DNA from: Brucella haematophila | GTDB taxonomy: Bacteria; Pseudomonadota; Alphaproteobacteria; Rhizobiales; Rhizobiaceae | Direction: 5' to 3' | Assembly: GCF_005938105.1 (NCBI RefSeq) | Contig: NZ_VCPE01000011.1 | Span: 124,001-188,000 of the forward strand | DNA length: 64,000 nt | Shown: in pieces, positions 1 to 64,000 of the stretch | Layout of the letters: each line of letters starts with the position of its first letter | Position numbering within the stretch: the stretch's first letter is position 1 | Program-made: the position numbers and the translations under genes | The notes under the pieces: generated by a model | Seen by the model: the letters and a program-made list of their open reading frames with translations, nothing else | What the model was told of the DNA's origin: nothing | The model's database searches: none

Positions 1-1
1 C

Positions 2-1210
2 TTTTGCGATCATGCGCTGATCGGCGAAATGCAAAATGCCGTGGCGCAGACCAATTTCGTCAAGACACTGGTGACCTGGGAGGACCATGCGGGCGGTGAG
101 CTTGGCGCATTGCTGGCCGATGCATCCGGCGATTTCGACCCAGTGGCAACGCGGGCGGATGACCCCTGCCTGCTCGGCTTCACATCCGGCACCACCGGCT
201 TGCCGAAAGCGACGATCCATTTCCACCGCGACCTGCTGATCGTCTGCGACTGCTATGCGCATCACATATTGGACGCGACGGAAGACGATATCTTCATCGG
301 CTCGCCGCCGCTGGCTTTCACATTCGGCCTTGGCGGACTGGTTCTCTTTCCTTTCAGGATCGGCGCTTCCACAGTGCTTCCGGCAAAGACCGCGCCCCAT
401 GATCTGGCGCTCGCCATCGGCGAATATAAGCCGACTGTCTGTTTCACCGCGCCGACGGCCTATCGCGCCATGCTTTCGAAAATTGATCAATATGATCTGT
501 CTTCACTGCGCAAATGCGTTTCAGCCGGTGAAGCTCTGCCGCTTCCCACTTTCGAAGCGTGGAAGCGCGCAACCGGGCTGTCGCTGGCAGATGGCATCGG
601 TGCAACGGAAATGCTGCATATCTTCATTTCCGCGCCGGAAAACGACATTCGTCCCGGCGCGACCGGCAAGCCAATCCCCGGTTATGAAGCACGCGTCATC
701 GATGACAATGGGCAGGAATGCGCGCCCGGCACCCCCGGACGCCTTGCGGTTCGCGGGCCGCTCGGCTGCAAATATCTGGCAGACCCGCGCCAGACCAAAT
801 ATGTCGAGAATGGCTGGAACATCACCGGCGATACCTATGTCATGGATGAGGACGGCTACTTCTGGTATCAGGCCCGCAATGACGACATGATCGTTTCCGC
901 CGGATACAATATTGCCGGGCCGGAGGTCGAGGCCAGCCTGCTCGCGCATCCGGCTGTAGCGGAATGCGGCGTGGTGGCAGCGCCGGATGAGGAACGGGGC
1001 TGCATCGTAAAAGCCTATGTGGTGCTGAACGAGGGCTATAATGGCGATGCGAATTTGCAGGAAACCCTGCAACGCCATGTCAAAAGCGAACTCGCACCCT
1101 ATAAATATCCACGCCTGATATGCTGGGTTTCCAGTCTGCCCAAGACAGAATCCGGAAAATTGCAGCGATCCGCCCTGCGCGCGCAGGCGGCAACCGAAGC
1201 CCGCGCCTGA
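2..1210 (+). CDS. 2-aminobenzoate-CoA ligase-like acyl-CoA synthetase (5' end outside window)
   Basis: This is the C-terminal three quarters (about 400 residues) of an ANL-superfamily acid-CoA ligase. The reading frame is open to the left edge, so the start lies upstream. It should activate an aromatic acid with ATP and CoA via an acyl-adenylate. The P-loop TSGTTGLPKA, the region GIGATEM, the hinge GDTYVMDEDGYFWYQAR with the DDMIVSAGYNI core, and the catalytic-lysine motif LPKTESGKLQR near the C-terminus are all visible. Resemblance is to benzoate/2-aminobenzoate-CoA ligases. The 2-aminobenzoyl-CoA monooxygenase/reductase at 13.2 kb makes anthranilate the likeliest substrate, but benzoate or salicylate cannot be excluded from sequence alone. 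The next gene lies close downstream on the same strand. Confidence 0.85.
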   Translation, partial: FCDHALIGEMQNAVAQTNFVKTLVTWEDHAGGELGALLADASGDFDPVATRADDPCLLGFTSGTTGLPKATIHFHRDLLIVCDCYAHHILDATEDDIFIGSPPLAFTFGLGGLVLFPFRIGASTVLPAKTAPHDLALAIGEYKPTVCFTAPTAYRAMLSKIDQYDLSSLRKCVSAGEALPLPTFEAWKRATGLSLADGIGATEMLHIFISAPENDIRPGATGKPIPGYEARVIDDNGQECAPGTPGRLAVRGPLGCKYLADPRQTKYVENGWNITGDTYVMDEDGYFWYQARNDDMIVSAGYNIAGPEVEASLLAHPAVAECGVVAAPDEERGCIVKAYVVLNEGYNGDANLQETLQRHVKSELAPYKYPRLICWVSSLPKTESGKLQRSALRAQAATEARA

Positions 1211-1245
1211 CGCGGCTTCACGCATGAAAAATGCAGGAGACTTCA

Positions 1246-2061
1246 GTGCTTCAAGACTTCGATACCGCCTATGACAATATGAAAGCCATCAGCGATTCCG
1301 CCACATATCCGCCGCGCTGGACGGAACTGGCCTCCGGCTTTCGCGCCAAAATGCGCGATCAGGGCCGCTTGATCCCTGACATCGCTTACGCCGAGGGTAC
1401 GCGCAACCATTACGACCTCTTCCTGCCGGAAGGCACGGCCAAGGGTACGCTCGTCTATGTCCATGGCGGCTATTGGAAGGGGCTGGACAAAAGCTTCTGG
1501 TCGCATCTGGCGCAGGGAGCGCTCACGCGCGGTTATCGCGTGGCCATGCCGAGCTATACGCTGTGCCCCGAAGCGCGGATTTCCGGCATCACGCTGGAAA
1601 TCGGTCGTTTCATCGACCGGCTGGCGCAGGAAGTGGACGGCGACATTGCGCTGACCGGCCATTCCGCAGGGGGGCATCTCGTCAGCCGCATGGCTTGCGA
1701 AAACGCACCCATTGCCGCCGCGACGGCGGAACGGATCAGCCATGTTCTTTCCATCAGCGGGTTGCATGATCTGCGCCCGCTGCTCAAAACCGCGATGAAC
1801 GACATTTTCCACATGGATGCGGAAGAAGCCGTCTCGGAAAGCGCCGCGCTACAGCGCCCGCGCGCGGATATTGCCGTGCATTGCTGTGTCGGCGGTGACG
1901 AACTGATGGAATTCCGGCGGCAAAATGCACTGCTGGCAAACATCTGGTACGGATTGGGGATCGAGACCAGCGCCTGGGAAATCGACGGAACGCATCATTG
2001 CGATGTGATCGACACGCTGTGCGATCCCGAAAGCCGCGCTGTTAAATTCCTCTGCCCGTAA
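1246..2061 (+). CDS. arylformamidase-like alpha/beta hydrolase
   Basis: An alpha/beta-hydrolase of about 271 residues resembling kynurenine formamidase (arylformamidase). The HGGYW motif forms the expected oxyanion loop, GHSAGGH carries the nucleophilic serine, and a C-terminal GTHHCDV contains the likely catalytic histidine. Family members remove formyl groups from N-formylkynurenine or similar anilides. Beside an anthranilate-CoA ligase it may release anthranilate from N-formylanthranilate (inference). The GTG at 1246 is preferred because AGGAGA at 1235-1240 is well spaced for it. The in-frame ATG at 1231 contains no ribosome-binding site upstream and would place the AGGAGA inside the gene. 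It is probably co-transcribed with the ligase, whose stop is 35 bases upstream. Confidence 0.78.
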   Translation: MLQDFDTAYDNMKAISDSATYPPRWTELASGFRAKMRDQGRLIPDIAYAEGTRNHYDLFLPEGTAKGTLVYVHGGYWKGLDKSFWSHLAQGALTRGYRVAMPSYTLCPEARISGITLEIGRFIDRLAQEVDGDIALTGHSAGGHLVSRMACENAPIAAATAERISHVLSISGLHDLRPLLKTAMNDIFHMDAEEAVSESAALQRPRADIAVHCCVGGDELMEFRRQNALLANIWYGLGIETSAWEIDGTHHCDVIDTLCDPESRAVKFLCP

Positions 2062-2074
2062 CACCGGGGAAGCG

Positions 2075-2105
2075 AAACGCTTTTCGCTTATGGCGGAAAG
2101 CGTTT
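2075..2105. terminator. candidate bidirectional terminator hairpin
   Basis: A 9-bp perfect inverted repeat, AAACGCTTT at 2075-2083 and AAAGCGTTT at 2097-2105, separates the convergent hydrolase and luxR genes. The right arm runs into GTTTTC. It abuts the luxR stop codon at 2106-2108. Confidence 0.45.
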
Positions 2106-2897
2106 TCAGAAATGCTCTATCGGAAGGCCGCGCCGTTCCTGTCCGGACAGGGCAAACCCTGCCGGCTCGGCTTTCGCTCCGCCGCTCATGCGGTTGATCA
2201 TCACGGCCACTTCGGTTCTGTTATGGACACCGAAACGCTTGATCAGAGCATCGACATAATCCTTCACTGTATGGGGCGAAAGTTCCAGATGCCGTGCGAT
2301 CTGCTTGTTGGTGTTGCCCGCAGCCAGCAACCGGGCGACGGTCGAAAGACGCGGCGGCAGGCTGGTCAGATTGGCGCCGGGCGTCTTCGCCGGACGCGCT
2401 TCCTGGATATTGCGCAAGGCCAGCGCCGACGAACGGCACAACAGTGACACCTGCTCTTCGAGCTGTGTTGCGTGCATCTCGAAACCGGCGGCATAAATCA
2501 GCGCCTGAATATTGCCGCCAACATAAACCGGACAGCACAAGTTATCGTTGTAGTTCCATCGATAGAGCAGCGTCCGCATCAGCGGCACATTGCCCGCTGC
2601 ATTCTGGGGCAAACGGGAGCCTGCAACCGCGCTGGCATTCTGCACAACCGCCGCAATCATCGGATCTGAATCCGCCAGCCCGTTCTGATATTCGAGAAGA
2701 AAGCCGGTGGGCGTGTTGATGCTGTGAAAAAGGCGCGGCCGATTATTCTCCAGCAAATAAATTCCAAGCGAACGCACGCGCAGGACATGCGCGGCGAAAT
2801 AATCGCAAGCTATTGTAAAATCGTCATAATTACGGCTTTCCGCAACAGAAAGTGCCGCAGAGACCCGCTCGTCTATCGATAGTATTTCCCTGGGCAT
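2106..2897 (-). CDS. LuxR-type transcriptional regulator
   Basis: A 263-residue regulator with a C-terminal LuxR/GerE helix-turn-helix at about residues 180-238. The recognition region shows the typical GNTNKQIARHLELSPHTVKDY sequence in part (N-K-Q-I-A ... H-T-V-K-D-Y). The N-terminal 165 residues are a probable sensory domain but lack an obvious receiver phosphoacceptor pattern, so this is not a clear two-component response regulator. No luxI-type synthase is visible in the window. It is divergent from the flavin monooxygenase gene and probably controls it from the intergenic inverted repeats at 2910-2937. The ligand is unknown. Confidence 0.8.
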   Translation of the reverse strand: MPREILSIDERVSAALSVAESRNYDDFTIACDYFAAHVLRVRSLGIYLLENNRPRLFHSINTPTGFLLEYQNGLADSDPMIAAVVQNASAVAGSRLPQNAAGNVPLMRTLLYRWNYNDNLCCPVYVGGNIQALIYAAGFEMHATQLEEQVSLLCRSSALALRNIQEARPAKTPGANLTSLPPRLSTVARLLAAGNTNKQIARHLELSPHTVKDYVDALIKRFGVHNRTEVAVMINRMSGGAKAEPAGFALSGQERRGLPIEHF

Positions 2898-2909
2898 TCT
2901 CTCTCCCGA

Positions 2910-2937
2910 ATTCCCAAGCCCCCCATTCGGGGGGAAT
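2910..2937. promoter_or_regulatory. nested inverted repeats, candidate LuxR-type operator
   Basis: ATTCCC at 2910-2915 is mirrored by GGGAAT at 2932-2937. Inside, CCCCCC at 2919-2924 faces GGGGGG at 2929-2934. The element lies in the spacer between the divergent luxR gene and the flavin monooxygenase gene, where a local regulator would bind. Function is inferred from position and symmetry only. Confidence 0.35.
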
Positions 2938-2999
2938 GTTTGTTCCCGCTCTTGTTCGTATCATTCCCGCTTACAACGACTAAATCAAGGGGAACCGTT

Positions 3000-4247
3000 T
3001 TGGATACCAGCGTGCACCGGGCTCACACCGCCGACAACTATTCCGCAGTCATTCAGGGCTTCAACGACCGCCTGCAAGCCATTCTACCCCTGATTGAAGA
3101 AAAGGCCGAAGAAGCGGAACAACTCGGGCGGATGCATGATGACGTCGTGGACGCGATGCGCAAGGGCGGCTTCTACACGATGCTGTTTCCGAAGGAAGTC
3201 GGCGGCGCGGAACTGCGACCCGTCGATGCCATGAAAATCATGTCGGCTCTTTCCTATGCCCATGCCTCATCCGGCTGGTGCACGATGGTCAACAATATGG
3301 AAGGCACGACCATGGCGATCTACCTCGACGACGAGGGGATTGCCAATGTGTTCAAGGATGGTGTCGATATCACCATTGCAGGCAACGGCGTGCCGCGCGG
3401 CTTTGCCCGCAAGGTCGACGGCGGCTACATGATCCGCGGCAACTGGGCCTATGGAAGCTCCATTTTCCACGCGGAATGGATTCATTCCGGCTGCTTCCTG
3501 CTCGATCCCAAGGACCCGAACGGCAAAGCGCTGCTGAAAGACGAAACCGGCGCACCGCAGATCATCGTCGCGCATCACCCGCGCTCGACGATCCAGCTGC
3601 TCGGCAACTGGGATGTGCTGGGCCTGCGCGCCACCGGCAGCTTCGACTATACGCTTGCAACCGACGAAGACCTCTTCGTACCGGATTCCATGGTCTATAG
3701 TTTCACGCAATCCGCACCGAAACGCGGTCAGTCGCAGGGCCATCTCGGACTGGCAGGCTACAGCGCCCTCACCCATACGAGCTGGGCCATCGGCGTTGGT
3801 CGCCGGATACTCGATGAACTCGCCAAGGTGATCCGCCAGCGACAGGACCCATTCGGCAAGAGCGCAGATAGCGCCAGCCTGCGGTTCCAGTTTGCCAATG
3901 CCGAAGCCCGCTATCGGGCGGCGCGGGCGCTTGCCATGGAAACATGGGAAGATGTCTCGCAGACCACCGCATCTGGCGGTGTTCCAACCCTCGACCAGAT
4001 GACGATGGTGAAGCTCTCGCTGCGCTATATGCACGACATCGTTTCCGATGTGGCGACATTTGCGCATCGGGCGGCGCGCGGCGCATCGCTGCACAACACG
4101 GCCATGCAGCGCTTCTATCGCGACATTCATTCCGGCACCCAGCATATCCTGCTTGCCGACCAGATCGTCGAGGAATGCGGCAAGGGTTTGCTCGGCCTGT
4201 CCGGCCCCGGTGCACGATGGACCGTTTTCGGCATCAGCGAAAACTGA
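3000..4247 (+). CDS. acyl-CoA-dehydrogenase-fold flavin-dependent monooxygenase (candidate indole/aromatic oxygenase)
   Basis: A 415-residue protein of the acyl-CoA-dehydrogenase-like monooxygenase group (HpaB/DszC/IifC-type), which uses free reduced flavin supplied by a partner reductase. The N-terminal helical domain, the beta-domain (around GNGVPRGFARKVDGGYMIRG) and the four-helix C-terminal domain are recognisable. It lacks the usual acyl-CoA dehydrogenase catalytic-glutamate segment. A TTG at 3000 is taken as the start because AAGGGGA at 2987-2993 lies about 6 bases upstream. An in-frame ATG at 2940 overlaps the operator-like repeat and has no ribosome-binding site. The FMN reductase starts 8 bases after its stop. 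In known indole-oxidising clusters this pair oxidises the indole ring; that substrate is an inference here. Confidence 0.75.
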   Translation: MDTSVHRAHTADNYSAVIQGFNDRLQAILPLIEEKAEEAEQLGRMHDDVVDAMRKGGFYTMLFPKEVGGAELRPVDAMKIMSALSYAHASSGWCTMVNNMEGTTMAIYLDDEGIANVFKDGVDITIAGNGVPRGFARKVDGGYMIRGNWAYGSSIFHAEWIHSGCFLLDPKDPNGKALLKDETGAPQIIVAHHPRSTIQLLGNWDVLGLRATGSFDYTLATDEDLFVPDSMVYSFTQSAPKRGQSQGHLGLAGYSALTHTSWAIGVGRRILDELAKVIRQRQDPFGKSADSASLRFQFANAEARYRAARALAMETWEDVSQTTASGGVPTLDQMTMVKLSLRYMHDIVSDVATFAHRAARGASLHNTAMQRFYRDIHSGTQHILLADQIVEECGKGLLGLSGPGARWTVFGISEN

Positions 4248-4255
4248 GACCGGCC

Positions 4256-4834
4256 ATGACGAGAAATATTGTCAGCTTCGTCGGGTGTGATCGCCCGACG
4301 AAAGTTCACCGGCTAACCCAGGCGATTGCCGCAAGGCTGGAAGCGGAAGACGATGTGTCGGTCACGCATCTGGACCTGTCGCATGCTGGGCCGAACCTGT
4401 TTACCGTCAATCGCAAGGCGCTGGACCGGCAATCCGAAATCCTCATTTCGGAGATCGAGCATTGCGATGCCTTGATCGTCGGCTGCCCGGTCTATCAGGG
4501 AAGCTATCCCGGCCTTTTCAAGCATGTGTTCGATCTCGTGCATCCATTGGCGCTGCGCGGTCGCCCGACCGTGCTGTGCGCGGTGGGCGGCGGGCATCGT
4601 CACGCGCTGGTCGTCGAGCATCATCTGCGTCCGCTCTTCGGCTTTTTCGAAGCGGGAACCGTCGCAACCGGCATTTATGCCTGTTCGGCGGAACTGGAAC
4701 CGGACGGGCTGTTGCCTCCGGCCCTCGAAGCGCGGATCGACAGCGCCGTCGACCAGATGAGAAAACAATTGGTCCAGTCACACCAAGCCAGCGGCATAAG
4801 GTGGAAAGATGTTGAATTACTCGAGCAGTTTTGA
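4256..4834 (+). CDS. NAD(P)H-dependent FMN reductase (flavodoxin-like, SsuE/MsuE type)
   Basis: A 192-residue NADPH-dependent FMN reductase domain protein that would supply FMNH2 to the monooxygenase encoded just upstream. The GCPVYQGSYPGLFKHVFDL stretch (about residues 75-93) is the family's flavin-binding loop, and AVGGGHRHALVVEHHLRPLF follows (about residues 109-128). The ATG at 4256 lies 8 bases after the monooxygenase stop; the frame is open further upstream, but that part overlaps the monooxygenase gene. The 3' end overlaps the following hydrolase gene by 26 bases, suggesting translational coupling in one operon. Confidence 0.82.
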   Translation: MTRNIVSFVGCDRPTKVHRLTQAIAARLEAEDDVSVTHLDLSHAGPNLFTVNRKALDRQSEILISEIEHCDALIVGCPVYQGSYPGLFKHVFDLVHPLALRGRPTVLCAVGGGHRHALVVEHHLRPLFGFFEAGTVATGIYACSAELEPDGLLPPALEARIDSAVDQMRKQLVQSHQASGIRWKDVELLEQF

Positions 4835-5594
4835 AAAACGCACGGTCGAAATCAGAGGCAAAACCATCACCTATCTCATAAAGGGTGAAGGCAAGGATGT
4901 CGTCTTTCTGCATGGAACCGGAACATTTCCCGGCTTCGACAGTCTGGCCGACATTGCTTCGCGAAACCGGCTCATCATTCCGTTTCATCCGAATTTCGGT
5001 GAAAGCGACGATGATGCCGATATCGTGCAGATGGGCGACTATGTGCTCCATTACATGGATTTCTTCGATGCGCTGAGGCTGGACCAGTTCAGCCTCGGCG
5101 GCTTTTCGCTGGGCGGCTGGATCGCCGCTGAATATGCGATCAGACAGCCGGACAGGCTCGCCGCGCTGTTTCTGGCAGCACCTGCCGGTCTCGACGTTAC
5201 GGCCATCCCCCTCCCCGATCTGTTTCAGGTCGCGCCTGCCGATATCCCTGCCCATCTGGCGCACGATCCGGCGGTCGCGCTCCGCTATTTCCCATCTGCG
5301 CCCGACAGCCGGTTCGATGCAGCGCTTGGACGAGAAATGGGCGCGCTGGCGCGGGTCCATGCAACCGACGGACGTGGCAATAAAAAGCTTGGCCATTGGC
5401 TGCACCGGCTGAACATGCCGACCCTGATCCTCTGGGGCGAGGAAGACCGGGTTATCCCCGCGCAATATGCCGAAGAGTGGCAGCGCGGGATCAGCGGCGC
5501 ACGGCTGGAGAAGCTCGGCGCAACCGGCCATCTGCTGTTTGAAGAAACGCCGGCGGCGGCGACACTTGTGCGCGATTTCCTGTCGACGGTCTGA
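4809..5594 (+). CDS. alpha/beta hydrolase
   Basis: A 261-residue alpha/beta-hydrolase. The oxyanion region is HGTGTF near residue 35, the nucleophile elbow GGFSLGG puts Ser at about residue 100, the acidic residue lies in WGEEDRVIP, and the histidine in GATGHLLF. The family includes ring-cleavage (C-C) hydrolases, enol-lactone hydrolases and esterases; the substrate cannot be told from sequence. Overlap with the flavin reductase gene and close spacing to the MFS gene place it in the monooxygenase operon, so it probably hydrolyses an oxidised aromatic intermediate. Confidence 0.78.
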   Translation: MLNYSSSFEKRTVEIRGKTITYLIKGEGKDVVFLHGTGTFPGFDSLADIASRNRLIIPFHPNFGESDDDADIVQMGDYVLHYMDFFDALRLDQFSLGGFSLGGWIAAEYAIRQPDRLAALFLAAPAGLDVTAIPLPDLFQVAPADIPAHLAHDPAVALRYFPSAPDSRFDAALGREMGALARVHATDGRGNKKLGHWLHRLNMPTLILWGEEDRVIPAQYAEEWQRGISGARLEKLGATGHLLFEETPAAATLVRDFLSTV

Positions 5595-5677
5595 GGTCCG
5601 TTTTCAAGCATTGGGCACCGCACGCTCCCGCTTGGGAGCATCATGAAGTTGCAGGTAAAAATAAGGGGAACCAGACC

Positions 5678-6988
5678 ATGCAATGGGAAAGCCTATCGGA
5701 CTTCGATCAATCCAGAATAAAGCGCTGGCAATGGGGCATGCTGGCGCTAGCGCTGTTATGCGAGATGTTTCTCGCCGCCGACTGGTACGCCTTCGCGGCG
5801 GTGATACCGTTCATTTCGGAAACACTTCAGCTTGATTCCGCGCAGGCCGGTCTGGCGCAGGGGATATTCGCGCTGACCTATGGTCTCGGCATGATTGTCT
5901 GGTCGCAATTGAGCCGTCGCATGAATGCGCGGTCGCTGCTGCTGATCGGTCTGTTCTGCACCGCCATCGGCATGGTGGCGCAAGTCTACGTCCAGACCTA
6001 CGCCCAGTTGATTGCGCTGCGCCTGTTCATCGGTTTCTTCGACGCGGCAATTTTCCTCGGCAATATGAAGCTCATCATCGGCTGGTTCCCGCAGAAGCGG
6101 CGCGGCAGCATGATCGGCTTGATCCTCGCCGCCTATAGTCTTGCAATCACGCTGGACTTCGCGATTGGCATTCCGCTTTCCATCACCTATGGCTGGCGCA
6201 CCTTCTTCGCCATACTTGCCATCGGTACGCTGGTGACAGCGGCGGGCGTGCTGCTCTTCACCCGTAACAATCCCGCCCATATCGGTTTCAAGGATTTTCG
6301 CTGGGAACCGGAAAAACAGCAGACCTGCACGGCGTCACTGTCCAGCATCTTCCGCTCGAAATGGATTATCGTCGGCAGCCTCGGCATTTCGGCCTGCACA
6401 ATGGCCATTGCCGGAACTGCAACCTGGGTCATTCCCGGTTACATCGCCGTTCATCAGATGCCGGTGGAAGATGCAGCCCTGATCGGCACCTTGATGGGGC
6501 TGTCACAGGTCGTGTTTCTCGTTATCGGCGGTTACGCCGCCGACCGCCTGAACAAAACGGGGATGATCAAGTTCGGAACCGTGCTTGCCGTTCTCGTCGC
6601 GGCAATGTTCACCCTCGGCATGGCGATACCGCTTGGCTTTGGCTGGCTTATCCTGATGGCGCTTTTGAGCGGCGTGGCGCTTTTCGGCGGCGGCGCGATC
6701 TTCGCCTTTCTCAGCGAAAAATATCCGGAAGAACTGGCGACGGCAGCGGTTGGCTATGCCGAGATTTTCGCCATCCTTGCAACCTTCATTTCGCCCTGGG
6801 TCATGGGCGTGGTCATCAAGGTTTCGGGCGGGTCTTTTGTCAGCGCCTTCCTGACCTTCGCCATAATGGAAGCGATCATTCTGGCCATCATTCTGGTGGT
6901 CACGCGCGAGGGCTTCAGCCTGAACGACGACAAGGTTGCCATTGCCGCCAGCGGCAACGGCATTTCGGGCGAGGCCTCCCGTTCCTGA
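5678..6988 (+). CDS. MFS transporter (12 membrane segments)
   Basis: A 436-residue major-facilitator protein with about twelve hydrophobic segments and the loop 2-3 motif SRRMNARSLL. It sits last in the monooxygenase-reductase-hydrolase operon and ends in a strong terminator. A GGGGA ribosome-binding site precedes the ATG at 5678. By position it is likely an importer of the aromatic or heteroaromatic substrate, or an exporter of an intermediate; direction and substrate cannot be read from the sequence. Confidence 0.8.
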   Translation: MQWESLSDFDQSRIKRWQWGMLALALLCEMFLAADWYAFAAVIPFISETLQLDSAQAGLAQGIFALTYGLGMIVWSQLSRRMNARSLLLIGLFCTAIGMVAQVYVQTYAQLIALRLFIGFFDAAIFLGNMKLIIGWFPQKRRGSMIGLILAAYSLAITLDFAIGIPLSITYGWRTFFAILAIGTLVTAAGVLLFTRNNPAHIGFKDFRWEPEKQQTCTASLSSIFRSKWIIVGSLGISACTMAIAGTATWVIPGYIAVHQMPVEDAALIGTLMGLSQVVFLVIGGYAADRLNKTGMIKFGTVLAVLVAAMFTLGMAIPLGFGWLILMALLSGVALFGGGAIFAFLSEKYPEELATAAVGYAEIFAILATFISPWVMGVVIKVSGGSFVSAFLTFAIMEAIILAIILVVTREGFSLNDDKVAIAASGNGISGEASRS

Positions 6989-7009
6989 TCCAGCAACTTT
7001 GCGGATGCG

Positions 7010-7044
7010 GCGGATGCGAATGACAGGTCGCATCCGCCTTTTTC
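7010..7044 (+). terminator. intrinsic terminator
   Basis: GCGGATGCGA at 7010-7019 pairs with TCGCATCCGC at 7028-7037 (10 bp, loop of 8) and is followed by CTTTTTCT. It closes the monooxygenase-to-MFS operon. Confidence 0.8.
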
Positions 7045-7158
7045 TCTGGCTTCTTTCCGCAACCGATATTAACACCGATGAGAGCGCCTTGTTGCGCCTG
7101 ATGCCAAGCTGCATCGGGCGGATGACTGTTGCAACCATGATCTAAAGCGAGGGAATTC

Positions 7159-7665
7159 ATGGAGGAACGCTTCTCAGGTACGGTTCTGGCTTCCGAGCAT
7201 CTGGAAGAGAATCCCGCGCGTTCGCTGGGCGAGATCGGCCTGAACAGTTTTGCGCCCTACCTGATGAACCGCCTGATGGCGCGCTATAATGCGAACCTCG
7301 CGGAAGGGCTGAAAGGCCGTCAGATCACAACGGTCAAGCTGCGCACGCTCGCCGTTTTGAGTGTCACGCCTTCGGCCACGATCAACGAGCTGGCGGTCTT
7401 TACCGTGACCGAACAATCGACGATGAGCCGCACGCTCGATTCGCTTGAAGAGCAGGGTTACATTCGCCGTCAGGCGCGCGCTGAAGACATGCGCATCCGC
7501 GATATTTCGATGACTGAAGAAGGGCGCAACATCTTCAACGAAGCATGGCCGACCATGTACGACCTGCTGTTGCAGTTGTTTGAGGGCATTGATGAGGACG
7601 AGCACCGCGCCTTTGTCGGCACCTTGCAGAAAATGCTGCGCAATATCCGTAAAAACGAACTTTGA
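7159..7665 (+). CDS. MarR-family transcriptional regulator
   Basis: A 168-residue winged-helix MarR regulator. The recognition helix lies within ATINELAVFTVTEQSTMSRT (about residues 73-92) and the wing within RRQARAEDMRIRDISMT. The gene is monocistronic, flanked by terminators on both sides, and lies between two catabolic operons. MarR proteins in such settings usually repress aromatic degradation genes and respond to a CoA thioester or phenolic ligand. This is one of two MarR genes in the island and could bind the palindromes described at 13140 or 21424. Confidence 0.85.
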   Translation: MEERFSGTVLASEHLEENPARSLGEIGLNSFAPYLMNRLMARYNANLAEGLKGRQITTVKLRTLAVLSVTPSATINELAVFTVTEQSTMSRTLDSLEEQGYIRRQARAEDMRIRDISMTEEGRNIFNEAWPTMYDLLLQLFEGIDEDEHRAFVGTLQKMLRNIRKNEL

Positions 7666-7683
7666 AATTATGCTGAATAATAG

Positions 7684-7717
7684 GCCGATCCACTTTTGAG
7701 AGCGGATCGGCTTTTTT
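7684..7717 (+). terminator. intrinsic terminator of marR
   Basis: GCCGATCC at 7684-7691 pairs with GGATCGGC at 7704-7711, followed by six T residues. It lies just after the marR stop codon. Confidence 0.85.
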
Positions 7718-7724
7718 GTTGCTT

Positions 7725-7871
7725 AGAGCATTTCCAGCAAAAGTGCGTAGCGCCTACGCGGGGAAATCAGTCCACTGGACTGATTTCTGATCCCGCTTCG
7801 ATGCGTAGGATAATGCGTAAAAACAAATAGATAGAGCGGTTCCACGATTCCGTTTTAACCGGAACCGCTCT
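7725..7871. repeat. RIME-like intergenic repeat, copy A (with three nested inverted repeats)
   Basis: The element starts with AGAGCATTTCCAGCAAAAGTG and contains GATAATGCGTAA, both shared with the inverted copy at 36839-36890. Nested palindromes include AAATCAGTCC/GGACTGATTT (7764-7773, 7777-7786) and the 11-bp arms AGAGCGGTTCC (7833-7843) and GGAACCGCTCT (7861-7871). The last arm supplies part of the stop codon of the neighbouring MFS gene (7870-7872). This is the style of short palindromic repeat found between genes in Rhizobiales. Confidence 0.65.
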
Positions 7872-9177
7872 AGTCCGTCGAGCGTGACGGGATCAGCGCG
7901 GTCGCCACGGCTGCCAGTGCAGCGACGATGGCAAAGATGTAAAAGTTCCATTGCGGGCCGACATTGAGGCTTGCGATCAAACCACCCAGAAGCGGACCCG
8001 ACAGCGCGCCAATGCGGGAGAAGCTCAGCGCCCATCCCGTTCCGGCAGAACGGATTGAGGAATCGAGCCGCTGCGCCAGAAAGCCTGTCAGCACCAGCGA
8101 CGCCGACACGGTGCCGAAACCGGCAATTGCGACGAACACATAGTTCATCAGCAGCGAGCCCTTGAAGGCAAGCGCCACGATGCCGAGAGCGCCCAGCGCA
8201 TAGGAACAGGCTACCGTGCGGCGCACGCCGAAGCGATCCGCCCATGTACCCAATACAATACCGCCGATTGCCGAGCTGAGGCTGAAAACGGCAAGGAACA
8301 ACAGGCTGTTGCCGAGATCGTAACCGTTCTTGCGCATGATCTGCGGCAGCCATTGCGCGAGACCATAGACCAGCAGCAGCCCCATGAAGAGCGCGATCCA
8401 GAAGCACGCGGTTTCGAATGCCTTTTTCGGCGAGAAGATTTCATTGAAAACGGTGCGCCAGCCGACCTTGCCATGCTTGCGGACAATCGCCGCCGGAACC
8501 CCGACGCCCATGCGCTGCGCCGTCTTGCGCGCCGCATCGTGCTTGCCGCGCTGGACCAGCGATTCCACGCTTTCCGGCAGAAATGCGAGGAAGATAGGCA
8601 CAAACAGCAGCGGCACCGCACCGATCAAAACGATGGTGCGCCAGCCATGGGCTTCAAGAAAGCCGCGACCGCAGAGGGCGGCGGCGAGCAATCCCATGGA
8701 ATAACCCGAATACATGAGTCCGTAATTGAAGCTCTTCTTCTTCACCGGGGAATATTCAACCGTCAGCGCTGCCGCGACTGGAATAATTCCACCGAGACCA
8801 ATGCCCGAAATGAATCGGCTCAATCCGAAGATGAAGGGTGTCGGTGCCATCGCGCTGACAATCATGCAAAGCGAAAACACGGTGATGCAGGCGACGAACA
8901 GCGGCTTGCGTCCATGAAGCTCGCTCAGCGTGCCTGCCAGAATACCGCCGATCAGCATGCCGATCACCGTATAGCTGCCGATGGCGCCAAGCTCTATCGG
9001 CGTCAGCTGCCAGACCGGATCGACGGACAAGGCGGGCAGAATGGCCCCGATGACGCCAACATCATAGCCTTCCGCGAAAATCGCAAGCCAGCACAGGCCA
9101 ACGACGAGCAAACTCTTGCCTGCCGATATTTCCTTTCCGGCAATAGCCGGCGCGTCTATGCTCCGGGCTTGAGACAT
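7870..9177 (-). CDS. MFS transporter, aromatic acid:H+ symporter (AAHS) type
   Basis: A 435-residue MFS protein with about twelve membrane segments. FAEGYDVGVIGAILPAL in helix 1 (the D lies in helix 1, as in PcaK/BenK/MhpT) and ELHGRKPLF in the loop between helices 2 and 3 are typical of aromatic-acid symporters. It starts 43 bases after iorB and probably ends the iorA-iorB-transporter operon, so uptake of an indole-related or aromatic 2-oxoacid is plausible. Its stop codon lies in the arm of the intergenic repeat at 7861-7871. Confidence 0.82.
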   Translation of the reverse strand: MSQARSIDAPAIAGKEISAGKSLLVVGLCWLAIFAEGYDVGVIGAILPALSVDPVWQLTPIELGAIGSYTVIGMLIGGILAGTLSELHGRKPLFVACITVFSLCMIVSAMAPTPFIFGLSRFISGIGLGGIIPVAAALTVEYSPVKKKSFNYGLMYSGYSMGLLAAALCGRGFLEAHGWRTIVLIGAVPLLFVPIFLAFLPESVESLVQRGKHDAARKTAQRMGVGVPAAIVRKHGKVGWRTVFNEIFSPKKAFETACFWIALFMGLLLVYGLAQWLPQIMRKNGYDLGNSLLFLAVFSLSSAIGGIVLGTWADRFGVRRTVACSYALGALGIVALAFKGSLLMNYVFVAIAGFGTVSASLVLTGFLAQRLDSSIRSAGTGWALSFSRIGALSGPLLGGLIASLNVGPQWNFYIFAIVAALAAVATALIPSRSTD

Positions 9178-9220
9178 AGCTTTCCCCTTTTATTTTGAAT
9201 TGGCGAAGCGCGCCCTTTGA

Positions 9221-10771
9221 TCAGAGCGTCGCGATTGTTTTCAGAGCGCCATCGAGCGCAATGCCCTGTTCATCCAGCAGGGCCGCCTGCCGCAGACGGC
9301 GCAGCCAGGCTGCGCCGTCGTCCCGCTCGCTTAGAGCGGGCAACGCGGACATGACGCGGTCGAATTTCGACAGGCCACGCGAATGCGTATCGGAATAACC
9401 CTTGACCAGACGGCGACAGCCCAGAACCTCAACCGCGAGATCATAGTTCTTGGGCAAGGCGGCCAGCGCCTGTGCCAGCCAGGCCTCGCAATGTTCCATC
9501 TCGCGCTGATGGCGCAGGCTGCCGCGCCGGAAACGACGCAGGCCCGACACGACATAAAGCCCGGTGAACCAGAACAGCGTTCCCGTATTCACCCTGCGAC
9601 CTTTGCTGATGCGCTTGTCGAGCCATGCAAAGAGCTTCGGGCGATTTTCGATCCATGCCCCGATGCCTCTCGGCAATGTGCCGCACACTTCTTCCATGCG
9701 CGGATGCATATACTCGGTCGTATAGGCGATCTGATCCTTCTTGAGGCCGATGTCCTTGCGCACCCGCTCGAACCGCGAGCCGCGCACCTTGATATCGGCC
9801 ACCCGAACCACATCGTCATAGGCCATGGCGACAGCGACATATTTCGCCGCCTGTACGGTGAAGGCAAAGCCATGCGCCGTGCCGCCATTGGCAAGATCGG
9901 CCTTGAGCATCGCGGCGCAGCGGTTCAGATATTCATCGGCATAGGCCGGGTCCTGAAACTCGGTCAGTTTCTTGATGCCCGCAAAAAGCATCGGATGGCA
10001 TTCGCCCGGAAACTCACTGCGGATGCGCTTGATAAGCCCGTCAAGTGCTGGATGATCGGACCGCTCTGGCAGAGGATCCAGCCGCTTTGCAGGCGTTGCC
10101 GCCAGCTTGTCATTCGCACCGCCAAGTGCGCGCTGATAGGCGGCCTCAAAAGCTCTCAGGCTTGCCTCAATGCCTTTACCGCCGGACTTGATAGTCGTTT
10201 CAAAGGCGGCTTTGTCGAAAGGCAAAGCACCGGAAGCCGCAAGCGCGCCGAACAAAGCCGAAGACACCACGCTGCCGCTTTTCGTTGCCAGCGCTTCCAT
10301 ATCAAAAGCGATGGTTTTGCGCGCAGCAAAGGCTGTCGCGTCCTCAACGACCACCGGATTGCCGATGCCGTCACCCGGCTTTTCCTTTTCGCCCACCGCG
10401 AAAGAGCGATGGGTGGAGGTGATGAGCAAGGTCTTGTCCGGCGTCACAAGGCCGCGCAGCACCGAGCGCCCCGCTTCCATCAGTTCAGCCGCAATGACGA
10501 TATCAACGTCGCCGGGTGTCGGCATCAGTGACAGGATCGGATGCGCCCCTTCACGGGCCCGCAACAGCTCAAGATAATAGATCGTTGCGCCGGTTCTCTG
10601 CGCCACGCCGGGTACGGAGGTGGTCTGCGCAACCCAACCATTATTTTCCGCCAGCGCCACAACCCAGTCGGCCAGAACGCCACCGCCCTGCCCGCCCATG
10701 GCGAGAATGGCAATCGATAGCGGTTTGTCCTGCGAAAGAAGAGCGGACGGCGATGCATTCAGTGTAGACAT
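9221..10771 (-). CDS. iorB: 2-oxoacid:acceptor oxidoreductase, gamma-type subunit (IorB-like)
   Basis: A 516-residue protein whose N-terminal 200 residues are the pyruvate/indolepyruvate oxidoreductase gamma domain (AILAMGGQGGGVLADW at the start, PGVAQRTGATIYYLE next). The long C-terminal half resembles the extension found in proteobacterial IorB proteins. With IorA it should oxidatively decarboxylate an aryl 2-oxoacid to an acyl-CoA. The ATG at 10771 lies 10 bases after the iorA stop; an in-frame start further upstream would lie inside iorA. Indolepyruvate is the textbook substrate, but the neighbourhood makes isatinate or another 2-oxoacid possible. Confidence 0.83.
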   Translation of the reverse strand: MSTLNASPSALLSQDKPLSIAILAMGGQGGGVLADWVVALAENNGWVAQTTSVPGVAQRTGATIYYLELLRAREGAHPILSLMPTPGDVDIVIAAELMEAGRSVLRGLVTPDKTLLITSTHRSFAVGEKEKPGDGIGNPVVVEDATAFAARKTIAFDMEALATKSGSVVSSALFGALAASGALPFDKAAFETTIKSGGKGIEASLRAFEAAYQRALGGANDKLAATPAKRLDPLPERSDHPALDGLIKRIRSEFPGECHPMLFAGIKKLTEFQDPAYADEYLNRCAAMLKADLANGGTAHGFAFTVQAAKYVAVAMAYDDVVRVADIKVRGSRFERVRKDIGLKKDQIAYTTEYMHPRMEEVCGTLPRGIGAWIENRPKLFAWLDKRISKGRRVNTGTLFWFTGLYVVSGLRRFRRGSLRHQREMEHCEAWLAQALAALPKNYDLAVEVLGCRRLVKGYSDTHSRGLSKFDRVMSALPALSERDDGAAWLRRLRQAALLDEQGIALDGALKTIATL

Positions 10772-10781
10772 GGCCTGTTCC

Positions 10782-12935
10782 TCAATCCGCAAAGACAATG
10801 CGCGATGCGCGGCGGCGCTTTTGCAGCCAGCCAATGACACCGGAGCGCAGACGATGCACGAACTTGTCCCAACCCGTCGGATTGTGGATGACATCGGCGC
10901 GATAGAAAGACGGGCACAAAACCGCCGCTTCCGAAACCTCACCGCAATTGCCGCAACCAACGCAGGAATTGTCGATGGCCGCGACCGGATCGTCCTTCAG
11001 CGGATCGTCGGTGTGCTTCACCGAAAGCGAAGGGCAGCCCGACAGACGAATACAGGCGTGATCGCCGGTGCACACATCCTCATCGACACCGAAACGCTGC
11101 TTGACCATCCGCTTGCCGTCCTTGACGGCCTTGGCGAATTGCGGCTTCACGCGGCGCTGCTTGTTGAGCATGCATTCCGACGATGCCACGATGATCTTCG
11201 GGCCTTTTTCTTCCGTCGTCAGCGCTTCCTTCAGCGTGTCGCGCATCTTTGCAACGTCATAGGTGTGGTCGATCTGGCGAACCCAGCCTGCACCAATTCC
11301 CTTGACCGCATCGACGATGGAATTGTTGGTCTTGCGGCGCGGATTGATCGCCCTGGAGGACATCACGTCCTGACCGCCCGTCGCCGACGAATAGTAATTG
11401 TCGACCACGAGGATGACGCCATCCTGCTTGTTGAAGACGGCATTGCCGACCGAAGTGGCAAGTCCATTGTGCCAGAAACCACCATCGCCCATCACCGAAA
11501 TGGAGCGTTTGCCCGCTGGCACGTTGAAAGCGGAAGCCGAGGCCGGACCAAGGCCGTAACCCATGGTCGTGCCACCGAGATTGAACGGCGGCAGAATGGA
11601 GAACAGGTGGCAGCCAATATCGGCTGAAACGTGATGCTCGCCCAGCTCCTTCTCCACCAGCTTCATGGCGGCGAAGATCGGGCGTTCCGGGCAACCGGTG
11701 CAGAAACCGGCGGGGCGCGGCGGCACCACTTCGGCCAGCGCCTTGACGCGTTCATCGGCCAGAACCGGCGATGGATCGGGCAGCGGCGGACGGTTGCCAA
11801 GCAATTGCGGCGCATGCGCATCGAAGAATGCCGTCAGGCCCTTAAGAAGCACAGGCGTTGTGTATTCGCCGCCCAGCGGCAGCACATCCTTGCCGGACAG
11901 TTTTGTCTGGATATCGCGGCGGCGCAGCAGCGTATGCAGCGCCTGCTCGATATATTCAGGCGCGCCCTCCTCCAGCATCACCACGGCTTTCTTGCCGGCA
12001 ACGAAGTCAATGACCTCGTCGTCTATCATCGGATAGGCGACATTCATCACATAGAGAGGAACCCGGCTTTCGCCGTAAACATCGGCCAGCCCCATTTGCT
12101 GCAAGGCGCGCATAGCGCTGTTGTAAAGCCCGCCTTGCAGGATGATGCCGACATCGCCCTCTTGCGGGCCGAAATATTCATTGAGACGATTGGCTTTGAC
12201 GAACTCGACGGCAGCAGGCCAGCGCTTCTCCAGCTTTTCCTTCTCGTGCAGGAAGGATGCGGGCGGCAGGACGATGCGGTTCACGTCGCGCCTTGGATTT
12301 TCCAGCGCTTCGGCAAGCGTGTGGGCAGGCCGCTTGTTATCCTTCGCAACAAACTGACCATGCACATGGCAGCTGCGAATGCCGACCTGCAACATGACCG
12401 GTGTGTTGGAGGCTTCCGACAGTTCAAAGCCTTTTTCAACGGCTTCCACGATCGAAGGCAGATTGGGCCGTGGCGTCAAAAGCCACATTTGCGATTTCAT
12501 CGCATAGGCGTGGCTACGCTCCTGCATGATGGAGGAGCCTTCACCGTAATCTTCACCGATGATGACCAGCGCGCCGCCGGTCACACCGCCGGAGGCAAGA
12601 TTGGACAGGGCGTCAGAGGCGACATTGGTGCCAGCCGTCGATTTCCAGGTGACCGCACCGCGCACCGGATACATCACGGAAGCGGAAAGCATGGCCGCAG
12701 CCGCAGCTTCCGATGCGGACGATTCGAAATGGACGCCCAGATCTTCCATCACGTCCTTCGCATCGGCGAGAACGTCCATAAGGTGGGAAATCGGCGAACC
12801 CTGATAGCCGCCAACATAGGAAACGCCCGATTGCAGCAGCGCCTTGGTGATGGCGAGAATGCCTTCACCGCTAAAAATATCGCCTTCGCCGAGCTTCAGA
12901 TCCTCGACTTCACGGGCGAATGAGCGCTCCGCCAT
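10782..12935 (-). CDS. iorA: indolepyruvate ferredoxin oxidoreductase alpha-type subunit (TPP enzyme)
   Basis: A 717-residue IorA-type protein. The pyrimidine-binding domain is N-terminal (GYQGSPISHLMDVL), the pyrophosphate-binding domain lies around residues 430-560 (SVMGDGGFWHNGLATSVGN, then VDNYYSSATGGQ), and the C-terminal ferredoxin-like tail carries CTGDHACIRLSGCP and CVGCGNCG...LCP cysteine sets for [4Fe-4S] clusters. The enzyme transfers electrons to ferredoxin or an equivalent carrier and makes an acyl-CoA from an aryl 2-oxoacid. It is divergent from the 2-aminobenzoyl-CoA monooxygenase operon across a 280-base regulatory spacer. Confidence 0.88.
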   Translation of the reverse strand: MAERSFAREVEDLKLGEGDIFSGEGILAITKALLQSGVSYVGGYQGSPISHLMDVLADAKDVMEDLGVHFESSASEAAAAAMLSASVMYPVRGAVTWKSTAGTNVASDALSNLASGGVTGGALVIIGEDYGEGSSIMQERSHAYAMKSQMWLLTPRPNLPSIVEAVEKGFELSEASNTPVMLQVGIRSCHVHGQFVAKDNKRPAHTLAEALENPRRDVNRIVLPPASFLHEKEKLEKRWPAAVEFVKANRLNEYFGPQEGDVGIILQGGLYNSAMRALQQMGLADVYGESRVPLYVMNVAYPMIDDEVIDFVAGKKAVVMLEEGAPEYIEQALHTLLRRRDIQTKLSGKDVLPLGGEYTTPVLLKGLTAFFDAHAPQLLGNRPPLPDPSPVLADERVKALAEVVPPRPAGFCTGCPERPIFAAMKLVEKELGEHHVSADIGCHLFSILPPFNLGGTTMGYGLGPASASAFNVPAGKRSISVMGDGGFWHNGLATSVGNAVFNKQDGVILVVDNYYSSATGGQDVMSSRAINPRRKTNNSIVDAVKGIGAGWVRQIDHTYDVAKMRDTLKEALTTEEKGPKIIVASSECMLNKQRRVKPQFAKAVKDGKRMVKQRFGVDEDVCTGDHACIRLSGCPSLSVKHTDDPLKDDPVAAIDNSCVGCGNCGEVSEAAVLCPSFYRADVIHNPTGWDKFVHRLRSGVIGWLQKRRRASRIVFAD

Positions 12936-12982
12936 GACAATTCCCCTTTTCCGTTTGCCGGAATATCAATTCATTTGCATCA

Positions 12983-13002
12983 GCATATTTTCTAATTCTA
13001 AA
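12983..13002. promoter_or_regulatory. A/T-rich motif shared with the spacer at 21.5 kb
   Basis: The sequence GCATATTTTCTAATTCTAA lies 48 bases upstream of iorA. A nearly identical copy, differing by a one-base insertion and one substitution, occurs at 21524-21543 upstream of the isatin-hydrolase-like gene. A related TTTGCATATTTCTG lies at 13044-13057. This may be an operator or an upstream activating site common to both transcription units. Confidence 0.35.
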
Positions 13003-13115
13003 CTGTGTCAATAGCGCTTTTCAGAACGATTATAATTATTGCATTTGCATATTTCTGTTTGGAGGCATTTTCCATGCTCCATGACGGAATGTGAGAAAGG
13101 CCGCGATTTTTTCGC

Positions 13116-13143
13116 TTGACGTGCTTGAGCACCCAATTATATT
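13116..13143 (+). promoter_or_regulatory. candidate sigma70-type promoter of the 2-aminobenzoyl-CoA operon
   Basis: TTGACG at 13116-13121 and TATATT at 13138-13143 are separated by 16 bases and point at the gene starting at 13216. The -10 element overlaps the palindrome at 13140-13157, so a bound repressor would block transcription. Confidence 0.5.
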
Positions 13144-13157
13144 TTAAGCTTAAAATA
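13140..13157. promoter_or_regulatory. 18-bp perfect palindrome, candidate MarR operator
   Basis: TATTTTAAGCTTAAAATA is a perfect palindrome covering the -10 region and probable start site of the downstream operon. A degenerate 16-bp version (13 of 16 positions equal) occurs at 21424-21439 in front of the MarR gene at 20.8 kb. That pattern fits a MarR repressor controlling both itself and this operon. Confidence 0.5.
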
Positions 13158-13215
13158 ATTAACCGGCTCCGTTCGGCAAATATCGGTCGGCAGCAAATCG
13201 GAAAGGGAACTCAAC

Positions 13216-15540
13216 ATGCGTATCGTGTGTATTGGAGGAGGTCCGGCCGGCCTTTATTTCGGCCTTCTGATGAAGAAGCTTCATCCGGAACATGACATTA
13301 CGGTTGTGGAGCGGAACCGCCCCTATGACACCTTCGGCTGGGGTGTGGTGTTTTCCGACGCGACCATGGAATCCATGAAGGTCTGGGACCCGGAAAGTGC
13401 AGCCGAAATTCAGGACGCCTTCAATCACTGGGACGATATCGAGGTGCTGTTCAAGGGCACGCGCCAGCGCACCAGCGGTCATGGCTTTGTCGGCATCGGC
13501 CGCAAGCGCCTGCTCAACATTCTTCAGCTGCGCTGCGAAGCGCTGGGCGTGAAGCTTCAGTTTGAAACCGACGTGGAAAGCGATCTCGATTTCCCCGATG
13601 CCGATCTCATCATCGCTTCGGACGGCCTTAACTCCCGTATTCGCAATCGCTATGAGGACGTGTTCGAGCCCGATCTGATCGTGCGGCCCAATCGCTATAT
13701 CTGGCTTGGCACGGAAAAGCTGTTCGACGCCTTTACCTTCGATTTCCGCAAGACCGATCACGGCTGGTTCCAGGCGCATATCTACAAGTTCGACGACAAG
13801 ACCTCGACCTTCATCATAGAAACCACAGAGGAAGCCTATCTGGCGCACGGGCTGGACCAGATGGACCAGACTGCCTCCATCGATTTCTGCGAAAAGCTTT
13901 TTGCGGAGACGCTGGAAGGCGTACCGCTGATGACCAATGCGCGCCATATGCGCGGCTCGGCCTGGCTGAACTTCAACCGCCTGATTTGCGGAAAATGGAG
14001 CCACTTCAACGGCAATTCCCATGTCGTGTTGATGGGTGACGCAGCCCATACCGCGCATTTCGCCATCGGATCGGGCACCAAACTTGCCATCGACGACGCG
14101 ATTGAACTGGCCAACCAGTTCCAGAAGCTCGGTCACGGCAAGGAAGGCATTCCTGAAGTGCTGCATGCCTATGAGGAAATCCGCCGGGTCGATGTTGCAC
14201 GCATTCAGAACGCTGCGCGCAACGCCATGGAATGGTTCGAGGTCGTCGGCCAACGTTATGCCGACACGCTGGAGCCGGAACAGTTCATGTATTCCATGCT
14301 CACGCGTTCGCAGCGCATCAGCCACGAAAATCTGCGTCTGCGCGACAAGAACTGGCTCGAAGGCTATGAGCGCTGGTTTGCCCGCAAGCAGGGGCTGAAC
14401 GTAACGGAAGACGAGCGTTGCCTGCCGCCGATGTTCACGCCCTACACGCTGCGCGGTGTGACGCTGCCAAACCGCATCGTCGTGTCGCCGATGGCAATGT
14501 ATTCCGCGAGCGATGGCCTTATCGACGATTTCCATATGGTGCATCTGGGCAGCCGCGCCATGGGCGGCGCGGGACTGGTCTTTGCCGAAATGACCTGTGT
14601 GTCACCCGATGCGCGGATCACCCCCGGCTGTCTCGGCATCTGGAACGATGCACAGGCCGAAGGCTGGAAGCGCGTTGTCGATTTCGTGCACGGCAACAGC
14701 AATGCCAAGGTTGCCATGCAGATCGGCCATGCCGGACGTAAAGGCGCGACCAAGCTTGCATGGGAAGGCATTGACCAGCCGCTGGACGACGGCGCGTGGC
14801 CGCTGCTGTCCGCCTCCGCCCTCCCCTACCTCAAGCACAGCCAGACGCCGAAGGCGATGGACCGCGCCGATATGGATCGGGTGAAAGCGGATTTCGTCGC
14901 CGCCACCAAACGCGCGGCTGAAGCTGGCGTCGATTGGCTCGAACTGCACTGTGCCCATGGCTATCTTCTGTCGAGCTTCCTGTCGCCGCTCACCAACCGG
15001 CGCGAGGACGAATATGGCGGCAGCTATGAAAACCGCGCACGTTATCCGCTGGAAGTCTTCCACGCGGTTCGCGAAGTCTGGCCGCAGGATAAGCCGATCT
15101 CGGTTCGTCTTTCGTGCCACGACTGGTTTGAAGGCGGCAACACGCCGGAAGATGCAGCCATCTTTGCCGAGATGTTCAAGGCCGCAGGCGCCGATCTGAT
15201 CGACTGTTCGTCGGGTCAGGTCTGGAAGGAAGAAAAGCCGGTTTATGGCCGTCTGTTCCAGACCCCGTTCTCCGACAAGATCCGCAACGAAATCCACATT
15301 CCGACGATCGCCGTCGGTGCGATTTCGGAAGCCGATCATGCGAATTCGATCATCGCCGCCGGGCGCGCCGATCTCTGCGCTGTGGCACGCCCGCATCTTG
15401 CCGATCCGGCATGGGCGCTGCACGAGGCGGCGAAAATCGGCATCAACTCTATCGCGTGGCCGAAGCAATATCGCTCCAGCAAGTATCAGTATGAAGCCAA
15501 TCTCGCCCGCGCCGCTGCTGCACCGCAAGGCGCGAAATAG
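13216..15540 (+). CDS. 2-aminobenzoyl-CoA monooxygenase/reductase-type fusion enzyme
   Basis: A 774-residue fusion. Residues 1-400 are a class A FAD monooxygenase ([15 protein letters not shown] at residues 7-21; second FAD motif [16 protein letters not shown] near 274). Residues 405-774 are an Old Yellow Enzyme domain ([20 protein letters not shown]; ring motif [19 protein letters not shown] near 577). This architecture is that of 2-aminobenzoyl-CoA monooxygenase/reductase and of proteins annotated as bifunctional salicylyl-CoA 5-hydroxylase. The first activity hydroxylates the ring at C5 with NADH and O2; the second reduces and dearomatises it. The ATG at 13216 follows GGAAAGGGA. It is first in a tightly packed operon ending at 20818. 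Confidence 0.88.
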
Positions 15541-15561
15541 AGCTGGTGAGATAACGGAGAG

Positions 15562-16368
15562 ATGGCGATGAACGATCCGGCTGTTGGCCTTGCCCTTTCT
15601 GGCAAACATGCGCTGGTTACCGGTGCCGGTAGCGGTATCGGCGCCGCTATCGCGGTGGGCCTTGCGCGCGCCGGGGCCAATGTGACCCTGGCGGGCCGCC
15701 GCCGCGAACCGCTGGAAGCAACTGCCGCCCTGTTGGACTGGCAGCGATGCTTCATTGCCGATGGTTTCGATGTGACAAACCGCGAAGCCATTGAGACCGG
15801 GTTGAACGGCGCGCGCGCCGCATTCGGGCCTGTCAGCATTCTTGTTAATAATGCCGGGGAAGCACCGAGCGCCCCTTTCGAGAAAACCAGTCTCGATATG
15901 TGGAGCCGCGTTCTCGACGTCGATCTCACCGGCGTCTTCAATGTGACGCAGGCGACCCTTGATGACATCAAGGCGGGCGGCAAAGGCGGGCGCATCATCA
16001 ATATCGCGTCGACGGCGGGCCTGAGCGGTTATTCTTATGTCTCGGCCTATTGCGCTGCAAAGCACGGGGTCGTCGGGTTGACCAGAGCGCTGGCGTTGGA
16101 ATTGGCCCGCAAGGGCGTAACCGTCAATGCCGTTTGCCCGGGCTTTACCGATACGCCGATCATTGCTCGTTCGATCCAGGCCATTGTCGCGAAGACCGGA
16201 CGGTCGGAGGACGATGTTCTGGCAGAATTCGTCAAGGCGAACCCGCAGGGACGCCTGATACAGCCTGAGGAAGTGGCTGAAACCGTGCTGTGGCTCACAT
16301 CGCCCGGCGCGCAATCGATAACTGGACAGGCGATAGCAATCGCCGGTGGGGAGGTAATGGCAGGATGA
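15562..16368 (+). CDS. short-chain dehydrogenase/reductase (hydroxyacyl-CoA dehydrogenase-like)
   Basis: A 268-residue classical SDR with the NAD(P)-binding motif TGAGSGIG (about residues 20-27), NNAG, and a YCAAK active site near residue 163. A serine about 14 residues earlier (INIASTAG) completes the catalytic set. It resembles 3-hydroxyacyl-CoA and 2-hydroxycyclohexanecarboxyl-CoA dehydrogenases. In this operon it would oxidise or reduce a hydroxy/oxo group on the alicyclic CoA ester made by the enzyme upstream. A second ATG two codons in is equally possible. The stop codon overlaps the start of the next gene (ATGA). Confidence 0.82.
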
Positions 16369-17216
16369 ACGACGGCACAATTTCGATGGCGAGCAATCTG
16401 AAGCCTTTCAAGGATTATCAGGCCGAGCATTTTCTGTGGCAGACCAGCGAAGATGGGCGCGTTGCAACGCTGACCCTGAACCGCCCGGACCGCAAAAATC
16501 CGCTGACATTCGAAAGCTATGCCGAGCTTCGCGACCTGTTTCGCAATCTCGTCTATGCCTCCGACGTGCGCACCATCGTGCTGACCGGCGCTGGCGGAAA
16601 CTTCTCGTCGGGCGGCGATGTGTTCGAGATCATCGAACCGCTGACCAAAATGGCGATGCCCGACCTTCTGGCTTTCACGCGCATGACTGGCGATGTCGTC
16701 AAGGCCATGCGCAAATGCCCGCAGCAGATCATTGCCGCCGTTGACGGCATTTGCGCTGGTGCTGGCGCTATTCTGGCCATGGCATCGGATTTGCGCATCG
16801 CAACACCGGAAGCCAAGACAGCCTTCCTCTTCACCCGCGTCGGTCTCGCGGGCGCAGATATGGGTGCCTGCGGCATTCTCCCGCGACTGATCGGTCAGGG
16901 CCGCGCATCGGAACTGCTTTATACCGGACGCTTCATGAGCGCCGACGAAGGCGAGCGCTGGGGCTTCTTCAATGCGCTGCATCCGCAGGGCGACCTCATC
17001 GGCAAGGCCGAAGCGCTGGCGCGCAACATCGCCGATGGCCCATGGTTCGCGCATGGCATGACCAAAACCATGCTCAATCAGGAATGGGCAATGGGCATTG
17101 AAGAGCTGGTGGAATCGGAAGCGCAAGCGCAGGCCATTTGCATGGCAACGCAGGATTTCCGTCGCGCCTTTGAGGCTTTCGCAGCCAAGCAGAAGCCCGT
17201 TTTCGAGGGGAACTGA
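16365..17216 (+). CDS. enoyl-CoA hydratase/isomerase family protein
   Basis: A 283-residue crotonase-fold protein. The oxyanion-hole segments [15 protein letters not shown] and [19 protein letters not shown] are clear. It may hydrate a ring double bond or hydrolytically open the alicyclic oxo-acyl-CoA ring; the crotonase superfamily includes both types. The ATG at 16365 overlaps the SDR stop in an ATGA arrangement, which favours translational coupling over starts further upstream in the same frame. Confidence 0.85.
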
Positions 17217-17218
17217 CG

Positions 17219-18394
17219 ATGGATAGTTCCGCAGCAAAACCGCTCGTGCGGGAGCATCTCGACTGGCCGTTTTTTGACAAAACCCATACCGACTGGGCCG
17301 CAAAGCTCGATGCCTTTGCAGCGAGCCCGGCGCTGGCCGATGTCGATCACAGCGATACCGACAATGCCTGCCGCGCTTTGGTGAAAGCGCTGGGCCAAGC
17401 CGGGCTGCTGGAAGCGGCTGTCAGCCTGACCGGCGGCGAAGGCATCGATTCCCGCAAGCTTTGCATTGCCCGCGAGACACTGGCCTATCATGACGGTCTC
17501 GCCGATTTCGCTTTTGCCATGCAGGGCCTCGGCACCGGCGCGATCAGCCTGACCGCGTCGGACGAACTCAAGCAGGCCGTGTTGCCGAAAGTGGCAATCG
17601 GCGAATGGATTTCGGCTTTTGCGCTTTCGGAAAAACTGGCGGGGTCCGATGTGGCGGCGATGAGCTGTGCCGCCAGAGCCGACGGCGATGACTATGTGCT
17701 CGACGGTGAAAAGACCTGGATTTCCAATGGCGGCATCGCCGATGTCTACACCGTCTTTGCCCGCACGGGCGAAGCGCCCGGAACACGGGGCATTTCGGCC
17801 TTTGTGGTTTTCGCCACCGATCCCGGCTTTTCCATCGCGGAGCGCATCGATGTGATCGCGCCGCATCCGCTGGCCACGATCCGCTTCGACAATTGCCGCA
17901 TCCCCGCCTCGCGTCGCCTCGGCGCGCCGGGCGAAGGCTTCAAGATCGCCATGCGCACGCTCGATATTTTCCGCGCATCGGTTGCCGCAGCAGCACTTGG
18001 CTTTGCGCGCCGTGCAGCCAGCGAGGCGCTGTCCCATGCACGGTCGCGCCCGATGTTCGGTGGCGCATTGGCCGACTTGCAGCTGACGCAGGCCACGCTT
18101 GGAGACATGGCGACCGATATCGACGCCGCTGCGCTTCTGACTTATCGCGCAGCATGGCGGCGCGACGTTCAGAAGCTGAACACAACCAAGGAAGCCGCAA
18201 TGGCCAAGATGGTTGCGACGGAAAACGCCCAGCAAACCATCGACAAGGCCGTGCAAATGTTTGGCGGTCGCGGTGTGAAAAGCGGCGAAATCGTCGAGCG
18301 GCTTTATCGCGAGATCCGCGCACTTCGCATCTATGAGGGCGCAACCGAAGTGCAGAAACTCATTATCGCGCGCGAACTACTGAAGGCAAATTAA
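17219..18394 (+). CDS. acyl-CoA dehydrogenase
   Basis: A 391-residue acyl-CoA dehydrogenase. The FAD-binding middle region ([37 protein letters not shown]) and the C-terminal helical domain ending in [17 protein letters not shown] are typical. It would introduce an alpha,beta double bond in the CoA ester during breakdown of the dearomatised ring, passing electrons to ETF. It starts two bases after the hydratase stop. Confidence 0.88.
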
Positions 18395-18429
18395 AGCCCG
18401 CCACCGCGCGCATTTTCTGGAGATACAAC

Positions 18430-18825
18430 ATGCATAAGACCCTTCAGCCGCAAGGCTGGGCCCGCCCCATCGGATATGCCAACGGCGTTGAAGCCCGCGG
18501 GCGCACCGTCTACATCGGCGGCCAGATCGGCTGGAACGAACAGCAACAGTTCGAGACCGACGATTTCGTCGAGCAGACCGAGCAGACATTGAAGAACATT
18601 GTCGCCATTCTGGCGGAAGCCGGCGGCAAGCCGGAGCATATCGCTTCCATGACCTGGTATTTCACCGACAAGGTTGAATATACCGCCAATCTGAAAGGCA
18701 TCGGTCGCGCCTATCGCGATGTGATCGGCAAGCACTTCCCCGCAATGGCGGCGGTGCAGGTTGTTGCGCTGGTCGAAGACCGGGCCAAGATTGAAATACA
18801 GGCTTTTGCCGTTATACCGGACTGA
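18430..18825 (+). CDS. RidA/YjgF-family protein lacking the catalytic arginine
   Basis: A 131-residue Rid-family protein. RidA enzymes hydrolyse reactive enamine/imine intermediates and form trimers with the active site between subunits. The C-terminal family block is present (FPAMAAVQVVALVEDRAKIEIQAF in part), but the arginine that normally follows the proline, and binds the substrate carboxylate, is replaced by methionine or alanine. That places it among the Rid subgroups whose activity is unknown. The operon makes an amino-substituted cyclohexene-CoA, so a role in handling an enamine-CoA or its deamination is an attractive inference. Confidence 0.82.
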   Translation: MHKTLQPQGWARPIGYANGVEARGRTVYIGGQIGWNEQQQFETDDFVEQTEQTLKNIVAILAEAGGKPEHIASMTWYFTDKVEYTANLKGIGRAYRDVIGKHFPAMAAVQVVALVEDRAKIEIQAFAVIPD

Positions 18826-18832
18826 GGCAACC

Positions 18833-20818
18833 ATGGCCGATAGACGCGAATTCTCCCCCGCTGTGACAGGCACAGTTGTTGACGGCATTCTTGTCGTCAC
18901 GGTCGACAACCCGCCGGTCAACGCCACATCCGCTGATGTGCGCAAAGGTTTTGCCGCAGCCATTCGCCATGCTTCTGCCGACGCGGCGATCCGTGCGACC
19001 GTGCTGAGCGGTGCAGGCAAAATCTTCATCGGCGGGGCAGACATTCGCGAATTTGGCAAGCCTCCGGTCGAACCGACATTGCCGGATGTTATCACGATCA
19101 TCGAAAGCGCCGACAAACCCGTGGTGGCCGCTATCAACGGCCCCGCTTTGGGCGGCGGGCTTGAGGTTGCGCTTGCGACTCACGCCCGTATCGCATCAAC
19201 CAGCGCCTCCTTTGCCTTGCCGGAAGTCAAGCTCGGGATCGTGCCCGGCGCTGGCGGCACGCAGCGCCTGCCTCGACTGATCGGGCCGCTCGCAGCACTC
19301 GATATGATCGCCACCGGACGCCAGATTGCCCCGGATGAAGCGCTACAATTGGGCCTCATCGACCAGATATCGGATGGCGATCTTGTGGCCGACGCTATCG
19401 CGCTCGCCAATACGCTGGTCGGCAAGCCATTGTGCCGGACCGGCGATCTGCCCGTTACCGCGCCCGATGCAGCCGCCTTTGAACAGGCCAAGGCCAAAAT
19501 ACTGAAAAAGGCGCGCGGCGCGACCGCTCCCGGAGAAGCGGCGCGGCTGGTCCAACTCTCGACGACAACCGCGATTGCCGAAGGTCTGGCCGAAGAACGG
19601 ACAACCTTCATTCGCCTGCGCGATAGCACGGAAGCAGCCGCCTTGCGGCATCTGTTTTTCGCCGAACGTGCCGCTGGAAAAGTGGAAGGCATTGAGGCGA
19701 AGCCTCGGGCGCTTTCCACCATCGGCATTGCCGGGACCGGCCTGATGGGATCGGGCATCGCCGTTGCCTGTCTCGCCGCTGGCTATAAGGTCATCGGCTA
19801 TGAAACGACTGCGGAAGCAGCCGCCAAGGGCCATGCGCGGATCAGCGACATGATCCAGAAGGCTGTCGATACGGGCAGGCTTTCCACCGAAGCCGCAGAC
19901 GCGCAACGTGCAAAGCTCACTGTCAGCGCCGATATGGCTGCACTGGCCGATGCCGATCTCGTCATCGAGGCCGTGTTCGATGATTTCACCGTCAAGGCGT
20001 CGCTGTTCCGCGCGCTTGATGCGTTGCTGCCTGCGGCAACCATTCTCGCGACCAATACAAGCTATCTCAACCCGGATGAGCTGGCCGCCGTGACAAGCCG
20101 TGCCGACCGGGTGCTGGGCCTGCACTTCTTCTCGCCAGCCAATATCATGCGGCTTCTGGAAGTGGTGCGCTGCGCGCAGACCTCCGACGAGACGCTGGCA
20201 ACCGGCATCGCCTTCGCCCGTAAGATCAAGAAGCTGCCCATCGTTACCGGTGTCTGCGAAGGCTTTATCGGCAACCGGATGTTTTCGGCCTATCGCGCGC
20301 AAGCCGAGGAAATACTGGCCGAAGGCGCTTATCCCGAAGATATCGACCGCGCCATGGAAGCCTATGGCTTTCCGATGGGACTCTTCGCGGTTTACGACAT
20401 GGCCGGGCTGGAAATTGCCTGGGCGCGGCGCAAGAGAGCGGCGGCAAGCCGCGATCCCAACCTGCCCTATTTCGATGTTGCCGACAAATTATGCGAAGCC
20501 GGTCGTTTCGGGCGCAAGACCGGTCTCGGCTGGTATCGCTATGCGGACGGTGTTCGCGCCAGCGACCCGGACGTTCACGCGCTGATCGACGATTACCGCG
20601 CACGCAACGCCATTGTTCCTCGCAGTTTCAACGACGAAGCAATCATGCAGCGCCTGCTCGCTGCCATGGCGGATGAAGGAAAAGCGCTGCTTGAAGAAGG
20701 CATCGCGCGCCATTCCGACGACATTGATCTCGTTCTGGTCAACGGCTACGGCTTTCCCTCGATCAAGGGCGGCCCGATGTTTGCAACAATGTCCGGGACG
20801 GGCGATCAGGCGAACTGA
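18833..20818 (+). CDS. FadB-type fusion: enoyl-CoA hydratase / 3-hydroxyacyl-CoA dehydrogenase
   Basis: A 661-residue two-domain beta-oxidation enzyme. Residues 1-190 form a crotonase domain (GAGKIFIGGADIREFG; PALGGGLEVALATHARIAS). A NAD-binding domain begins with GIAGTGLMGSGIAVACLAAG near residue 300, followed by LGLHFFSPANIMRLLEVV and GFIGNRMFSAYR. It would carry out hydration and dehydrogenation after ring opening. The ATG at 18833 lies 7 bases after the Rid-family stop; upstream in-frame starts overlap that gene. It ends the operon, convergent with marR. Confidence 0.87.
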   Translation: MADRREFSPAVTGTVVDGILVVTVDNPPVNATSADVRKGFAAAIRHASADAAIRATVLSGAGKIFIGGADIREFGKPPVEPTLPDVITIIESADKPVVAAINGPALGGGLEVALATHARIASTSASFALPEVKLGIVPGAGGTQRLPRLIGPLAALDMIATGRQIAPDEALQLGLIDQISDGDLVADAIALANTLVGKPLCRTGDLPVTAPDAAAFEQAKAKILKKARGATAPGEAARLVQLSTTTAIAEGLAEERTTFIRLRDSTEAAALRHLFFAERAAGKVEGIEAKPRALSTIGIAGTGLMGSGIAVACLAAGYKVIGYETTAEAAAKGHARISDMIQKAVDTGRLSTEAADAQRAKLTVSADMAALADADLVIEAVFDDFTVKASLFRALDALLPAATILATNTSYLNPDELAAVTSRADRVLGLHFFSPANIMRLLEVVRCAQTSDETLATGIAFARKIKKLPIVTGVCEGFIGNRMFSAYRAQAEEILAEGAYPEDIDRAMEAYGFPMGLFAVYDMAGLEIAWARRKRAAASRDPNLPYFDVADKLCEAGRFGRKTGLGWYRYADGVRASDPDVHALIDDYRARNAIVPRSFNDEAIMQRLLAAMADEGKALLEEGIARHSDDIDLVLVNGYGFPSIKGGPMFATMSGTGDQAN

Positions 20819-20840
20819 AATCCGGCAGGCGGAAGGCGGC

Positions 20841-21338
20841 TTACTCGTCTTCCGCTCCGGAAAGATGGTTTCGTACCGACTTCTTCAGCGGATCGAGGTC
20901 GGCCAGCAATATCTGGATGACATCGTGATCGACGTCGGCCATCATTTCCCGCAACCAGCCTTCATGGGCGCTGGCCATCTGGCTGAAAACCGAAATGCCC
21001 TGATCCGTCAGGCGAGCAACCGTGACGCGACGATCGGCACCCGGCGTTTCGCGCTTGACCAGACCTTCGGTCTCCAGCCGCTCCACCAGCCCGGTCACAT
21101 TGCCATTGGTCACCATCGTGCGGCGTGACAGTTCACCCAGCCGCAAGCCGTCCGGCTCGCGATAGAGCTGCGCCAGCAAATCGAATTGTGGGAGTGTTGC
21201 GCCGAATTCGTTGCGCAGACGCCGCCTGATTTCCTGTGAGATCAGCTTGGTCGTGGACAACATGCGCAGCCAAAGGCGCAATTCCGGCTTTTCGCTTTCA
21301 TGATCCTCGCTGACTATGATCTCGAAATCCACCGACAC
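20841..21338 (-). CDS. MarR-family transcriptional regulator
   Basis: A 165-residue MarR protein with a winged helix spanning about residues 50-115 (LAQLYREPDGLRLGELSRRT; then NGNVTGLVERLETEGLVKRE). Its N-terminus (VSEDHESEKPELRLWLRMLSTT in part) resembles regulators of aryl-CoA pathways. It is convergent with the beta-oxidation operon and is preceded by an operator-like palindrome related to the one in front of that operon. It is therefore the best candidate for the pathway repressor, possibly released by 2-aminobenzoyl-CoA. Confidence 0.86.
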   Translation of the reverse strand: MSVDFEIIVSEDHESEKPELRLWLRMLSTTKLISQEIRRRLRNEFGATLPQFDLLAQLYREPDGLRLGELSRRTMVTNGNVTGLVERLETEGLVKRETPGADRRVTVARLTDQGISVFSQMASAHEGWLREMMADVDHDVIQILLADLDPLKKSVRNHLSGAEDE

Positions 21339-21401
21339 GCCAATTTCCTTTGTTCAACCGCACGCTGGTCAGGCTCAGGAATCGAGCCACACCGTGCTTT
21401 A

Positions 21402-21430
21402 AGATTCGCGTTTGCCGAAAAATATTTCAA
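21402..21430 (-). promoter_or_regulatory. candidate marR promoter
   Basis: Read on the minus strand, TTGAAA (21430-21425) and GAATCT (21407-21402) are 17 bases apart and point at the marR start at 21338. The -35 element lies inside the palindrome at 21424-21439, consistent with autorepression. Confidence 0.35.
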
Positions 21431-21439
21431 GCCTTAAAT
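21424..21439. promoter_or_regulatory. degenerate copy of the MarR-type palindrome
   Basis: ATTTCAAGCCTTAAAT matches 13 of 16 positions of ATTTTAAGCTTAAAAT at 13141-13156, and both are followed by an AATT(A/G)ACC stretch. It overlaps the predicted marR -35 element. Confidence 0.45.
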
Positions 21440-21747
21440 AATTGACCTGACAGCCGATGTGAGGACGGCAAAACGCCCTTCATCAGCGCGAAATGCAGCG
21501 CAAGCGGCATTTTATTTCTAAATGCATATATTTCTAATTCCAAGCGCGATTTCTGCATTCAAGAAAATGTCCGAACAAGCAAGATTTCAGGCTTGATAAG
21601 CCTGTATGGAAAGTCGTTTCGGACCGCTTAATTACTTGCAAAGTCATATGATATTGCATAGCTTTCCTCTCAAGGCTCACAGAAGCCATTACACAAATCC
21701 GCAGTTCCGCCCACACTGGGTTGAGCGCGGTAAAGACGAGGGAAACT

Positions 21748-22536
21748 ATGAAAGAGACATCCGTTCTCACCGGTCTCGCATCCGCATTGGTGTCGCAATC
21801 GATCAAGGTCGTGGATATTACCGCGCCGCTCGGACCCGACACGCCGGTGCTTTATCTTCCGCCGCAATTCGGCAAGAACACCCCGAATGTGAAGATCCAC
21901 GAGATCAGCAAATATAATCAGGACGGTCCGTTCTGGGCCTGGAACTGGATCGAGCTGGGCGAACACACGGGAACCCATTTCGACGCGCCGAGCCATTGGG
22001 TCACGGGCAAGGACCATTCCAACAACACGACGGACACCATCCCGCCGCAGAATTTCGTTGCGCCGGTCAATGTGATCGACCGCTCTTCGGAAGCAGCCGC
22101 CAACCCGGATTATCTCCTCACGGTGGAAAGCATCCAGCAATGGGAAGCGGAGCATGGCGAGATTGAAGCCGGCTCATGGGTGATCCTGCGCACCGACTGG
22201 TACAAGCGCAATGGCTCGACCGAGACATTCCTGAATGCCGACGAGAATGGTCCGCATTCGCCCGGACCGACGGCGGAAGCAATCCGCTATCTTCTGTCCA
22301 AGGGGATCATCGGCTGGGGTCAGGAAACCATCGGCACCGATGCCGGTTCGGCTGGCGGCATGACCCCGCCCTTCCCGGCACACCATCTGCTGCATGAAGC
22401 CAATCGCTACGGCCTCGCAAGCCTCAGCAATCTCGACCAGCTTCCAGCAAAAGGCGCGATCCTGATCGCCGCACCGTTGAAATTCGTCGCTGGTACGGGA
22501 TCGCCAGTGCGGGCGCTGGCGCTGGTTCAGGGCTAA
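21748..22536 (+). CDS. cyclase-family metal-dependent hydrolase, isatin hydrolase-like
   Basis: A 262-residue member of the cyclase/kynurenine-formamidase (PF04199-type) family. The metal-binding signature EHTGTHFDAPSHW (about residues 72-84; His73, His77, Asp79, His83) is complete. The aromatic-rich stretch PFWAWNWIELG before it is typical of the isatin-hydrolase branch, which opens isatin to isatinate using Mn2+. N-formylkynurenine or another cyclic amide remains possible. The ATG at 21748 is used because GAGGG lies just upstream; an in-frame TTG at 21721 has no such site. It is a single gene divergent from marR. Confidence 0.75.
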   Translation: MKETSVLTGLASALVSQSIKVVDITAPLGPDTPVLYLPPQFGKNTPNVKIHEISKYNQDGPFWAWNWIELGEHTGTHFDAPSHWVTGKDHSNNTTDTIPPQNFVAPVNVIDRSSEAAANPDYLLTVESIQQWEAEHGEIEAGSWVILRTDWYKRNGSTETFLNADENGPHSPGPTAEAIRYLLSKGIIGWGQETIGTDAGSAGGMTPPFPAHHLLHEANRYGLASLSNLDQLPAKGAILIAAPLKFVAGTGSPVRALALVQG

Positions 22537-22537
22537 A

Positions 22538-23524
22538 TCAGCATCCCGACTGCCGCTCCAGATAAGGCAGTTCACGCGGCCGGATTGTGCTGGCCAGCGT
22601 ATTGATGCGCAGCATAGCGCGTTCGTGCGAGATTTGCAGATGATGCACGAGCGCGCGTTGTGCCCCGGCCAGATTATCGGCCTGCAGGCACGCCACGATC
22701 TCAACATGCTCGGGCAAAAACGGTTCCGACGCGAAAAGTCCTGAGGTCCACTGATACAGGAAATGGTGTGCGACGAGCAGGGTCTGCGGCAGCCGCACCG
22801 CCTCCAGCAGGGAGGCGCTGTCGCAATGGCCAAGCAGTTCGACATGCAGTTCCTGTTCCAGCCGGTCCAGTGTTTCGCCCGCGACCAATGGAGAGGCGAC
22901 CGCTTCATCCAAATTCCGGCGAACCCTCTCCAGAAGTCCCTCGGGCAAACGCGGCAGAGCCTTTTCAAGCGCGAGTGGCTCTAGCACCCATCGCAACTCG
23001 AACAGGTCATGAATGTGCTTGTCGGTCAGCGCCGGGGCCAACCAGCGGCCACGCGCATCCTTCTGGATAACGCCGCGCTGCTGCAACCGGGCCATGACGT
23101 CATGCGCCACAGTGCGGCTGACACCATAGTGCTTTGCCAGGGCCAGCTCGTTGACACGCCAACCATCCAGCGATGTGCGGGCGAAAATCTCGCTTTCGAT
23201 TTCGGTATAGATGAGCTGCCAGCTGGGCATGAACTGCATGCGGCTGTTCTTGCTCTGCCTGACAAGGGGGGCGCCATTTGGACAGCCCGCCCCGTTCACC
23301 GCCGCTTCCTCGGCAATCGCATAGCCGCGCCCATCCGCCTTGCGAATGAGACCGCGCTGTTCCAGTTCCGCCAAGGCTTGGCGCGCTGGTGCCCGGCTGA
23401 TGCCAAACAGTTCCGCGACCCAGCTTTCCGTCAGTCGCTTGGTCGCCGGGATGGCGCCATTGGCAATATCAGCCGCCAGACTGTCACGCGCGCGCTGATA
23501 AAGTTTGGGTGCGATGTTCCGCAT
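22538..23524 (-). CDS. GntR-type regulator with two tandem winged-helix domains
   Basis: A 328-residue regulator. Two consecutive GntR winged-helix units are visible: residues about 5-70 (LTESWVAELFGISRAPARQA) and about 100-165 (VNELALAKHYGVSRTVAHDV). They are followed by an FCD-type helical ligand-binding domain (about 170-310). Ordinary FadR/FCD regulators have one winged helix and about 240 residues. The gene ends 2 bases from the stop of the convergent hydrolase gene and is divergent from the Ldh_2 dehydrogenase, which it probably controls through the palindrome at 23782-23799. Confidence 0.8.
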   Translation of the reverse strand: MRNIAPKLYQRARDSLAADIANGAIPATKRLTESWVAELFGISRAPARQALAELEQRGLIRKADGRGYAIAEEAAVNGAGCPNGAPLVRQSKNSRMQFMPSWQLIYTEIESEIFARTSLDGWRVNELALAKHYGVSRTVAHDVMARLQQRGVIQKDARGRWLAPALTDKHIHDLFELRWVLEPLALEKALPRLPEGLLERVRRNLDEAVASPLVAGETLDRLEQELHVELLGHCDSASLLEAVRLPQTLLVAHHFLYQWTSGLFASEPFLPEHVEIVACLQADNLAGAQRALVHHLQISHERAMLRINTLASTIRPRELPYLERQSGC

Positions 23525-23781
23525 AATGTCAATTTCCTCCCCTGAATGCGTCCGGCTTTTTGTTATTTTGTCCGGCCAGCCCCGATATCCCCCAGATACC
23601 CACAGGCATGCTCCCGCCTATGTCGGGATGGATAAGCTCATATACAACCCATTGAGTCCAGTATGGTTTATGGATTGATGGTTCATCTCCGTGAACAGTG
23701 AAGGGATGCTCCAATTCCTCCACTCCTCCCCAACAACACTGCACGCTAATATATCCCGGATTGCGTCTCCCCATTAATTCG

Positions 23782-23799
23782 TATAGTGCATGCACAATA
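23782..23799. promoter_or_regulatory. candidate GntR operator
   Basis: TATAGTGCATGCACAATA has a perfect 10-bp core palindrome GTGCATGCAC and only one mismatched pair over 18 bp. It lies 25 bases upstream of the dehydrogenase start and in the spacer shared with the divergent GntR gene. Confidence 0.45.
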
Positions 23800-23823
23800 C
23801 ATTATGGCTGGAGGAGTTTCATA

Positions 23824-24888
23824 GTGCAACAGGAAGTTGACCAGGCCACGTTCTCGCTCGCATCGCTAGAACGGTTCTGCCGTGAGGTTTTTTCAGCATG
23901 TGGAGCAGATGCCGCGACCGCCGATGCGGCAACGCGCGCCATGATGCACGGCACGCGCTACGGCGTGGATAGCCACGGCGTTCGCCTTCTCGCGCATTAT
24001 GTGACTGCTCTCGTTGGCGGTCGCGTCAACAAGACCCCCAAGCTCAAGGCCGCTCGCAGCTTCGGCGCGATTGAAACGCTCGATGCCGACGATGCCCATG
24101 GCGCTCTGGCGGCTTATACCGCGATGGATCGCGCCATTGCTTTGTCCGACCAGTTCGGCATCGGTGCGGTTGCCATTCAGAACAGTTCGCATTTTGCTGC
24201 CGCTGGAGCCTATGCACTGGAAGCAGCGCGGCAAGGCCGGATCGGTGTGGCGGTCTGCAATTCCGACAGTTTCGTGCGCCTTCACGATGGCGCAATGCGG
24301 TTTCACGGCACCAATCCGATTTCGGTCGGCGTGCCGACCACTGACGAAAATCCGTGGCTACTCGATATGGCCACAAGCTCGATCCCCTATAACCGCGTGA
24401 TGCTCTATCGCAGCCTCGGCGTCGAGCTGCCGCAGGGCGTTGCATCCGATCTCAACGGTGTCGATACACGCGATGCAGAAGCGGTCGAAATGCTTGCGCC
24501 GCTGGGCGGCGAATTCGGCTTCAAGGGTGCCGCGCTCGCCGGTGTTGCGGAAATTCTCAGCGCCGTTCTGACCGGCATGAAGCTCAGCTTCGATATCGCC
24601 CCGATGGGCGGCCCGGATTTTGCGACGCCGCGCGGCATGGGTGCTTTCGTTCTGGCGATCAAGCCGGAAGCCTTTATCGAGCGCGATGTGTTCGACGCAG
24701 GCATGACCCGTTATCTCGAAACATTGCGCAACTCACCAGCGCGCGAAGGCTGCACCGTTATGGCTCCGGGCGACCGCGAATGGCGCGTTGCCGAAGAGCG
24801 TGAGCAGACCGGCATCACCATCGACCCGGTGACGTGGCAGGCATTCGGCGAAATGGCAGAAAAATACGGCGTGGCGCTGCCCGCCTGA
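23824..24888 (+). CDS. Ldh_2-family malate/L-lactate-type NAD(P)-dependent dehydrogenase
   Basis: A 354-residue oxidoreductase of the malate/L-lactate/ureidoglycolate dehydrogenase family. Seen features are the N-terminal HGTRYGVDSHGVRLLAHYV motif, NSSHFAAAGAYALEAA, and MRFHGTNPISVGVPT in the nucleotide-binding half. These enzymes reduce or oxidise 2-oxo/2-hydroxy acids. The GTG at 23824 follows GGAGGAG at 23811-23817; an earlier ATG at 23698 would run through the operator. With the MFS gene downstream it may form a small hydroxyacid utilisation unit under the GntR regulator. Confidence 0.82.
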   Translation: MQQEVDQATFSLASLERFCREVFSACGADAATADAATRAMMHGTRYGVDSHGVRLLAHYVTALVGGRVNKTPKLKAARSFGAIETLDADDAHGALAAYTAMDRAIALSDQFGIGAVAIQNSSHFAAAGAYALEAARQGRIGVAVCNSDSFVRLHDGAMRFHGTNPISVGVPTTDENPWLLDMATSSIPYNRVMLYRSLGVELPQGVASDLNGVDTRDAEAVEMLAPLGGEFGFKGAALAGVAEILSAVLTGMKLSFDIAPMGGPDFATPRGMGAFVLAIKPEAFIERDVFDAGMTRYLETLRNSPAREGCTVMAPGDREWRVAEEREQTGITIDPVTWQAFGEMAEKYGVALPA

Positions 24889-24995
24889 CCTTGCAGGTCA
24901 CATACGCATAAACAACCCGTCAGAGCGATTAAAGCAACGCAGCCGCTCTGATTACCATTCGAACTGTGAAGACATATCCCGGGAGGATATTGGGA

Positions 24996-26312
24996 ATGAA
25001 TACTTCAAACAAGGCGCCTTTCGGCGCCAGCCGCTTCCGGTATTTCATACTTTTCATGTGTTTTATCGGCATCGCGATCAACTATCTCGATCGCGCCAAT
25101 ATGAGCGTGGCACTGCCCTTCATCGATTCCGAACTGGGCCTGAACCTGACCAACACGCAGAAGGGCCTCATCCTTGGTGCCTTCTTCTGGGCCTATGACG
25201 GCATGATGCTGTTTGCAGGCTGGATCACGGACAAGCTTGGCGCGCGCAAGAGCTTCTCGCTCGCCGCCATCTGGTGGTCGATATTCACCGCCGTCACCCC
25301 GCTCGCCAACAGCTTCTGGTCTTTCTTCACCGTCCGCTTCTTCCTCGGCGCTGGTGAAGCACCGGCCTATCCGGCAGCAACCAAGGCAGCTTCGCGCTGG
25401 TTCCCGAGAAGCGAACGCGCCTTTGCAACGGCTGTGATCGATTCCGGTTCGCGCGTCGGCACGGTTCTGGCGCTGCCGATCGTGACCTCGATTATCGCTT
25501 TCGCAACCTGGCACTATTCCTTCGTCATTCTGGGTGCTGTCGGCCTCGTCTGGGCGTTTTTCTGGTACGTCACCTATCGCGATCCGTCGGAACATCCGCG
25601 CGCCAATGATCTGGAACGTCAATACATCATCCAGAACGGTGCCCGCACCGACGACAATGACAGCGAAGAAGCACAGAAAATCCGTTGGGCAGACCTGTTC
25701 CGCTACCGCACGGTCTGGGGCATGATGCTCGGCTTCTTCTGCCTGAACTTCGTCATCTACTTCTTCCTGACCTGGTTCCCAACCTATCTGAAGACCGCAC
25801 GCGGCCTGAACCTTGCAGAACTCGGCCTTTATGGCATGCTGCCGGGCATCGCTGCTGTCGTCACCGCCTGGATCGCCGGCCTTCTGGCCGACCGCGCCAT
25901 CCGTGGCGGCGCGAATGTCACCACCGTGCGCAAGATCGTCATGGTTGGCGGCATGCTGGGCGGCGCAGCTATCCTTCCGGCAGCGCTGGTTGAATCGCTC
26001 TATGCAGCTTTGTTCTTCCTGGCGATTTCCTATAGCAGCCTTGCCATCGCAGCGACCGCGATCTGGTCCCTGCCAGCCGACGTTGCACCAAGCTCGCGCC
26101 ATGTGGCATCGATTGGCGGCATCCAGAACTTCGCTTCGAACATTGCAGGCATCATCAGCCCGTTCCTGTTCGGCTTCCTGCTGGATCAGTTCAACGGCAG
26201 CTATACGCCATCCTTCCTGATGGCCGCCATCATGGCTGTTGTCGGCGCATTTTCCTACGCGTTCATTGTTGGACGTGCGGAACCTCTGCCGATCCTTCCT
26301 CCCCGCTCGTAA
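24996..26312 (+). CDS. MFS transporter, ACS (anion:cation symporter) type
   Basis: A 438-residue MFS protein with twelve membrane segments. The first helix region NYLDRANMSVALPFI and the loop motif WITDKLGARKSF are characteristic of the ACS family (tartrate, glucarate and phthalate transporters). GGGAGG at 24981-24986 serves the ATG at 24996. It is the second gene after the dehydrogenase and probably imports the organic acid that enzyme acts on. A 7-bp inverted repeat (CAGAGCG/CGCTCTG, 24921-24950) lies between the two genes. Confidence 0.82.
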   Translation: MNTSNKAPFGASRFRYFILFMCFIGIAINYLDRANMSVALPFIDSELGLNLTNTQKGLILGAFFWAYDGMMLFAGWITDKLGARKSFSLAAIWWSIFTAVTPLANSFWSFFTVRFFLGAGEAPAYPAATKAASRWFPRSERAFATAVIDSGSRVGTVLALPIVTSIIAFATWHYSFVILGAVGLVWAFFWYVTYRDPSEHPRANDLERQYIIQNGARTDDNDSEEAQKIRWADLFRYRTVWGMMLGFFCLNFVIYFFLTWFPTYLKTARGLNLAELGLYGMLPGIAAVVTAWIAGLLADRAIRGGANVTTVRKIVMVGGMLGGAAILPAALVESLYAALFFLAISYSSLAIAATAIWSLPADVAPSSRHVASIGGIQNFASNIAGIISPFLFGFLLDQFNGSYTPSFLMAAIMAVVGAFSYAFIVGRAEPLPILPPRS

Positions 26313-26337
26313 GTTCATCAACGAGCGCTGACGAAAA

Positions 26338-26376
26338 AGCCCCCATCCGGGTGATCCGGATGGGGGCTTTTCTTTT
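26338..26376. terminator. bidirectional intrinsic terminator
   Basis: AGCCCCCATCCGG at 26338-26350 pairs with CCGGATGGGGGCT at 26356-26368 (13 bp, 5-base loop). T residues follow on the plus strand and A residues precede it, so it can stop both the MFS transcript and the convergent ABC transcript. Confidence 0.88.
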
Positions 26377-26386
26377 AACCCAAACG

Positions 26387-27676
26387 TCAGGAACGCAGTG
26401 CCGATGCCGGGCTCATACGCAATGCGAGCAGTGCTGGCACCAGAGACACAATGGCCGCGACAAGGATAAAGCCACCAGCGCCGTAAAGATCATCCATCGA
26501 AAACTCGACGGGCATTCTCACCGCCGTTGTCGCAGTCAACCATGCCGTGATGATGTGGGCGGCTGCGTAGCCGATGGCCAGCCCCAGCAGGATGCCGAGC
26601 ACCAGCAGAAAGAACAACTCGCCCCAGACAATTGTCATCACCGCACTGACCGGTGCACCAAAGGCCCGCAAGGCGCCGATCTGTCGCTTGCGTGCGCCAA
26701 TATGCATGACAGCAACCAGCAGCAAGGCGAAAACAACGATCACCTGCGTACCGACAGCGATACCGAGCAGAAGTTTGCGGGCATCGCCCAGCGTGGAATA
26801 GAGCCGCGTCAGCACCTCCGCCGGGAAAATCGACAATGTCGTTTCAGAGCGATATTCCTGCCGCAGACGATAAGCATCGGCGATGGTCTTCGGCTTGACC
26901 AGAACCGCCGGAATTCCGGGGCTGTTGGCATCGAACCGCTCATCAAGCGGTGCATCGACATCGATCCGGGCATTGTGATCATGCGTATCGTTCGGTCCGA
27001 TTACCGCAAGCGAGCCTTGGGTCTTCGGCGCATCATCATGGGCATCCGCATTCTCATGGTCATGGTCATGACCACTCATGCCGTGCAATTGCCAGACCGC
27101 CCGAATGGGCACAAGGATCGAGCGATCCCATGCGGTTCCTGTCGGAGCCATCTTGCCGCTGACATGATAGCTCAGTTCCGTATGCGCATGACCGCCGGTT
27201 TCAACGGTTCCATGCATCGGATTGACCCGGCCGCCAATCGGCAGATCCACCGCCGAGCCGATAACCGCCTCGCCCAACCGGGTAAACACGGCACCTTCCG
27301 CCAGTTGAGGCGACAAGGCCGCAATCAGTTGTGTCGTTGTGCCGACGATGGGGAAACCCATCGCGCTGTCGCCAAAGCCAATGGGCGCGGCGAAAGCCAC
27401 GCGCGGATCGGCAGTAAGCTTGCCGAGCGTCGCGCCCGACATCAGCGGCAGAGGCGACGGTTGCAGAAACACGGAGGACAATGTCAGTTGCGTGTCGCTT
27501 CCGGCTGCACCCACCACAAGATCGAATTTCTCCGACGCGCGCGCGGTGCCAAGACGCACGGCCCGCTCCTGCAATGTCACCACCGTGCTCAAGGTCACGG
27601 ACAGCGCCAGCAGGATAATCACCGCAACGGCTCCGCTCCAGAACCGGCGAAGATCGGCAAGAATGAATGTGATCAT
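26387..27676 (-). CDS. FtsX/MacB-type ABC transporter permease with histidine-rich periplasmic loop
   Basis: A 429-residue permease. One N-terminal membrane helix (about residues 13-36) is followed by a large periplasmic domain and three C-terminal helices, the MacB/LolE/FtsX layout. The periplasmic domain holds a His/Asp-rich loop, HDHDHENADAH at about residues 203-213, plus HAH near 163 and HDH near 232, which suggests metal binding (zinc or copper). Its start overlaps the ATPase stop by four bases. Such permeases usually move lipoproteins, peptides or work mechanically rather than import ions, so the metal could be a ligand or sensor. Confidence 0.82.
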   Translation of the reverse strand: MITFILADLRRFWSGAVAVIILLALSVTLSTVVTLQERAVRLGTARASEKFDLVVGAAGSDTQLTLSSVFLQPSPLPLMSGATLGKLTADPRVAFAAPIGFGDSAMGFPIVGTTTQLIAALSPQLAEGAVFTRLGEAVIGSAVDLPIGGRVNPMHGTVETGGHAHTELSYHVSGKMAPTGTAWDRSILVPIRAVWQLHGMSGHDHDHENADAHDDAPKTQGSLAVIGPNDTHDHNARIDVDAPLDERFDANSPGIPAVLVKPKTIADAYRLRQEYRSETTLSIFPAEVLTRLYSTLGDARKLLLGIAVGTQVIVVFALLLVAVMHIGARKRQIGALRAFGAPVSAVMTIVWGELFFLLVLGILLGLAIGYAAAHIITAWLTATTAVRMPVEFSMDDLYGAGGFILVAAIVSLVPALLALRMSPASALRS

Positions 27677-28380
27677 GTCGCGCCGTGTCCCGTGACGTCT
27701 TTCGTTATGCGTCCGCCTTCCAGAAAAATCTGCCGCCGCAGGCGCTTCATCAATTGCGGATCATGCGTGACGGCAATCAGCGTGGCCCCCTGCGCGCTGG
27801 CAAGCTGTACCAGAAGTTCGGCGATCTCCGCGCCGGTTTTCTGATCGAGGCTCGCGGTCGGCTCGTCGGCAATGATCACCCGCGGCGCGGGGAACAGCGC
27901 ACGCGCAATGGCCACCCGCTGCATTTCGCCACGCGACAGCGTTTCGATATGCTGGTCGGGCCTTGCAATACCCACTGTTTCCAATAGTTCGAGCGCCCGC
28001 TCGCGCCGCACCGGCTTCACCGCGCGGCTCAGTTTTGCAGGCAGCAGAACATTGGCAATGGCCGAAAGGCCCGGAAAGAGATGGAAATCCTGCATCACCA
28101 GCCCGATATTGCGGGCCCGAAACGCATCGCGCTGAAAAGCCGACAGGCTGCTGAAGGCTTCGCCATTCCATAAGACATGTCCCGTTCGAACGCCTTCAAG
28201 GCCGGTGATCGCGTTGATCAGCGTACTTTTCCCGGACCCCGACGCACCGGCGACAGCCAGATGTTCGCCTTGCGTCAGATGAAAGGTCTCAATGGCGAGT
28301 GCAGGCTCAGGCAGGCCGGGAAAACGGACTTCCAGCGCGGAAATGTCCAGCGAAAGGCCGGACCTTTGTTCAGTCAGCAT
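27673..28380 (-). CDS. ABC transporter ATP-binding protein (MacB/LolD type)
   Basis: A 235-residue ATPase. Walker A GASGSGKST, the signature region LSRGEMQRVAIARAL, and Walker B VIIADEPTASLD are all present, with the switch histidine in VTHDP. It energises the FtsX-type permease encoded immediately downstream (ATGA overlap). The ATG at 28380 lies one base after the stop of the DUF3299-like gene; earlier in-frame starts would lie inside that gene. Confidence 0.88.
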   Translation of the reverse strand: MLTEQRSGLSLDISALEVRFPGLPEPALAIETFHLTQGEHLAVAGASGSGKSTLINAITGLEGVRTGHVLWNGEAFSSLSAFQRDAFRARNIGLVMQDFHLFPGLSAIANVLLPAKLSRAVKPVRRERALELLETVGIARPDQHIETLSRGEMQRVAIARALFPAPRVIIADEPTASLDQKTGAEIAELLVQLASAQGATLIAVTHDPQLMKRLRRQIFLEGGRITKDVTGHGAT

Positions 28381-28381
28381 G

Positions 28382-28855
28382 TCAGACCGTTGTGAATGAA
28401 GCATCGCGCATGCGTAGCTGGCTAACAAATCCCGTTTCAGGATCAGTCCACGAACCATATTCAAGTGTGCCGCGCGTGAGGATTGGCGCGTTGAACTGCA
28501 CGAAAGTCTGCTTCGCCGCGAGATAAACCACCACAATGTTGTCCGGCCAGTCGGAATCCGACGAGCAGAACGGGCAGATCGACATTGGTATTTCGGTCAG
28601 CACGAAGAAATTGGCTTCTGCCTTCAAGGGCGGCGCCATGAAGCCGCTGATGGCGACTTGCTTGCCGGCGGACTGCTTGACCTGATCGGAAAACTCAAGG
28701 CCCAGCACGCCGAAGCTTTTATAGAGATTGTTGAAGCCGAGTTGCTCGGCGGCCCGCGCTTGTGGGAGACCTGTCACCAGCGGCATGGCCAGTGCGCCAA
28801 GCATCACCTGTCGGCGGCTTAGATCGTTCCGGTTGAACATCGAACGCTCCATCAA
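28382..28855 (-). CDS. Tat-exported DUF3299-like protein with CPFC motif
   Basis: A 157-residue exported protein. SRRQVMLGALAMPLVTG near the N-terminus is a twin-arginine signal, with cleavage likely after ARA at about residue 36. The mature domain contains ICPFCSSDSDWP (Cys94 and Cys97), a possible metal or redox site. Proteins of this kind occur beside FtsX-type ABC genes, and in some bacteria in zinc-regulated operons. It is first of a three-gene unit (DUF3299-like, ATPase, permease), 50 bases downstream of the alkaline phosphatase gene. Confidence 0.7.
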   Translation of the reverse strand: MMERSMFNRNDLSRRQVMLGALAMPLVTGLPQARAAEQLGFNNLYKSFGVLGLEFSDQVKQSAGKQVAISGFMAPPLKAEANFFVLTEIPMSICPFCSSDSDWPDNIVVVYLAAKQTFVQFNAPILTRGTLEYGSWTDPETGFVSQLRMRDASFTTV

Positions 28856-28905
28856 TTGCGGGCAAGCGGCGCAAGCCGCCTGCCCTGTTTCAGGATAGAC
28901 CGTAC

Positions 28906-30663
28906 TTACTCGGACTTCGGCTTGCCGAGAGCAAATGTATCAGCAAGGGCGCGATACACGTCGCTCTGTTCCATATAGCCACGCAGCCCTTCGGAGCCCG
29001 GACCCGTCGCCTGAAGAACGATATCGTCTACCGCGTGAACGCCGGTATCCTCATCCTTCGGGATGTTGCCCTGCACGAAAACCGCGCCCGGCACATCCTT
29101 ATAGGCTTCATTGGCAACATATTCGCCCTTTTCATTCTTGATGGCCGGAACGAACGGATCATCCAGCTTCGGGCGGAAGGTTTCATAATGATCCGGGCCG
29201 TTATTGGCAGCCATGAACAGTCGGCGGGAGACATCGACGCGATCCGGATAGCCGTCGCCGTCCTTGTCTTCATAGTTCGGGAAGCCAGCCGCATCGTAAG
29301 TGCCAACCTTGGCGCGCATTTCATCGCCCGGCTTCTCGTCATCAACCGTACCGATAATCGCCACGCCATGGGTGTGGTCGCCGGTCACAACGATCAGCGT
29401 GTCCGGGTTGTTCTTGGCGAATTCCTGCGCAACGCCGACAGCCTTGTCGAACTCGATCGTGTCGACCAGCGCACGTTCCCAGTCGAGCGGGTGGCTCATC
29501 TTGTCGATAGAAGCCCCTTCCACCATCAGGAAGAAGCCTTCCGGATTCTTGGAAAGCTTGTCGAGCGCAGCCTTGGTCATGTCGACCAGGCCCGGCTGGT
29601 TCGGAAACTTGTCGACCGTACCCTTCTTCAGAAACTCGCGGTCCAGCGTCACATCCATATTGCCGGTGTGGAACAGGCCGAGCAGGTTCTGCTGATTGGA
29701 CTGACCGGAAGCGGCCAGTTCGTTCTTGTCGGTGACGATGGCGTAACCCGCATCACGGAACAACTGGATATAATCCTTGTCGTCCTTACGCTTCGAGCCC
29801 GGAACATCCTTGCTCAGGAAATAGGCCGAACCTCCGCCCAGAAGTACATCGGGCTTGACGTCGTAGAACATGCCGACAATGTCCGCCTTATCGGAACGCT
29901 TGCGTGTGTGCGAGACCAGCGCGGCAGGCGTTGCGTCTTCCACTTCTGCCGTGGAAACGATGCCGATGGACTTCTTCGTCTGACGACGCAGCGCTTCGGC
30001 AATGGTTTCGACCTTCGGGTCGTCCTGGCTCGCCGGGGTGCGGTCGGCATAGACGCCCAGCGCGTTCACACGCGCTTTGTGACCCGTCATGTAAGCCGAC
30101 ATGGTGTTGGCGCTGTCAGTCGCGATGGAGTGAGTCGACGACGTGCCGATAAAGGCAACCGGCGGGACGTCATCCATATTGAGGCGACCATTGGCCTTGC
30201 CCTCCGTCATGCCCTTGGACATGATGCGCGCACCGGTGCGGTGCGCAACCGAAAGACCATCAGCCACGAGGAAGATGATGTTCTTGGCTTTGGCTTCAGT
30301 TGCGGTCGGATAGACCTCCCAGGTGACGGTCTTCTTCTCATCGCCTGCCGAAACTTCAACCTTGTAGGCACCCGGCTCCGCGAGCTTCACATCACGCAGA
30401 ATGAGGGCCGAGCCCAGAACTTTGTCCTCGCTCCCCTTCTCTTCTGCGACGAACTCGGCCTTGGAGCCGAACAGGGCTTCATAATCCTTGCCGTTGACGG
30501 TCACCTTGACCTCTTCCGGCTTCACGACCTTGTCGAGTTCCACTTTAAAATCGAACGGAGAGCCGACGAGGATGGTCGCCCGGTCGAGCGGATAGACATC
30601 GGCAGCATGAGCAGCGCCACTCAAGAATGTTGCGGATGCCAAAGTGAGCAAAAGCTTACGCAT
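28906..30663 (-). CDS. phoA: periplasmic alkaline phosphatase
   Basis: A 585-residue alkaline phosphatase with a Sec signal peptide (about residues 1-20, ending GAAHA). The metal/nucleophile motifs are visible: FLVADGLSVAHRTGARI with the first metal aspartate, and TDSANTMSAYMTGHK with the catalytic serine. Further on are MVEGASIDKMSH and VTGDHTHGV with metal ligands. It hydrolyses phosphomonoesters and needs zinc and usually magnesium. An extra immunoglobulin-like N-terminal region (about residues 21-115) precedes the catalytic domain. No clear Pho box was recognised upstream. It may be co-transcribed with the metal-related ABC unit. Confidence 0.85.
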   Translation of the reverse strand: MRKLLLTLASATFLSGAAHAADVYPLDRATILVGSPFDFKVELDKVVKPEEVKVTVNGKDYEALFGSKAEFVAEEKGSEDKVLGSALILRDVKLAEPGAYKVEVSAGDEKKTVTWEVYPTATEAKAKNIIFLVADGLSVAHRTGARIMSKGMTEGKANGRLNMDDVPPVAFIGTSSTHSIATDSANTMSAYMTGHKARVNALGVYADRTPASQDDPKVETIAEALRRQTKKSIGIVSTAEVEDATPAALVSHTRKRSDKADIVGMFYDVKPDVLLGGGSAYFLSKDVPGSKRKDDKDYIQLFRDAGYAIVTDKNELAASGQSNQQNLLGLFHTGNMDVTLDREFLKKGTVDKFPNQPGLVDMTKAALDKLSKNPEGFFLMVEGASIDKMSHPLDWERALVDTIEFDKAVGVAQEFAKNNPDTLIVVTGDHTHGVAIIGTVDDEKPGDEMRAKVGTYDAAGFPNYEDKDGDGYPDRVDVSRRLFMAANNGPDHYETFRPKLDDPFVPAIKNEKGEYVANEAYKDVPGAVFVQGNIPKDEDTGVHAVDDIVLQATGPGSEGLRGYMEQSDVYRALADTFALGKPKSE

Positions 30664-31526
30664 AATAGAAACCCCTTCCTAAGAGTGTCAGGCCTCCATA
30701 AGCAAGCTAGATGACGTGCATATAACGATTTCGGATTTGTTGATCAGGGCCACAGCAGGAAGCCCTATTTCATCACTCCCGGCAGTGCGTTCGTGTGGAT
30801 GGCTTTTTGAAAAGAAGAGCAGATTTGCCTTGAGGCAATGCAGCTGAGTCGGAGTTCGCGAAAGATAGTTTGCAGGGCGTCAAATCGACTGAAAAGCGGG
30901 TCGTTTCGACTGCGGAATGGTGAAACTCAACAATATGAGAATAAAAGACATTTTTTGGCAAACGAAAGCTAATTCGACGTTAGGTTTTCCTAGCGTGACT
31001 GTCCTATAACTGAGATTTCAGAGGGGATTTTACTGTTCAGAGAAGGCCGAAGCGCTAAAAAGGAATCTCTGTAACGATGCTTCGGATGGTAACGCGAAGA
31101 AGTTAAAAAAGCTACAGCATCCAGCTCTAAAAGCACAAAAAACGTCGTTCTTTGCCAATCCATGCACAGGACCCATGCTGGGGCCTGAATTGTCCTCCGT
31201 TACAATGGAGCAGGTTCTCCGACATAAATCCAGCGCCTTCGCGAGGAGCGGTTTGACCCGTAAAGCCCTGCCCCATCGGAGCTGGTCTTTGCTATTCTAC
31301 ACCAGCGCGCTGTATTTCATCGCCTGACAAGTCCTCCCCCGAGAAACCCGATAACGTTCGCATCGCATTGAGCGCCGAGGCCTATTGAAGCCGGAAATGC
31401 GGTTTTCCGTTTAATTTGAAGGCAGCGCGACTGACTGACGATTCGGGGAGCTCATCCACCGCCTAAAAGCGTGGACGATGACAATAAATGACTCCACCTA
31501 CAGTCGTCAGCATGCCGTGTCCGATG

Positions 31527-31542
31527 ATAGACTGCGGTCTAA
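31527..31542. promoter_or_regulatory. candidate parS site 1
   Basis: ATAGACTGCGGTCTAA is an imperfect palindrome with central GC. It matches TTAGACTGCCGTCTAA at 32923-32938 at 14 of 16 positions. RepB (ParB) of repABC replicons binds 16-bp palindromes with a central GC located near the rep genes, so the pair is a good centromere candidate. Confidence 0.5.
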
Positions 31543-31578
31543 TTCCGATAAAAGCTTTTAAAAACAATTCGATAAAAG
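31541..31578. repeat. short tandem A/T-rich repeat next to parS-like site
   Basis: AATTCCGATAAAAG at 31541-31554 and AATTCGATAAAAG at 31566-31578 are direct repeats 25 bases apart. A third diverged unit (GATTCGGAAAGATAAAA) follows at about 31584-31600. They may be binding sites for RepA in repA autoregulation. Confidence 0.4.
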
Positions 31579-31732
31579 AACTCGATTCGGAAAGATAAAA
31601 TTCTTTGTAATTTTTAATTGCCTGCTAACCCTTTGTTAATCCGGGCAGCACTTGCGATACAAGAAGAATCGGACATAATGACGGTATTTAGGCGGTATTA
31701 GTTCCGATGCCGTCACTAGGGATCCCAAGTCA

Positions 31733-32926
31733 ATGAATATCGCAAATTCAACAGCAGCATTGTCGTTTGACGACATGATATTGACGCAGGGGAGAGAAAT
31801 CTCTCGTAAGCTCAATCTGCTGCGCCATGAAAACTTCCCTCCGGATGCGCGGAAAAACCTGCGCCAGTTTTCCATGGCTGAAGCTGCATACTTTCTTGGC
31901 GTCTCCCCCAGCAATTTGAAGAAGCTACATCTCGAAGGCAAAGGCGTCGAGCCGACTATTCTGACAGGTGGACGCCGCGCCTATAGCGTGGACCAGTTGC
32001 ATGAACTGCGTTTGTGGCTCGACCAGAATGGTCGCGCTGAAGTGAAGCGTTATGTTCCGCATCGTCGCGCCCATGAAAAGCTTCAGGTCATTGGCGTCGT
32101 GAATTTCAAGGGCGGCTCTGGCAAGACCACGACGGCAGCGCATCTTGCGCAGCATCTCGCCCTGACGGGTCATCGCGTGCTTGCCATCGACCTTGATCCG
32201 CAGGCTTCCCTGTCGGCTCTGCACGGCATTCAGCCCGAGCTGGATGAATTCCCGTCGCTTTATGAAGCCATTCGTTACGATTCCGAAAAGAAGCCTATCC
32301 GCGAAGTCATTCGTCGGACAAACTTCCCCGGTCTCGACATTATTCCGGCCATGCTGGAGCTTCAGGAATATGAGTACGATACGCCTTTGGCCATGCAGAA
32401 TGGCGGCGAGGGCAAGATGTTCTGGAATCGCATCGCTTCGGTCCTGGCCGAAGTTGATGATTCCTACGATGTCGTCGTCATCGACTGCCCTCCCCAGCTT
32501 GGTTACCTGACGCTGACGGCGCTGTCTGCCGCCACGTCGGTACTGATCACCGTGCATCCGCAGATGCTCGACCTTATGTCGATGTCGCAGTTCCTGCTGA
32601 TGCTTGGCGATATTCTGAAAACCGTTCGTCAGGCTGGCGGTGCAGTACAGCTCGACTGGTTCCGCTATCTGATTACCCGTTATGAGCCGACCGATGTGCC
32701 GCAGGCGCAGATGGTGGGCTTCATGCAAAGCATGCTTGCCTCCCATATGCTCAAGCATCAGATGCTGAAATCAACGGCTATTTCGGATGCCGGTCTGACC
32801 AAACAAACGCTTTATGAAGTCGAACGCTCATCCATGAATCGCGGCACCTATGATCGCGCCATGGAAGCCATGGAAGCGGTCAATTCTGAAATCCGCGGCC
32901 TTATCCACGAAGCATGGGGACGTTAG
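31733..32926 (+). CDS. repA: plasmid partitioning protein RepA (ParA-type ATPase)
   Basis: A 397-residue RepA. An N-terminal helix-turn-helix (SMAEAAYFLGVSPSNLKKLH; about residues 47-66) precedes the deviant Walker A box FKGGSGKTTTAAHLA (about residues 124-138), the A' region LAIDLDPQASL and VVVIDCPPQLGYLTL. RepA segregates the replicon with RepB and represses repABC transcription. The TAG stop overlaps the second parS-like palindrome. The start region has only a weak ribosome-binding site. Confidence 0.95.
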   Translation: MNIANSTAALSFDDMILTQGREISRKLNLLRHENFPPDARKNLRQFSMAEAAYFLGVSPSNLKKLHLEGKGVEPTILTGGRRAYSVDQLHELRLWLDQNGRAEVKRYVPHRRAHEKLQVIGVVNFKGGSGKTTTAAHLAQHLALTGHRVLAIDLDPQASLSALHGIQPELDEFPSLYEAIRYDSEKKPIREVIRRTNFPGLDIIPAMLELQEYEYDTPLAMQNGGEGKMFWNRIASVLAEVDDSYDVVVIDCPPQLGYLTLTALSAATSVLITVHPQMLDLMSMSQFLLMLGDILKTVRQAGGAVQLDWFRYLITRYEPTDVPQAQMVGFMQSMLASHMLKHQMLKSTAISDAGLTKQTLYEVERSSMNRGTYDRAMEAMEAVNSEIRGLIHEAWGR

Positions 32927-32938
32927 ACTGCCGTCTAA
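32923..32938. promoter_or_regulatory. candidate parS site 2 overlapping the repA stop codon
   Basis: TTAGACTGCCGTCTAA has 6-bp perfect arms and central GC, and overlaps the repA stop (32924-32926). It is the better of the two copies, between repA and repB, a known position for centromere-like sites in repABC replicons. Confidence 0.55.
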
Positions 32939-32990
32939 AACGGCAAATACGCAATAAAATCAGGTCTATGACCGGTTTGAGGAATAGAGA

Positions 32991-33977
32991 ATGGCACGGA
33001 AGAACATATTTGATAGCGTGATGCGGAACGAACCGGCAGCGGAACAGCCTTCCCAGCCGGTCGATGCCACATCGCGTCGGTTCGGTGCCGCCAAGTCGCT
33101 CTCCGCTTCGATCGATGAACTCGCCAAGCAGGCTTCGCAAAGGCTGGATGGCGAAACCGTCGTTGAGCTTGATCCGAACAGTCTCGATGCGTCTTTCGTA
33201 GCCGACCGTCTGCCTGAAGCCGACGATCAAGAATATCAGGAACTTCTCGAAGCTATTCGTGATCGCGGGCAGGACAGCCCTATCCTTGTGCGTCCGCATC
33301 CTGAGACCAGCGGTCGCTATATGATCGTCTTTGGCCATCGGCGTGCGCGGGTTGCGCGTGAACTGGGCCACAAGGTCAAAGCCGTTATCAAGCCACTTGC
33401 CGATCTGGAACATATTCTGAGCCAGGGTCAGGAAAACTCGGCGCGCGCCAATCTCAGCTTCATCGAACGTGTTCTATTTGCAGCGCGTCTGGAAGCACTT
33501 GGTTTCGAGCGTGAAGCCATTCAGGCGGCTCTGACCATTGATTATCAAACTCTTTCGAAGATGCTGACCATTCCCAAGGCCATACCGGAAGCCATTCTTC
33601 TGGCCATCGGTCCGGCCAAGGGTATCGGCCGTGATCGTTGGCTTGAATTGCGCAAGCTTATCGAGATTCCAGGCAAGCAAAATGCCGCGGAAGAACTGAT
33701 GGAAACAGATGCTTTCAATGCAGCCTCATCCAGTGAGCGCTTCGAACAGCTGTATGGGTATCTGAAAGGCGCTCGTCAGAAGAAGTCCGTTACCAAGGCA
33801 GCGTTACGCCCAGGTTCGACATGGACCGCTTCGGACAAGTCCGTCAGCGCCACGATCAAGCAGAACGGCAAATCGGCAACGCTGGCTCTCGGCGCAGCCA
33901 ATGGGCCTCGTTTTGCTGAATGGCTCTCTCGCAATCTGGATACGCTTTATGCGTCATTCCAGAATGACGAGAAATAA
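32991..33977 (+). CDS. repB: plasmid partitioning protein RepB (ParB-type)
   Basis: A 328-residue ParB-family protein. The ParB N-terminal domain (DSPILVRPHPE, then YMIVFGHRRARVARELG with the GHRR arginines) lies around residues 90-125. A helix-turn-helix follows at about residues 170-200 (ALTIDYQTLSKMLTIPK). It should bind the parS-like palindromes and act with RepA. It begins 64 bases after repA, with GAGG upstream of the ATG. Confidence 0.95.
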   Translation: MARKNIFDSVMRNEPAAEQPSQPVDATSRRFGAAKSLSASIDELAKQASQRLDGETVVELDPNSLDASFVADRLPEADDQEYQELLEAIRDRGQDSPILVRPHPETSGRYMIVFGHRRARVARELGHKVKAVIKPLADLEHILSQGQENSARANLSFIERVLFAARLEALGFEREAIQAALTIDYQTLSKMLTIPKAIPEAILLAIGPAKGIGRDRWLELRKLIEIPGKQNAAEELMETDAFNAASSSERFEQLYGYLKGARQKKSVTKAALRPGSTWTASDKSVSATIKQNGKSATLALGAANGPRFAEWLSRNLDTLYASFQNDEK

Positions 33978-34062
33978 CATGCATTCGGATTGGAAAGCGG
34001 TTTTCGCAGCCCGGTCCAGTATCTGAGTACGATTTTCTGCGTATCTGTATCGCGTGATTGAA

Positions 34063-34106
34063 AGCATTTTCAGCAAAGTCTGAAACGGCTTTGCATTGGA
34101 AAATGT
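34063..34106. repeat. degenerate RIME-like repeat, copy C
   Basis: AGCATTTTCAGCAAAGTCTG and the following ACGGCTTTGCATTGGAAAATG resemble the repeat copies at 7725 and 36839. It sits in the repB-repC spacer, left of the ctRNA. Confidence 0.4.
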
Positions 34107-34181
34107 GTGGCAAAAAGAGAGGAGCCGTTTCAACGATCTCGATGATCGCGGTTCGCTCCAAGGAAAAAGGAACGAGATAGC

Positions 34182-34236
34182 AAAAGAAAAAGGCCCCCAA
34201 ACGTCGCCGCGTGGAAGCCCTTCTCATTGGTTTAGC
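34182..34236 (-). ncRNA. counter-transcribed antisense RNA (ctRNA/incA) of repABC
   Basis: On the minus strand TTGACA (34271-34266) and GATTCT (34248-34243) form a promoter with a 17-base spacer. Transcription should start near 34236. The product, about 55 nt, ends in a hairpin whose outer stem is GGCTTCC paired with GGGGGCC (ending at 34192), followed by TTTTTCTTTT. Known repABC ctRNAs have this size, position and built-in terminator. They repress repC translation by pairing with its leader. Confidence 0.8.
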
Positions 34237-34330
34237 AGCTAGAGAATCGCAAATCCACGAATCACTGTCAAGTGTAATTAGCGTCATTTCGGCGGGTGGA
34301 TTTCTTTTGCCTTGTGGAAGGTGAAAGAAA

Positions 34331-35518
34331 ATGGAGATGCATTTGGCTTCGACGCCGTTTGGCAGTCGACCGATGACGGCTGCCTTGTTGGCAGCGCACC
34401 GCAATGCCCGGCAAATGCCACAAGACCTGACGGTCGATAAGTGGCAACTGCATCGTTGGTTGTGTGAAGCAAAGACGATCTATGGTCTGAATGATCGCTC
34501 GCTGGCAGTCCTGTCAGCATTGCTGTCCTTTCATCCGGACAATCAACTCAAGGCCAATGAAGGCCTGATCGTCTTCCCATCCAACAAGCAGTTGGCGTTG
34601 CGTGCCCATGGCATGGCAGACGCTACCTTGCGTCGTCATCTGAGCGCGCTGGTCGATGCCGGTTTCATTACCCGTCAGGATAGCCCAAACGGCAAACGCT
34701 ATGCACGTCGGGCCAAAGGCGGCGAATTACAGATCGCATTTGGCTTTTCGCTCGCTCCTTTGCTGTTGCGTGCAGATGAACTTGAAGCCTCTGCCGAACA
34801 GGTGAAGGCGGAAAAAGCTGCATTGCGCGAGCAGCGTGAACGTTTGACCTTGCTGCGTCGTGATATCGCCAAGCTGATTGAATTTGCCATGGTCGAGAAG
34901 CTTTCCGGAGATTGGCCAGCGATCAACCAGCGCTTCCGGGCCATTGTCGATGCGATTCCACGCCGTGCAGAGCGTGATGAACTGGCTTTGTTGGTTGCTG
35001 CAATGGAGACACTTTCGGCAGAAGTCGATAAGCTGTTGAATATTCATCAGAATACGGAAATTTTGAGCGGCAATGAGTCTCAAAATGAGCGGCAGCAAAT
35101 TGAATCGAATCCAGATTCCTATTTTGAAAAGGACAGCGTTTCGCAAATCGACCAGCGCCAGATCATAATCGACAAGACGCTGGCAGAACCTGCCGTATCG
35201 CTCGATATGGTTTTACGAGCTTGCCCGGAGATTGAAGCCTATTCATCGAGCCCGATCCGGCAATGGCACGGACTGGTTGATGCGGCTGAGACTGTACGCA
35301 GTTTCATCGGGATTGATGCAAAGCTCTATGATTTAGCCAAAAAGACGCTAGGAACCTATAATACGGCCATCGCAATTGCCTATATTCTCCAGCGTTATGA
35401 TCAAATTCGATCAGCGGGTGGATATCTGCGCATATTGACGGAGAAGGCTGCTGAAAGCGGTTTTTCGATCAAACCAATGATGATGGCCGCGCTGAACTAT
35501 CAGCTAAATAAAAAGTGA
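34331..35518 (+). CDS. repC: replication initiator RepC
   Basis: A 395-residue RepC. The N-terminal winged-helix region (about residues 50-120: VDKWQLHRWLCEAKTIYGLNDRS in part, then LRRHLSALVDAGFITRQDSPNGKRYARR) and the coiled-coil-rich middle with VKAEKAALREQRERL fit the family, and the length is usual. RepC starts replication at an origin that in this family lies within repC itself. AAGGTG is 7 bases before the ATG; another ATG two codons in is possible. Translation is expected to be limited by the ctRNA upstream. Confidence 0.95.
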   Translation: MEMHLASTPFGSRPMTAALLAAHRNARQMPQDLTVDKWQLHRWLCEAKTIYGLNDRSLAVLSALLSFHPDNQLKANEGLIVFPSNKQLALRAHGMADATLRRHLSALVDAGFITRQDSPNGKRYARRAKGGELQIAFGFSLAPLLLRADELEASAEQVKAEKAALREQRERLTLLRRDIAKLIEFAMVEKLSGDWPAINQRFRAIVDAIPRRAERDELALLVAAMETLSAEVDKLLNIHQNTEILSGNESQNERQQIESNPDSYFEKDSVSQIDQRQIIIDKTLAEPAVSLDMVLRACPEIEAYSSSPIRQWHGLVDAAETVRSFIGIDAKLYDLAKKTLGTYNTAIAIAYILQRYDQIRSAGGYLRILTEKAAESGFSIKPMMMAALNYQLNKK

Positions 35519-35613
35519 CCGCCAAAATATAGACAAACCCAGCATCAGAATGCTTGATTGATACTTATTCAACATTCTTGGCGAATAATGCTTCCGAAAA
35601 GAATAATGACGGA

Positions 35614-36084
35614 ATGCATTATATGTTTCTAATATTTTGGCAACTTTGTTTTGGAAGCTTCATAGGTCTGATCAATGTCATTCTACATGCATTGGCCACG
35701 ATCATAGTAATCAAGGTGACTCGACAACTTCATAAGTTACTACAAAAATACTCCATGCTCGCATTGATCCTGACCATGTCTGTGGCTGCATCGATCCTGC
35801 TGGCCACACAAGTCATCGAGATCATCATGTGGTCTCTGTCGTATATAGCGGTTTCCGCGATAGCGTCTGGTGCAGACGGACTATATTTCGCTTTCGTGAA
35901 CTTCACCTCCCTGGGATACGGAGATATAGTTCCGCTCGAACGCTGGCACCTCATGGGGCCAATGACCGCGATGAATGGAGTTTTGCTGTTTGGCTGGTCG
36001 ACGGCAGTTCTGTTTCAAGTCCTGACTTTTGCGCTCCAAAGTCAGAAACCGCAGAGCTTTCATTCAACTCCGGTAGCCGAATGA
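35614..36084 (+). CDS. two-transmembrane potassium-channel-like protein
   Basis: A membrane protein of about 156 residues with hydrophobic segments at the N-terminus, middle and C-terminus. It has a pore loop carrying the filter motif TSLGYGDIV, close to the canonical T-x-G-Y-G-D of K+ channels. Helix 2 follows (PMTAMNGVLLFGWSTAVLFQV). No cytoplasmic RCK or cyclic-nucleotide domain is attached. The start is uncertain: an in-frame TTG at 35554 and an ATG at 35623 are alternatives. It follows repC without an obvious terminator. Confidence 0.72.
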   Translation: MHYMFLIFWQLCFGSFIGLINVILHALATIIVIKVTRQLHKLLQKYSMLALILTMSVAASILLATQVIEIIMWSLSYIAVSAIASGADGLYFAFVNFTSLGYGDIVPLERWHLMGPMTAMNGVLLFGWSTAVLFQVLTFALQSQKPQSFHSTPVAE

Positions 36085-36163
36085 AAGAGCGGCCCGCAAG
36101 GGAGCGCCGTCCCGGACAACGATTCGACACGAATGATATTTCTAGATCTGGAGTCTTCACACA

Positions 36164-36826
36164 GTGAATTTGGCCATCGATTTCATCAAATATGTTTCTA
36201 TCGTCTTCATTGGCCTTCTGCCGATCATGAACCCGCTCACCACTATTCCGCTCTACATGGCTTTGACCAAGCGGATGAGCAAGGAGAACAAGCAAAAGCA
36301 AGCCATAAAGACCTGCATCTACGCATTCTCCATTCTGACGGCTTTTCTGCTGCTGGGGCAGGGGATTATCGCGCTGTTCAATATTTCGCTGCCCGGCATC
36401 CGGGTGGCAGGCGGCATCATCATCATGATCCTGGCGCTTCGGATGATCTTTTCCGGCGAGGATACGTCTTCAGAGGTCAATGTCGAGCCTTCCGAGATCA
36501 AGAAGGCTGAGATTGATTATTCCTTCTCGCCGCTTGCCATGCCCAGTCTTGCAGGACCGGGATCGATTGCCGTGGTGATGAGTTTTGGTTCGCAAATACC
36601 GGCAGAACACACGATCATCGGCCACGTCATCGTTATCGTAGCCATTCTGTTGACGGTCAGCATCGCTTATGCAGCGCTGTCATCGGCGACTTTCATCGAG
36701 AAAATGCTTGGCGAACACGGCATGCAGGCGATCACCAAGATCATGGGCTTTCTCCTGACCTGCATTGCCGTGCAGTTTCTGGCTTCCGGCGTCCACGATT
36801 TCTATATCGAGTTCGCCAAGCTGTAG
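36164..36826 (+). CDS. MarC-family integral membrane protein
   Basis: A 220-residue MarC/UPF0056 protein with six predicted membrane segments. The family's MNPLTTIPLYMALT motif lies near residue 23 and AMPSLAGPGSIAVVMSF near residue 125. Its function is unknown; an early link to multidrug resistance was not confirmed. A GTG at 36164 is used as the start and a weak GGAG lies 11 bases upstream. It ends 13 bases before an inverted copy of the intergenic repeat. Confidence 0.82.
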   Translation: MNLAIDFIKYVSIVFIGLLPIMNPLTTIPLYMALTKRMSKENKQKQAIKTCIYAFSILTAFLLLGQGIIALFNISLPGIRVAGGIIIMILALRMIFSGEDTSSEVNVEPSEIKKAEIDYSFSPLAMPSLAGPGSIAVVMSFGSQIPAEHTIIGHVIVIVAILLTVSIAYAALSSATFIEKMLGEHGMQAITKIMGFLLTCIAVQFLASGVHDFYIEFAKL

Positions 36827-36838
36827 GCTTTGCTTTTC

Positions 36839-36890
36839 TTTACGCATTATCCAACGCAAAACCGCTTCACACTTTTGCTGGAAATGCTCT
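36839..36890. repeat. RIME-like intergenic repeat, copy B (inverted relative to copy A)
   Basis: The reverse complement starts AGAGCATTTCCAGCAAAAGT and contains GCGGTTTTGCGTTGGATAAT, matching copy A at both ends but lacking its inner and 3' palindromes. It separates the convergent marC and emrB genes. Confidence 0.6.
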
Positions 36891-38433
36891 ATTCCATGGC
36901 GATGGTGTGATCGACTTCCTGCGCAACCTTTGGCTTGCGGAGCAAGAGAACAAGCGGCATCGCCATGAGCGACATCAGCATCAGCAGCTTGAAATCATCG
37001 ATATAGGAGATGACGGTCGCTTGCTGCGTGATGATGTTATCAAGAAGCGCGCGTCCGGCAGCCGTGGTCGGGTTGAGATATTGCGAAACAATCGCGCTGT
37101 CGAAATTATGATTGAACGGCGTGACATAAGCGCTGATATCCGCGTGGTTGGCCTGAACATTTTCTGTCAGAAGCGCTGAAACCACCGAAATGCCGACGCT
37201 CGATCCGATATTGCGCGAGAGATTGTACAAGCCGGTGCCGTCGCCACGCAAATGGGCGGGGAGGGTGGAAAAGGCAATCGTGGTCAGCGGCACGAACAGG
37301 AAGCCCAGACCCGCGCCCTGAATGAAGCCGACCCGTACGATAGTCCATTGCGAAATATTGGGCGTCCAGCCCGTCATTTCATACATGGCCCAGGCCGTCA
37401 GTCCGAGACCGGTCAAAAGCAAATAGCGTGAATCGACACGGCCAATCAGTTTGCCGACCAGGAACATGCAGGCCATGGTTCCCATGCCACGCGGACCCAT
37501 CACGATACCGGCTGTGGTCACCGGATAACCCATCAGGGTCTGGAGATAAGGCGTCATCAACGCCAGCGATGCCAGATAGGTCACGCCGATAATGAAGATG
37601 AAGAGCATACTTACCGCAAAATTGCGGTCCAGAAACAGCTGCGGTTTGACGAAAGAATTCTCCGCGGTGAATGTGTGCACCACAAGCAGGTAAAGCGCTG
37701 CCGCACAAACCAGCGACTCGATGACGATTTCGCTCGATGAAAACCAGTCCATCTGCTCGCCGCGATCAAGAAACAATTGCAGCGAGGCAATGGCAAGACT
37801 GAGCAGACCGAAGCCGGTCCAGTCGAGACGCGCCATTCGATCTATCTTGGTTTCGGACACGAAGACCATGATCCCGGCAAAAGCCAGCGCACCAATTGGC
37901 ACATTGATATAGAAAACCCAGCGCCAGCTCATATTGTCGGTGAGCCAGCCGCCGATGACGGGTCCGAGAACTGGCCCAACCATCACCGAAACGCCGAAAA
38001 GTGCCATGGCGGAGCCACGTTCTTCCAGCGTGTAGATATCGAGCAGAATGCCTTGCGACAGCGGCACCAGTGAAGCGCCGAACAGGCCCTGCAAAAGACG
38101 GAAGCCGACAATCTGCGGCAGGGATTGCGCCAGACCACACAGAACGGAGGCCAGAACAAAGCCCGCAATGGCTGCCAGCAGCACGCGCTTGCGGCCGAAT
38201 TTCGCGGCCAGAAAGCCCGATGGCGGCGTCATGATCGCGGCTGCCACGATATAGGAGGTCAGCACCCAGTTGATCTGGTCGGCGCTTGCCGAAACGCTGC
38301 CCTGAATATAGGGCAGGGCGACATTGGCAATCGTCGTATCCAGCGCCTGCATGATGACCGCGAGAATGACGCAAGCGGTGATCGCGCCGCGATGTGCGAC
38401 GATAGACGCGCCGGAAATGGCGACGTTAGACAT
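36889..38433 (-). CDS. emrB: EmrB/QacA-type multidrug efflux MFS transporter (DHA2)
   Basis: A 514-residue drug:H+ antiporter with fourteen predicted membrane segments. DTTIANVALPYIQGS in helix 1 is the D1 motif and FLAAKFGRKRVLL is the loop motif. Motif C-like GPVLGPVIGGWL lies in helix 5. It works with the adjacent EmrA membrane-fusion protein to export hydrophobic compounds. The ATG at 38433 overlaps the emrA stop by 8 bases; an upstream in-frame start would lie inside emrA. Confidence 0.9.
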   Translation of the reverse strand: MSNVAISGASIVAHRGAITACVILAVIMQALDTTIANVALPYIQGSVSASADQINWVLTSYIVAAAIMTPPSGFLAAKFGRKRVLLAAIAGFVLASVLCGLAQSLPQIVGFRLLQGLFGASLVPLSQGILLDIYTLEERGSAMALFGVSVMVGPVLGPVIGGWLTDNMSWRWVFYINVPIGALAFAGIMVFVSETKIDRMARLDWTGFGLLSLAIASLQLFLDRGEQMDWFSSSEIVIESLVCAAALYLLVVHTFTAENSFVKPQLFLDRNFAVSMLFIFIIGVTYLASLALMTPYLQTLMGYPVTTAGIVMGPRGMGTMACMFLVGKLIGRVDSRYLLLTGLGLTAWAMYEMTGWTPNISQWTIVRVGFIQGAGLGFLFVPLTTIAFSTLPAHLRGDGTGLYNLSRNIGSSVGISVVSALLTENVQANHADISAYVTPFNHNFDSAIVSQYLNPTTAAGRALLDNIITQQATVISYIDDFKLLMLMSLMAMPLVLLLRKPKVAQEVDHTIAME

Positions 38434-39640
38434 GGTTTCCACCGCCGAAAAGATTGGTAATGAAGCGCGGCAAGCCGCGCGGGTGGCCGGTATCGACTTC
38501 AACATTGACGCTCATGCCGACACGCAGCGGCGGCTGGCCGTTCTTATTGTCGATGCTGACACGCATGGGGATGCGCTGCACGACCTTGACCCAGTTGCCA
38601 GACGTATTCTGGGCTGGCAGCAGCGAGAAGCTGGAACCTGAAGCCGGGCTGATGCTGGCGACTTTGCCTTCCCAGCGCGCATCGGGATAGGTATCCACCG
38701 AGATCGTAACCGGCTGGCCGGGTTCGATCCCCGTCAGTTCGGTTTCCTTCGGATTGGCGGTGATCCAGAGATGATCGGACGAAACCAGCGAGAATGCCTG
38801 TTGCGCTGCTTGCAGATAGGAGCCGACCTGCAGGCTGTTCACATTGGTAACGATGCCGTCAAACGGCGCGCGAATGGTGGCGTCATTAAGCTGGCGCTGG
38901 GCTTCATCGACCTTGGCCTTGGCTTGCAGATAAAGCGGGTTCTGTTCCACCGGCTGGTCAGCATTGCCGCCGAGTTGAGCCAGCGCCGATTGGGCTTGCG
39001 CCTTGGCCACGGCAACCTTCTGCTGGGCGGCATCGAGATCGTGCTTTGCCTGATCGAATGTCGCGCGCGATGATGCGCTGGTCGCTACGAGATCCTGTTG
39101 CCGCTTGAATGTGGCCTGATAGAAGGGCAGATCGGCTTCGGCCTGCGTGATTTCGGCAAGCGATTGCTGATAGCTGGCCTGAAGGCCCAATATCTGGTTG
39201 CGCACCTGGCCGAGTTCGGCCTGAGCACCTTCAAGCGCAATGGCAAAGGAATCCGGCTTCAGGCGAAACAGCACCTGACCGGCTTTGACCAGCTCGTTTT
39301 CTTGCACATCGATACCGGCGACAAGGCCCGAAACATCGGTCGAGATGCCCACCATATCGGCCTGCACATAGGCATTATCTGTCGAAACATAGCGCCCGCC
39401 GGTGACGTAGAAATAGCCGCCGACAACAAGCGCCAGCGGCAGAAGCGAAAACATCATGCGGCGGCGCTTCAACCGGCGACGCGCGGCGATGTCGCTCGCG
39501 CTCGGCTTCAGAGCCGCGTCGATGGCGCTTTGCGGCTGCGCGGCCGGACCAGTGCTTTCGGCGTGGGTTTCCTGACGTGCTTCAGGCTCATCCCGTTCGA
39601 TAGCGGCGGGATGTTTTACGATATTGGACGTATCAGTCAT
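38426..39640 (-). CDS. emrA: EmrA/HlyD-type periplasmic adaptor
   Basis: A 404-residue membrane-fusion protein. One N-terminal membrane helix (FSLLPLALVVGGYFYVTGG; about residues 66-84) is followed by a biotinyl-lipoyl-like domain (VQADMVGISTDVSGLVAGI), a long alpha-helical hairpin rich in A, Q and E (about residues 135-260), and a beta-barrel region. It links EmrB to an outer-membrane channel encoded elsewhere. It overlaps the regulator gene upstream by 8 bases and emrB downstream, forming a marR-emrA-emrB operon. Confidence 0.9.
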   Translation of the reverse strand: MTDTSNIVKHPAAIERDEPEARQETHAESTGPAAQPQSAIDAALKPSASDIAARRRLKRRRMMFSLLPLALVVGGYFYVTGGRYVSTDNAYVQADMVGISTDVSGLVAGIDVQENELVKAGQVLFRLKPDSFAIALEGAQAELGQVRNQILGLQASYQQSLAEITQAEADLPFYQATFKRQQDLVATSASSRATFDQAKHDLDAAQQKVAVAKAQAQSALAQLGGNADQPVEQNPLYLQAKAKVDEAQRQLNDATIRAPFDGIVTNVNSLQVGSYLQAAQQAFSLVSSDHLWITANPKETELTGIEPGQPVTISVDTYPDARWEGKVASISPASGSSFSLLPAQNTSGNWVKVVQRIPMRVSIDNKNGQPPLRVGMSVNVEVDTGHPRGLPRFITNLFGGGNHV

Positions 39641-40121
39641 GATCTGTATCTTCGTTGACGATTTCAGAACTTGCGGGAGACCGGCAAGCCCGGGAGAGAT
39701 TGTCTTTCATCGACAGGAGGGTCTGGATCAGCTGTTCCTGATCCGCCTGTGAAACACCTTCAAGCGCTTCGGCACGGGTCTGGCCGCCGAGCACGCGCAT
39801 ATCTTCCAGAAGCGGCATCGCCGCCTCACATATGTAAATCAGATGCGCACGCCGATCGGTCGGGTGGGGCCGTCTTTCGACAAATCCCTGTTCGACGAGC
39901 CGGTCGAGAATGCGCGTGAGGGTTATAGCCTCCACATCCAGCAGATCAGCCAGACTGCGTTGCATGATCCCGTCATTCTTCGAGAGGAATGCCAGCGTTT
40001 GCCACTGGGCCCGTGTCAGGCCAGTTCCGCGTGCGCGCTGTTCAAAACGTTTGCGAAGAAGGCGGGCAACATCATGCAACAGAAAACCGAGAACGCGGGT
40101 GTCCGCCACTTGTATGCCCAC
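39633..40121 (-). CDS. MarR-family regulator of the emrAB operon
   Basis: A 162-residue MarR protein. The winged helix (about residues 45-105) includes GIMQRSLADLLDVEAITLTR and the wing VERRPHPTDRRAHLIY. It is the first gene of the marR-emrA-emrB operon and probably represses it, with release by efflux substrates as for EmrR. The GTG at 40121 is used; another GTG four codons later is possible. A 7-bp inverted repeat spaced two helical turns lies just upstream. Confidence 0.86.
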   Translation of the reverse strand: MGIQVADTRVLGFLLHDVARLLRKRFEQRARGTGLTRAQWQTLAFLSKNDGIMQRSLADLLDVEAITLTRILDRLVEQGFVERRPHPTDRRAHLIYICEAAMPLLEDMRVLGGQTRAEALEGVSQADQEQLIQTLLSMKDNLSRACRSPASSEIVNEDTDHD

Positions 40122-40127
40122 TTATTT

Positions 40128-40155
40128 ATAAGCTACCTTATTATTTGCAGCTTAT
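40128..40155. promoter_or_regulatory. candidate MarR operator of the emr operon
   Basis: ATAAGCT at 40128-40134 and AGCTTAT at 40149-40155 form an inverted repeat with centres 21 bases apart (two turns), directly upstream of the regulator's start codon. Confidence 0.45.
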
Positions 40156-40251
40156 GACAAATGTCTTGAACATGGCAAGCGAATTGGATCGCCGGCTTGC
40201 GCCAGCGATGTCACAATCACGTGACAACTTGTTGGGAGAGGGCGCTGACGA

Positions 40252-41640
40252 TCAGTACGCTGGTTGCGGCGCGACGGCCTCCAGCCACTGTGCGCGATAG
40301 GCGGCATAGGCGTTGCCGGAAGCATCATCGTCTGGCTGATAGCTTCTGCCGTGCTTTTCCTGGGGCGCAGCACCTGCTAGCAAGCCAGCACCGGTGGCCG
40401 TACCGGTTGATCCGGCAATGGCCTCAACCTCGCGTCCGGAGAAATTCGCCAATGCTTTCAGATAAATAGCATTATCGGAAAAAGGGCCCTCGACCACAAT
40501 TGGTCCCTTGGCGCCCAATAGGCCAAGACAGCTCTCCGTCATCAGCGCGGCATAGATACACGCAGCCGCATAGCGTTCGGCATCGCTTGCCTGATCCGCG
40601 TTGCGCCAACGCAGGTGTGTGTCGGGGAAAGGGCCGCAGCCCGGAACGGCTGAAGGCAGAGCCATAATCCCGCGATGCAGAGCCTGCGCGGCAAGCCTAT
40701 CGTATTCAGCAGGCGAGGGCTTTAGCAGCCCTTCGGTCATCAGATCGAATTCGCGCCCGCCCATATAGCGCGCCGAAGGCACGGCTTGCCCATAGGCATC
40801 GACATTGGCGAGCGTATCGCGCTTCGGGTCCAGCTGGTCGAGATTGCCGCCAACGGCAAAGCTCACCACCCATGTGCCAGTCGAAACCACCGAAAACGGG
40901 CCTCTACGATCCATCAAATGTGCGAGCAGCGATGCGTTGGAATCGTGAATGCCGCAATGTACCGGAACGGGCGAGGGCAGTCCGATATCGGTCGCGATCT
41001 CGGGCAGCAGCGGCCCAAGCGCATCGAAGGCGGAGCGCAGCGGCGGGAATTTTTCGCGAATGTCCAGTCGGTCGACAAGCGCCGAAAAAGCCGATTGCTT
41101 CGGCAGCCACAAATCCGTGTGGCAGCCAAGCGAGGTCACTTCCGATGCGGCAATGCCGGTCAGACGCCATGCCCAATATTGCGGGTAGGTGAATATGAAA
41201 TGCGTGCGCGCAAAATCGGCAGGAAAGACCGTTTTCAGATAGTGAAGCTGCGCACCGAGATTGAGGCCGAGCGACAGGGTCGGCGAAAACGTATCACGAA
41301 AATCCGGCTTTATGGCCGCATAGGCGGCACGGATATCGGCTGGATATTCGAGTTCATAGTCGAGAACCGGCATTGCCAGCGTGCCGTCTTCAGCAACGAG
41401 GGCCGCCGACGCGCCATGCGTGGTGATGGAAATGGCATCGAAGCCCGGCTCGTGCGCAAATTCCGCCAGGCTTGCCAGAAAGAAACGCCAAAGCGCCTCG
41501 ATATCATAATGCGGATAGGGGCCGTCGCGCAGAACGGTGTTCGGCATGCGGCGCGCGGCAATTTCCTCGCCGCCTGACGCATCGAGCACGACGACTTTAG
41601 CATTGGTCTTGCCGATATCGAGAATGGCGATGCGCTTCAT
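40252..41640 (-). CDS. rhaK: L-rhamnulose kinase (FGGY family)
   Basis: A 462-residue FGGY carbohydrate kinase. The N-terminal phosphate motif [15 protein letters not shown] and the second ATPase motif with [13 protein letters not shown] and STGTWVVSF are clear. It phosphorylates L-rhamnulose. The ATG at 41640 overlaps the mutarotase stop (ATGA). It is last in the rhaRSTPQUK cluster. In Rhizobium leguminosarum the equivalent kinase is also needed for the ABC transporter to work, so the same dual role is possible here. Confidence 0.88.
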
Positions 41641-41957
41641 GACATGTGAAACACTGGCTTGAGATCGACAGAAACCGGCGAATTGTCGGGGTTCGTCGCC
41701 ATGATGTCGGCCATATGCGCCCACCATTTCTTCATGACGGGATGGTCGGGCAGAGCCGCCATGCCGTGCCCGGCGCTGCGCGACAGTACGCCGAACAAAA
41801 TGTTGGTTTCTTCATCGAGATAGATCGCATAGTCCGACACGCCAGCCGCGTGCAGAAGTTCGACCAGTTCGGGCCAGATCTTGTCATGGCGGCGGCGATA
41901 TTCCGCTTCCATGCCCGGATTAAGCGTCATGCGAAATGCGTAGCGTTCGGTGGTCAT
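41637..41957 (-). CDS. rhaM: L-rhamnose mutarotase
   Basis: A 106-residue mutarotase (called rhaU in rhizobia) that interconverts alpha and beta anomers of L-rhamnose. The family hallmarks [22 protein letters not shown] and [13 protein letters not shown]-like [16 protein letters not shown] are present, with a terminal KPVFHM. It overlaps both neighbours by four bases (ATGA), so the genes are translationally coupled. Confidence 0.92.
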
Positions 41958-42964
41958 GTCGCGCGCCTCCCCTTGAACTGCCGGATCAGGATCGGCAGCG
42001 AAATGGTGATGATGAGCAGGAGGCCGATGAAGATCGACATGACGATGCCCGGCACGTTGAGAAGGCCTAGCCCGAAGGTCACAAGGCCCATCACGAAAGC
42101 CGCAATCACCACGCCGACAATGGTGCCCGATCCGCCGAGGATCGATACGCCGCCCAGCACGACCATAGTGACGATTTCCAGTTCCCAGCCTTGCGCGATA
42201 GACGGGCGCGTGGAGCCGAGGCGCGACGTCAGGCAGACGGCGGCGATACCGCTCATCACGCCGGTCATCAGAAAAAGCACGAATTTTGTTTTTTCTACCG
42301 GAATGCCGGAAAAGCGGGCCGCGAACTCATTATTGCCGATGGCATAGATGCGGCGTCCGAAGCTGGTGGCATGTAAGAGCATGCCAAACAGCACCGCGAA
42401 GAGAATGAACAGCACGAATTCGAACGAAAAGACCCAGAAGACATAGCCCTGTCCGAAATAGGCAAAGCTTTCCGGATAGCCGCCAAAGGCCTGATCGCCG
42501 AGCACGATATAGGAAATGCCGCGGAAAAGGCTCATCGTGCCGATGGTCACGACGATGGATGGCAGTTTCAGCCCGGCCACCAGCCCGCCATTGATTGCGC
42601 CGCAGACAAGGCCGGTGCCAATGCCGATGGCGACCAGACCCGGCGTGCCGACGCCAGCCTGCGCAGCCGCACCCATCGCGGTCGAGGAAAGTGCAATGAT
42701 CGCAGCGACCGAGAGGTCGATTTCACCGGAAATGATGAGCAGCGTCATCGCAAAGGCGATCAGCGCCTTTTCGGTGAAGTTGAACGTGGCGTCGGAGAGG
42801 TTCCACGCATCGAGAAAATAGGGTGAGGCGAAGGAATTCGCGATGAAGATCGCAATCGCCACGCCAAGCAGCAGCATTTCCCAGCTTGCAAAGATGCGCG
42901 AGAAGGGCGTTCCGAGGCGGTCGGGAATATGACGGCGCTGGTCGTTCATGTCCATCTGGCTCAT
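41954..42964 (-). CDS. rhaQ: rhamnose ABC transporter permease RhaQ
   Basis: A 336-residue RbsC/AraH-type permease with about ten hydrophobic segments and the family motifs [15 protein letters not shown] and [15 protein letters not shown]. It forms the membrane pore together with RhaP. Both ends overlap neighbouring genes by four bases. Which of the two permeases is P or Q is assigned from the conserved order T-P-Q-U-K. Confidence 0.88.
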
Positions 42965-43959
42965 GCCGCAACCTCCTCATAAGTCTTCGCGGCCTTGTCG
43001 CGCAGGATGATGCGTCCGCGCCGCTTTTCCTGACGTGCATTGAAAATCACCGCCAGAATGATCACGGAACCGGAGATCGCCATCTGCCAGAAGGGCGATA
43101 TGTCGATGACCGGCAAAGCGTTTTTGATGACACCGAGAAACAGCGCGCCCAGAACGGCACCGGCAACTGTGCCGATGCCACCGAGCGTTGAGATACCGCC
43201 GATGACGCAGGCCGCAACGCTGTCGAGTTCAAAACCATTGGCGATATCGACATAGGCGACGGCATAGCGCGACACCCAGAGATAGCCGCACAGCCCGGCA
43301 AGCGCACCCGAAAGCACAAAGGCGAAGAAGCGCGTGCGGCCAACATCGATGCCGGTATAGACGGCGGCGGTCGGATTGCCGCCGGAAGCATAAAGGGCGC
43401 GGCCGAAGAATGTCCGCGTCAGCAGCACATAGACGAGCGCGACAATCAGGATCGCCGTCCAGCCCAAGAGCGGCAGGCCGAGAAAAGGCGTGCGTGGCGT
43501 GTTGAGGAAGGGCGCTGTCATCTGATGTGCATTCACCCATGCGCCGCCGGACAGCACAAAGGCCATGCCGCGATAAATGGTGAGCGTGCCAAGCGTGACG
43601 ACAATCGCCGGAATATTGAGCTTCCAGACGAGAATGCCGTTGATTGCGCCCAAAACCGCACCGATGCCGATGGCAAGCACGATCAGCAGCACCAGCGGCA
43701 GGCCCGGATAGGTGGCGTTGAGCATCGCCACGGCCATGCCGGTAAAGGCGAGATTGGCAGCAACCGACAGATCGATGGATTTGGTCAAGATTACTGCCAT
43801 TTGTCCGAGCGCGATGATGATCAGGATTGACGTGTCGTTGAAGATGCCCGCCAGATTGCCGACGCTGGCAAAGCCCGGCGCGCGGCTTGCAAACAGGCCC
43901 ACCAGTAGCGCGATGATGACGAGGAGCAGGAGTTCCCGCTGTTTCAGCAACTGTTTCAT
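42961..43959 (-). CDS. rhaP: rhamnose ABC transporter permease RhaP
   Basis: A 332-residue RbsC-type permease. KSIDLSVAANLAFTGMA and GGISTLGGIGTVAGAVLG are the characteristic segments. It follows the ATPase gene with a 3-base gap and overlaps rhaQ by four bases. Confidence 0.88.
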   Translation of the reverse strand: MKQLLKQRELLLLVIIALLVGLFASRAPGFASVGNLAGIFNDTSILIIIALGQMAVILTKSIDLSVAANLAFTGMAVAMLNATYPGLPLVLLIVLAIGIGAVLGAINGILVWKLNIPAIVVTLGTLTIYRGMAFVLSGGAWVNAHQMTAPFLNTPRTPFLGLPLLGWTAILIVALVYVLLTRTFFGRALYASGGNPTAAVYTGIDVGRTRFFAFVLSGALAGLCGYLWVSRYAVAYVDIANGFELDSVAACVIGGISTLGGIGTVAGAVLGALFLGVIKNALPVIDISPFWQMAISGSVIILAVIFNARQEKRRGRIILRDKAAKTYEEVAA

Positions 43960-43962
43960 GAT

Positions 43963-45528
43963 CTACTCCGCAGCCTGCTCGGCATTGCCCGTGGCGGCGC
44001 GCACCAGTACTTCCGCGTCGAGGCTTGCGCGTTCGAAGACGCCTTCCATGAGGCCCTCGCGCATAACCATCACACGGTCTGACATGCCGATGATTTCCGG
44101 CAGTTCCGACGAGATCATGATGATGCTGAGCCCCTCGGCGGCGAGTTCGCTGATAAAGGCGTGAACCGCGGCCTTGGAGCCGATATCGATGCCCTTGGTC
44201 GGTTCATCGAGAATGATGACCGTCGGATTGGTGGCGAGCCACTTGCCGATGACGACCTTCTGCTGATTGCCGCCGGATAGCGTTCCGACCGGTACGGAAA
44301 GGGCGGCGGCGCGCAGGTCGAAGCGCTCGGCATATTTGCGTGCCAGCGCCAGTTCTTCCGCCATGCGCAGAAAGCCATTGCGCGAGGTGCGGGCAAGCGA
44401 CGGCAGCGAAACATTCTGAAAGATCGGCAGTTGCAGCACCGCGCCGTGGCGTCCGCGCTCTTCCGGCACATAGACAATGCCATGGGCTACCGCGTCGCCG
44501 GGGCGGCGGATGCTGATCTCGCGATCTTCAAGCGTCACACGGCCACGCGATGGCTTGGTTATGCCAAACAGCGATTGTGCAAATTCCGAGCGCCCGGCGC
44601 CGACGAGGCCGTAAACGCCGAGGATTTCACCCTTGCGCAGTTCAAAGGAAATGTCGCGAAACTCGGTCGGGTGCGAATAGTTTTCAACCTTCAGCACCGG
44701 CTTGCCGATGGCGACATCCTGCTTGGGAAAGGCCTGATCGACAGACCGCCCGACCATCATGCGCACGATATCGTTCTGCCGCGTATCGGCAAGCGTGCCA
44801 TGTCCGACGGCGTGCCCGTCGCGGAAAACCGCATAATTATCGGCGATTTCGTAAACTTCATCGAATTTGTGGCTGATGAACAGGATGGCTTTGCCCTGCG
44901 CTTTCAGCCGCGCCACGATGCGAAACAGATCGTCCACTTCCTTGCGCGACAAGGCTGCGGTCGGCTCGTCCATGATGACGATGCGCGAATCCACCGACAG
45001 CGCGCGGGCAATGGCGACCAGATGGCGCTGGGCGATGGACAGTTCCTTCAGCTTGATGCGGGCGTCGACCGTCGTTTCCAGCGAGGATAGCAATGCTTGC
45101 GAACGGGCATAGACGGCCTTCCAGTTGACGAAGCCGAATTTCGTGCGCGGCGCATGGCCGAGATAGATATTTTCGCCCACCGACAATTCGTCAAAGAGCA
45201 CGGTTTCCTGATGAATGGCCGTTACGCCGTGATCGGTCGCATCCTGCGCCGTCGCCAGATGCACCGGCTTGCCGTCGATGAGGATTTCACCTTCATCGGG
45301 CTGGTAAATGCCGGTGAGGATTTTCACGAGCGTGGACTTGCCCGCGCCGTTCTCGCCGATCAGTGCGGTCACCTTACCGGGATAGAGCGCGATATTGACG
45401 TCATCGAGCGCACGCACACCGGGAAATGTCTTGGCAATGCCGCGCATTTCCAGAATGGGCTGGTCCGTCATGGCAAGCACCGTCTGCTCACCGCTGGAAT
45501 CGCCGCTTGAGAGAAAAGCTGCATTCAT
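43963..45528 (-). CDS. rhaT: rhamnose ABC transporter ATP-binding protein RhaT
   Basis: A 521-residue sugar ABC ATPase of the RbsA/AraG type with two nucleotide-binding domains in tandem. The first has GENGAGKSTLVKILTG; the second has a degenerate Walker A (GLVGAGRSEFAQSLFG) and the signature LSGGNQQKV with VIILDEPTKGID. The ATG at 45528 follows AGGTG; a second ATG at 45471 lacks a comparable site. It is separated from rhaS by a hairpin and a repeat, so it may be expressed at a lower level than the binding protein. Confidence 0.88.
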   Translation of the reverse strand: MNAAFLSSGDSSGEQTVLAMTDQPILEMRGIAKTFPGVRALDDVNIALYPGKVTALIGENGAGKSTLVKILTGIYQPDEGEILIDGKPVHLATAQDATDHGVTAIHQETVLFDELSVGENIYLGHAPRTKFGFVNWKAVYARSQALLSSLETTVDARIKLKELSIAQRHLVAIARALSVDSRIVIMDEPTAALSRKEVDDLFRIVARLKAQGKAILFISHKFDEVYEIADNYAVFRDGHAVGHGTLADTRQNDIVRMMVGRSVDQAFPKQDVAIGKPVLKVENYSHPTEFRDISFELRKGEILGVYGLVGAGRSEFAQSLFGITKPSRGRVTLEDREISIRRPGDAVAHGIVYVPEERGRHGAVLQLPIFQNVSLPSLARTSRNGFLRMAEELALARKYAERFDLRAAALSVPVGTLSGGNQQKVVIGKWLATNPTVIILDEPTKGIDIGSKAAVHAFISELAAEGLSIIMISSELPEIIGMSDRVMVMREGLMEGVFERASLDAEVLVRAATGNAEQAAE

Positions 45529-45560
45529 TGCAGACACCTGAAATCGATTCTGGGGAACGG

Positions 45561-45596
45561 GAGGCGGCACCCGTTCAGCGAATGCCGCCTCTTTTT
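45561..45596. other. stable stem-loop between rhaS and rhaT
   Basis: GAGGCGGCA at 45561-45569 pairs with TGCCGCCTC at 45583-45591 (9 bp). The T run lies on the plus strand, opposite to the rha transcript, so on the rha mRNA this is a hairpin without a U tract. Such structures often protect the upstream binding-protein message. Confidence 0.5.
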
Positions 45597-45600
45597 AAAA

Positions 45601-45646
45601 TGCGCATCGTGTCCGAAAACCGTTTCACACTTTTCGGGATGCGCTT
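45601..45646. repeat. RIME-like repeat, copy D
   Basis: The reverse complement reads GCGCATCCCGAAAAGTGTGA and continues with ACGGTTTTCGGACACGATGC, an element common between genes of Rhizobiales. It shares the core AAAGTGTGAA(G/A)CGGTTTT with copy B. It lies directly after rhaS. Confidence 0.55.
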
Positions 45647-45651
45647 TCCGA

Positions 45652-46647
45652 TCAGAAGACCTTGGAGAACTGGTCGATGTTCTTCTCGTCATAGACGAAA
45701 GGATCGCTCATCGCGGCTTCGCCGTTTTCGCCGATCTTGATCTTGCCCATGCGTCCGGCATTGATTTCGGAACCCGGCTTGCCATCAGCATCACCCTTCA
45801 CGAGGTGATAGGCGATCTGCGTTGCGGAATAGCCGAGATCGATCGGGTTCCAGATGGCGAATTCCTTGGTCGCGCCGGACTTGATGGCACCAGCCATTTC
45901 GGACGGCAGGCCGAGGCCCGTCACATAGACATCGCCGATCTTGCCAGCATCTTTCACGGCCTGCGAAGCGGCCAGAACGCCCACGGTGGTTGGCGCCACG
46001 ATGACCTTGACGTTCGGGTTCGACTTCAGAAGGCCCTGTGCTTCACGATAGCTCTTGTCGGCCAGATCGTCGCCATAGACGGTCGTGACCAGATTGAGGC
46101 CGGGGAAGTCCTTGAGCTGCTTCTTCATCTCGCCGATCCAGATATTCTGGTTGGTCGAGGTGGTGGTGGCGGACAGGATCGCGAAATCGCCCTTGCCGTC
46201 CGGTAGGTGGTCGGCAGCAAGCTTCAGGCACATCTTGCCGATCAGTTCATTGGACGATGGGTTGAGATGCACGATACGGCCAGCCGGAGCGACACCCGAA
46301 TCCCAAGAAATGACCTTGATGCCGCGCTGGGCAGCCTTTTTCAGCGCTGGTACGACCGCATCCGGGTCGTTTGCGGAAATGGCGATGGCGTTCACGCCTT
46401 GCGCAATCAGCGAATTGATGACTTCGATCTGGCCTTCGGCAGTCGTGGTGGTCGGGCCGGTATAGATGACCTCGACGCCGCCAAGTTCCTTGGCAGCTTC
46501 CTGCGCACCCTTGTTGGCGGCTTCAAAGAAGCCGTTGCCGAGCGACTTCGCGACGAGCGCGATCTTCATGTCGGCTGCCTGCGCCTGACTTGCCATGAAG
46601 GCGACGGCCAGTGCAGTACCAAGTGCGAGTTTCTTGAAAAGCTTCAT
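45652..46647 (-). CDS. rhaS: rhamnose-binding periplasmic protein RhaS
   Basis: A 331-residue substrate-binding protein with a signal peptide (about residues 1-24, MASQAQA cleavage region). It has the type I periplasmic-binding fold of sugar binders (DMKIALVAKSLGNGFFEAAN; GVNAIAISANDPDAVVPALK). It delivers L-rhamnose to RhaTPQ. It follows rhaR by 75 bases, with a GGAGG-like site before the ATG. Confidence 0.9.
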   Translation of the reverse strand: MKLFKKLALGTALAVAFMASQAQAADMKIALVAKSLGNGFFEAANKGAQEAAKELGGVEVIYTGPTTTTAEGQIEVINSLIAQGVNAIAISANDPDAVVPALKKAAQRGIKVISWDSGVAPAGRIVHLNPSSNELIGKMCLKLAADHLPDGKGDFAILSATTTSTNQNIWIGEMKKQLKDFPGLNLVTTVYGDDLADKSYREAQGLLKSNPNVKVIVAPTTVGVLAASQAVKDAGKIGDVYVTGLGLPSEMAGAIKSGATKEFAIWNPIDLGYSATQIAYHLVKGDADGKPGSEINAGRMGKIKIGENGEAAMSDPFVYDEKNIDQFSKVF

Positions 46648-46722
46648 GTCTCATTCCTCCCAGTATAAAGACATATGTTTCACGATGATCCCGGCATTGA
46701 CCGGGATGATAATAGAGTTGGC

Positions 46723-47547
46723 TCAGGCAACCTCGGCGGAATCCCCCTGTTCGCCGCCCTTGCTGGCATTTGCGGAAACCTGCGCTACAATCAGCCGGAT
46801 ACCCGCATTTTCGACCATCCGCCGCGCCTCATCGGAAATGCCGTCATCGGTGATCAGCGTGCTGACACGGTCGAGCGGGCAAAGGATGAGGCTGGAACGG
46901 CGGGTGAATTTCGATGAATCGACCATCAGGACAAGTTCGTCCGCCTGACCCATCAGTTTCTGTTCGCTCTGGATGATCAGCGCGTCGGATTCCATCACGC
47001 CGAGCGGGCTGACACCCTGACAGCCCATGAACATGCGCCGACCGTAAAAATTACGGATGACGTCATTGTCGAAAGGCGAAAGGATCAGGCTCTGGTCGCG
47101 GTAGATCGCGCCGCCGGGCACGATCACCGTGCTTTTCGACTGCCGCAACAGATGTTCGGCAATGGCGAAGGAATTGGTCAGAACCTGAAGGCGGCGCACT
47201 GTGAGATAATGCACCATCTGGAATGTTGTGGAGCCGCCATTGATGATGATGCTGTCGCCTTCATCGCAAAGCGCCACAGCTTCGCGGGCGATGGCGCGCT
47301 TGCGATCACCATTTTCAGACTCGGAAACCTTGAACGGACGCCCTGCCAGACTGCCGAACTGCGGCGGATGGATGGCTTCGGCCCCACCGCGCACGCGCTT
47401 GATGCGGCCCTGCATATGCAACGATGCGATATCGCGCCGAAGGGTCGCTTCCGACGCCTCCGTCAATTCCACCAGATCCTGAATGGTGATCACCGGTTTC
47501 TCCTGAACAGCGCTCAGGATGATGCGGTGGCGCTCTCTTTCGTGCAT
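46723..47547 (-). CDS. rhaR: DeoR-family regulator of rhamnose genes
   Basis: A 274-residue DeoR regulator: N-terminal helix-turn-helix (DLVELTEASEATLRRDIASL; about residues 22-41) and a sugar-phosphate-binding C-terminal domain (IINGGSTTFQMVHYL). The ATG at 47547 follows AGGAGGAG; an in-frame ATG at 47565 has no such site. It heads the rhaRSTPQUK unit and faces rhaDI across the large inverted repeat, its likely operator. Confidence 0.88.
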   Translation of the reverse strand: MHERERHRIILSAVQEKPVITIQDLVELTEASEATLRRDIASLHMQGRIKRVRGGAEAIHPPQFGSLAGRPFKVSESENGDRKRAIAREAVALCDEGDSIIINGGSTTFQMVHYLTVRRLQVLTNSFAIAEHLLRQSKSTVIVPGGAIYRDQSLILSPFDNDVIRNFYGRRMFMGCQGVSPLGVMESDALIIQSEQKLMGQADELVLMVDSSKFTRRSSLILCPLDRVSTLITDDGISDEARRMVENAGIRLIVAQVSANASKGGEQGDSAEVA

Positions 47548-47564
47548 GGCTCCTCCTGCTTCCA

Positions 47565-47593
47565 TCTATTCTCATATTGCTGGCGCATGTCAA
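47565..47593 (-). promoter_or_regulatory. candidate promoter of rhaRSTPQUK
   Basis: On the minus strand TTGACA (47593-47588) and AATAGA (47570-47565) are 17 bases apart. The -35 hexamer is the outer end of the left 19-bp repeat arm. Confidence 0.45.
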
Positions 47594-47660
47594 TCATAAA
47601 CAATCAATAATTCGCACATGCGTGAATTATTTGATTGGTTGTGATTGTTTATGATTGACA
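47588..47660. promoter_or_regulatory. 19-bp perfect inverted repeat: divergent rha operator
   Basis: TGTCAATCATAAACAATCA at 47588-47606 is exactly mirrored at 47642-47660. A second inverted repeat, AATAATTC/GAATTATT (47606-47613, 47624-47631), lies inside. Both outer ends form TTGACA hexamers of promoters pointing away from each other. This is the expected control site for the DeoR-type RhaR. Confidence 0.75.
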
Positions 47661-47683
47661 GTATTTCGTTTCATGCGTCATAT
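47655..47683 (+). promoter_or_regulatory. candidate promoter of rhaDI
   Basis: TTGACA at 47655-47660 and TCATAT at 47678-47683 are 17 bases apart and face rhaD. The -35 element is the outer end of the right repeat arm. Confidence 0.6.
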
Positions 47684-47770
47684 CTGCCGCCAACATGATC
47701 GCTCGCGCATGGGAAGGATATGCGCGCTGCGATTGGCCATAACCTGGCATAACTGACTTGGGAGGATGAT

Positions 47771-49867
47771 ATGGTGGTCAGCAATCGGCTGCTCGATAAT
47801 CGCTGGGACGACGCCAAGGCGGCAACGCTGGATGAGCCGGGAAAGCTGCTTTACCGCTCCAATCTGCTCGGGTCTGACAAGCGTATCACCAATTACGGCG
47901 GCGGCAACACCTCTGCCAAGGTCGAGGAAATTGATCCGCTGACCGGCGAAAAGGTTCAGGTTCTCTGGGTCAAGGGTTCGGGCGGCGATGTCGGCACCAT
48001 CAAGCTCGACGGTTTTGCCACGCTTTATCAGGACAAGCTGGATGCTCTGAAAGGCATCTATAAGGGCGTTGAGGATGAGGACCGCATGGTCGGCTTCTTG
48101 CCGCACTGCACCTTCAACCTCAATCCGCGCGCGGCATCCATCGATACGCCGCTGCATGGTTTCGTCGCTTTCAGCCATGTCGATCACATGCATCCCGATG
48201 CGATCATCGCGATTGCTGCGTCGAAAAATTCCCGCGAGCTGACGGCGGAGATTTTCGGTGACGATATTGGCTGGCTGCCATGGCGCCGCCCGGGTTTCCA
48301 GCTCGGTCTCGATCTCGAAGCTTTCGTCAGGGCGCATCCGCAGGCCAAGGGCGTAGTCCTTGAAAGTCATGGGCTTTTCACCTGGGCCAATGATGCGAAG
48401 ACCTGCTACGAAACCACGCTCGCCATCATCAACAAGGCCATTGAATGGCTGGACCAGAAGACGGCTGGCAAAGCCGCTTTCGGCGGTGCTGTCACACAAA
48501 GCCTGGCTGCTGCGGAACGTCGCGCCATCGCAGCGCGGCTGATGCCGGAAATTCGCGGCCTCATCGGCAAGGAAGAGCGCAAGCTCGGCCATTTCGATGA
48601 TCAGGATGCGGTGCTGGAATTCGTGAATGCAAAGGAACTGCGCCCGCTGGCCGCTTTGGGCACGTCCTGCCCGGATCATTTCCTGCGCACCAAAATCCGC
48701 CCGCTGGTCGTCAATTTCGATCCGTCCAAGCCGGATGTCGATGCCATCGTTGCCGGGCTTGAAGACGCGCTGGAAGCCTATCGCGCCGATTACAAGCGCT
48801 ATTATGAGGCTTGCAAGCACGACAATTCGCCAAAGATGCGCGATCCCAATCCGGTGATTTTTCTGATCCCCGGCGTCGGCATGCTGTCTTTTGCCCGCGA
48901 CAAGGCGACGGCGCGGATCGCTGGCGAATTCTATGTCAATGCAATCAACGTTATGCGCGGCGCATCCGCTGTGTCCGAATATCAGGGCCTGCCGGAACAG
49001 GAAGCCTTCGACATTGAATATTGGCTGCTTGAGGAAGCCAAGCTGCAACGCATGCCAAAGCCGAAAAGCCTTGCCGGACGCATCGCGCTTATCACCGGCG
49101 GCGCTGGCGGCATCGGCTATGCCACCGCCGAGCGGCTGGCGGGCGAGGGCGCTTGCGTGGTTCTGGCGGATATTGACGCAGAATCGCTCAAATCCGCTCA
49201 CGCCAATCTGTCAAAGCGTTTTGGCGCCGATCAGGTTCGCAGCGTCGCGCTGAACGTGACCGACGAAAAGGGCGTCGCAAACGCCTTTGTCGAAGCCAGC
49301 GTCGAGCTGGGCGGCATCGACATTCTGGTCTCCAATGCAGGCATCGCGTCATCGGCTCCGGTCGAAGCGACCGAATTGTCGATGTGGAACCGCAATATCG
49401 ACATTCTGGCGACCGGGTATTTCCTCGTGTCGCGGGAGGCCTTCCGCCTGTTCCGCCGCCAGAAGATCGGCGGCAATGTGGTGTTCGTCGCTTCCAAGAA
49501 TGGTCTGGCCGCTTCACCCAATGCGTCCGCCTATTGCACGGCCAAGGCTGCTGAAATCCATCTGGCCCGCTGTCTGGCGCTGGAAGGTGCTGATGCCGGC
49601 ATCCGCGTCAATGTGGTCAATCCTGATGCGGTTTTGCGCGGCTCCAAGATCTGGGATGGCGAGTGGCGTGAACAGCGCGCGGCATCCTCCAAGATCGATG
49701 TTTCGGAGCTGGAGGAGCATTATCGCAAGCGGTCGCTGCTGAAGCTCAATGTCCTGCCGGAAGATATCGCCGAGGCGATCTATTTCCTCGCCAGCGATGC
49801 TTCGGCTAAATCCACCGGCAATATCATCAATGTCGATGCCGGGAACCAGCAGAGTTTTCCGCGCTGA
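47771..49867 (+). CDS. rhaD: bifunctional rhamnulose-1-phosphate aldolase / lactaldehyde dehydrogenase-like SDR
   Basis: A 698-residue fusion. The N-terminal 400 residues are a class II aldolase/adducin domain with metal-binding histidines in HVDHMHPDAIIAIAAS and VLESHGLFTW. The C-terminal 270 residues are an SDR (ALITGGAGGIGYATAERLAGE; YCTAKAAEIHLARCL). The aldolase splits L-rhamnulose-1-phosphate into dihydroxyacetone phosphate and L-lactaldehyde; the SDR part probably oxidises or reduces the lactaldehyde. The same fusion occurs in rhizobial rhaD. GGGAGGA precedes the ATG. Confidence 0.9.
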   Translation: MVVSNRLLDNRWDDAKAATLDEPGKLLYRSNLLGSDKRITNYGGGNTSAKVEEIDPLTGEKVQVLWVKGSGGDVGTIKLDGFATLYQDKLDALKGIYKGVEDEDRMVGFLPHCTFNLNPRAASIDTPLHGFVAFSHVDHMHPDAIIAIAASKNSRELTAEIFGDDIGWLPWRRPGFQLGLDLEAFVRAHPQAKGVVLESHGLFTWANDAKTCYETTLAIINKAIEWLDQKTAGKAAFGGAVTQSLAAAERRAIAARLMPEIRGLIGKEERKLGHFDDQDAVLEFVNAKELRPLAALGTSCPDHFLRTKIRPLVVNFDPSKPDVDAIVAGLEDALEAYRADYKRYYEACKHDNSPKMRDPNPVIFLIPGVGMLSFARDKATARIAGEFYVNAINVMRGASAVSEYQGLPEQEAFDIEYWLLEEAKLQRMPKPKSLAGRIALITGGAGGIGYATAERLAGEGACVVLADIDAESLKSAHANLSKRFGADQVRSVALNVTDEKGVANAFVEASVELGGIDILVSNAGIASSAPVEATELSMWNRNIDILATGYFLVSREAFRLFRRQKIGGNVVFVASKNGLAASPNASAYCTAKAAEIHLARCLALEGADAGIRVNVVNPDAVLRGSKIWDGEWREQRAASSKIDVSELEEHYRKRSLLKLNVLPEDIAEAIYFLASDASAKSTGNIINVDAGNQQSFPR

Positions 49868-49897
49868 CCGTATAATCAGGACATTCTGGGAGGAACC

Positions 49898-51190
49898 ATG
49901 TCCGATCAACGTATTTCGGCGGATTTCATCGCCGAGCATAATTCCGGTTTCGAAAAGGCGCTGAAGAGCGATTATCAGGCGCTGGGTGCGCAGCTGGCAC
50001 GTCGCGGCATCGAGATCGATACCGTTACCGACAAGGTGGCAAGCTATTTCGTCGCCGTGCCTTCGTGGGGCACTGGCACCGGCGGCACCCGTTTCGGTCG
50101 CTTTCCCGGCGGCGGCGAGCCGCGTGGCATTTTCGACAAGCTGGACGATTGCGCCGTCATCAACGAGCTTTCGCGCGCAACGCCGAATGTATCGCTGCAT
50201 ATTCCGTGGGACAAGGCAGACCCGAAGAAGCTGAAAGCCCATGCCGCAGCGCTGGGCCTCGGCTTCGACGCGATGAATTCCAACACGTTCTCGGACGCGG
50301 CTGATCAGAAACTGTCCTACAAATACGGATCGCTCACCCATGTCGATGCGGCGGTGCGGGCGCAGGCTGTTGACCACAATCTCGAATGTATCGAAATCGG
50401 CAATGCCATCGGCTCCAAGGCGTTGACGGTCTGGCTCGGCGACGGGTCCAATTTCCCCGGCCAGCAGAATTTCACCCGTGCTTTCGAGCGCTATCTCGCT
50501 TCGATGGGCGAAATCTACAAAGCGCTGCCCGATGACTGGCGCTTGTTCTCCGAGCATAAAATGTATGAACCGGCCTTCTATTCGACGGTGGTTCAGGACT
50601 GGGGCACAAACTATCTCATCGCTTCGACGCTCGGTCCCAAGGCGCAATGTCTGGTCGATCTCGGCCACCATGCGCCCAACACCAATATCGAAATGATCGT
50701 GGCGCGGCTGATGCAGTTCGGCAAGCTCGGCGGGTTCCATTTCAACGACAGCAAATATGGCGATGACGATCTCGATGCCGGTTCCATCGATCCCTATCGC
50801 CTGTTTCTGGTTTTCAACGAGCTGGTGGATGCCGAATATCGCGGCGTGAAGGATTTTAACCCGGCGCATATGATCGACCAGTCGCACAATGTGACTGATC
50901 CGCTGGAGAGCCTCATTTCGTCGGCAAATGAAATCCGCCGCGCTTATGCGCAAGCGTTGCTGGTGGACCGCGAGGCGCTGGAAACCTATCAGCAGGAAAA
51001 CGACGCGCTGATGGCATCCGATACGCTGAAACGCGCCTATCGCACCGATGTCGAGCCGATCTTGGCCGAAGCCCGCCGACGCACTGGCGGGGCGATCGAG
51101 CCGATTGCCGCCTATCGCGCCAGTGGGTATCGCCAGAAGGTCGCAGCGGAACGCCCGGAAAGCAAAAGCGACAGCGGCGCTTTCAACTGA
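49898..51190 (+). CDS. rhaI: L-rhamnose isomerase (rhizobial RhaI type)
   Basis: A 430-residue TIM-barrel sugar isomerase converting L-rhamnose to L-rhamnulose. Metal-site segments are visible in LFSEHKMYEPAFYSTVVQDWG, CLVDLGHHAPNTNIEMIVA and FHFNDSKYGDDDLDAGSIDP. It starts 30 bases after rhaD with GGGAGGA upstream and ends the rhaDI operon before a convergent terminator. Confidence 0.9.
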   Translation: MSDQRISADFIAEHNSGFEKALKSDYQALGAQLARRGIEIDTVTDKVASYFVAVPSWGTGTGGTRFGRFPGGGEPRGIFDKLDDCAVINELSRATPNVSLHIPWDKADPKKLKAHAAALGLGFDAMNSNTFSDAADQKLSYKYGSLTHVDAAVRAQAVDHNLECIEIGNAIGSKALTVWLGDGSNFPGQQNFTRAFERYLASMGEIYKALPDDWRLFSEHKMYEPAFYSTVVQDWGTNYLIASTLGPKAQCLVDLGHHAPNTNIEMIVARLMQFGKLGGFHFNDSKYGDDDLDAGSIDPYRLFLVFNELVDAEYRGVKDFNPAHMIDQSHNVTDPLESLISSANEIRRAYAQALLVDREALETYQQENDALMASDTLKRAYRTDVEPILAEARRRTGGAIEPIAAYRASGYRQKVAAERPESKSDSGAFN

Positions 51191-51212
51191 CACACTGACT
51201 GACGTGAAATAA

Positions 51213-51247
51213 AGCGCCGACGGAGAAACTTCGTCGGCGCTGGTCTT
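51213..51247. terminator. hairpin terminator between rhaI and manC
   Basis: AGCGCCGACG at 51213-51222 pairs with CGTCGGCGCT at 51232-51241 (10 bp), followed by GGTCTTTTA. It lies between two convergent operons. Confidence 0.6.
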
Positions 51248-52663
51248 TTATACCCGGCCGTAAATATCGTCGAAACGCACGATATCGTCTTCGCCGAGAT
51301 ATTCGCCGCTCTGCACTTCGATCAGCACCAGGGGCAGAATGCCCGGATTTTCCAGACGGTGCTTGAAGCCGCAGGGAATATAGGTCGACTGGTTGTTGGT
51401 CAGCAGAATTTCCCGGTCGCCATTGGTCACTTTGGCCGTGCCGGACACGACGATCCAGTGTTCGGAACGGTGATGATGCGCCTGTAGGCTCAGGCGGCGT
51501 CCCGGCTTGACCTCGATGCGCTTGATCTTGAAGCCGTCGCCTTCTTCCAGCACGGTATAGGTGCCCCATGGACGGTGGGCGGTGCGGTGCAGCTTGGCGG
51601 CTTCGTGGCCATCGGCGCGCAGGCGGTTGAAAACCTTGCGCACATCCTGCGCCTTGTCGCGATGGGCGACAAGCAGCGCGTCCGGCGTATCGACGACCAG
51701 AAGGTCGTGCACGCCGACAAGGCTGACCAATCGGGTTTCCGACAGAACAAAACTGTTGGTCGTGTCTTCCAGAACGGTTTCGCCGCGCAGGCGGTTGCCA
51801 TCGGCATCCGGATTAATCAGGTCGGCCATGGCGGCCCAGGAACCGATATCCGACCAACCGCAGGAAACGGGAATGCAAGCGATATTGTCGGCCTTTTCCA
51901 TGATGGCATAATCGATGGAAATGGCCGGTGTCGCCGCAAAATCTTCTTTCGGAATCTCGATAGTCGTGGTGTCGCCATTGACGCCGCGGCGCGCATGTTC
52001 GAGCGAAGCCTGCACGCCGTTGAAAATCTCCGGCGCGTGGGCGCGCATCGCTTCCAGCATGGTTCTCGCGGTAAAGCAGAACATGCCCGAATTCCAGAAA
52101 TAGCGTCCGCTCTCGACATAGGCCTGCGCGGTTTCCGCATCGGGCTTCTCGACAAAGCGCAGGACATCCACGCCATCCGCCTCGATATAGCCAAAACCCG
52201 TTTCCGGATGATCGGGCACAATGCCGAATGTCACGATGCGACCGGTTTCGGCAAGCTGCCGCGCCTTTTGAACCGCTTCCGCAAAGGCGGGTTCGTCTTC
52301 GATCAGGTGGTCGGCAGGCATGACCAGTAACGTTGCGTCCGGGCCGTAAGTTGCGGCGGCATGCATGGCCGCAAGCGCCACCGCAGGCGCGGTATCGCGC
52401 CCCAGCGGCTCCAGCAGAAACACATTGTCGGTCTTGGGCGCTTTGGCGTCCGCATAGGCGTCGAGCGTCAGAAACAGAAAATCGCGATTGGTGACGGTCA
52501 GGATGTGATCGACACCTTCAAGCCGTGCCGCCCGGTTATAGGTCTTGCCGATCAACGTGCTGCCGTCTGGCAGTTCGATGAAGGGCTTCGGGTGGGCATC
52601 GCGCGAAAGCGGCCAGAGCCTTGAACCGGAACCGCCGCTGATGATGACAGGAATAAAGCTCAT
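51248..52663 (-). CDS. manC: mannose-1-phosphate guanylyltransferase / mannose-6-phosphate isomerase
   Basis: A 471-residue bifunctional enzyme making GDP-mannose. The N-terminal nucleotidyltransferase begins PVIISGGSGSRLWPLSRDAH. The C-terminal cupin (about residues 350-465) has RPWGTYTVLEEGDGFKIK and LQAHHHRSEHW. GDP-mannose feeds the mannose residues of LPS core and other glycans. It lies 3 bases after manB on the same strand. In Brucella a manB-manC pair on the small chromosome serves the LPS core; the same role is likely. Confidence 0.92.
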   Translation of the reverse strand: MSFIPVIISGGSGSRLWPLSRDAHPKPFIELPDGSTLIGKTYNRAARLEGVDHILTVTNRDFLFLTLDAYADAKAPKTDNVFLLEPLGRDTAPAVALAAMHAAATYGPDATLLVMPADHLIEDEPAFAEAVQKARQLAETGRIVTFGIVPDHPETGFGYIEADGVDVLRFVEKPDAETAQAYVESGRYFWNSGMFCFTARTMLEAMRAHAPEIFNGVQASLEHARRGVNGDTTTIEIPKEDFAATPAISIDYAIMEKADNIACIPVSCGWSDIGSWAAMADLINPDADGNRLRGETVLEDTTNSFVLSETRLVSLVGVHDLLVVDTPDALLVAHRDKAQDVRKVFNRLRADGHEAAKLHRTAHRPWGTYTVLEEGDGFKIKRIEVKPGRRLSLQAHHHRSEHWIVVSGTAKVTNGDREILLTNNQSTYIPCGFKHRLENPGILPLVLIEVQSGEYLGEDDIVRFDDIYGRV

Positions 52664-52666
52664 TGC

Positions 52667-54109
52667 TCAGGCATCCTTTGTTGCGTTGCGGGCGATATCG
52701 AGGCCCATGGCCAGAAGTTCAATGGCCTGGTTTTCATTGGCCGCTTCCACATAGCAGCGTAATTCCGGTGCATTGCCGGAAGCGCGATAGTGGACGGCAT
52801 TGCCGGAATGGAAGAACAGTTTGACGCCGTCAATGGCCTCAGACCGGATGATCGCATCCGTTGCCGGAAACAGCGCCTTGCGCCCGGCTTCATCCTTGAG
52901 GATGGCGAGAAATGCACCGCTCTTTTCCTGCGGGACGTTCTGTAACCGGTCGCTGAGCGCGATGCGGAAGTTGAAAGCCGCGCCAATTTCCGCAAGCGGC
53001 TTGCCCTGCTCTTTGATCATGCTCAGGCAGGCGAGGATCGGCAGCAGCGCATCGCGGGTCGGCAGTGCGGAAAGCGTGTGGCCATTGCGGGTGCTGTCGC
53101 TGCCCAAAAGCACGCCGCCATTGGCTTCGAAGCCTACGATGATCGTTGCGCCTTCGGCCTTGGCGCGTGCCATGCCTTCGATGACATAAGGAGAACCGAC
53201 GCGGGTTCTGACAACGCGGTCGAAACGCCCGCATTCTTCCAGCGCTGCATTGGAGGTTACTGGCGTGACGATGGTGTCCGCGCCGATCCAGTTTGCGGTG
53301 ATCGCGCCGACGAGATCGCCGCGCACGAACTGGCCCCGCGCATCGGCAATCAAAGGTCGGTCCGCATCGCCATCCGTGGAAACGATGGCATCAAGGCGGT
53401 TTTCCTTGGCCCACTGGTCGAGAAGCCGGATATCTTCCGGGCGCAACGCTTCGGTATCGACGGGCACGAAAATGTCGGAGCGCCCAAGCGCGAGGGTTTC
53501 CGCGCCAAGCGCAGTCAGAATATCCGTTATAACATCGCGGGCGACAGACGAGTGCTGGTAGACGCCGACGCGCAGGCCCTTGAGGGCGCCGCGCCCCAGA
53601 TAATCGATATAACGTTTCTCATAGGCGCTGGTCGCTGTGGCGCTTTCCGCGATGTTGCCGGAGTGCCTTGCGGTCAGGTCTGCGGTCAGGTCTGCGGGCA
53701 GGGCGGCGTAGGCAGCGCTGATGGCCTGCTCGTCGTTCTTGTCGATTTCGCCATCGGCCCGATAGAATTTCAGACCATTGCGATCATCGGGGATATGGCT
53801 TCCTGTGACCATGATGGAAGGTGCACCTTTCGCCATGGCGTGGAAGCTGAGCGCCGGAGTGGGCAGCACACCGCAACTGACCGGCGTAAAGCCGCCGTCT
53901 TCTATAGCCGCCATGCAAAGGGCGGCAATGTCGGGACTGGATGGTCGGAGGTCCCGTCCGACGAAGACCTCCGCTCCATTTTTCAGTTTGCCGCTTTCGG
54001 CGAGCATGCGCACGAAGGCGAGTGAATAAGCATAGGCGGGCAAGCCGTTCAGCTCGTCCGCCAATCCCCTGAGACCGCTGGTGCCGAATTTAAGGGAACT
54101 GCCACTCAT
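52667..54109 (-). CDS. manB: phosphomannomutase (alpha-D-phosphohexomutase family)
   Basis: A 480-residue phosphohexomutase that converts mannose-6-phosphate to mannose-1-phosphate. The phosphoserine loop is MVTGSHIPDDRNG (Ser near residue 104) rather than the common TASHNP, a variant known in this branch. The metal loop is STDGDADRPLI. The C-terminal phosphate-binding region includes RASGNAPELR. It is the first gene of the manB-manC operon. Confidence 0.9.
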   Translation of the reverse strand: MSGSSLKFGTSGLRGLADELNGLPAYAYSLAFVRMLAESGKLKNGAEVFVGRDLRPSSPDIAALCMAAIEDGGFTPVSCGVLPTPALSFHAMAKGAPSIMVTGSHIPDDRNGLKFYRADGEIDKNDEQAISAAYAALPADLTADLTARHSGNIAESATATSAYEKRYIDYLGRGALKGLRVGVYQHSSVARDVITDILTALGAETLALGRSDIFVPVDTEALRPEDIRLLDQWAKENRLDAIVSTDGDADRPLIADARGQFVRGDLVGAITANWIGADTIVTPVTSNAALEECGRFDRVVRTRVGSPYVIEGMARAKAEGATIIVGFEANGGVLLGSDSTRNGHTLSALPTRDALLPILACLSMIKEQGKPLAEIGAAFNFRIALSDRLQNVPQEKSGAFLAILKDEAGRKALFPATDAIIRSEAIDGVKLFFHSGNAVHYRASGNAPELRCYVEAANENQAIELLAMGLDIARNATKDA

Positions 54110-54215
54110 GCCTTCATTCTACCTTCTTGCGAAATTGCACCATCAGGGATGGCCAGATATCTTATAACCTTATCCCAATACAGGACGATCCCTTCAATGG
54201 TGCAAGATGTGCATC

Positions 54216-55307
54216 CTATTGCGGGTGATAATCCTTATAGGCGGGCAAATTCAAATCGTTAAGGCTATCTGCGTTAACGACCGCCCGTGCGACGGCATCC
54301 GCCATGACGGTTGCAGCGATTGCGCCGATGGCGGTCACGTCCGCTTCGACATCCTTGGCCTTGCCGGTCGAGAGCGCGAAAATCGTATCGCCATCCCACA
54401 TGGTGTGGATCGGATTGATCGTGCGCGCAAAGCCGTCATGAGCCATGCCTGCGATCTTTTTCAGTTCAGCCTTGTTGAACGGCACATTGGTGGCAATCGC
54501 CCCGATGGTCGTGTTGGCGCCACCGGATTTGACCACGCCGTGGCCTTGCATGATGGCCTGCATCGTATTGCGGAAGCCCTTGCCGTCTTCGCTACGCGCA
54601 CCGGCCAGGATCTGGCGCGAGTTGGGCGCATAGACATCGCCAACCGCGTTGACGGCGACGATTGCGCCAACCACGATTTCCGTGCCGGGCACCTTGTAGC
54701 TTGCCGTGCCGAGGCCACCCTTCATGGCGAAATCCTTGCCGAACATCTTGCCGACCGTCGCGCCAGCGCCAGCGCCGATATTGCCTTCGCCGGAAGCTTC
54801 CGCCTTGGCCGCCTTGCAGGCGAGATAACCGGCTTCCTCATCGGGGCGGATCGAAAAATCGCCGACGCCGAGATCCATCAGGATCGCTGCGGGCACGATG
54901 GGCACCACGCCGTTGCCGATCTTGAAGCCGAGCTTGTTTTCTTCCAGATAGCGCATCACACCGGTTGCGGCGCTAAGGCCATAGGCGCTGCCGCCGGACA
55001 GCAGAATAGCCTGCACCTGCTGCACATAATTGATGGGATCGAGAAGGTCGGTCTCGCGGGTGCCGGGCGCGGAGCCGCGCACATCGACGCCTGCCGAAGC
55101 GCCTTCTTCACACAGAAGAACGGTGCAGCCGGTGGGGCGCTTGGTCAGTGTGTGATGGCCGAGCTTGATCCCCGGTACATCCGAAATGCTTCCGCCCATA
55201 AGTTCCAGCATGCTCTTTCCTCCCGTGCTCGCTGCTGCTGCCGCGCTAACGACAAAGGGCATTGCTCCCAGCCCTGCAAGCGATTTGCCGAATGTTCTGC
55301 GATCCAT
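54216..55307 (-). CDS. S58/P1-family peptidase (DmpA-like) with Tat signal
   Basis: A 363-residue DmpA-type hydrolase. The N-terminus RRTFGKSLAGLGAMPFVVSAAAA is a likely twin-arginine export signal in part. The self-processing site is expected at GGANTT (about residue 265), where the second subunit's nucleophilic threonine would be exposed. These Ntn-like enzymes are aminopeptidases or beta-peptidyl hydrolases. It starts 27 bases after the ClC gene end on the same strand and could be co-transcribed with it. Confidence 0.82.
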   Translation of the reverse strand: MDRRTFGKSLAGLGAMPFVVSAAAAASTGGKSMLELMGGSISDVPGIKLGHHTLTKRPTGCTVLLCEEGASAGVDVRGSAPGTRETDLLDPINYVQQVQAILLSGGSAYGLSAATGVMRYLEENKLGFKIGNGVVPIVPAAILMDLGVGDFSIRPDEEAGYLACKAAKAEASGEGNIGAGAGATVGKMFGKDFAMKGGLGTASYKVPGTEIVVGAIVAVNAVGDVYAPNSRQILAGARSEDGKGFRNTMQAIMQGHGVVKSGGANTTIGAIATNVPFNKAELKKIAGMAHDGFARTINPIHTMWDGDTIFALSTGKAKDVEADVTAIGAIAATVMADAVARAVVNADSLNDLNLPAYKDYHPQ

Positions 55308-55334
55308 AAACAGTTTTCTCCTCCATCTGACGCT

Positions 55335-56693
55335 TCACTCCGAAAGCGCATTTTTTTCGCGTGCGCGCCGCTGGCGCAGCACATCCGCCACGAAGTTGCG
55401 CGACAGGGCGTGGTAGAGCGGCTCATTGGAAATAAGCCGCGCCGTCCCGTAACCGAGCATCGAGGCGCACATCAGCGGAATGACATTGTTATGATTGCCG
55501 GTCATTTCGAGAATGATGACGAAAGCCGTCATTGGCGCCTGAACGACGCCGGCAAAATAGCCGGCCATGCCGAGCACGGCGGCGAGGCTCGCGCTGGTGC
55601 CGAGCACAAGACCGATTGTGCTGCCAAGTCCTGCGCCGACCGAGAGCGACGGTGCGAAAATACCGCCCGGAATGCCCGATATCATCGAGAGCAGACCGGC
55701 AACGAATTTTTCAACGAAGTAGAATGGCGGCAAAGCCAATCCTTCGACCGCGCCGCGCGCCTGATCATAGCCGGTGCCGAAAGTTGCACCGCCCGAAGCG
55801 ATGCCGATAATCGCAACCAATAGCCCGCAAATGCCGGCAAACAACACTGCGTTGCGCAGCGGAACCTTCTGCACATGGCGGCGCACGCGACGTCCGAGAT
55901 CGAGCGCCAGCGCGCTGAATGCTGCACCGAAAGCGCCGCCGATCACGCCGCAGGCGACAACCAGAACCCAGTCCCTGCCGGTCGTGGCCGTGATGGTCGT
56001 CATGCCGAAATAATTGTAGTTGCCGACCAGACCGAGCGAGGCGAGGCCGGCCAGAATAACCGCCGACAGCACCAGCCCGTTGGTGCGCGCCGCATAAGCG
56101 CGGCCCATTTCCTCAATCGCGAAAACAATCCCGGCAAGCGGCGTGTTGAAGGCCGCAGCGATACCGGCGGCCGATCCGGCGAGGATCAATCCGCGCGCCT
56201 GTTCCATGCCGCCGATCCGCGCCGATTGCAGCATGATCGACGCGCCGATCTGCACGGTGGGGCCCTCGCGCCCGATGGATGCACCGCAAAACAGGCCCAC
56301 GACAGTGAGCACGATCTTGCCGATGGCAATCCGGATCGACAGAAGCATCGAGCGATCCTGATGGTCGTCGAGATGTCGCGCAGCGATGGCTTGCGGGATA
56401 CCGCTGCCGCCGGAATTCGGGAACCAGGCGATGGCGATCCACGAACAGGCCATGAAGCCGAGCGGCGTGATGATAAGCGGTAGCCAGGCGCGCCAGAAAC
56501 TGCCGCCGGTGCCATCTGTCAGCGCCTTGAACCAGTTCTGTGCAATGTCGGCCGCCTCAGCAAAGCCGACGCTTATAATCCCGATTGCAAGCGCGCCGCA
56601 CCAGAACACGAGCCGCGGTTTCCAAAGCCGTGGCGACATCCACATCACTCTGGAACGACGGATCAACCGAACGCGCTTATACGACTTTCGCAT
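55335..56693 (-). CDS. ClC-family chloride channel or H+/Cl- exchanger
   Basis: A 452-residue ClC protein. The selectivity motifs GSGIPQ (near residue 97), GREGPTVQIG with the gating glutamate, and GIPGGIFAPSLSVGAGLG are intact. No CBS domain follows. The ATG at 56693 is chosen because AGGGGAG lies just upstream; an in-frame start at 56738 lacks one. Confidence 0.88.
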   Translation of the reverse strand: MRKSYKRVRLIRRSRVMWMSPRLWKPRLVFWCGALAIGIISVGFAEAADIAQNWFKALTDGTGGSFWRAWLPLIITPLGFMACSWIAIAWFPNSGGSGIPQAIAARHLDDHQDRSMLLSIRIAIGKIVLTVVGLFCGASIGREGPTVQIGASIMLQSARIGGMEQARGLILAGSAAGIAAAFNTPLAGIVFAIEEMGRAYAARTNGLVLSAVILAGLASLGLVGNYNYFGMTTITATTGRDWVLVVACGVIGGAFGAAFSALALDLGRRVRRHVQKVPLRNAVLFAGICGLLVAIIGIASGGATFGTGYDQARGAVEGLALPPFYFVEKFVAGLLSMISGIPGGIFAPSLSVGAGLGSTIGLVLGTSASLAAVLGMAGYFAGVVQAPMTAFVIILEMTGNHNNVIPLMCASMLGYGTARLISNEPLYHALSRNFVADVLRQRRAREKNALSE

Positions 56694-56837
56694 TGTCTCC
56701 CCTCGGGGTGGGATTGAAATCGATTTGTGGTCTATCACGCTAATTCTTAGCGGTAACTGAAACTTGTAAGCAAAAGGCTTTCCATTTGGTCATAACCGTG
56801 TTACCAGCCGGTGCCAATTCAACCAAGTAAACCCTGA

Positions 56838-58391
<1,554 letters not shown>

Positions 58392-58421
58392 GATAAATTC
58401 GCTTCAATTGAAGCCGACGAA

Positions 58422-58452
58422 AGCCGGAGCCTCGTGCTCCGGCTTTTGTTTT
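58422..58452 (+). terminator. intrinsic terminator of guaB
   Basis: AGCCGGAGC at 58422-58430 pairs with GCTCCGGCT at 58436-58444, followed by TTTGTTTT. Confidence 0.85.
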
Positions 58453-58519
58453 GATTTGGCGATTGCCTTTTGCCTGTAAGGAAGGCTATGCCGTGAAAGC
58501 TAATTATTAAGGAGAAGCA

Positions 58520-59809
58520 ATGCGGCTTGGTGGACGCCTGCAGGCGGCAATCGAGGTTCTGGGCGATATCGAAGCGGGCAAACGCCCGGCTTCCGATGTG
58601 CTGAAGGACTGGGGTTCCGCTCATCGTTTCGCAGGCGCGGGCGACCGCGCGGTAATCGGCAACATCGTCTATGACGCACTGCGCCGTAAGCTCTCCATCG
58701 CTTGGCGCATGGACGCCGACGATGCGCGCGCACTGGCCTTTGGCGCTTTGCTTGCCGATGGCGGCATGGATATTGCTGCCATTGACGCGGCGCTGGATGG
58801 CGACAAGTTTGCGCCTGAAATGCTGGAACAGGCACGCCGTATCGCATGGGAAAGTCGCGATAGCGCTGCCGCGCCCGATTATGTTCAGGCCGACGTGCCG
58901 GACTGGTGCGCCGCTTCGCTTCAGGAGCTTTTCGGTGAACGCTGGGTCGAGGAAGGCAAGGCGCTTGCCACCCGTCCGCCGGTCGATCTGCGCGTCAACA
59001 GTTTGAAGGCGAAGCCTGAACAGACCCTTGCAGCCCTGGAAAAGGCTGGTGCGGCTCCCGCACCATTTCTGGCGCAGGCATTGCGCATTCCGCCGATTGA
59101 AGCGCTGGGCCGTCATCCGAATGTGCAGGGCGAACAGGCCTTTCTCGATGGCTGGTTCGAAGTGCAGGATCTGGGTTCGCAGCTCGCTGCACTTTTTGCC
59201 GGAGCCAAGCCCGGCGAGCAGGTTCTCGATTATTGCGCCGGTGCGGGCGGCAAGACGCTGGCACTAGCGGCAGCCATGCAGAACAAGGGGCAGGTGCACG
59301 CCTATGATGCGGAGCGTGCGCGCCTATCGCCCATGCATGAGCGCTTGCAGCGCGCTGGCGTGCGCAACACGCAGGTGCATGGCAATCTGGATGCGCTCGA
59401 TCCGCTCACGGGTCATATGGACCTTGTGCTGACCGATGCGCCTTGCACCGGCTCCGGCACATGGCGGCGCAGGCCGGATGCGAAATGGCGTCTCAACGAC
59501 CAGCAGCTTGAACGCCGGGTTCAGGACCAGCACGAAGTGCTGGAAGCGGCCAAGCATTATGTGAAGCCGGGCGGGCGTCTGGCCTATGTCACCTGTTCGC
59601 TGTTTGCAGAAGAAAATACGCGTCAGGTTGCGCGCTTTCTGGCCGACAATCCCGATTTCACGGAAATGCCCGCGCAAGCGCTGTGGCAGTCGGTTGTGAC
59701 GGATACCGATGGCGCGGAACCGGTATTTCCATCGCATGGCAGTGTGTTTTCCCCATTGTCCACCGGCACGGACGGGTTTTATGTAAGTGTGATGAAGAAA
59801 GCTTCTTAA
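58520..59809 (+). CDS. RsmB-like RNA (cytosine-C5) methyltransferase
   Basis: A 429-residue methyltransferase of the NOP2/RsmB family. The SAM-binding motif DYCAGAGGKTLALAAAM, the motif IV DAPCTGSGTWRRRPD with one conserved cysteine, and the motif VI YVTCSLFAEENT with the second cysteine are all intact. It should methylate a cytosine in 16S rRNA or tRNA; exact site unknown. AAGGAGAAG precedes the ATG. It leads a run of four same-strand genes ending with guaA. Confidence 0.88.
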   Translation: MRLGGRLQAAIEVLGDIEAGKRPASDVLKDWGSAHRFAGAGDRAVIGNIVYDALRRKLSIAWRMDADDARALAFGALLADGGMDIAAIDAALDGDKFAPEMLEQARRIAWESRDSAAAPDYVQADVPDWCAASLQELFGERWVEEGKALATRPPVDLRVNSLKAKPEQTLAALEKAGAAPAPFLAQALRIPPIEALGRHPNVQGEQAFLDGWFEVQDLGSQLAALFAGAKPGEQVLDYCAGAGGKTLALAAAMQNKGQVHAYDAERARLSPMHERLQRAGVRNTQVHGNLDALDPLTGHMDLVLTDAPCTGSGTWRRRPDAKWRLNDQQLERRVQDQHEVLEAAKHYVKPGGRLAYVTCSLFAEENTRQVARFLADNPDFTEMPAQALWQSVVTDTDGAEPVFPSHGSVFSPLSTGTDGFYVSVMKKAS

Positions 59810-59821
59810 ATCGGGGAATAA

Positions 59822-60277
59822 ATGTCAGCGCATCGCATAGCCGAACCGGATTTCAAGGAACGCGTCGAGGAGAGTTTCGGGCGGCAGGCCGCCATGAAAC
59901 TGATCGGCGCAGAGCTGACGCGATGCGAACCCGGGATTGTTGAAGTGGAAATGCCGTTCCGGGAGGAACTCACCCAGCAGCACGGCATTCTGCATGCGGG
60001 CATGATTTCCGCCGCGCTCGATTCTGCCTGCGGCTATGCAGCGCTGACGCTGATGCCCGCCGAGGCGGCGGTGCTGACCATCGAATTCAAGGTCAATCTG
60101 CTGGCGCCCGGCAAGGGCGAACGCTTCCTGTTTCGCGGCGAGGTCACCAAGCCCGGCCGCACGATCATGGTCAGCGACGGGCAGGCTTTTGCCGTAACCG
60201 ATACGGAAGTTCGTCTCATTGCCACAATGACAGGCACGATGATGGTCGTGCAGGATCGCAAAGGTTTGCAAGGATAG
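59822..60277 (+). CDS. PaaI-family hotdog thioesterase
   Basis: A 151-residue hotdog-fold thioesterase. HGILHAGMISAALDSACGYAA in part (the HGG/HG-type active-site helix) and LTIEFKVNLLAPG are family features. It probably hydrolyses an acyl- or aryl-CoA. It starts 12 bases after the methyltransferase stop. Confidence 0.85.
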   Translation: MSAHRIAEPDFKERVEESFGRQAAMKLIGAELTRCEPGIVEVEMPFREELTQQHGILHAGMISAALDSACGYAALTLMPAEAAVLTIEFKVNLLAPGKGERFLFRGEVTKPGRTIMVSDGQAFAVTDTEVRLIATMTGTMMVVQDRKGLQG

Positions 60278-60287
60278 GGCTACAGGG

Positions 60288-60938
60288 ATGTTGAAGACCG
60301 TTGCCGGAAGACGCCTGCTTTATGTCATGGCTGCCGATGCCGAATATGGGCGTCATCTGGCCAAGCTCTTCGATCCGCTGATGATCGGCGTCGGCCCGGT
60401 TGAGGCGGCGATCAACCTGTCCCGTGCATTGTTCCGCATGGAACGTGACGGCGAGCAGCCCGATCTCGTGGTCTCGCTCGGCTCGGCGGGTTCCGCGAAA
60501 CTGCCGCAGGCGGAAGTGTTTCAGGTCTCCTCGGTTTCCTATCGCGACATGGACGCTTCGCCGCTTGGTTTCGAGAAGGGGCTGACGCCGTTTCTCGATC
60601 TGCCGAAGATGATCAAGCTGCCGTATCAGGTGGAAGGCCTCGCCAGCGCAACGCTGTCGACGGGCGCCAATGTGGTGTCCGGCAAGGTCTATGAAACCAT
60701 CGACGCGGATATGGTGGACATGGAAACATTCGCCTGCCTGCGCGCCTGCCAGATTCATGGCGTGCCCTTATACGGTTTGCGCGGCATTTCCGACGGTGCG
60801 GACGAGCTGCATCATGTCGGCGACTGGACGCAATATCTGCATGTGATCGACGAGAAAATGGCTGTTGCGGTCGAAGAACTGGAAGCGGTGATTGCCGGTG
60901 GACTTTTGCCACCTCCTGACAATGGTGTGTCAGGATAG
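60288..60938 (+). CDS. 5'-methylthioadenosine/S-adenosylhomocysteine nucleosidase-like protein
   Basis: A 216-residue nucleoside phosphorylase-fold protein. IGVGPVEAAINLSRAL, LVVSLGSAGSAKLPQAEVF, VDMETFACLRAC and GISDGADE correspond to the substrate and catalytic regions of MTA/SAH nucleosidases, with the Asp in SDGAD as the expected general acid. It cleaves adenine from MTA or SAH. It begins 10 bases after the thioesterase. Confidence 0.82.
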   Translation: MLKTVAGRRLLYVMAADAEYGRHLAKLFDPLMIGVGPVEAAINLSRALFRMERDGEQPDLVVSLGSAGSAKLPQAEVFQVSSVSYRDMDASPLGFEKGLTPFLDLPKMIKLPYQVEGLASATLSTGANVVSGKVYETIDADMVDMETFACLRACQIHGVPLYGLRGISDGADELHHVGDWTQYLHVIDEKMAVAVEELEAVIAGGLLPPPDNGVSG

Positions 60939-61040
60939 GCCTCATTCCTGTCACTGCGCTGTTGAGGGAAGCGCATATAATCCGTATATGCCCACCACAT
61001 AAACATTGCATCCTCACCACTTTTTAAATAGATGCTGCAC

Positions 61041-62603
61041 ATGAGCACCACGGCACATCCTGACACAATCCTGATCATCGACTTTGGCAGCCAGGTCACG
61101 CAGCTGATTGCGCGACGTGTACGCGAAGCCAACGTCTATTGCGAAATCGTCCCGTTCCAGTCTGCGGAAGAGGCATTCCAGCGGTTGAAGCCAAAAGGCG
61201 TCATCCTCTCGGGCAGCCCGCATTCGACGACCGACATCGGCTCGCCGCGCGCGCCGCAGGCGGTTTTCGACCAAGGCATTCCGGTTCTTGGCATCTGCTA
61301 CGGCGAGCAGACCATGTGCGCCCAACTGGGCGGCAAGGTTGAAAGCGGCCATGACCGCGAATTCGGTCGCGCCTTCCTCGACGTGCAGGAAGACAGCCCG
61401 CTTTTCGCCGGCATCTGGGCCAAGGGCACCCGCCATCAGGTCTGGATGAGCCATGGTGACCGCGTCACCTCGCTTCCTGACGGTTTCACCATCATCGGCA
61501 CCTCGCCGAACGCACCTTTCGCGGCCATCGCCGATGAAAAGCGCAAATATTACGGCGTGCAGTTCCACCCGGAAGTCGTACATACGCCGGACGGCGCGAA
61601 GCTGTTACAGAACTTCGTTCATCGCATTGTCGGTGTAAAGCCGGGCTGGACGATGGGCGCCTATCGCGAACAGGCCGTCGAGGCAATCCGCAAGCAGGTT
61701 GGCAGCGGCAAGGTTATCTGCGCGCTTTCCGGCGGCGTGGATTCGTCTGTTGCAGCGCTTCTGGCGCATGAAGCCATTGGCGACCAGCTGACCTGCATTC
61801 TCGTCGATCATGGTCTGATGCGCAAAAACGAGGCGCAGCAGGTCGTGGAAATGTTCCGCGAACATTATAATCTTCCGCTGATCCTCGTGGATGCAGCCGA
61901 CCGTTTCATCGGTGAGCTGGAAGGCGAAAGCGATCCGGAAAAGAAGCGCAAGACGATTGGCCGTCTCTTCATCGAAGTGTTCGAAGAAGAAGCCAAGAAG
62001 CTCGGCGGCGCGGATTTCCTCGTGCAGGGCACGCTCTATCCGGATGTCATCGAAAGCGTTTCGTTTACCGGCGGTCCTTCGGTCACGATCAAGTCGCACC
62101 ACAATGTGGGTGGTCTGCCCGAGCGCATGAAGATGCAGCTCGTCGAGCCGCTGCGCGAATTGTTCAAGGACGAAGTGCGTATGCTCGGCAAGGAACTCGG
62201 CCTGCCGGACAGCTTCATTGGCCGTCACCCGTTCCCGGGTCCAGGCCTTGCCATCCGCTGCCCGGGCGGCATTACCCGCGACAAGCTGGAAATCCTGCGC
62301 GAAGCCGATGCGATCTATCTCGATGAAATCCGCAAGGCTGGCCTCTACGATGCCATCTGGCAGGCTTTCGCTGTTCTGCTGCCGGTTCAGACCGTGGGTG
62401 TGATGGGCGATGGCCGCACCTACGAATTCGTCTGCGCATTGCGCGCAGTGACTTCTGTCGACGGCATGACGGCGGATTTCTACCACTACGACATGAACTT
62501 CCTTGGCAATGCGGCCACCCGCATCATCAACGAAGTCCGCGGCATCAACCGCGTCGTCTACGACGTGACCTCGAAGCCGCCCGGCACCATCGAGTGGGAA
62601 TAA
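61041..62603 (+). CDS. guaA: GMP synthase (glutamine-hydrolysing)
   Basis: A 520-residue GMP synthetase. The class I amidotransferase domain has [15 protein letters not shown] (nucleophile position; the usual Cys is in ICYGEQ) and FHPEVVHT. The ATP pyrophosphatase domain has [14 protein letters not shown], and the C-terminal dimerisation domain ends PPGTIEWE. It amidates XMP from GuaB to GMP. The ATG at 61041 gives the usual 520-residue length; the one at 61032 adds three residues. Confidence 0.97.
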
Positions 62604-62622
62604 TCCCGCAATAGTCCAAAAC

Positions 62623-62660
62623 AAAACCGCCGGAGTTCAAAACTCCGGCGGTTTTGTTTT
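62623..62660. terminator. bidirectional terminator after guaA
   Basis: AAAACCGCCGGAGTT at 62623-62637 pairs with AACTCCGGCGGTTTT at 62641-62655, followed by GTTTT. The A run on the left allows it to serve the convergent SMP-30 gene too. Confidence 0.85.
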
Positions 62661-62681
62661 GATGGGCTGACAACAATCAGA

Positions 62682-63626
62682 TCAGGGGTATTGCGCGCCG
62701 GTTACGGTCAGATAGACCGCATAAAGCGACTTCGTGGCGGCGATGAACAGGCGATTGCGGCGCGGACCGCCGAAGGTCAGATTGGCGACCGTCTGCGGCG
62801 TCTTGATCTTGCCGAGAAGCGTGCCTTCCGGCGAGAAGCAATGCACGCCATCGCCCGCGCTGGTCCACAGATTGCCATCCGTATCGAAGCGGAAGCCGTC
62901 TGGCAGGCCGTTGTCGATGGTGCAGAACACACTGCCGCCCGTCAGGCGCTTGCCACCATCCACAACGTCGAAGACGCGGATATGGCGCGGTGCGTTCTCG
63001 TCGTGGCTATAGGCGCTGTCGGCGACATAGAGCCGGGTTTCGTCCGGCGAAAAAGCCAGCCCATTCGGCTGATGGAAGTCGGTGACGACGGCATCGATCT
63101 CGCCGGTCTTCGGGTCGAGGCGGTAGACATTGCGCGATGGCTGTTCGGGGTCTGCCTTGTAGCCTTCATAATCCGCCAGAATGCCGTAGGTCGGGTCGGT
63201 GAACCACACGGTGCCATCCGAGCGCACGATGACATCGTTTGGCGCGTTCAGCTTTTTGCCCTGATAGCTGTCGGCCAGCACGGTGATGCTGCCATCATGC
63301 TCTGTGCGGGTGACGCGACGGCCGCCATGCTCGCAGGTGACGAGGCGTCCTTCGCGGTCCCGCGTATTGCCATTGGAGAAATTGGACGGGTTGCGGAACA
63401 CTGAAACGCCGCCGCCGGTTTCGCCTTCAATTTCGCTTCCCGGCACCCAGCGCAGGATGCGCTGGTTTGGAATATCGCTCCACAGCAGGCAGTTCAGGTC
63501 GTTGAACCAGACCGGGCCTTCCGCCCAGCGGCAGCCGCTGTAAAGCTCATCCAGATCGGCGCTCGGCACGATCATCTGCTTGAAACGTTCGTCGTGGATT
63601 TCGTAGATCGAAACAGTCTGAGACAA
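62682..63626 (-). CDS. SMP-30/gluconolactonase family protein
   Basis: A protein of about 314 residues with the six-bladed propeller fold of SMP-30/gluconolactonase. Key segments are the N-terminal AEGPVWF with the metal glutamate, NAPNDVIVRSDGTVWFTDPTYG in part with the metal asparagine, and YVADS with the catalytic-region aspartate. It would hydrolyse a sugar lactone. A TTG at 63626 is used because GGAG lies 8 bases upstream; longer versions would overlap the permease gene. It follows a sugar ABC permease by 20 bases, suggesting a sugar-acid utilisation operon. Confidence 0.82.
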   Translation of the reverse strand: MSQTVSIYEIHDERFKQMIVPSADLDELYSGCRWAEGPVWFNDLNCLLWSDIPNQRILRWVPGSEIEGETGGGVSVFRNPSNFSNGNTRDREGRLVTCEHGGRRVTRTEHDGSITVLADSYQGKKLNAPNDVIVRSDGTVWFTDPTYGILADYEGYKADPEQPSRNVYRLDPKTGEIDAVVTDFHQPNGLAFSPDETRLYVADSAYSHDENAPRHIRVFDVVDGGKRLTGGSVFCTIDNGLPDGFRFDTDGNLWTSAGDGVHCFSPEGTLLGKIKTPQTVANLTFGGPRRNRLFIAATKSLYAVYLTVTGAQYP

Positions 63627-63646
63627 GGAAGATACTCCGAGAAATT

Positions 63647-64000
63647 TTAACGCTCTGCCCGACGGCTGCTGGCGAGGAAGATCACCGCGATGATGGTGAG
63701 GCCAGTCAGCACGAGGCGAACACCGGCGCCGAAGCCGTAGGTGTTGAGCATCGAGACTATGAGGAACATGAAGAGAGCGGCACCCCAAATACCGGGGATG
63801 TTGGAATCGCCGCCAGCAACCGCCGTACCGCCGATGATGACGACAGCAATCGACATCAGGAGATATTCCGCGCCCATGTTCAGCGCCGCGCCGCCCGAGA
63901 AACAGGCCAGCAGGAAGCCGCAGAGCGAGGCGAGTACCGCGCAGAGCAGATAGGTGACGAAGCGGGTGCCATCAACCGGAACGCCTGCCATGCGGGCTGC
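63647..64000 (-). CDS. sugar ABC transporter permease (5' end outside window)
   Basis: The last 118 codons of an RbsC-type permease; the frame is open to the right edge. AARMAGVPVDGTRFVTYLLCAVLAS in part, MSIAVVIIGGTAVAGGDSNIPGIW and the C-terminal helices fit the family. It is upstream of the SMP-30 gene on the same strand. Confidence 0.85.
   Translation of the reverse strand, partial: AARMAGVPVDGTRFVTYLLCAVLASLCGFLLACFSGGAALNMGAEYLLMSIAVVIIGGTAVAGGDSNIPGIWGAALFMFLIVSMLNTYGFGAGVRLVLTGLTIIAVIFLASSRRAER

Follow-up and report, generated by a model that had tools for sequence, protein, structure and literature searches.

Gene associations point to IorAB as a probable isatinate oxidoreductase in a catabolic island of Brucella haematophila

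Overview

We consider it probable that a gene island of Brucella haematophila carries the genes for the lower part of an isatin pathway, and that IorAB acts there as an isatinate:acceptor oxidoreductase (CoA-acylating) giving 2-aminobenzoyl-CoA. Isatin hydrolase would open the ring of isatin to yield isatinate (2-aminophenylglyoxylate), which IorAB would decarboxylate on thiamine diphosphate, its iron-sulphur clusters handing two electrons to an acceptor with release of 2-aminobenzoyl-CoA. The latter would be dearomatised by ACMR with O2 and NADH and the ring broken down by RidA and beta-oxidation-like enzymes, while the neighbouring CoA ligase would salvage free anthranilate and MarR-type operators would couple isatin hydrolase to the iorA and ACMR promoters. 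This role for IorAB was suggested in the initial annotation of the sequence; we still infer it, now with strong support from gene association, phylogeny and a replacement of IorAB in Deinococcus. The island occupies the beginning of the 64,000 nucleotides analysed (from contig NZ_VCPE01000011.1), here called the window, and contains the following features.

1..1210, plus strand: aryl-CoA ligase, probably 2-aminobenzoate-CoA ligase (5' part upstream of the window)
1231..2061, plus: alpha/beta hydrolase (241 bits to PDB 2pbl and 68 bits to 4e11, a kynurenine formamidase)
2940..4247, plus: flavin monooxygenase of acyl-CoA-dehydrogenase fold (best PDB match Rv3094c, 122 bits)
4256..4834, plus: NAD(P)H:FMN reductase (FMN_red; MsuE family 174 bits, cut-off 212)
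7159..7665, plus: MarR1 regulator (best PDB match 3cjn, 132 bits, then 7kym, 96 bits)
7870..9177, minus: MFS transporter (family search; 70.5 % identity in locus L068)
9221..10771, minus: IorB, gamma (POR) domain and helical DUF6537 (NCBIfam PRK08312, 722 bits)
10782..12935, minus: IorA, TPP_enzyme_C (IOR_alpha, TIGR03336, 269 bits), with two C-terminal cysteine clusters
13143..13154, no strand: palindrome TTTAAGCTTAAA, probable MarR-type operator, between iorA and the ACMR gene
13216..15540, plus: 2-aminobenzoyl-CoA monooxygenase/reductase-type fusion, ACMR (PRK08255, 1374 bits, above the cut-off of 1078)
15562..16368, plus: SDR dehydrogenase (family search; 92 % in the operon of Ochrobactrum sp. 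CGA5)
16368..17216, plus: enoyl-CoA hydratase (family search; start codon uncertain)
17219..18394, plus: acyl-CoA dehydrogenase (family search)
18430..18825, plus: RidA-family enamine/imine deaminase (PF01042, 78 bits)
18833..20818, plus: bifunctional enoyl-CoA hydratase/3-hydroxyacyl-CoA dehydrogenase (family searches)
20841..21338, minus: MarR2 regulator (family search)
21426..21438, no strand: operator-like TTCAAGCCTTAAA, in the marR2/isatin-hydrolase spacer
21748..22536, plus: isatin hydrolase, IH-B type (PDB 4j0n; HTGTHFD metal motif, WAW pocket, GLAS)

Enzymes of the island

The gene types first annotated as isatin hydrolase, IorA/IorB and a 2-aminobenzoyl-CoA operon are real (PDB 4j0n; PRK08312 and TIGR03336; PRK08255, respectively). 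The hydrolase matches PDB 4j0n, isatin hydrolase B of Labrenzia aggregata, at 411 bits over 258 residues, and PDB 5nna at 308 bits. In the part of PMC6117287 drawn on here, the marks of an isatin hydrolase are the Mn ligands His-His-Asp, an aromatic WxW/FxW pocket and a GLQC/GLAS motif; HTGTHFD, WAW and YGLAS are all found in the aligned window protein, and it shares metal ligands, aromatic and GLAS motifs with the L. aggregata enzyme, with no difference among the motifs tested. By its closeness to solved isatin hydrolases it is assigned as one, and Mn-dependent hydrolysis of isatin is predicted. The [WF]xW pocket motif is kept in three IorA-linked hydrolases of the class sample (not counting that of the window) and is absent from five class-sample homologues without IorA beside them, whose genomes are draft assemblies with IorA on another contig.

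IorAB carries the marks of the 2-oxoacid:acceptor oxidoreductase superfamily, namely a thiamine-diphosphate domain, a POR/gamma domain and Fe-S cysteine clusters, with the GDG of IorA at residue 483 and its cysteine motifs beginning at residues 622 and 658. These domains and C-terminal clusters are shared with the archaeal indolepyruvate:ferredoxin oxidoreductase of peptide fermentation, from which the window enzyme differs in that IorA scores 269 bits against a curated cut-off of 651 for the TIGR03336 equivalog model, and in the extra DUF6537 of IorB. The structure model of IorA is poor (mean pLDDT 64), and since the IorA groups linked and unlinked to isatin hydrolase differ at only eight alignment columns, the substrate cannot be named from sequence alone. 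Phenylglyoxylate oxidoreductase, PadEFGHI, is a multi-subunit enzyme with an NAD+-linked flavoprotein subunit; the chemistry proposed for IorAB would be of the same kind, on an aryl-glyoxylate. Whereas PadEFGHI has several subunits and is NAD+-linked, the window enzyme has two, and family searches in the window recognised no NAD+-linked flavoprotein subunit adjoining iorAB. The part of PMC5109826 used here names PadEFGHI and gives the title of the enzyme as phenylglyoxylate:NAD+ oxidoreductase (CoA benzoylating).

The ACMR operon spans 13216-20818 and begins with an FAD monooxygenase fused to an OYE-type reductase (PF01494 and PF00724). Family searches confirmed the enzymes that had been listed for this operon, from which RidA had been overlooked; RidA genes recur in or beside other ACMR operons of relatives, and a RidA is fitting for an amino-substituted substrate. 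The PRK08255 model is named for salicylyl-CoA; RidA and the beta-oxidation genes would speak more for 2-aminobenzoyl-CoA as the candidate substrate. The known operon of anthranilate degraders consists of a fusion enzyme, hydratase, dehydrogenases and ligase, all of which are present in the window, where it differs in sharing a promoter region with the divergent iorA and in having RidA inside the operon. The ligase piece scores 332 bits against benz_CoA_lig (cut-off 375), the gene being cut by the window edge; its open frame extends upstream of the window, and the upstream piece is AMP-binding. The window ligase is 60 % identical over 349 aa to a Deinococcus ligase sited between an ACMR operon and isatin hydrolase. 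As a ligase stands beside iorAB, IorAB is no simple replacement for it, which amends the original idea that IorAB could save the ATP of a ligase.

Linkage of IorA with isatin hydrolase

Among 80 named isatin-hydrolase loci, with neighbours counted within 10 kb, the co-occurrence first suggested holds for IorA (72 of 80, and 57 of the 60 loci longer than 20 kb, the exceptions being L067, L124 and L139) and for ACMR together with IorA (22 of 80), and fails for the monooxygenase. The other 50 IorA loci show no ACMR within 10 kb. On plasmids carrying this IorA, isatin hydrolase is present on 40 of 50, within 5 kb on 33, and in four Novosphingobium plasmids the gap is only 10-16 bp. Of the 398 genomes in the phylum sample, 22 have an IorA with an identity of 64 % or above, and isatin hydrolase is present in 21 of these, against none of the five whose only IorA is at most 57 % identical; Fisher and hypergeometric figures for the plasmid and phylum-sample linkage ignore kinship. 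The 21 genomes span 12 genera and seven families, with 16 pairs within 10 kb, and the pairing also occurs on an actinobacterial plasmid. At the cut used, four of 25 isatin-hydrolase genomes lack IorA (G589, G492, G504 and G584); G589 combines isatin hydrolase with a ligase and an ACMR operon, and the 20 kb examined there contain no IorAB and no match to the thiamine-diphosphate enzyme of Deinococcus. A tree of 45 IorA sequences is split at SH-aLRT 100, with 25 linked and five unlinked rows on one side (5 of 30 without isatin hydrolase nearby) and none linked and 15 unlinked on the other.

Gene order varies around this pair. Azospirillum has, on one strand, IorA-IorB-reductase-Rieske-ligase-SDR-ACMR-SDR-ECH-ACAD; Caballeronia and genome G560 have IorA-IorB-thioesterase-aryl-CoA hydroxylase, and a thioesterase gene comes after IorB in other loci. 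IorA has no match on either of two Deinococcus plasmids; these carry a single-chain thiamine-diphosphate enzyme directly after isatin hydrolase, and in D. psychrotolerans a ligase and an ACMR operon lie beside these two genes, with the ligase part of the operon.

Reaction catalysed by IorAB

The family names and models would make IorAB a true indolepyruvate (arylpyruvate) oxidoreductase, converting tryptophan-derived indolepyruvate to indoleacetyl-CoA, with its link to isatin hydrolase arising through tryptophan or auxin breakdown. In iad-like loci IorAB (as iadAB) does lie beside an auxin oxygenase. We nevertheless regard this reading as unlikely: an auxin Rieske oxygenase lies within 10 kb in none of the 80 named loci, IorA in 72; an indole monooxygenase locus with no auxin Rieske match (G001) retains the IorA/isatin-hydrolase pair; a thiamine-diphosphate enzyme takes the place of IorAB in the Deinococcus plasmids; and the more distant IorA are unlinked to isatin hydrolase. 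Of the IorA regions with annotation, those of Ruegeria and Caballeronia include aminotransferases.

That the four gene types are rarely discussed together needs a qualifier, as IorAB genes have already been published as markers for iad auxin loci, with no reaction assigned in the part of PMC9613470 consulted. Such loci, with IadA/IadB, are described from Variovorax, Achromobacter and Bradyrhizobium, and their pathway is reported to pass through isatin and isatinic acid, with IadI annotated as a kynurenine formamidase; in the relevant parts of both papers anthranilic acid is the named end product and no reaction is given to IadAB (PMC9613470, PMC12633357). The latter, a 2025 preprint, assigns in these parts no steps from the IadI product to anthranilate. 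In favour of the proposed role of IorAB, it describes strong accumulation of C8H7NO3 and C7H7NO, in our own reading the formulas of isatinate and 2-aminobenzaldehyde, only on overexpression of the nine-gene region iadC-K2, whose list excludes iadAB. Against that role, the same region brought back anthranilic acid in Variovorax, so that, on this portion of the preprint, isatinate can there be turned into anthranilate by another route. IorA/IorB homologues are common to iad loci and the window, and in G636 the order is IorA-IorB-reductase-Rieske-ligase-thiolase-SDR-cyclase-SDR, where the cyclase is homologous to isatin hydrolase. In contrast to iad loci, with their Rieske oxygenase IadDE, ligase and thiolase, the window has no auxin oxygenase genes: a scan of 20 window proteins showed no Rieske oxygenase, and the best match to a Rieske query in the same genome is 27 %, confined to residues 18-221 of 437.

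Oxalate oxidoreductase, whose gamma domain likewise matches IorB, is a member of the superfamily that needs no CoA. With the ligase in the window and the C7H7NO seen in Variovorax (in the preprint's part cited above), this would suit an IorAB that converts isatinate without CoA to 2-aminobenzaldehyde or free anthranilate, then activated by the neighbouring ligase. This seems to us quite improbable: the IorB gamma domain matches CoA-bound PFOR (6ciq) too, ACMR accompanies IorA in 22 loci and a thioesterase follows IorB in others, and the D. psychrotolerans operon has a ligase where the single-chain enzyme stands in. The CoA-acylating activity of IorAB is itself one that we infer from the neighbour genes only. 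An ordinary island for anthranilate or N-heterocycles, with isatin hydrolase and IorAB incidental, would suit the ligase, the ACMR operon and the formamidase-kin alpha/beta hydrolase (anthranilate release from other heterocycles), and is scarcely credible given the recurrence of the pairing across 12 genera, seven families and an actinobacterial plasmid.

Extending isatinate oxidation to relatives, it seems likely that a widespread subclade of 'indolepyruvate oxidoreductases', IadAB included, consists of isatinate:acceptor oxidoreductases (CoA-acylating) whose main product is anthraniloyl-CoA rather than anthranilate. No enzyme assigned to the step from isatinate to activated anthranilate was found in the literature searched; if the proposal is correct, this would be an activity not described there, filling the gap at isatinate in the breakdown of indole and auxin. 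Aerobic bacteria would then reach ring cleavage without ATP for a ligase, indole, isatin and auxin (IAA) catabolism would be joined to aryl-CoA pathways, and many genes now labelled indolepyruvate oxidoreductase would be re-annotated.

Entry into the pathway

A complete route starting from indole, as originally envisaged, is not borne out in the window. A query with a StyA-like protein, the type to which we take IifC to belong, gave no match in the same genome. The IifC-like label first given to the monooxygenase at 2940-4247 finds no support: the protein has the fold of acyl-CoA dehydrogenases and scores 119 bits against the HsaA family (cut-off 450), and a review lists the indole oxygenases that resemble acyl-CoA dehydrogenases (IacA and others) separately from IifC/IndA (PMC6221969). 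The FMN reductase at 4256..4834 is the probable partner of this monooxygenase. As no homologue scoring at least 120 bits occurs in any of the 80 isatin-hydrolase neighbourhoods, the monooxygenase appears to fall outside the conserved isatin module, and two flavoproteins on another contig are likely the best candidates for the isatin-forming step.

Regulation and transport

As first noted, iorA and the ACMR operon are divergent, 280 bp apart, and a common motif is indeed present in the iorA upstream region (TTTAAGCTTAAA) and the isatin-hydrolase spacer (TTCAAGCCTTAAA). The palindrome between iorA and ACMR scores 11 or 12 of 12 in 18 of 21 ACMR upstream regions of relatives and is probably a MarR-type operator, to which a MarR protein would bind. 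In most relatives iorA has a MarR gene as its neighbour; MarR1 is a homologue of this regulator and occurs in 73 of the 80 loci; 7kym, its second PDB match, is one code from a paper on the MarR of an auxin locus. MarR2 homologues lie inside or beside the ACMR operons of G202 and Ochrobactrum sp. CGA5. The alpha/beta hydrolase appears to be only remotely akin to kynurenine formamidase. The MFS transporter gene lies between marR1 and iorB, likewise in R. tropici PTD1, and is present in four of the 80 loci.

Genes of the island

The proposal under study is that IorA and IorB form an isatinate:acceptor oxidoreductase (CoA-acylating) which converts isatinate to 2-aminobenzoyl-CoA. Gene calls in the window, which belongs to a genome of 5.5 Mb, were verified against Pfam, NCBIfam and PDB, and they bear out the gene types that the initial annotation had placed in this island, with the exception of the IifC-like label of its monooxygenase.

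Features of the island (window coordinates, strand in brackets)
1-1210, CoA ligase, 5' start upstream of the window
2106-5594, LuxR-type regulator, acyl-CoA-dehydrogenase-fold monooxygenase, FMN reductase, alpha/beta hydrolase
7159-7665 (+), MarR1
7870-9177 (-), MFS gene
9221-10771 (-), IorB
10782-12935 (-), IorA
13216-20818 (+), operon with the 2-aminobenzoyl-CoA monooxygenase/reductase-type fusion (ACMR)
18430-18825, RidA
20841-21338 (-), MarR2
21748-22536 (+), isatin hydrolase

The identity of the isatin hydrolase is very secure at sequence level: its match to isatin hydrolase B (4j0n) reaches 411 bits, and it has the metal ligands, WxW pocket motif and GLAS that are given as diagnostic in excerpts of PMC6117287. 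Judged from sequence, IorA and IorB are 2-oxoacid oxidoreductase subunits (IorB matches PRK08312 of NCBIfam with 722 bits; IorA scores far under the cut-off of the TIGR03336 equivalog) and 13216-20818 is an operon of the 2-aminobenzoyl-CoA monooxygenase/reductase type. The RidA gene, absent from the initial annotation, fits an amino-substituted ring. Structure searches found IorA to have no PDB relative by sequence at E 1e-5, and profile matches only at E 5e-4 or worse; its predicted model is poor (mean pLDDT 64), and the 50 fold matches shown were to single-chain thiamine-diphosphate enzymes at TM-scores of 0.19-0.28. The IorB profile matched nothing in the PDB at 0.01, and for its helical part (residues 241-516, window 9224-10054, DUF6537; modelled within whole IorB) the listed fold matches were mostly designed repeat proteins.

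In Ochrobactrum sp. CGA5 (L067 203-9001) the ACMR operon proteins have 92-98% identity to those of the window and the isatin hydrolase only 87%, which suggests either recent transfer or separate histories of the operon and the hydrolase.

Linkage of IorAB to isatin hydrolase

The co-occurrence survey that the initial annotation had called for upholds the pairing of IorA with isatin hydrolase, both among named relatives and across the phylum. The named sample comprised the 80 best of at least 588 isatin-hydrolase candidates, and hence near relatives; IorA lies within 10 kb of isatin hydrolase in 72 of these 80 loci (57/60 among loci longer than 20 kb), MarR1 is present in 73, ACMR in 23, and IorA together with ACMR in 22. 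Among 398 genomes of the phylum sample, isatin hydrolase occurs in 25, IorA of at least 64% identity in 22, and both in 21, which represent 12 genera and seven families (Fisher p = 6e-30, uncorrected for kinship, the linkage statistics ignoring phylogeny beyond these genus and family counts). Nineteen of the pairs are on a single contig and 16 are no more than 10 kb apart, and none of the five genomes with only a distant IorA (57% identity or less) has isatin hydrolase. Within the window's own family, 11 other genomes of this sample have both genes and five have neither.

Plasmids give a similar picture: in a collection of 72,556 records, IorA was found in 50, isatin hydrolase in 57 and both in 40, counts that include many near-identical Sulfitobacter plasmids, and the gap between the two is at most 5 kb in 33/40, four Novosphingobium plasmids having only 10-16 bp. 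A hydrolase homologue is present in 9/289 genomes of the class sample, the window's included; the three closest besides the window (57-63% identity) are within about 2.1 kb of IorA, and five at 47-51% are without the isatin pocket motif and have IorA only on another contig, these five genomes being draft assemblies in which two of the homologues are on contigs shorter than 14 kb. An IorA tree of 45 rows (from 111 thinned at 80% identity) contains a split with support 100 that separates 15 rows, all unlinked, from a group of 30 with 25 linked and five unlinked rows; a row counts as linked if isatin hydrolase lies within about 25 kb of IorA on its locus or plasmid.

There are exceptions. Hydrolase homologues with an intact aromatic motif and no IorA in the same region occur on Azospirillum plasmid unnamed2 (the strain has IorA on a different plasmid), on Labrenzia THAF187b and in Deinococcus, and in a Tsukamurella homologue adjoining IorA the aromatic motif is replaced by WQH. 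The GLAS/GLQC pattern is narrow, being unmatched in 38/101 rows, and no count is based on it. On a Delftia plasmid (L159 10422-22950) two iorA annotations carry one protein accession, near an IS1071 transposase.

Neighbouring genes and the predicted CoA thioester

If the product of IorAB is a CoA thioester, then a CoA monooxygenase or a thioesterase is predicted as its neighbour, and two layouts with such genes were found. In the first, the partner is ACMR. Azospirillum thermophilum has on one strand IorA, IorB, reductase, Rieske alpha and beta, ligase, SDR, ACMR, SDR, hydratase and acyl-CoA dehydrogenase, the run adjoining a divergent MarR gene; in one surveyed genome (G202) an ACMR operon comes after Rieske genes, isatin hydrolase, IorA and IorB, and another (G633) has IorA-IorB-cyclase adjoining ACMR, RidA, acyl-CoA dehydrogenase and hydratase. 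In R. tropici PTD1 (L068) the order is again isatin hydrolase, MarR1, MFS, IorB, IorA, ligase, ACMR. The IorA proteins of Rhizobium tropici and Mesorhizobium loti share 87% and 69% identity, respectively, with that of the window.

In the second layout a thioesterase gene stands immediately 3' of IorB, as in Ruegeria, Caballeronia, Shinella, Sulfitobacter THAF37, Sagittula, B. multivorans, G560 and G581; both of those scanned (Shinella, Caballeronia) are 4HBT_2 proteins. The next genes in Caballeronia and G560 encode an aryl-CoA 5-hydroxylase homologue, a gentisate-dioxygenase-like cupin, an FAH hydrolase, a nitrilase-like enzyme and an Asp/Glu-racemase-family enzyme, and the combination of IorAB-thioesterase with the last four gene types is seen at four loci in all (L145 12001-22700, L217, L147 and L155), those of Caballeronia and G560 included. 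These loci may encode a route through 5-hydroxyanthranilate to fumarate.

An IorAB of the other IorA group, in Variovorax boronicumulans (L154 13998-24574), lies beside an alpha-hydroxyacid dehydrogenase, whose match to a lactate oxidase entry (317 bits) exceeds that to mandelate dehydrogenase 6bfg (302 bits), and an enolase-superfamily gene that falls under every model's cut-off; this gives a hint that the operon might serve an arylglycolate (mandelate-like) pathway ending in aryl-CoA.

Loci without IorAB

A plasmid operon of Deinococcus psychrotolerans consists of ACMR, SDR, MarR, hydratase, acyl-CoA dehydrogenase, ligase, isatin hydrolase and a single-chain thiamine-diphosphate enzyme; the plasmid collection search gave no IorA match on this plasmid, which is not among the 50 with IorA. 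On a second Deinococcus plasmid, also without an IorA match, the hydrolase and the thiamine-diphosphate enzyme are directly adjacent. The survey of Deinococcus was confined to these two plasmids.

Isatin hydrolase and thiamine-diphosphate enzyme in Deinococcus
L152, 15007-17857
L184, 9971-12390

The thiamine-diphosphate enzyme scores at best 225 bits (sulfoacetaldehyde acetyltransferase subfamily model) and 140 bits to benzoylformate decarboxylase, below all cut-offs, and is possibly an isatinate decarboxylase. A thiamine-diphosphate enzyme directly after isatin hydrolase, be it IorAB or the single-chain type, points to isatinate as the substrate common to both, and the D. psychrotolerans ligase stands where a replacement enzyme would yield no CoA ester. 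Counting against this replacement argument is G589, which has isatin hydrolase, ligase and the ACMR operon, and in which the 20 kb read contain neither IorAB nor a thiamine-diphosphate enzyme of the Deinococcus type.

Auxin loci and the literature

IorAB genes are also present, as iadAB, in the auxin-degradation (iad) loci. In excerpts of PMC12633357, functions are assigned to the genes of iadC-K2, a list without iadAB, and the region restores anthranilic acid, which speaks against IadAB being strictly required. The same excerpts report that C8H7NO3 and C7H7NO pile up strongly only with overexpression of the entire iadC-K2; we read these formulas as isatinate and 2-aminobenzaldehyde, and such a build-up is the outcome expected of a missing isatinate-consuming enzyme. 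G636 has the order IorA-IorB-reductase-Rieske-ligase-thiolase-SDR-cyclase-SDR, its cyclase being an isatin-hydrolase homologue, no auxin Rieske oxygenase lies within 10 kb in any of 80 window-type loci, and in G001 the IorA/isatin-hydrolase pair occurs alongside a StyA-like indole monooxygenase and an SDR. The common denominator of the loci is isatin, not auxin.

Linkage and neighbours thus favour the action of IorAB on isatinate, the boldest part of the initial interpretation, and we consider it probably right; the complete route from indole proposed with it is unproven. We found no paper assigning the isatinate oxidoreductase reaction in the open-licence literature, including excerpts of PMC8383072, PMC12538310, PMC6117287, PMC6221969 and PMC5109826, although subscription papers may do so. 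In that literature isatinate and indolepyruvate ferredoxin oxidoreductase were not found together; PMC9613470, seen in excerpt, was the only paper found to join the latter with isatin, and PMC6273574, PMC9613470 and PMC6221969 were the ones found to contain at least two of the terms 2-aminobenzoyl-CoA, isatinate, isatinic acid and isatic acid.

Formation of isatin

The IifC-like label could not be substantiated for the monooxygenase at 2940-4247, which has an acyl-CoA-dehydrogenase fold; among solved structures, Rv3094c is nearest to it in sequence. Within the score limits applied, neither this monooxygenase nor the reductase nor the hydrolase (4809-5594) is found in any of the 80 isatin-hydrolase neighbourhoods, and 2106-5594 is a separate catabolic unit. 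We dropped the idea that 29-5594 is a 4-quinolone/N-formylanthranilate unit, with an HOD-like dioxygenase and a formylanthranilate amidase, and leave it unassigned: the monooxygenase, reductase and hydrolase of 2940-5594 were found in none of the 80 relatives, and the PDB matches listed for the hydrolase at 4809 (60 of 108) include no HOD/QDO structure.

A StyA-like indole monooxygenase query had no match in the window's genome. Many relatives have flavoproteins of about 520 residues and a Dpp-type ABC transporter beside isatin hydrolase; five of these flavoproteins, from three loci, were scanned and contain PF01593, and one scores to CrtO/CrtI families. The window's genome has a divergent pair of flavin amine-oxidase/CrtO-like oxidoreductases of about 525 aa on another contig (C23:147022-150545, L163); one R. 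tubonense query matches its members at 72% and 37% identity, and the pair adjoins a Dpp-type ABC transporter. The pair are likely candidates for isatin-forming enzymes and, as homologues of pair and transporter flank isatin hydrolase in relatives, the isatin-forming half probably sits elsewhere in the genome, outside the window.

Regulation

The upstream motif said to be shared by iorA and isatin hydrolase is real, with a perfect palindrome, TTTAAGCTTAAA, in the iorA/ACMR spacer and TTCAAGCCTTAAA upstream of isatin hydrolase, but its conservation is seen on the ACMR side only. Compared as ungapped 16-mers, the two spacers show no significant similarity (28/60 shuffles did at least as well), so the operator claim stands on the palindrome test across relatives. 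With a consensus derived from the window, whose own scores are therefore post hoc, 18/21 regions upstream of ACMR score at least 11 of 12 and 13 score 12; these regions are mostly from Mesorhizobium and hence not independent, and two of the 23 ACMR loci were unscored, the gene start being too near the locus edge. Sequences resampled from both window spacers reached 11 in 28/1000 cases and 12 in none. Upstream of marR2 only 3/18 regions score at least 11.

The nearest structure to MarR1 is 3cjn; a weaker resemblance is to 7kym, one of the MarR structures from auxin loci. Between marR1 and the MFS gene there is a 25-bp interrupted palindrome, GAAATCAGTCCACTGGACTGATTTC (window 7763-7787). A GntR-family regulator (22538-23524) is a single protein with a pair of GntR HTH stretches, and is followed by a malate/lactate-dehydrogenase-type gene and an MFS transporter gene; the matches of rhamnose genes farther along the window are mostly to Rhizobium and Sinorhizobium plasmids.
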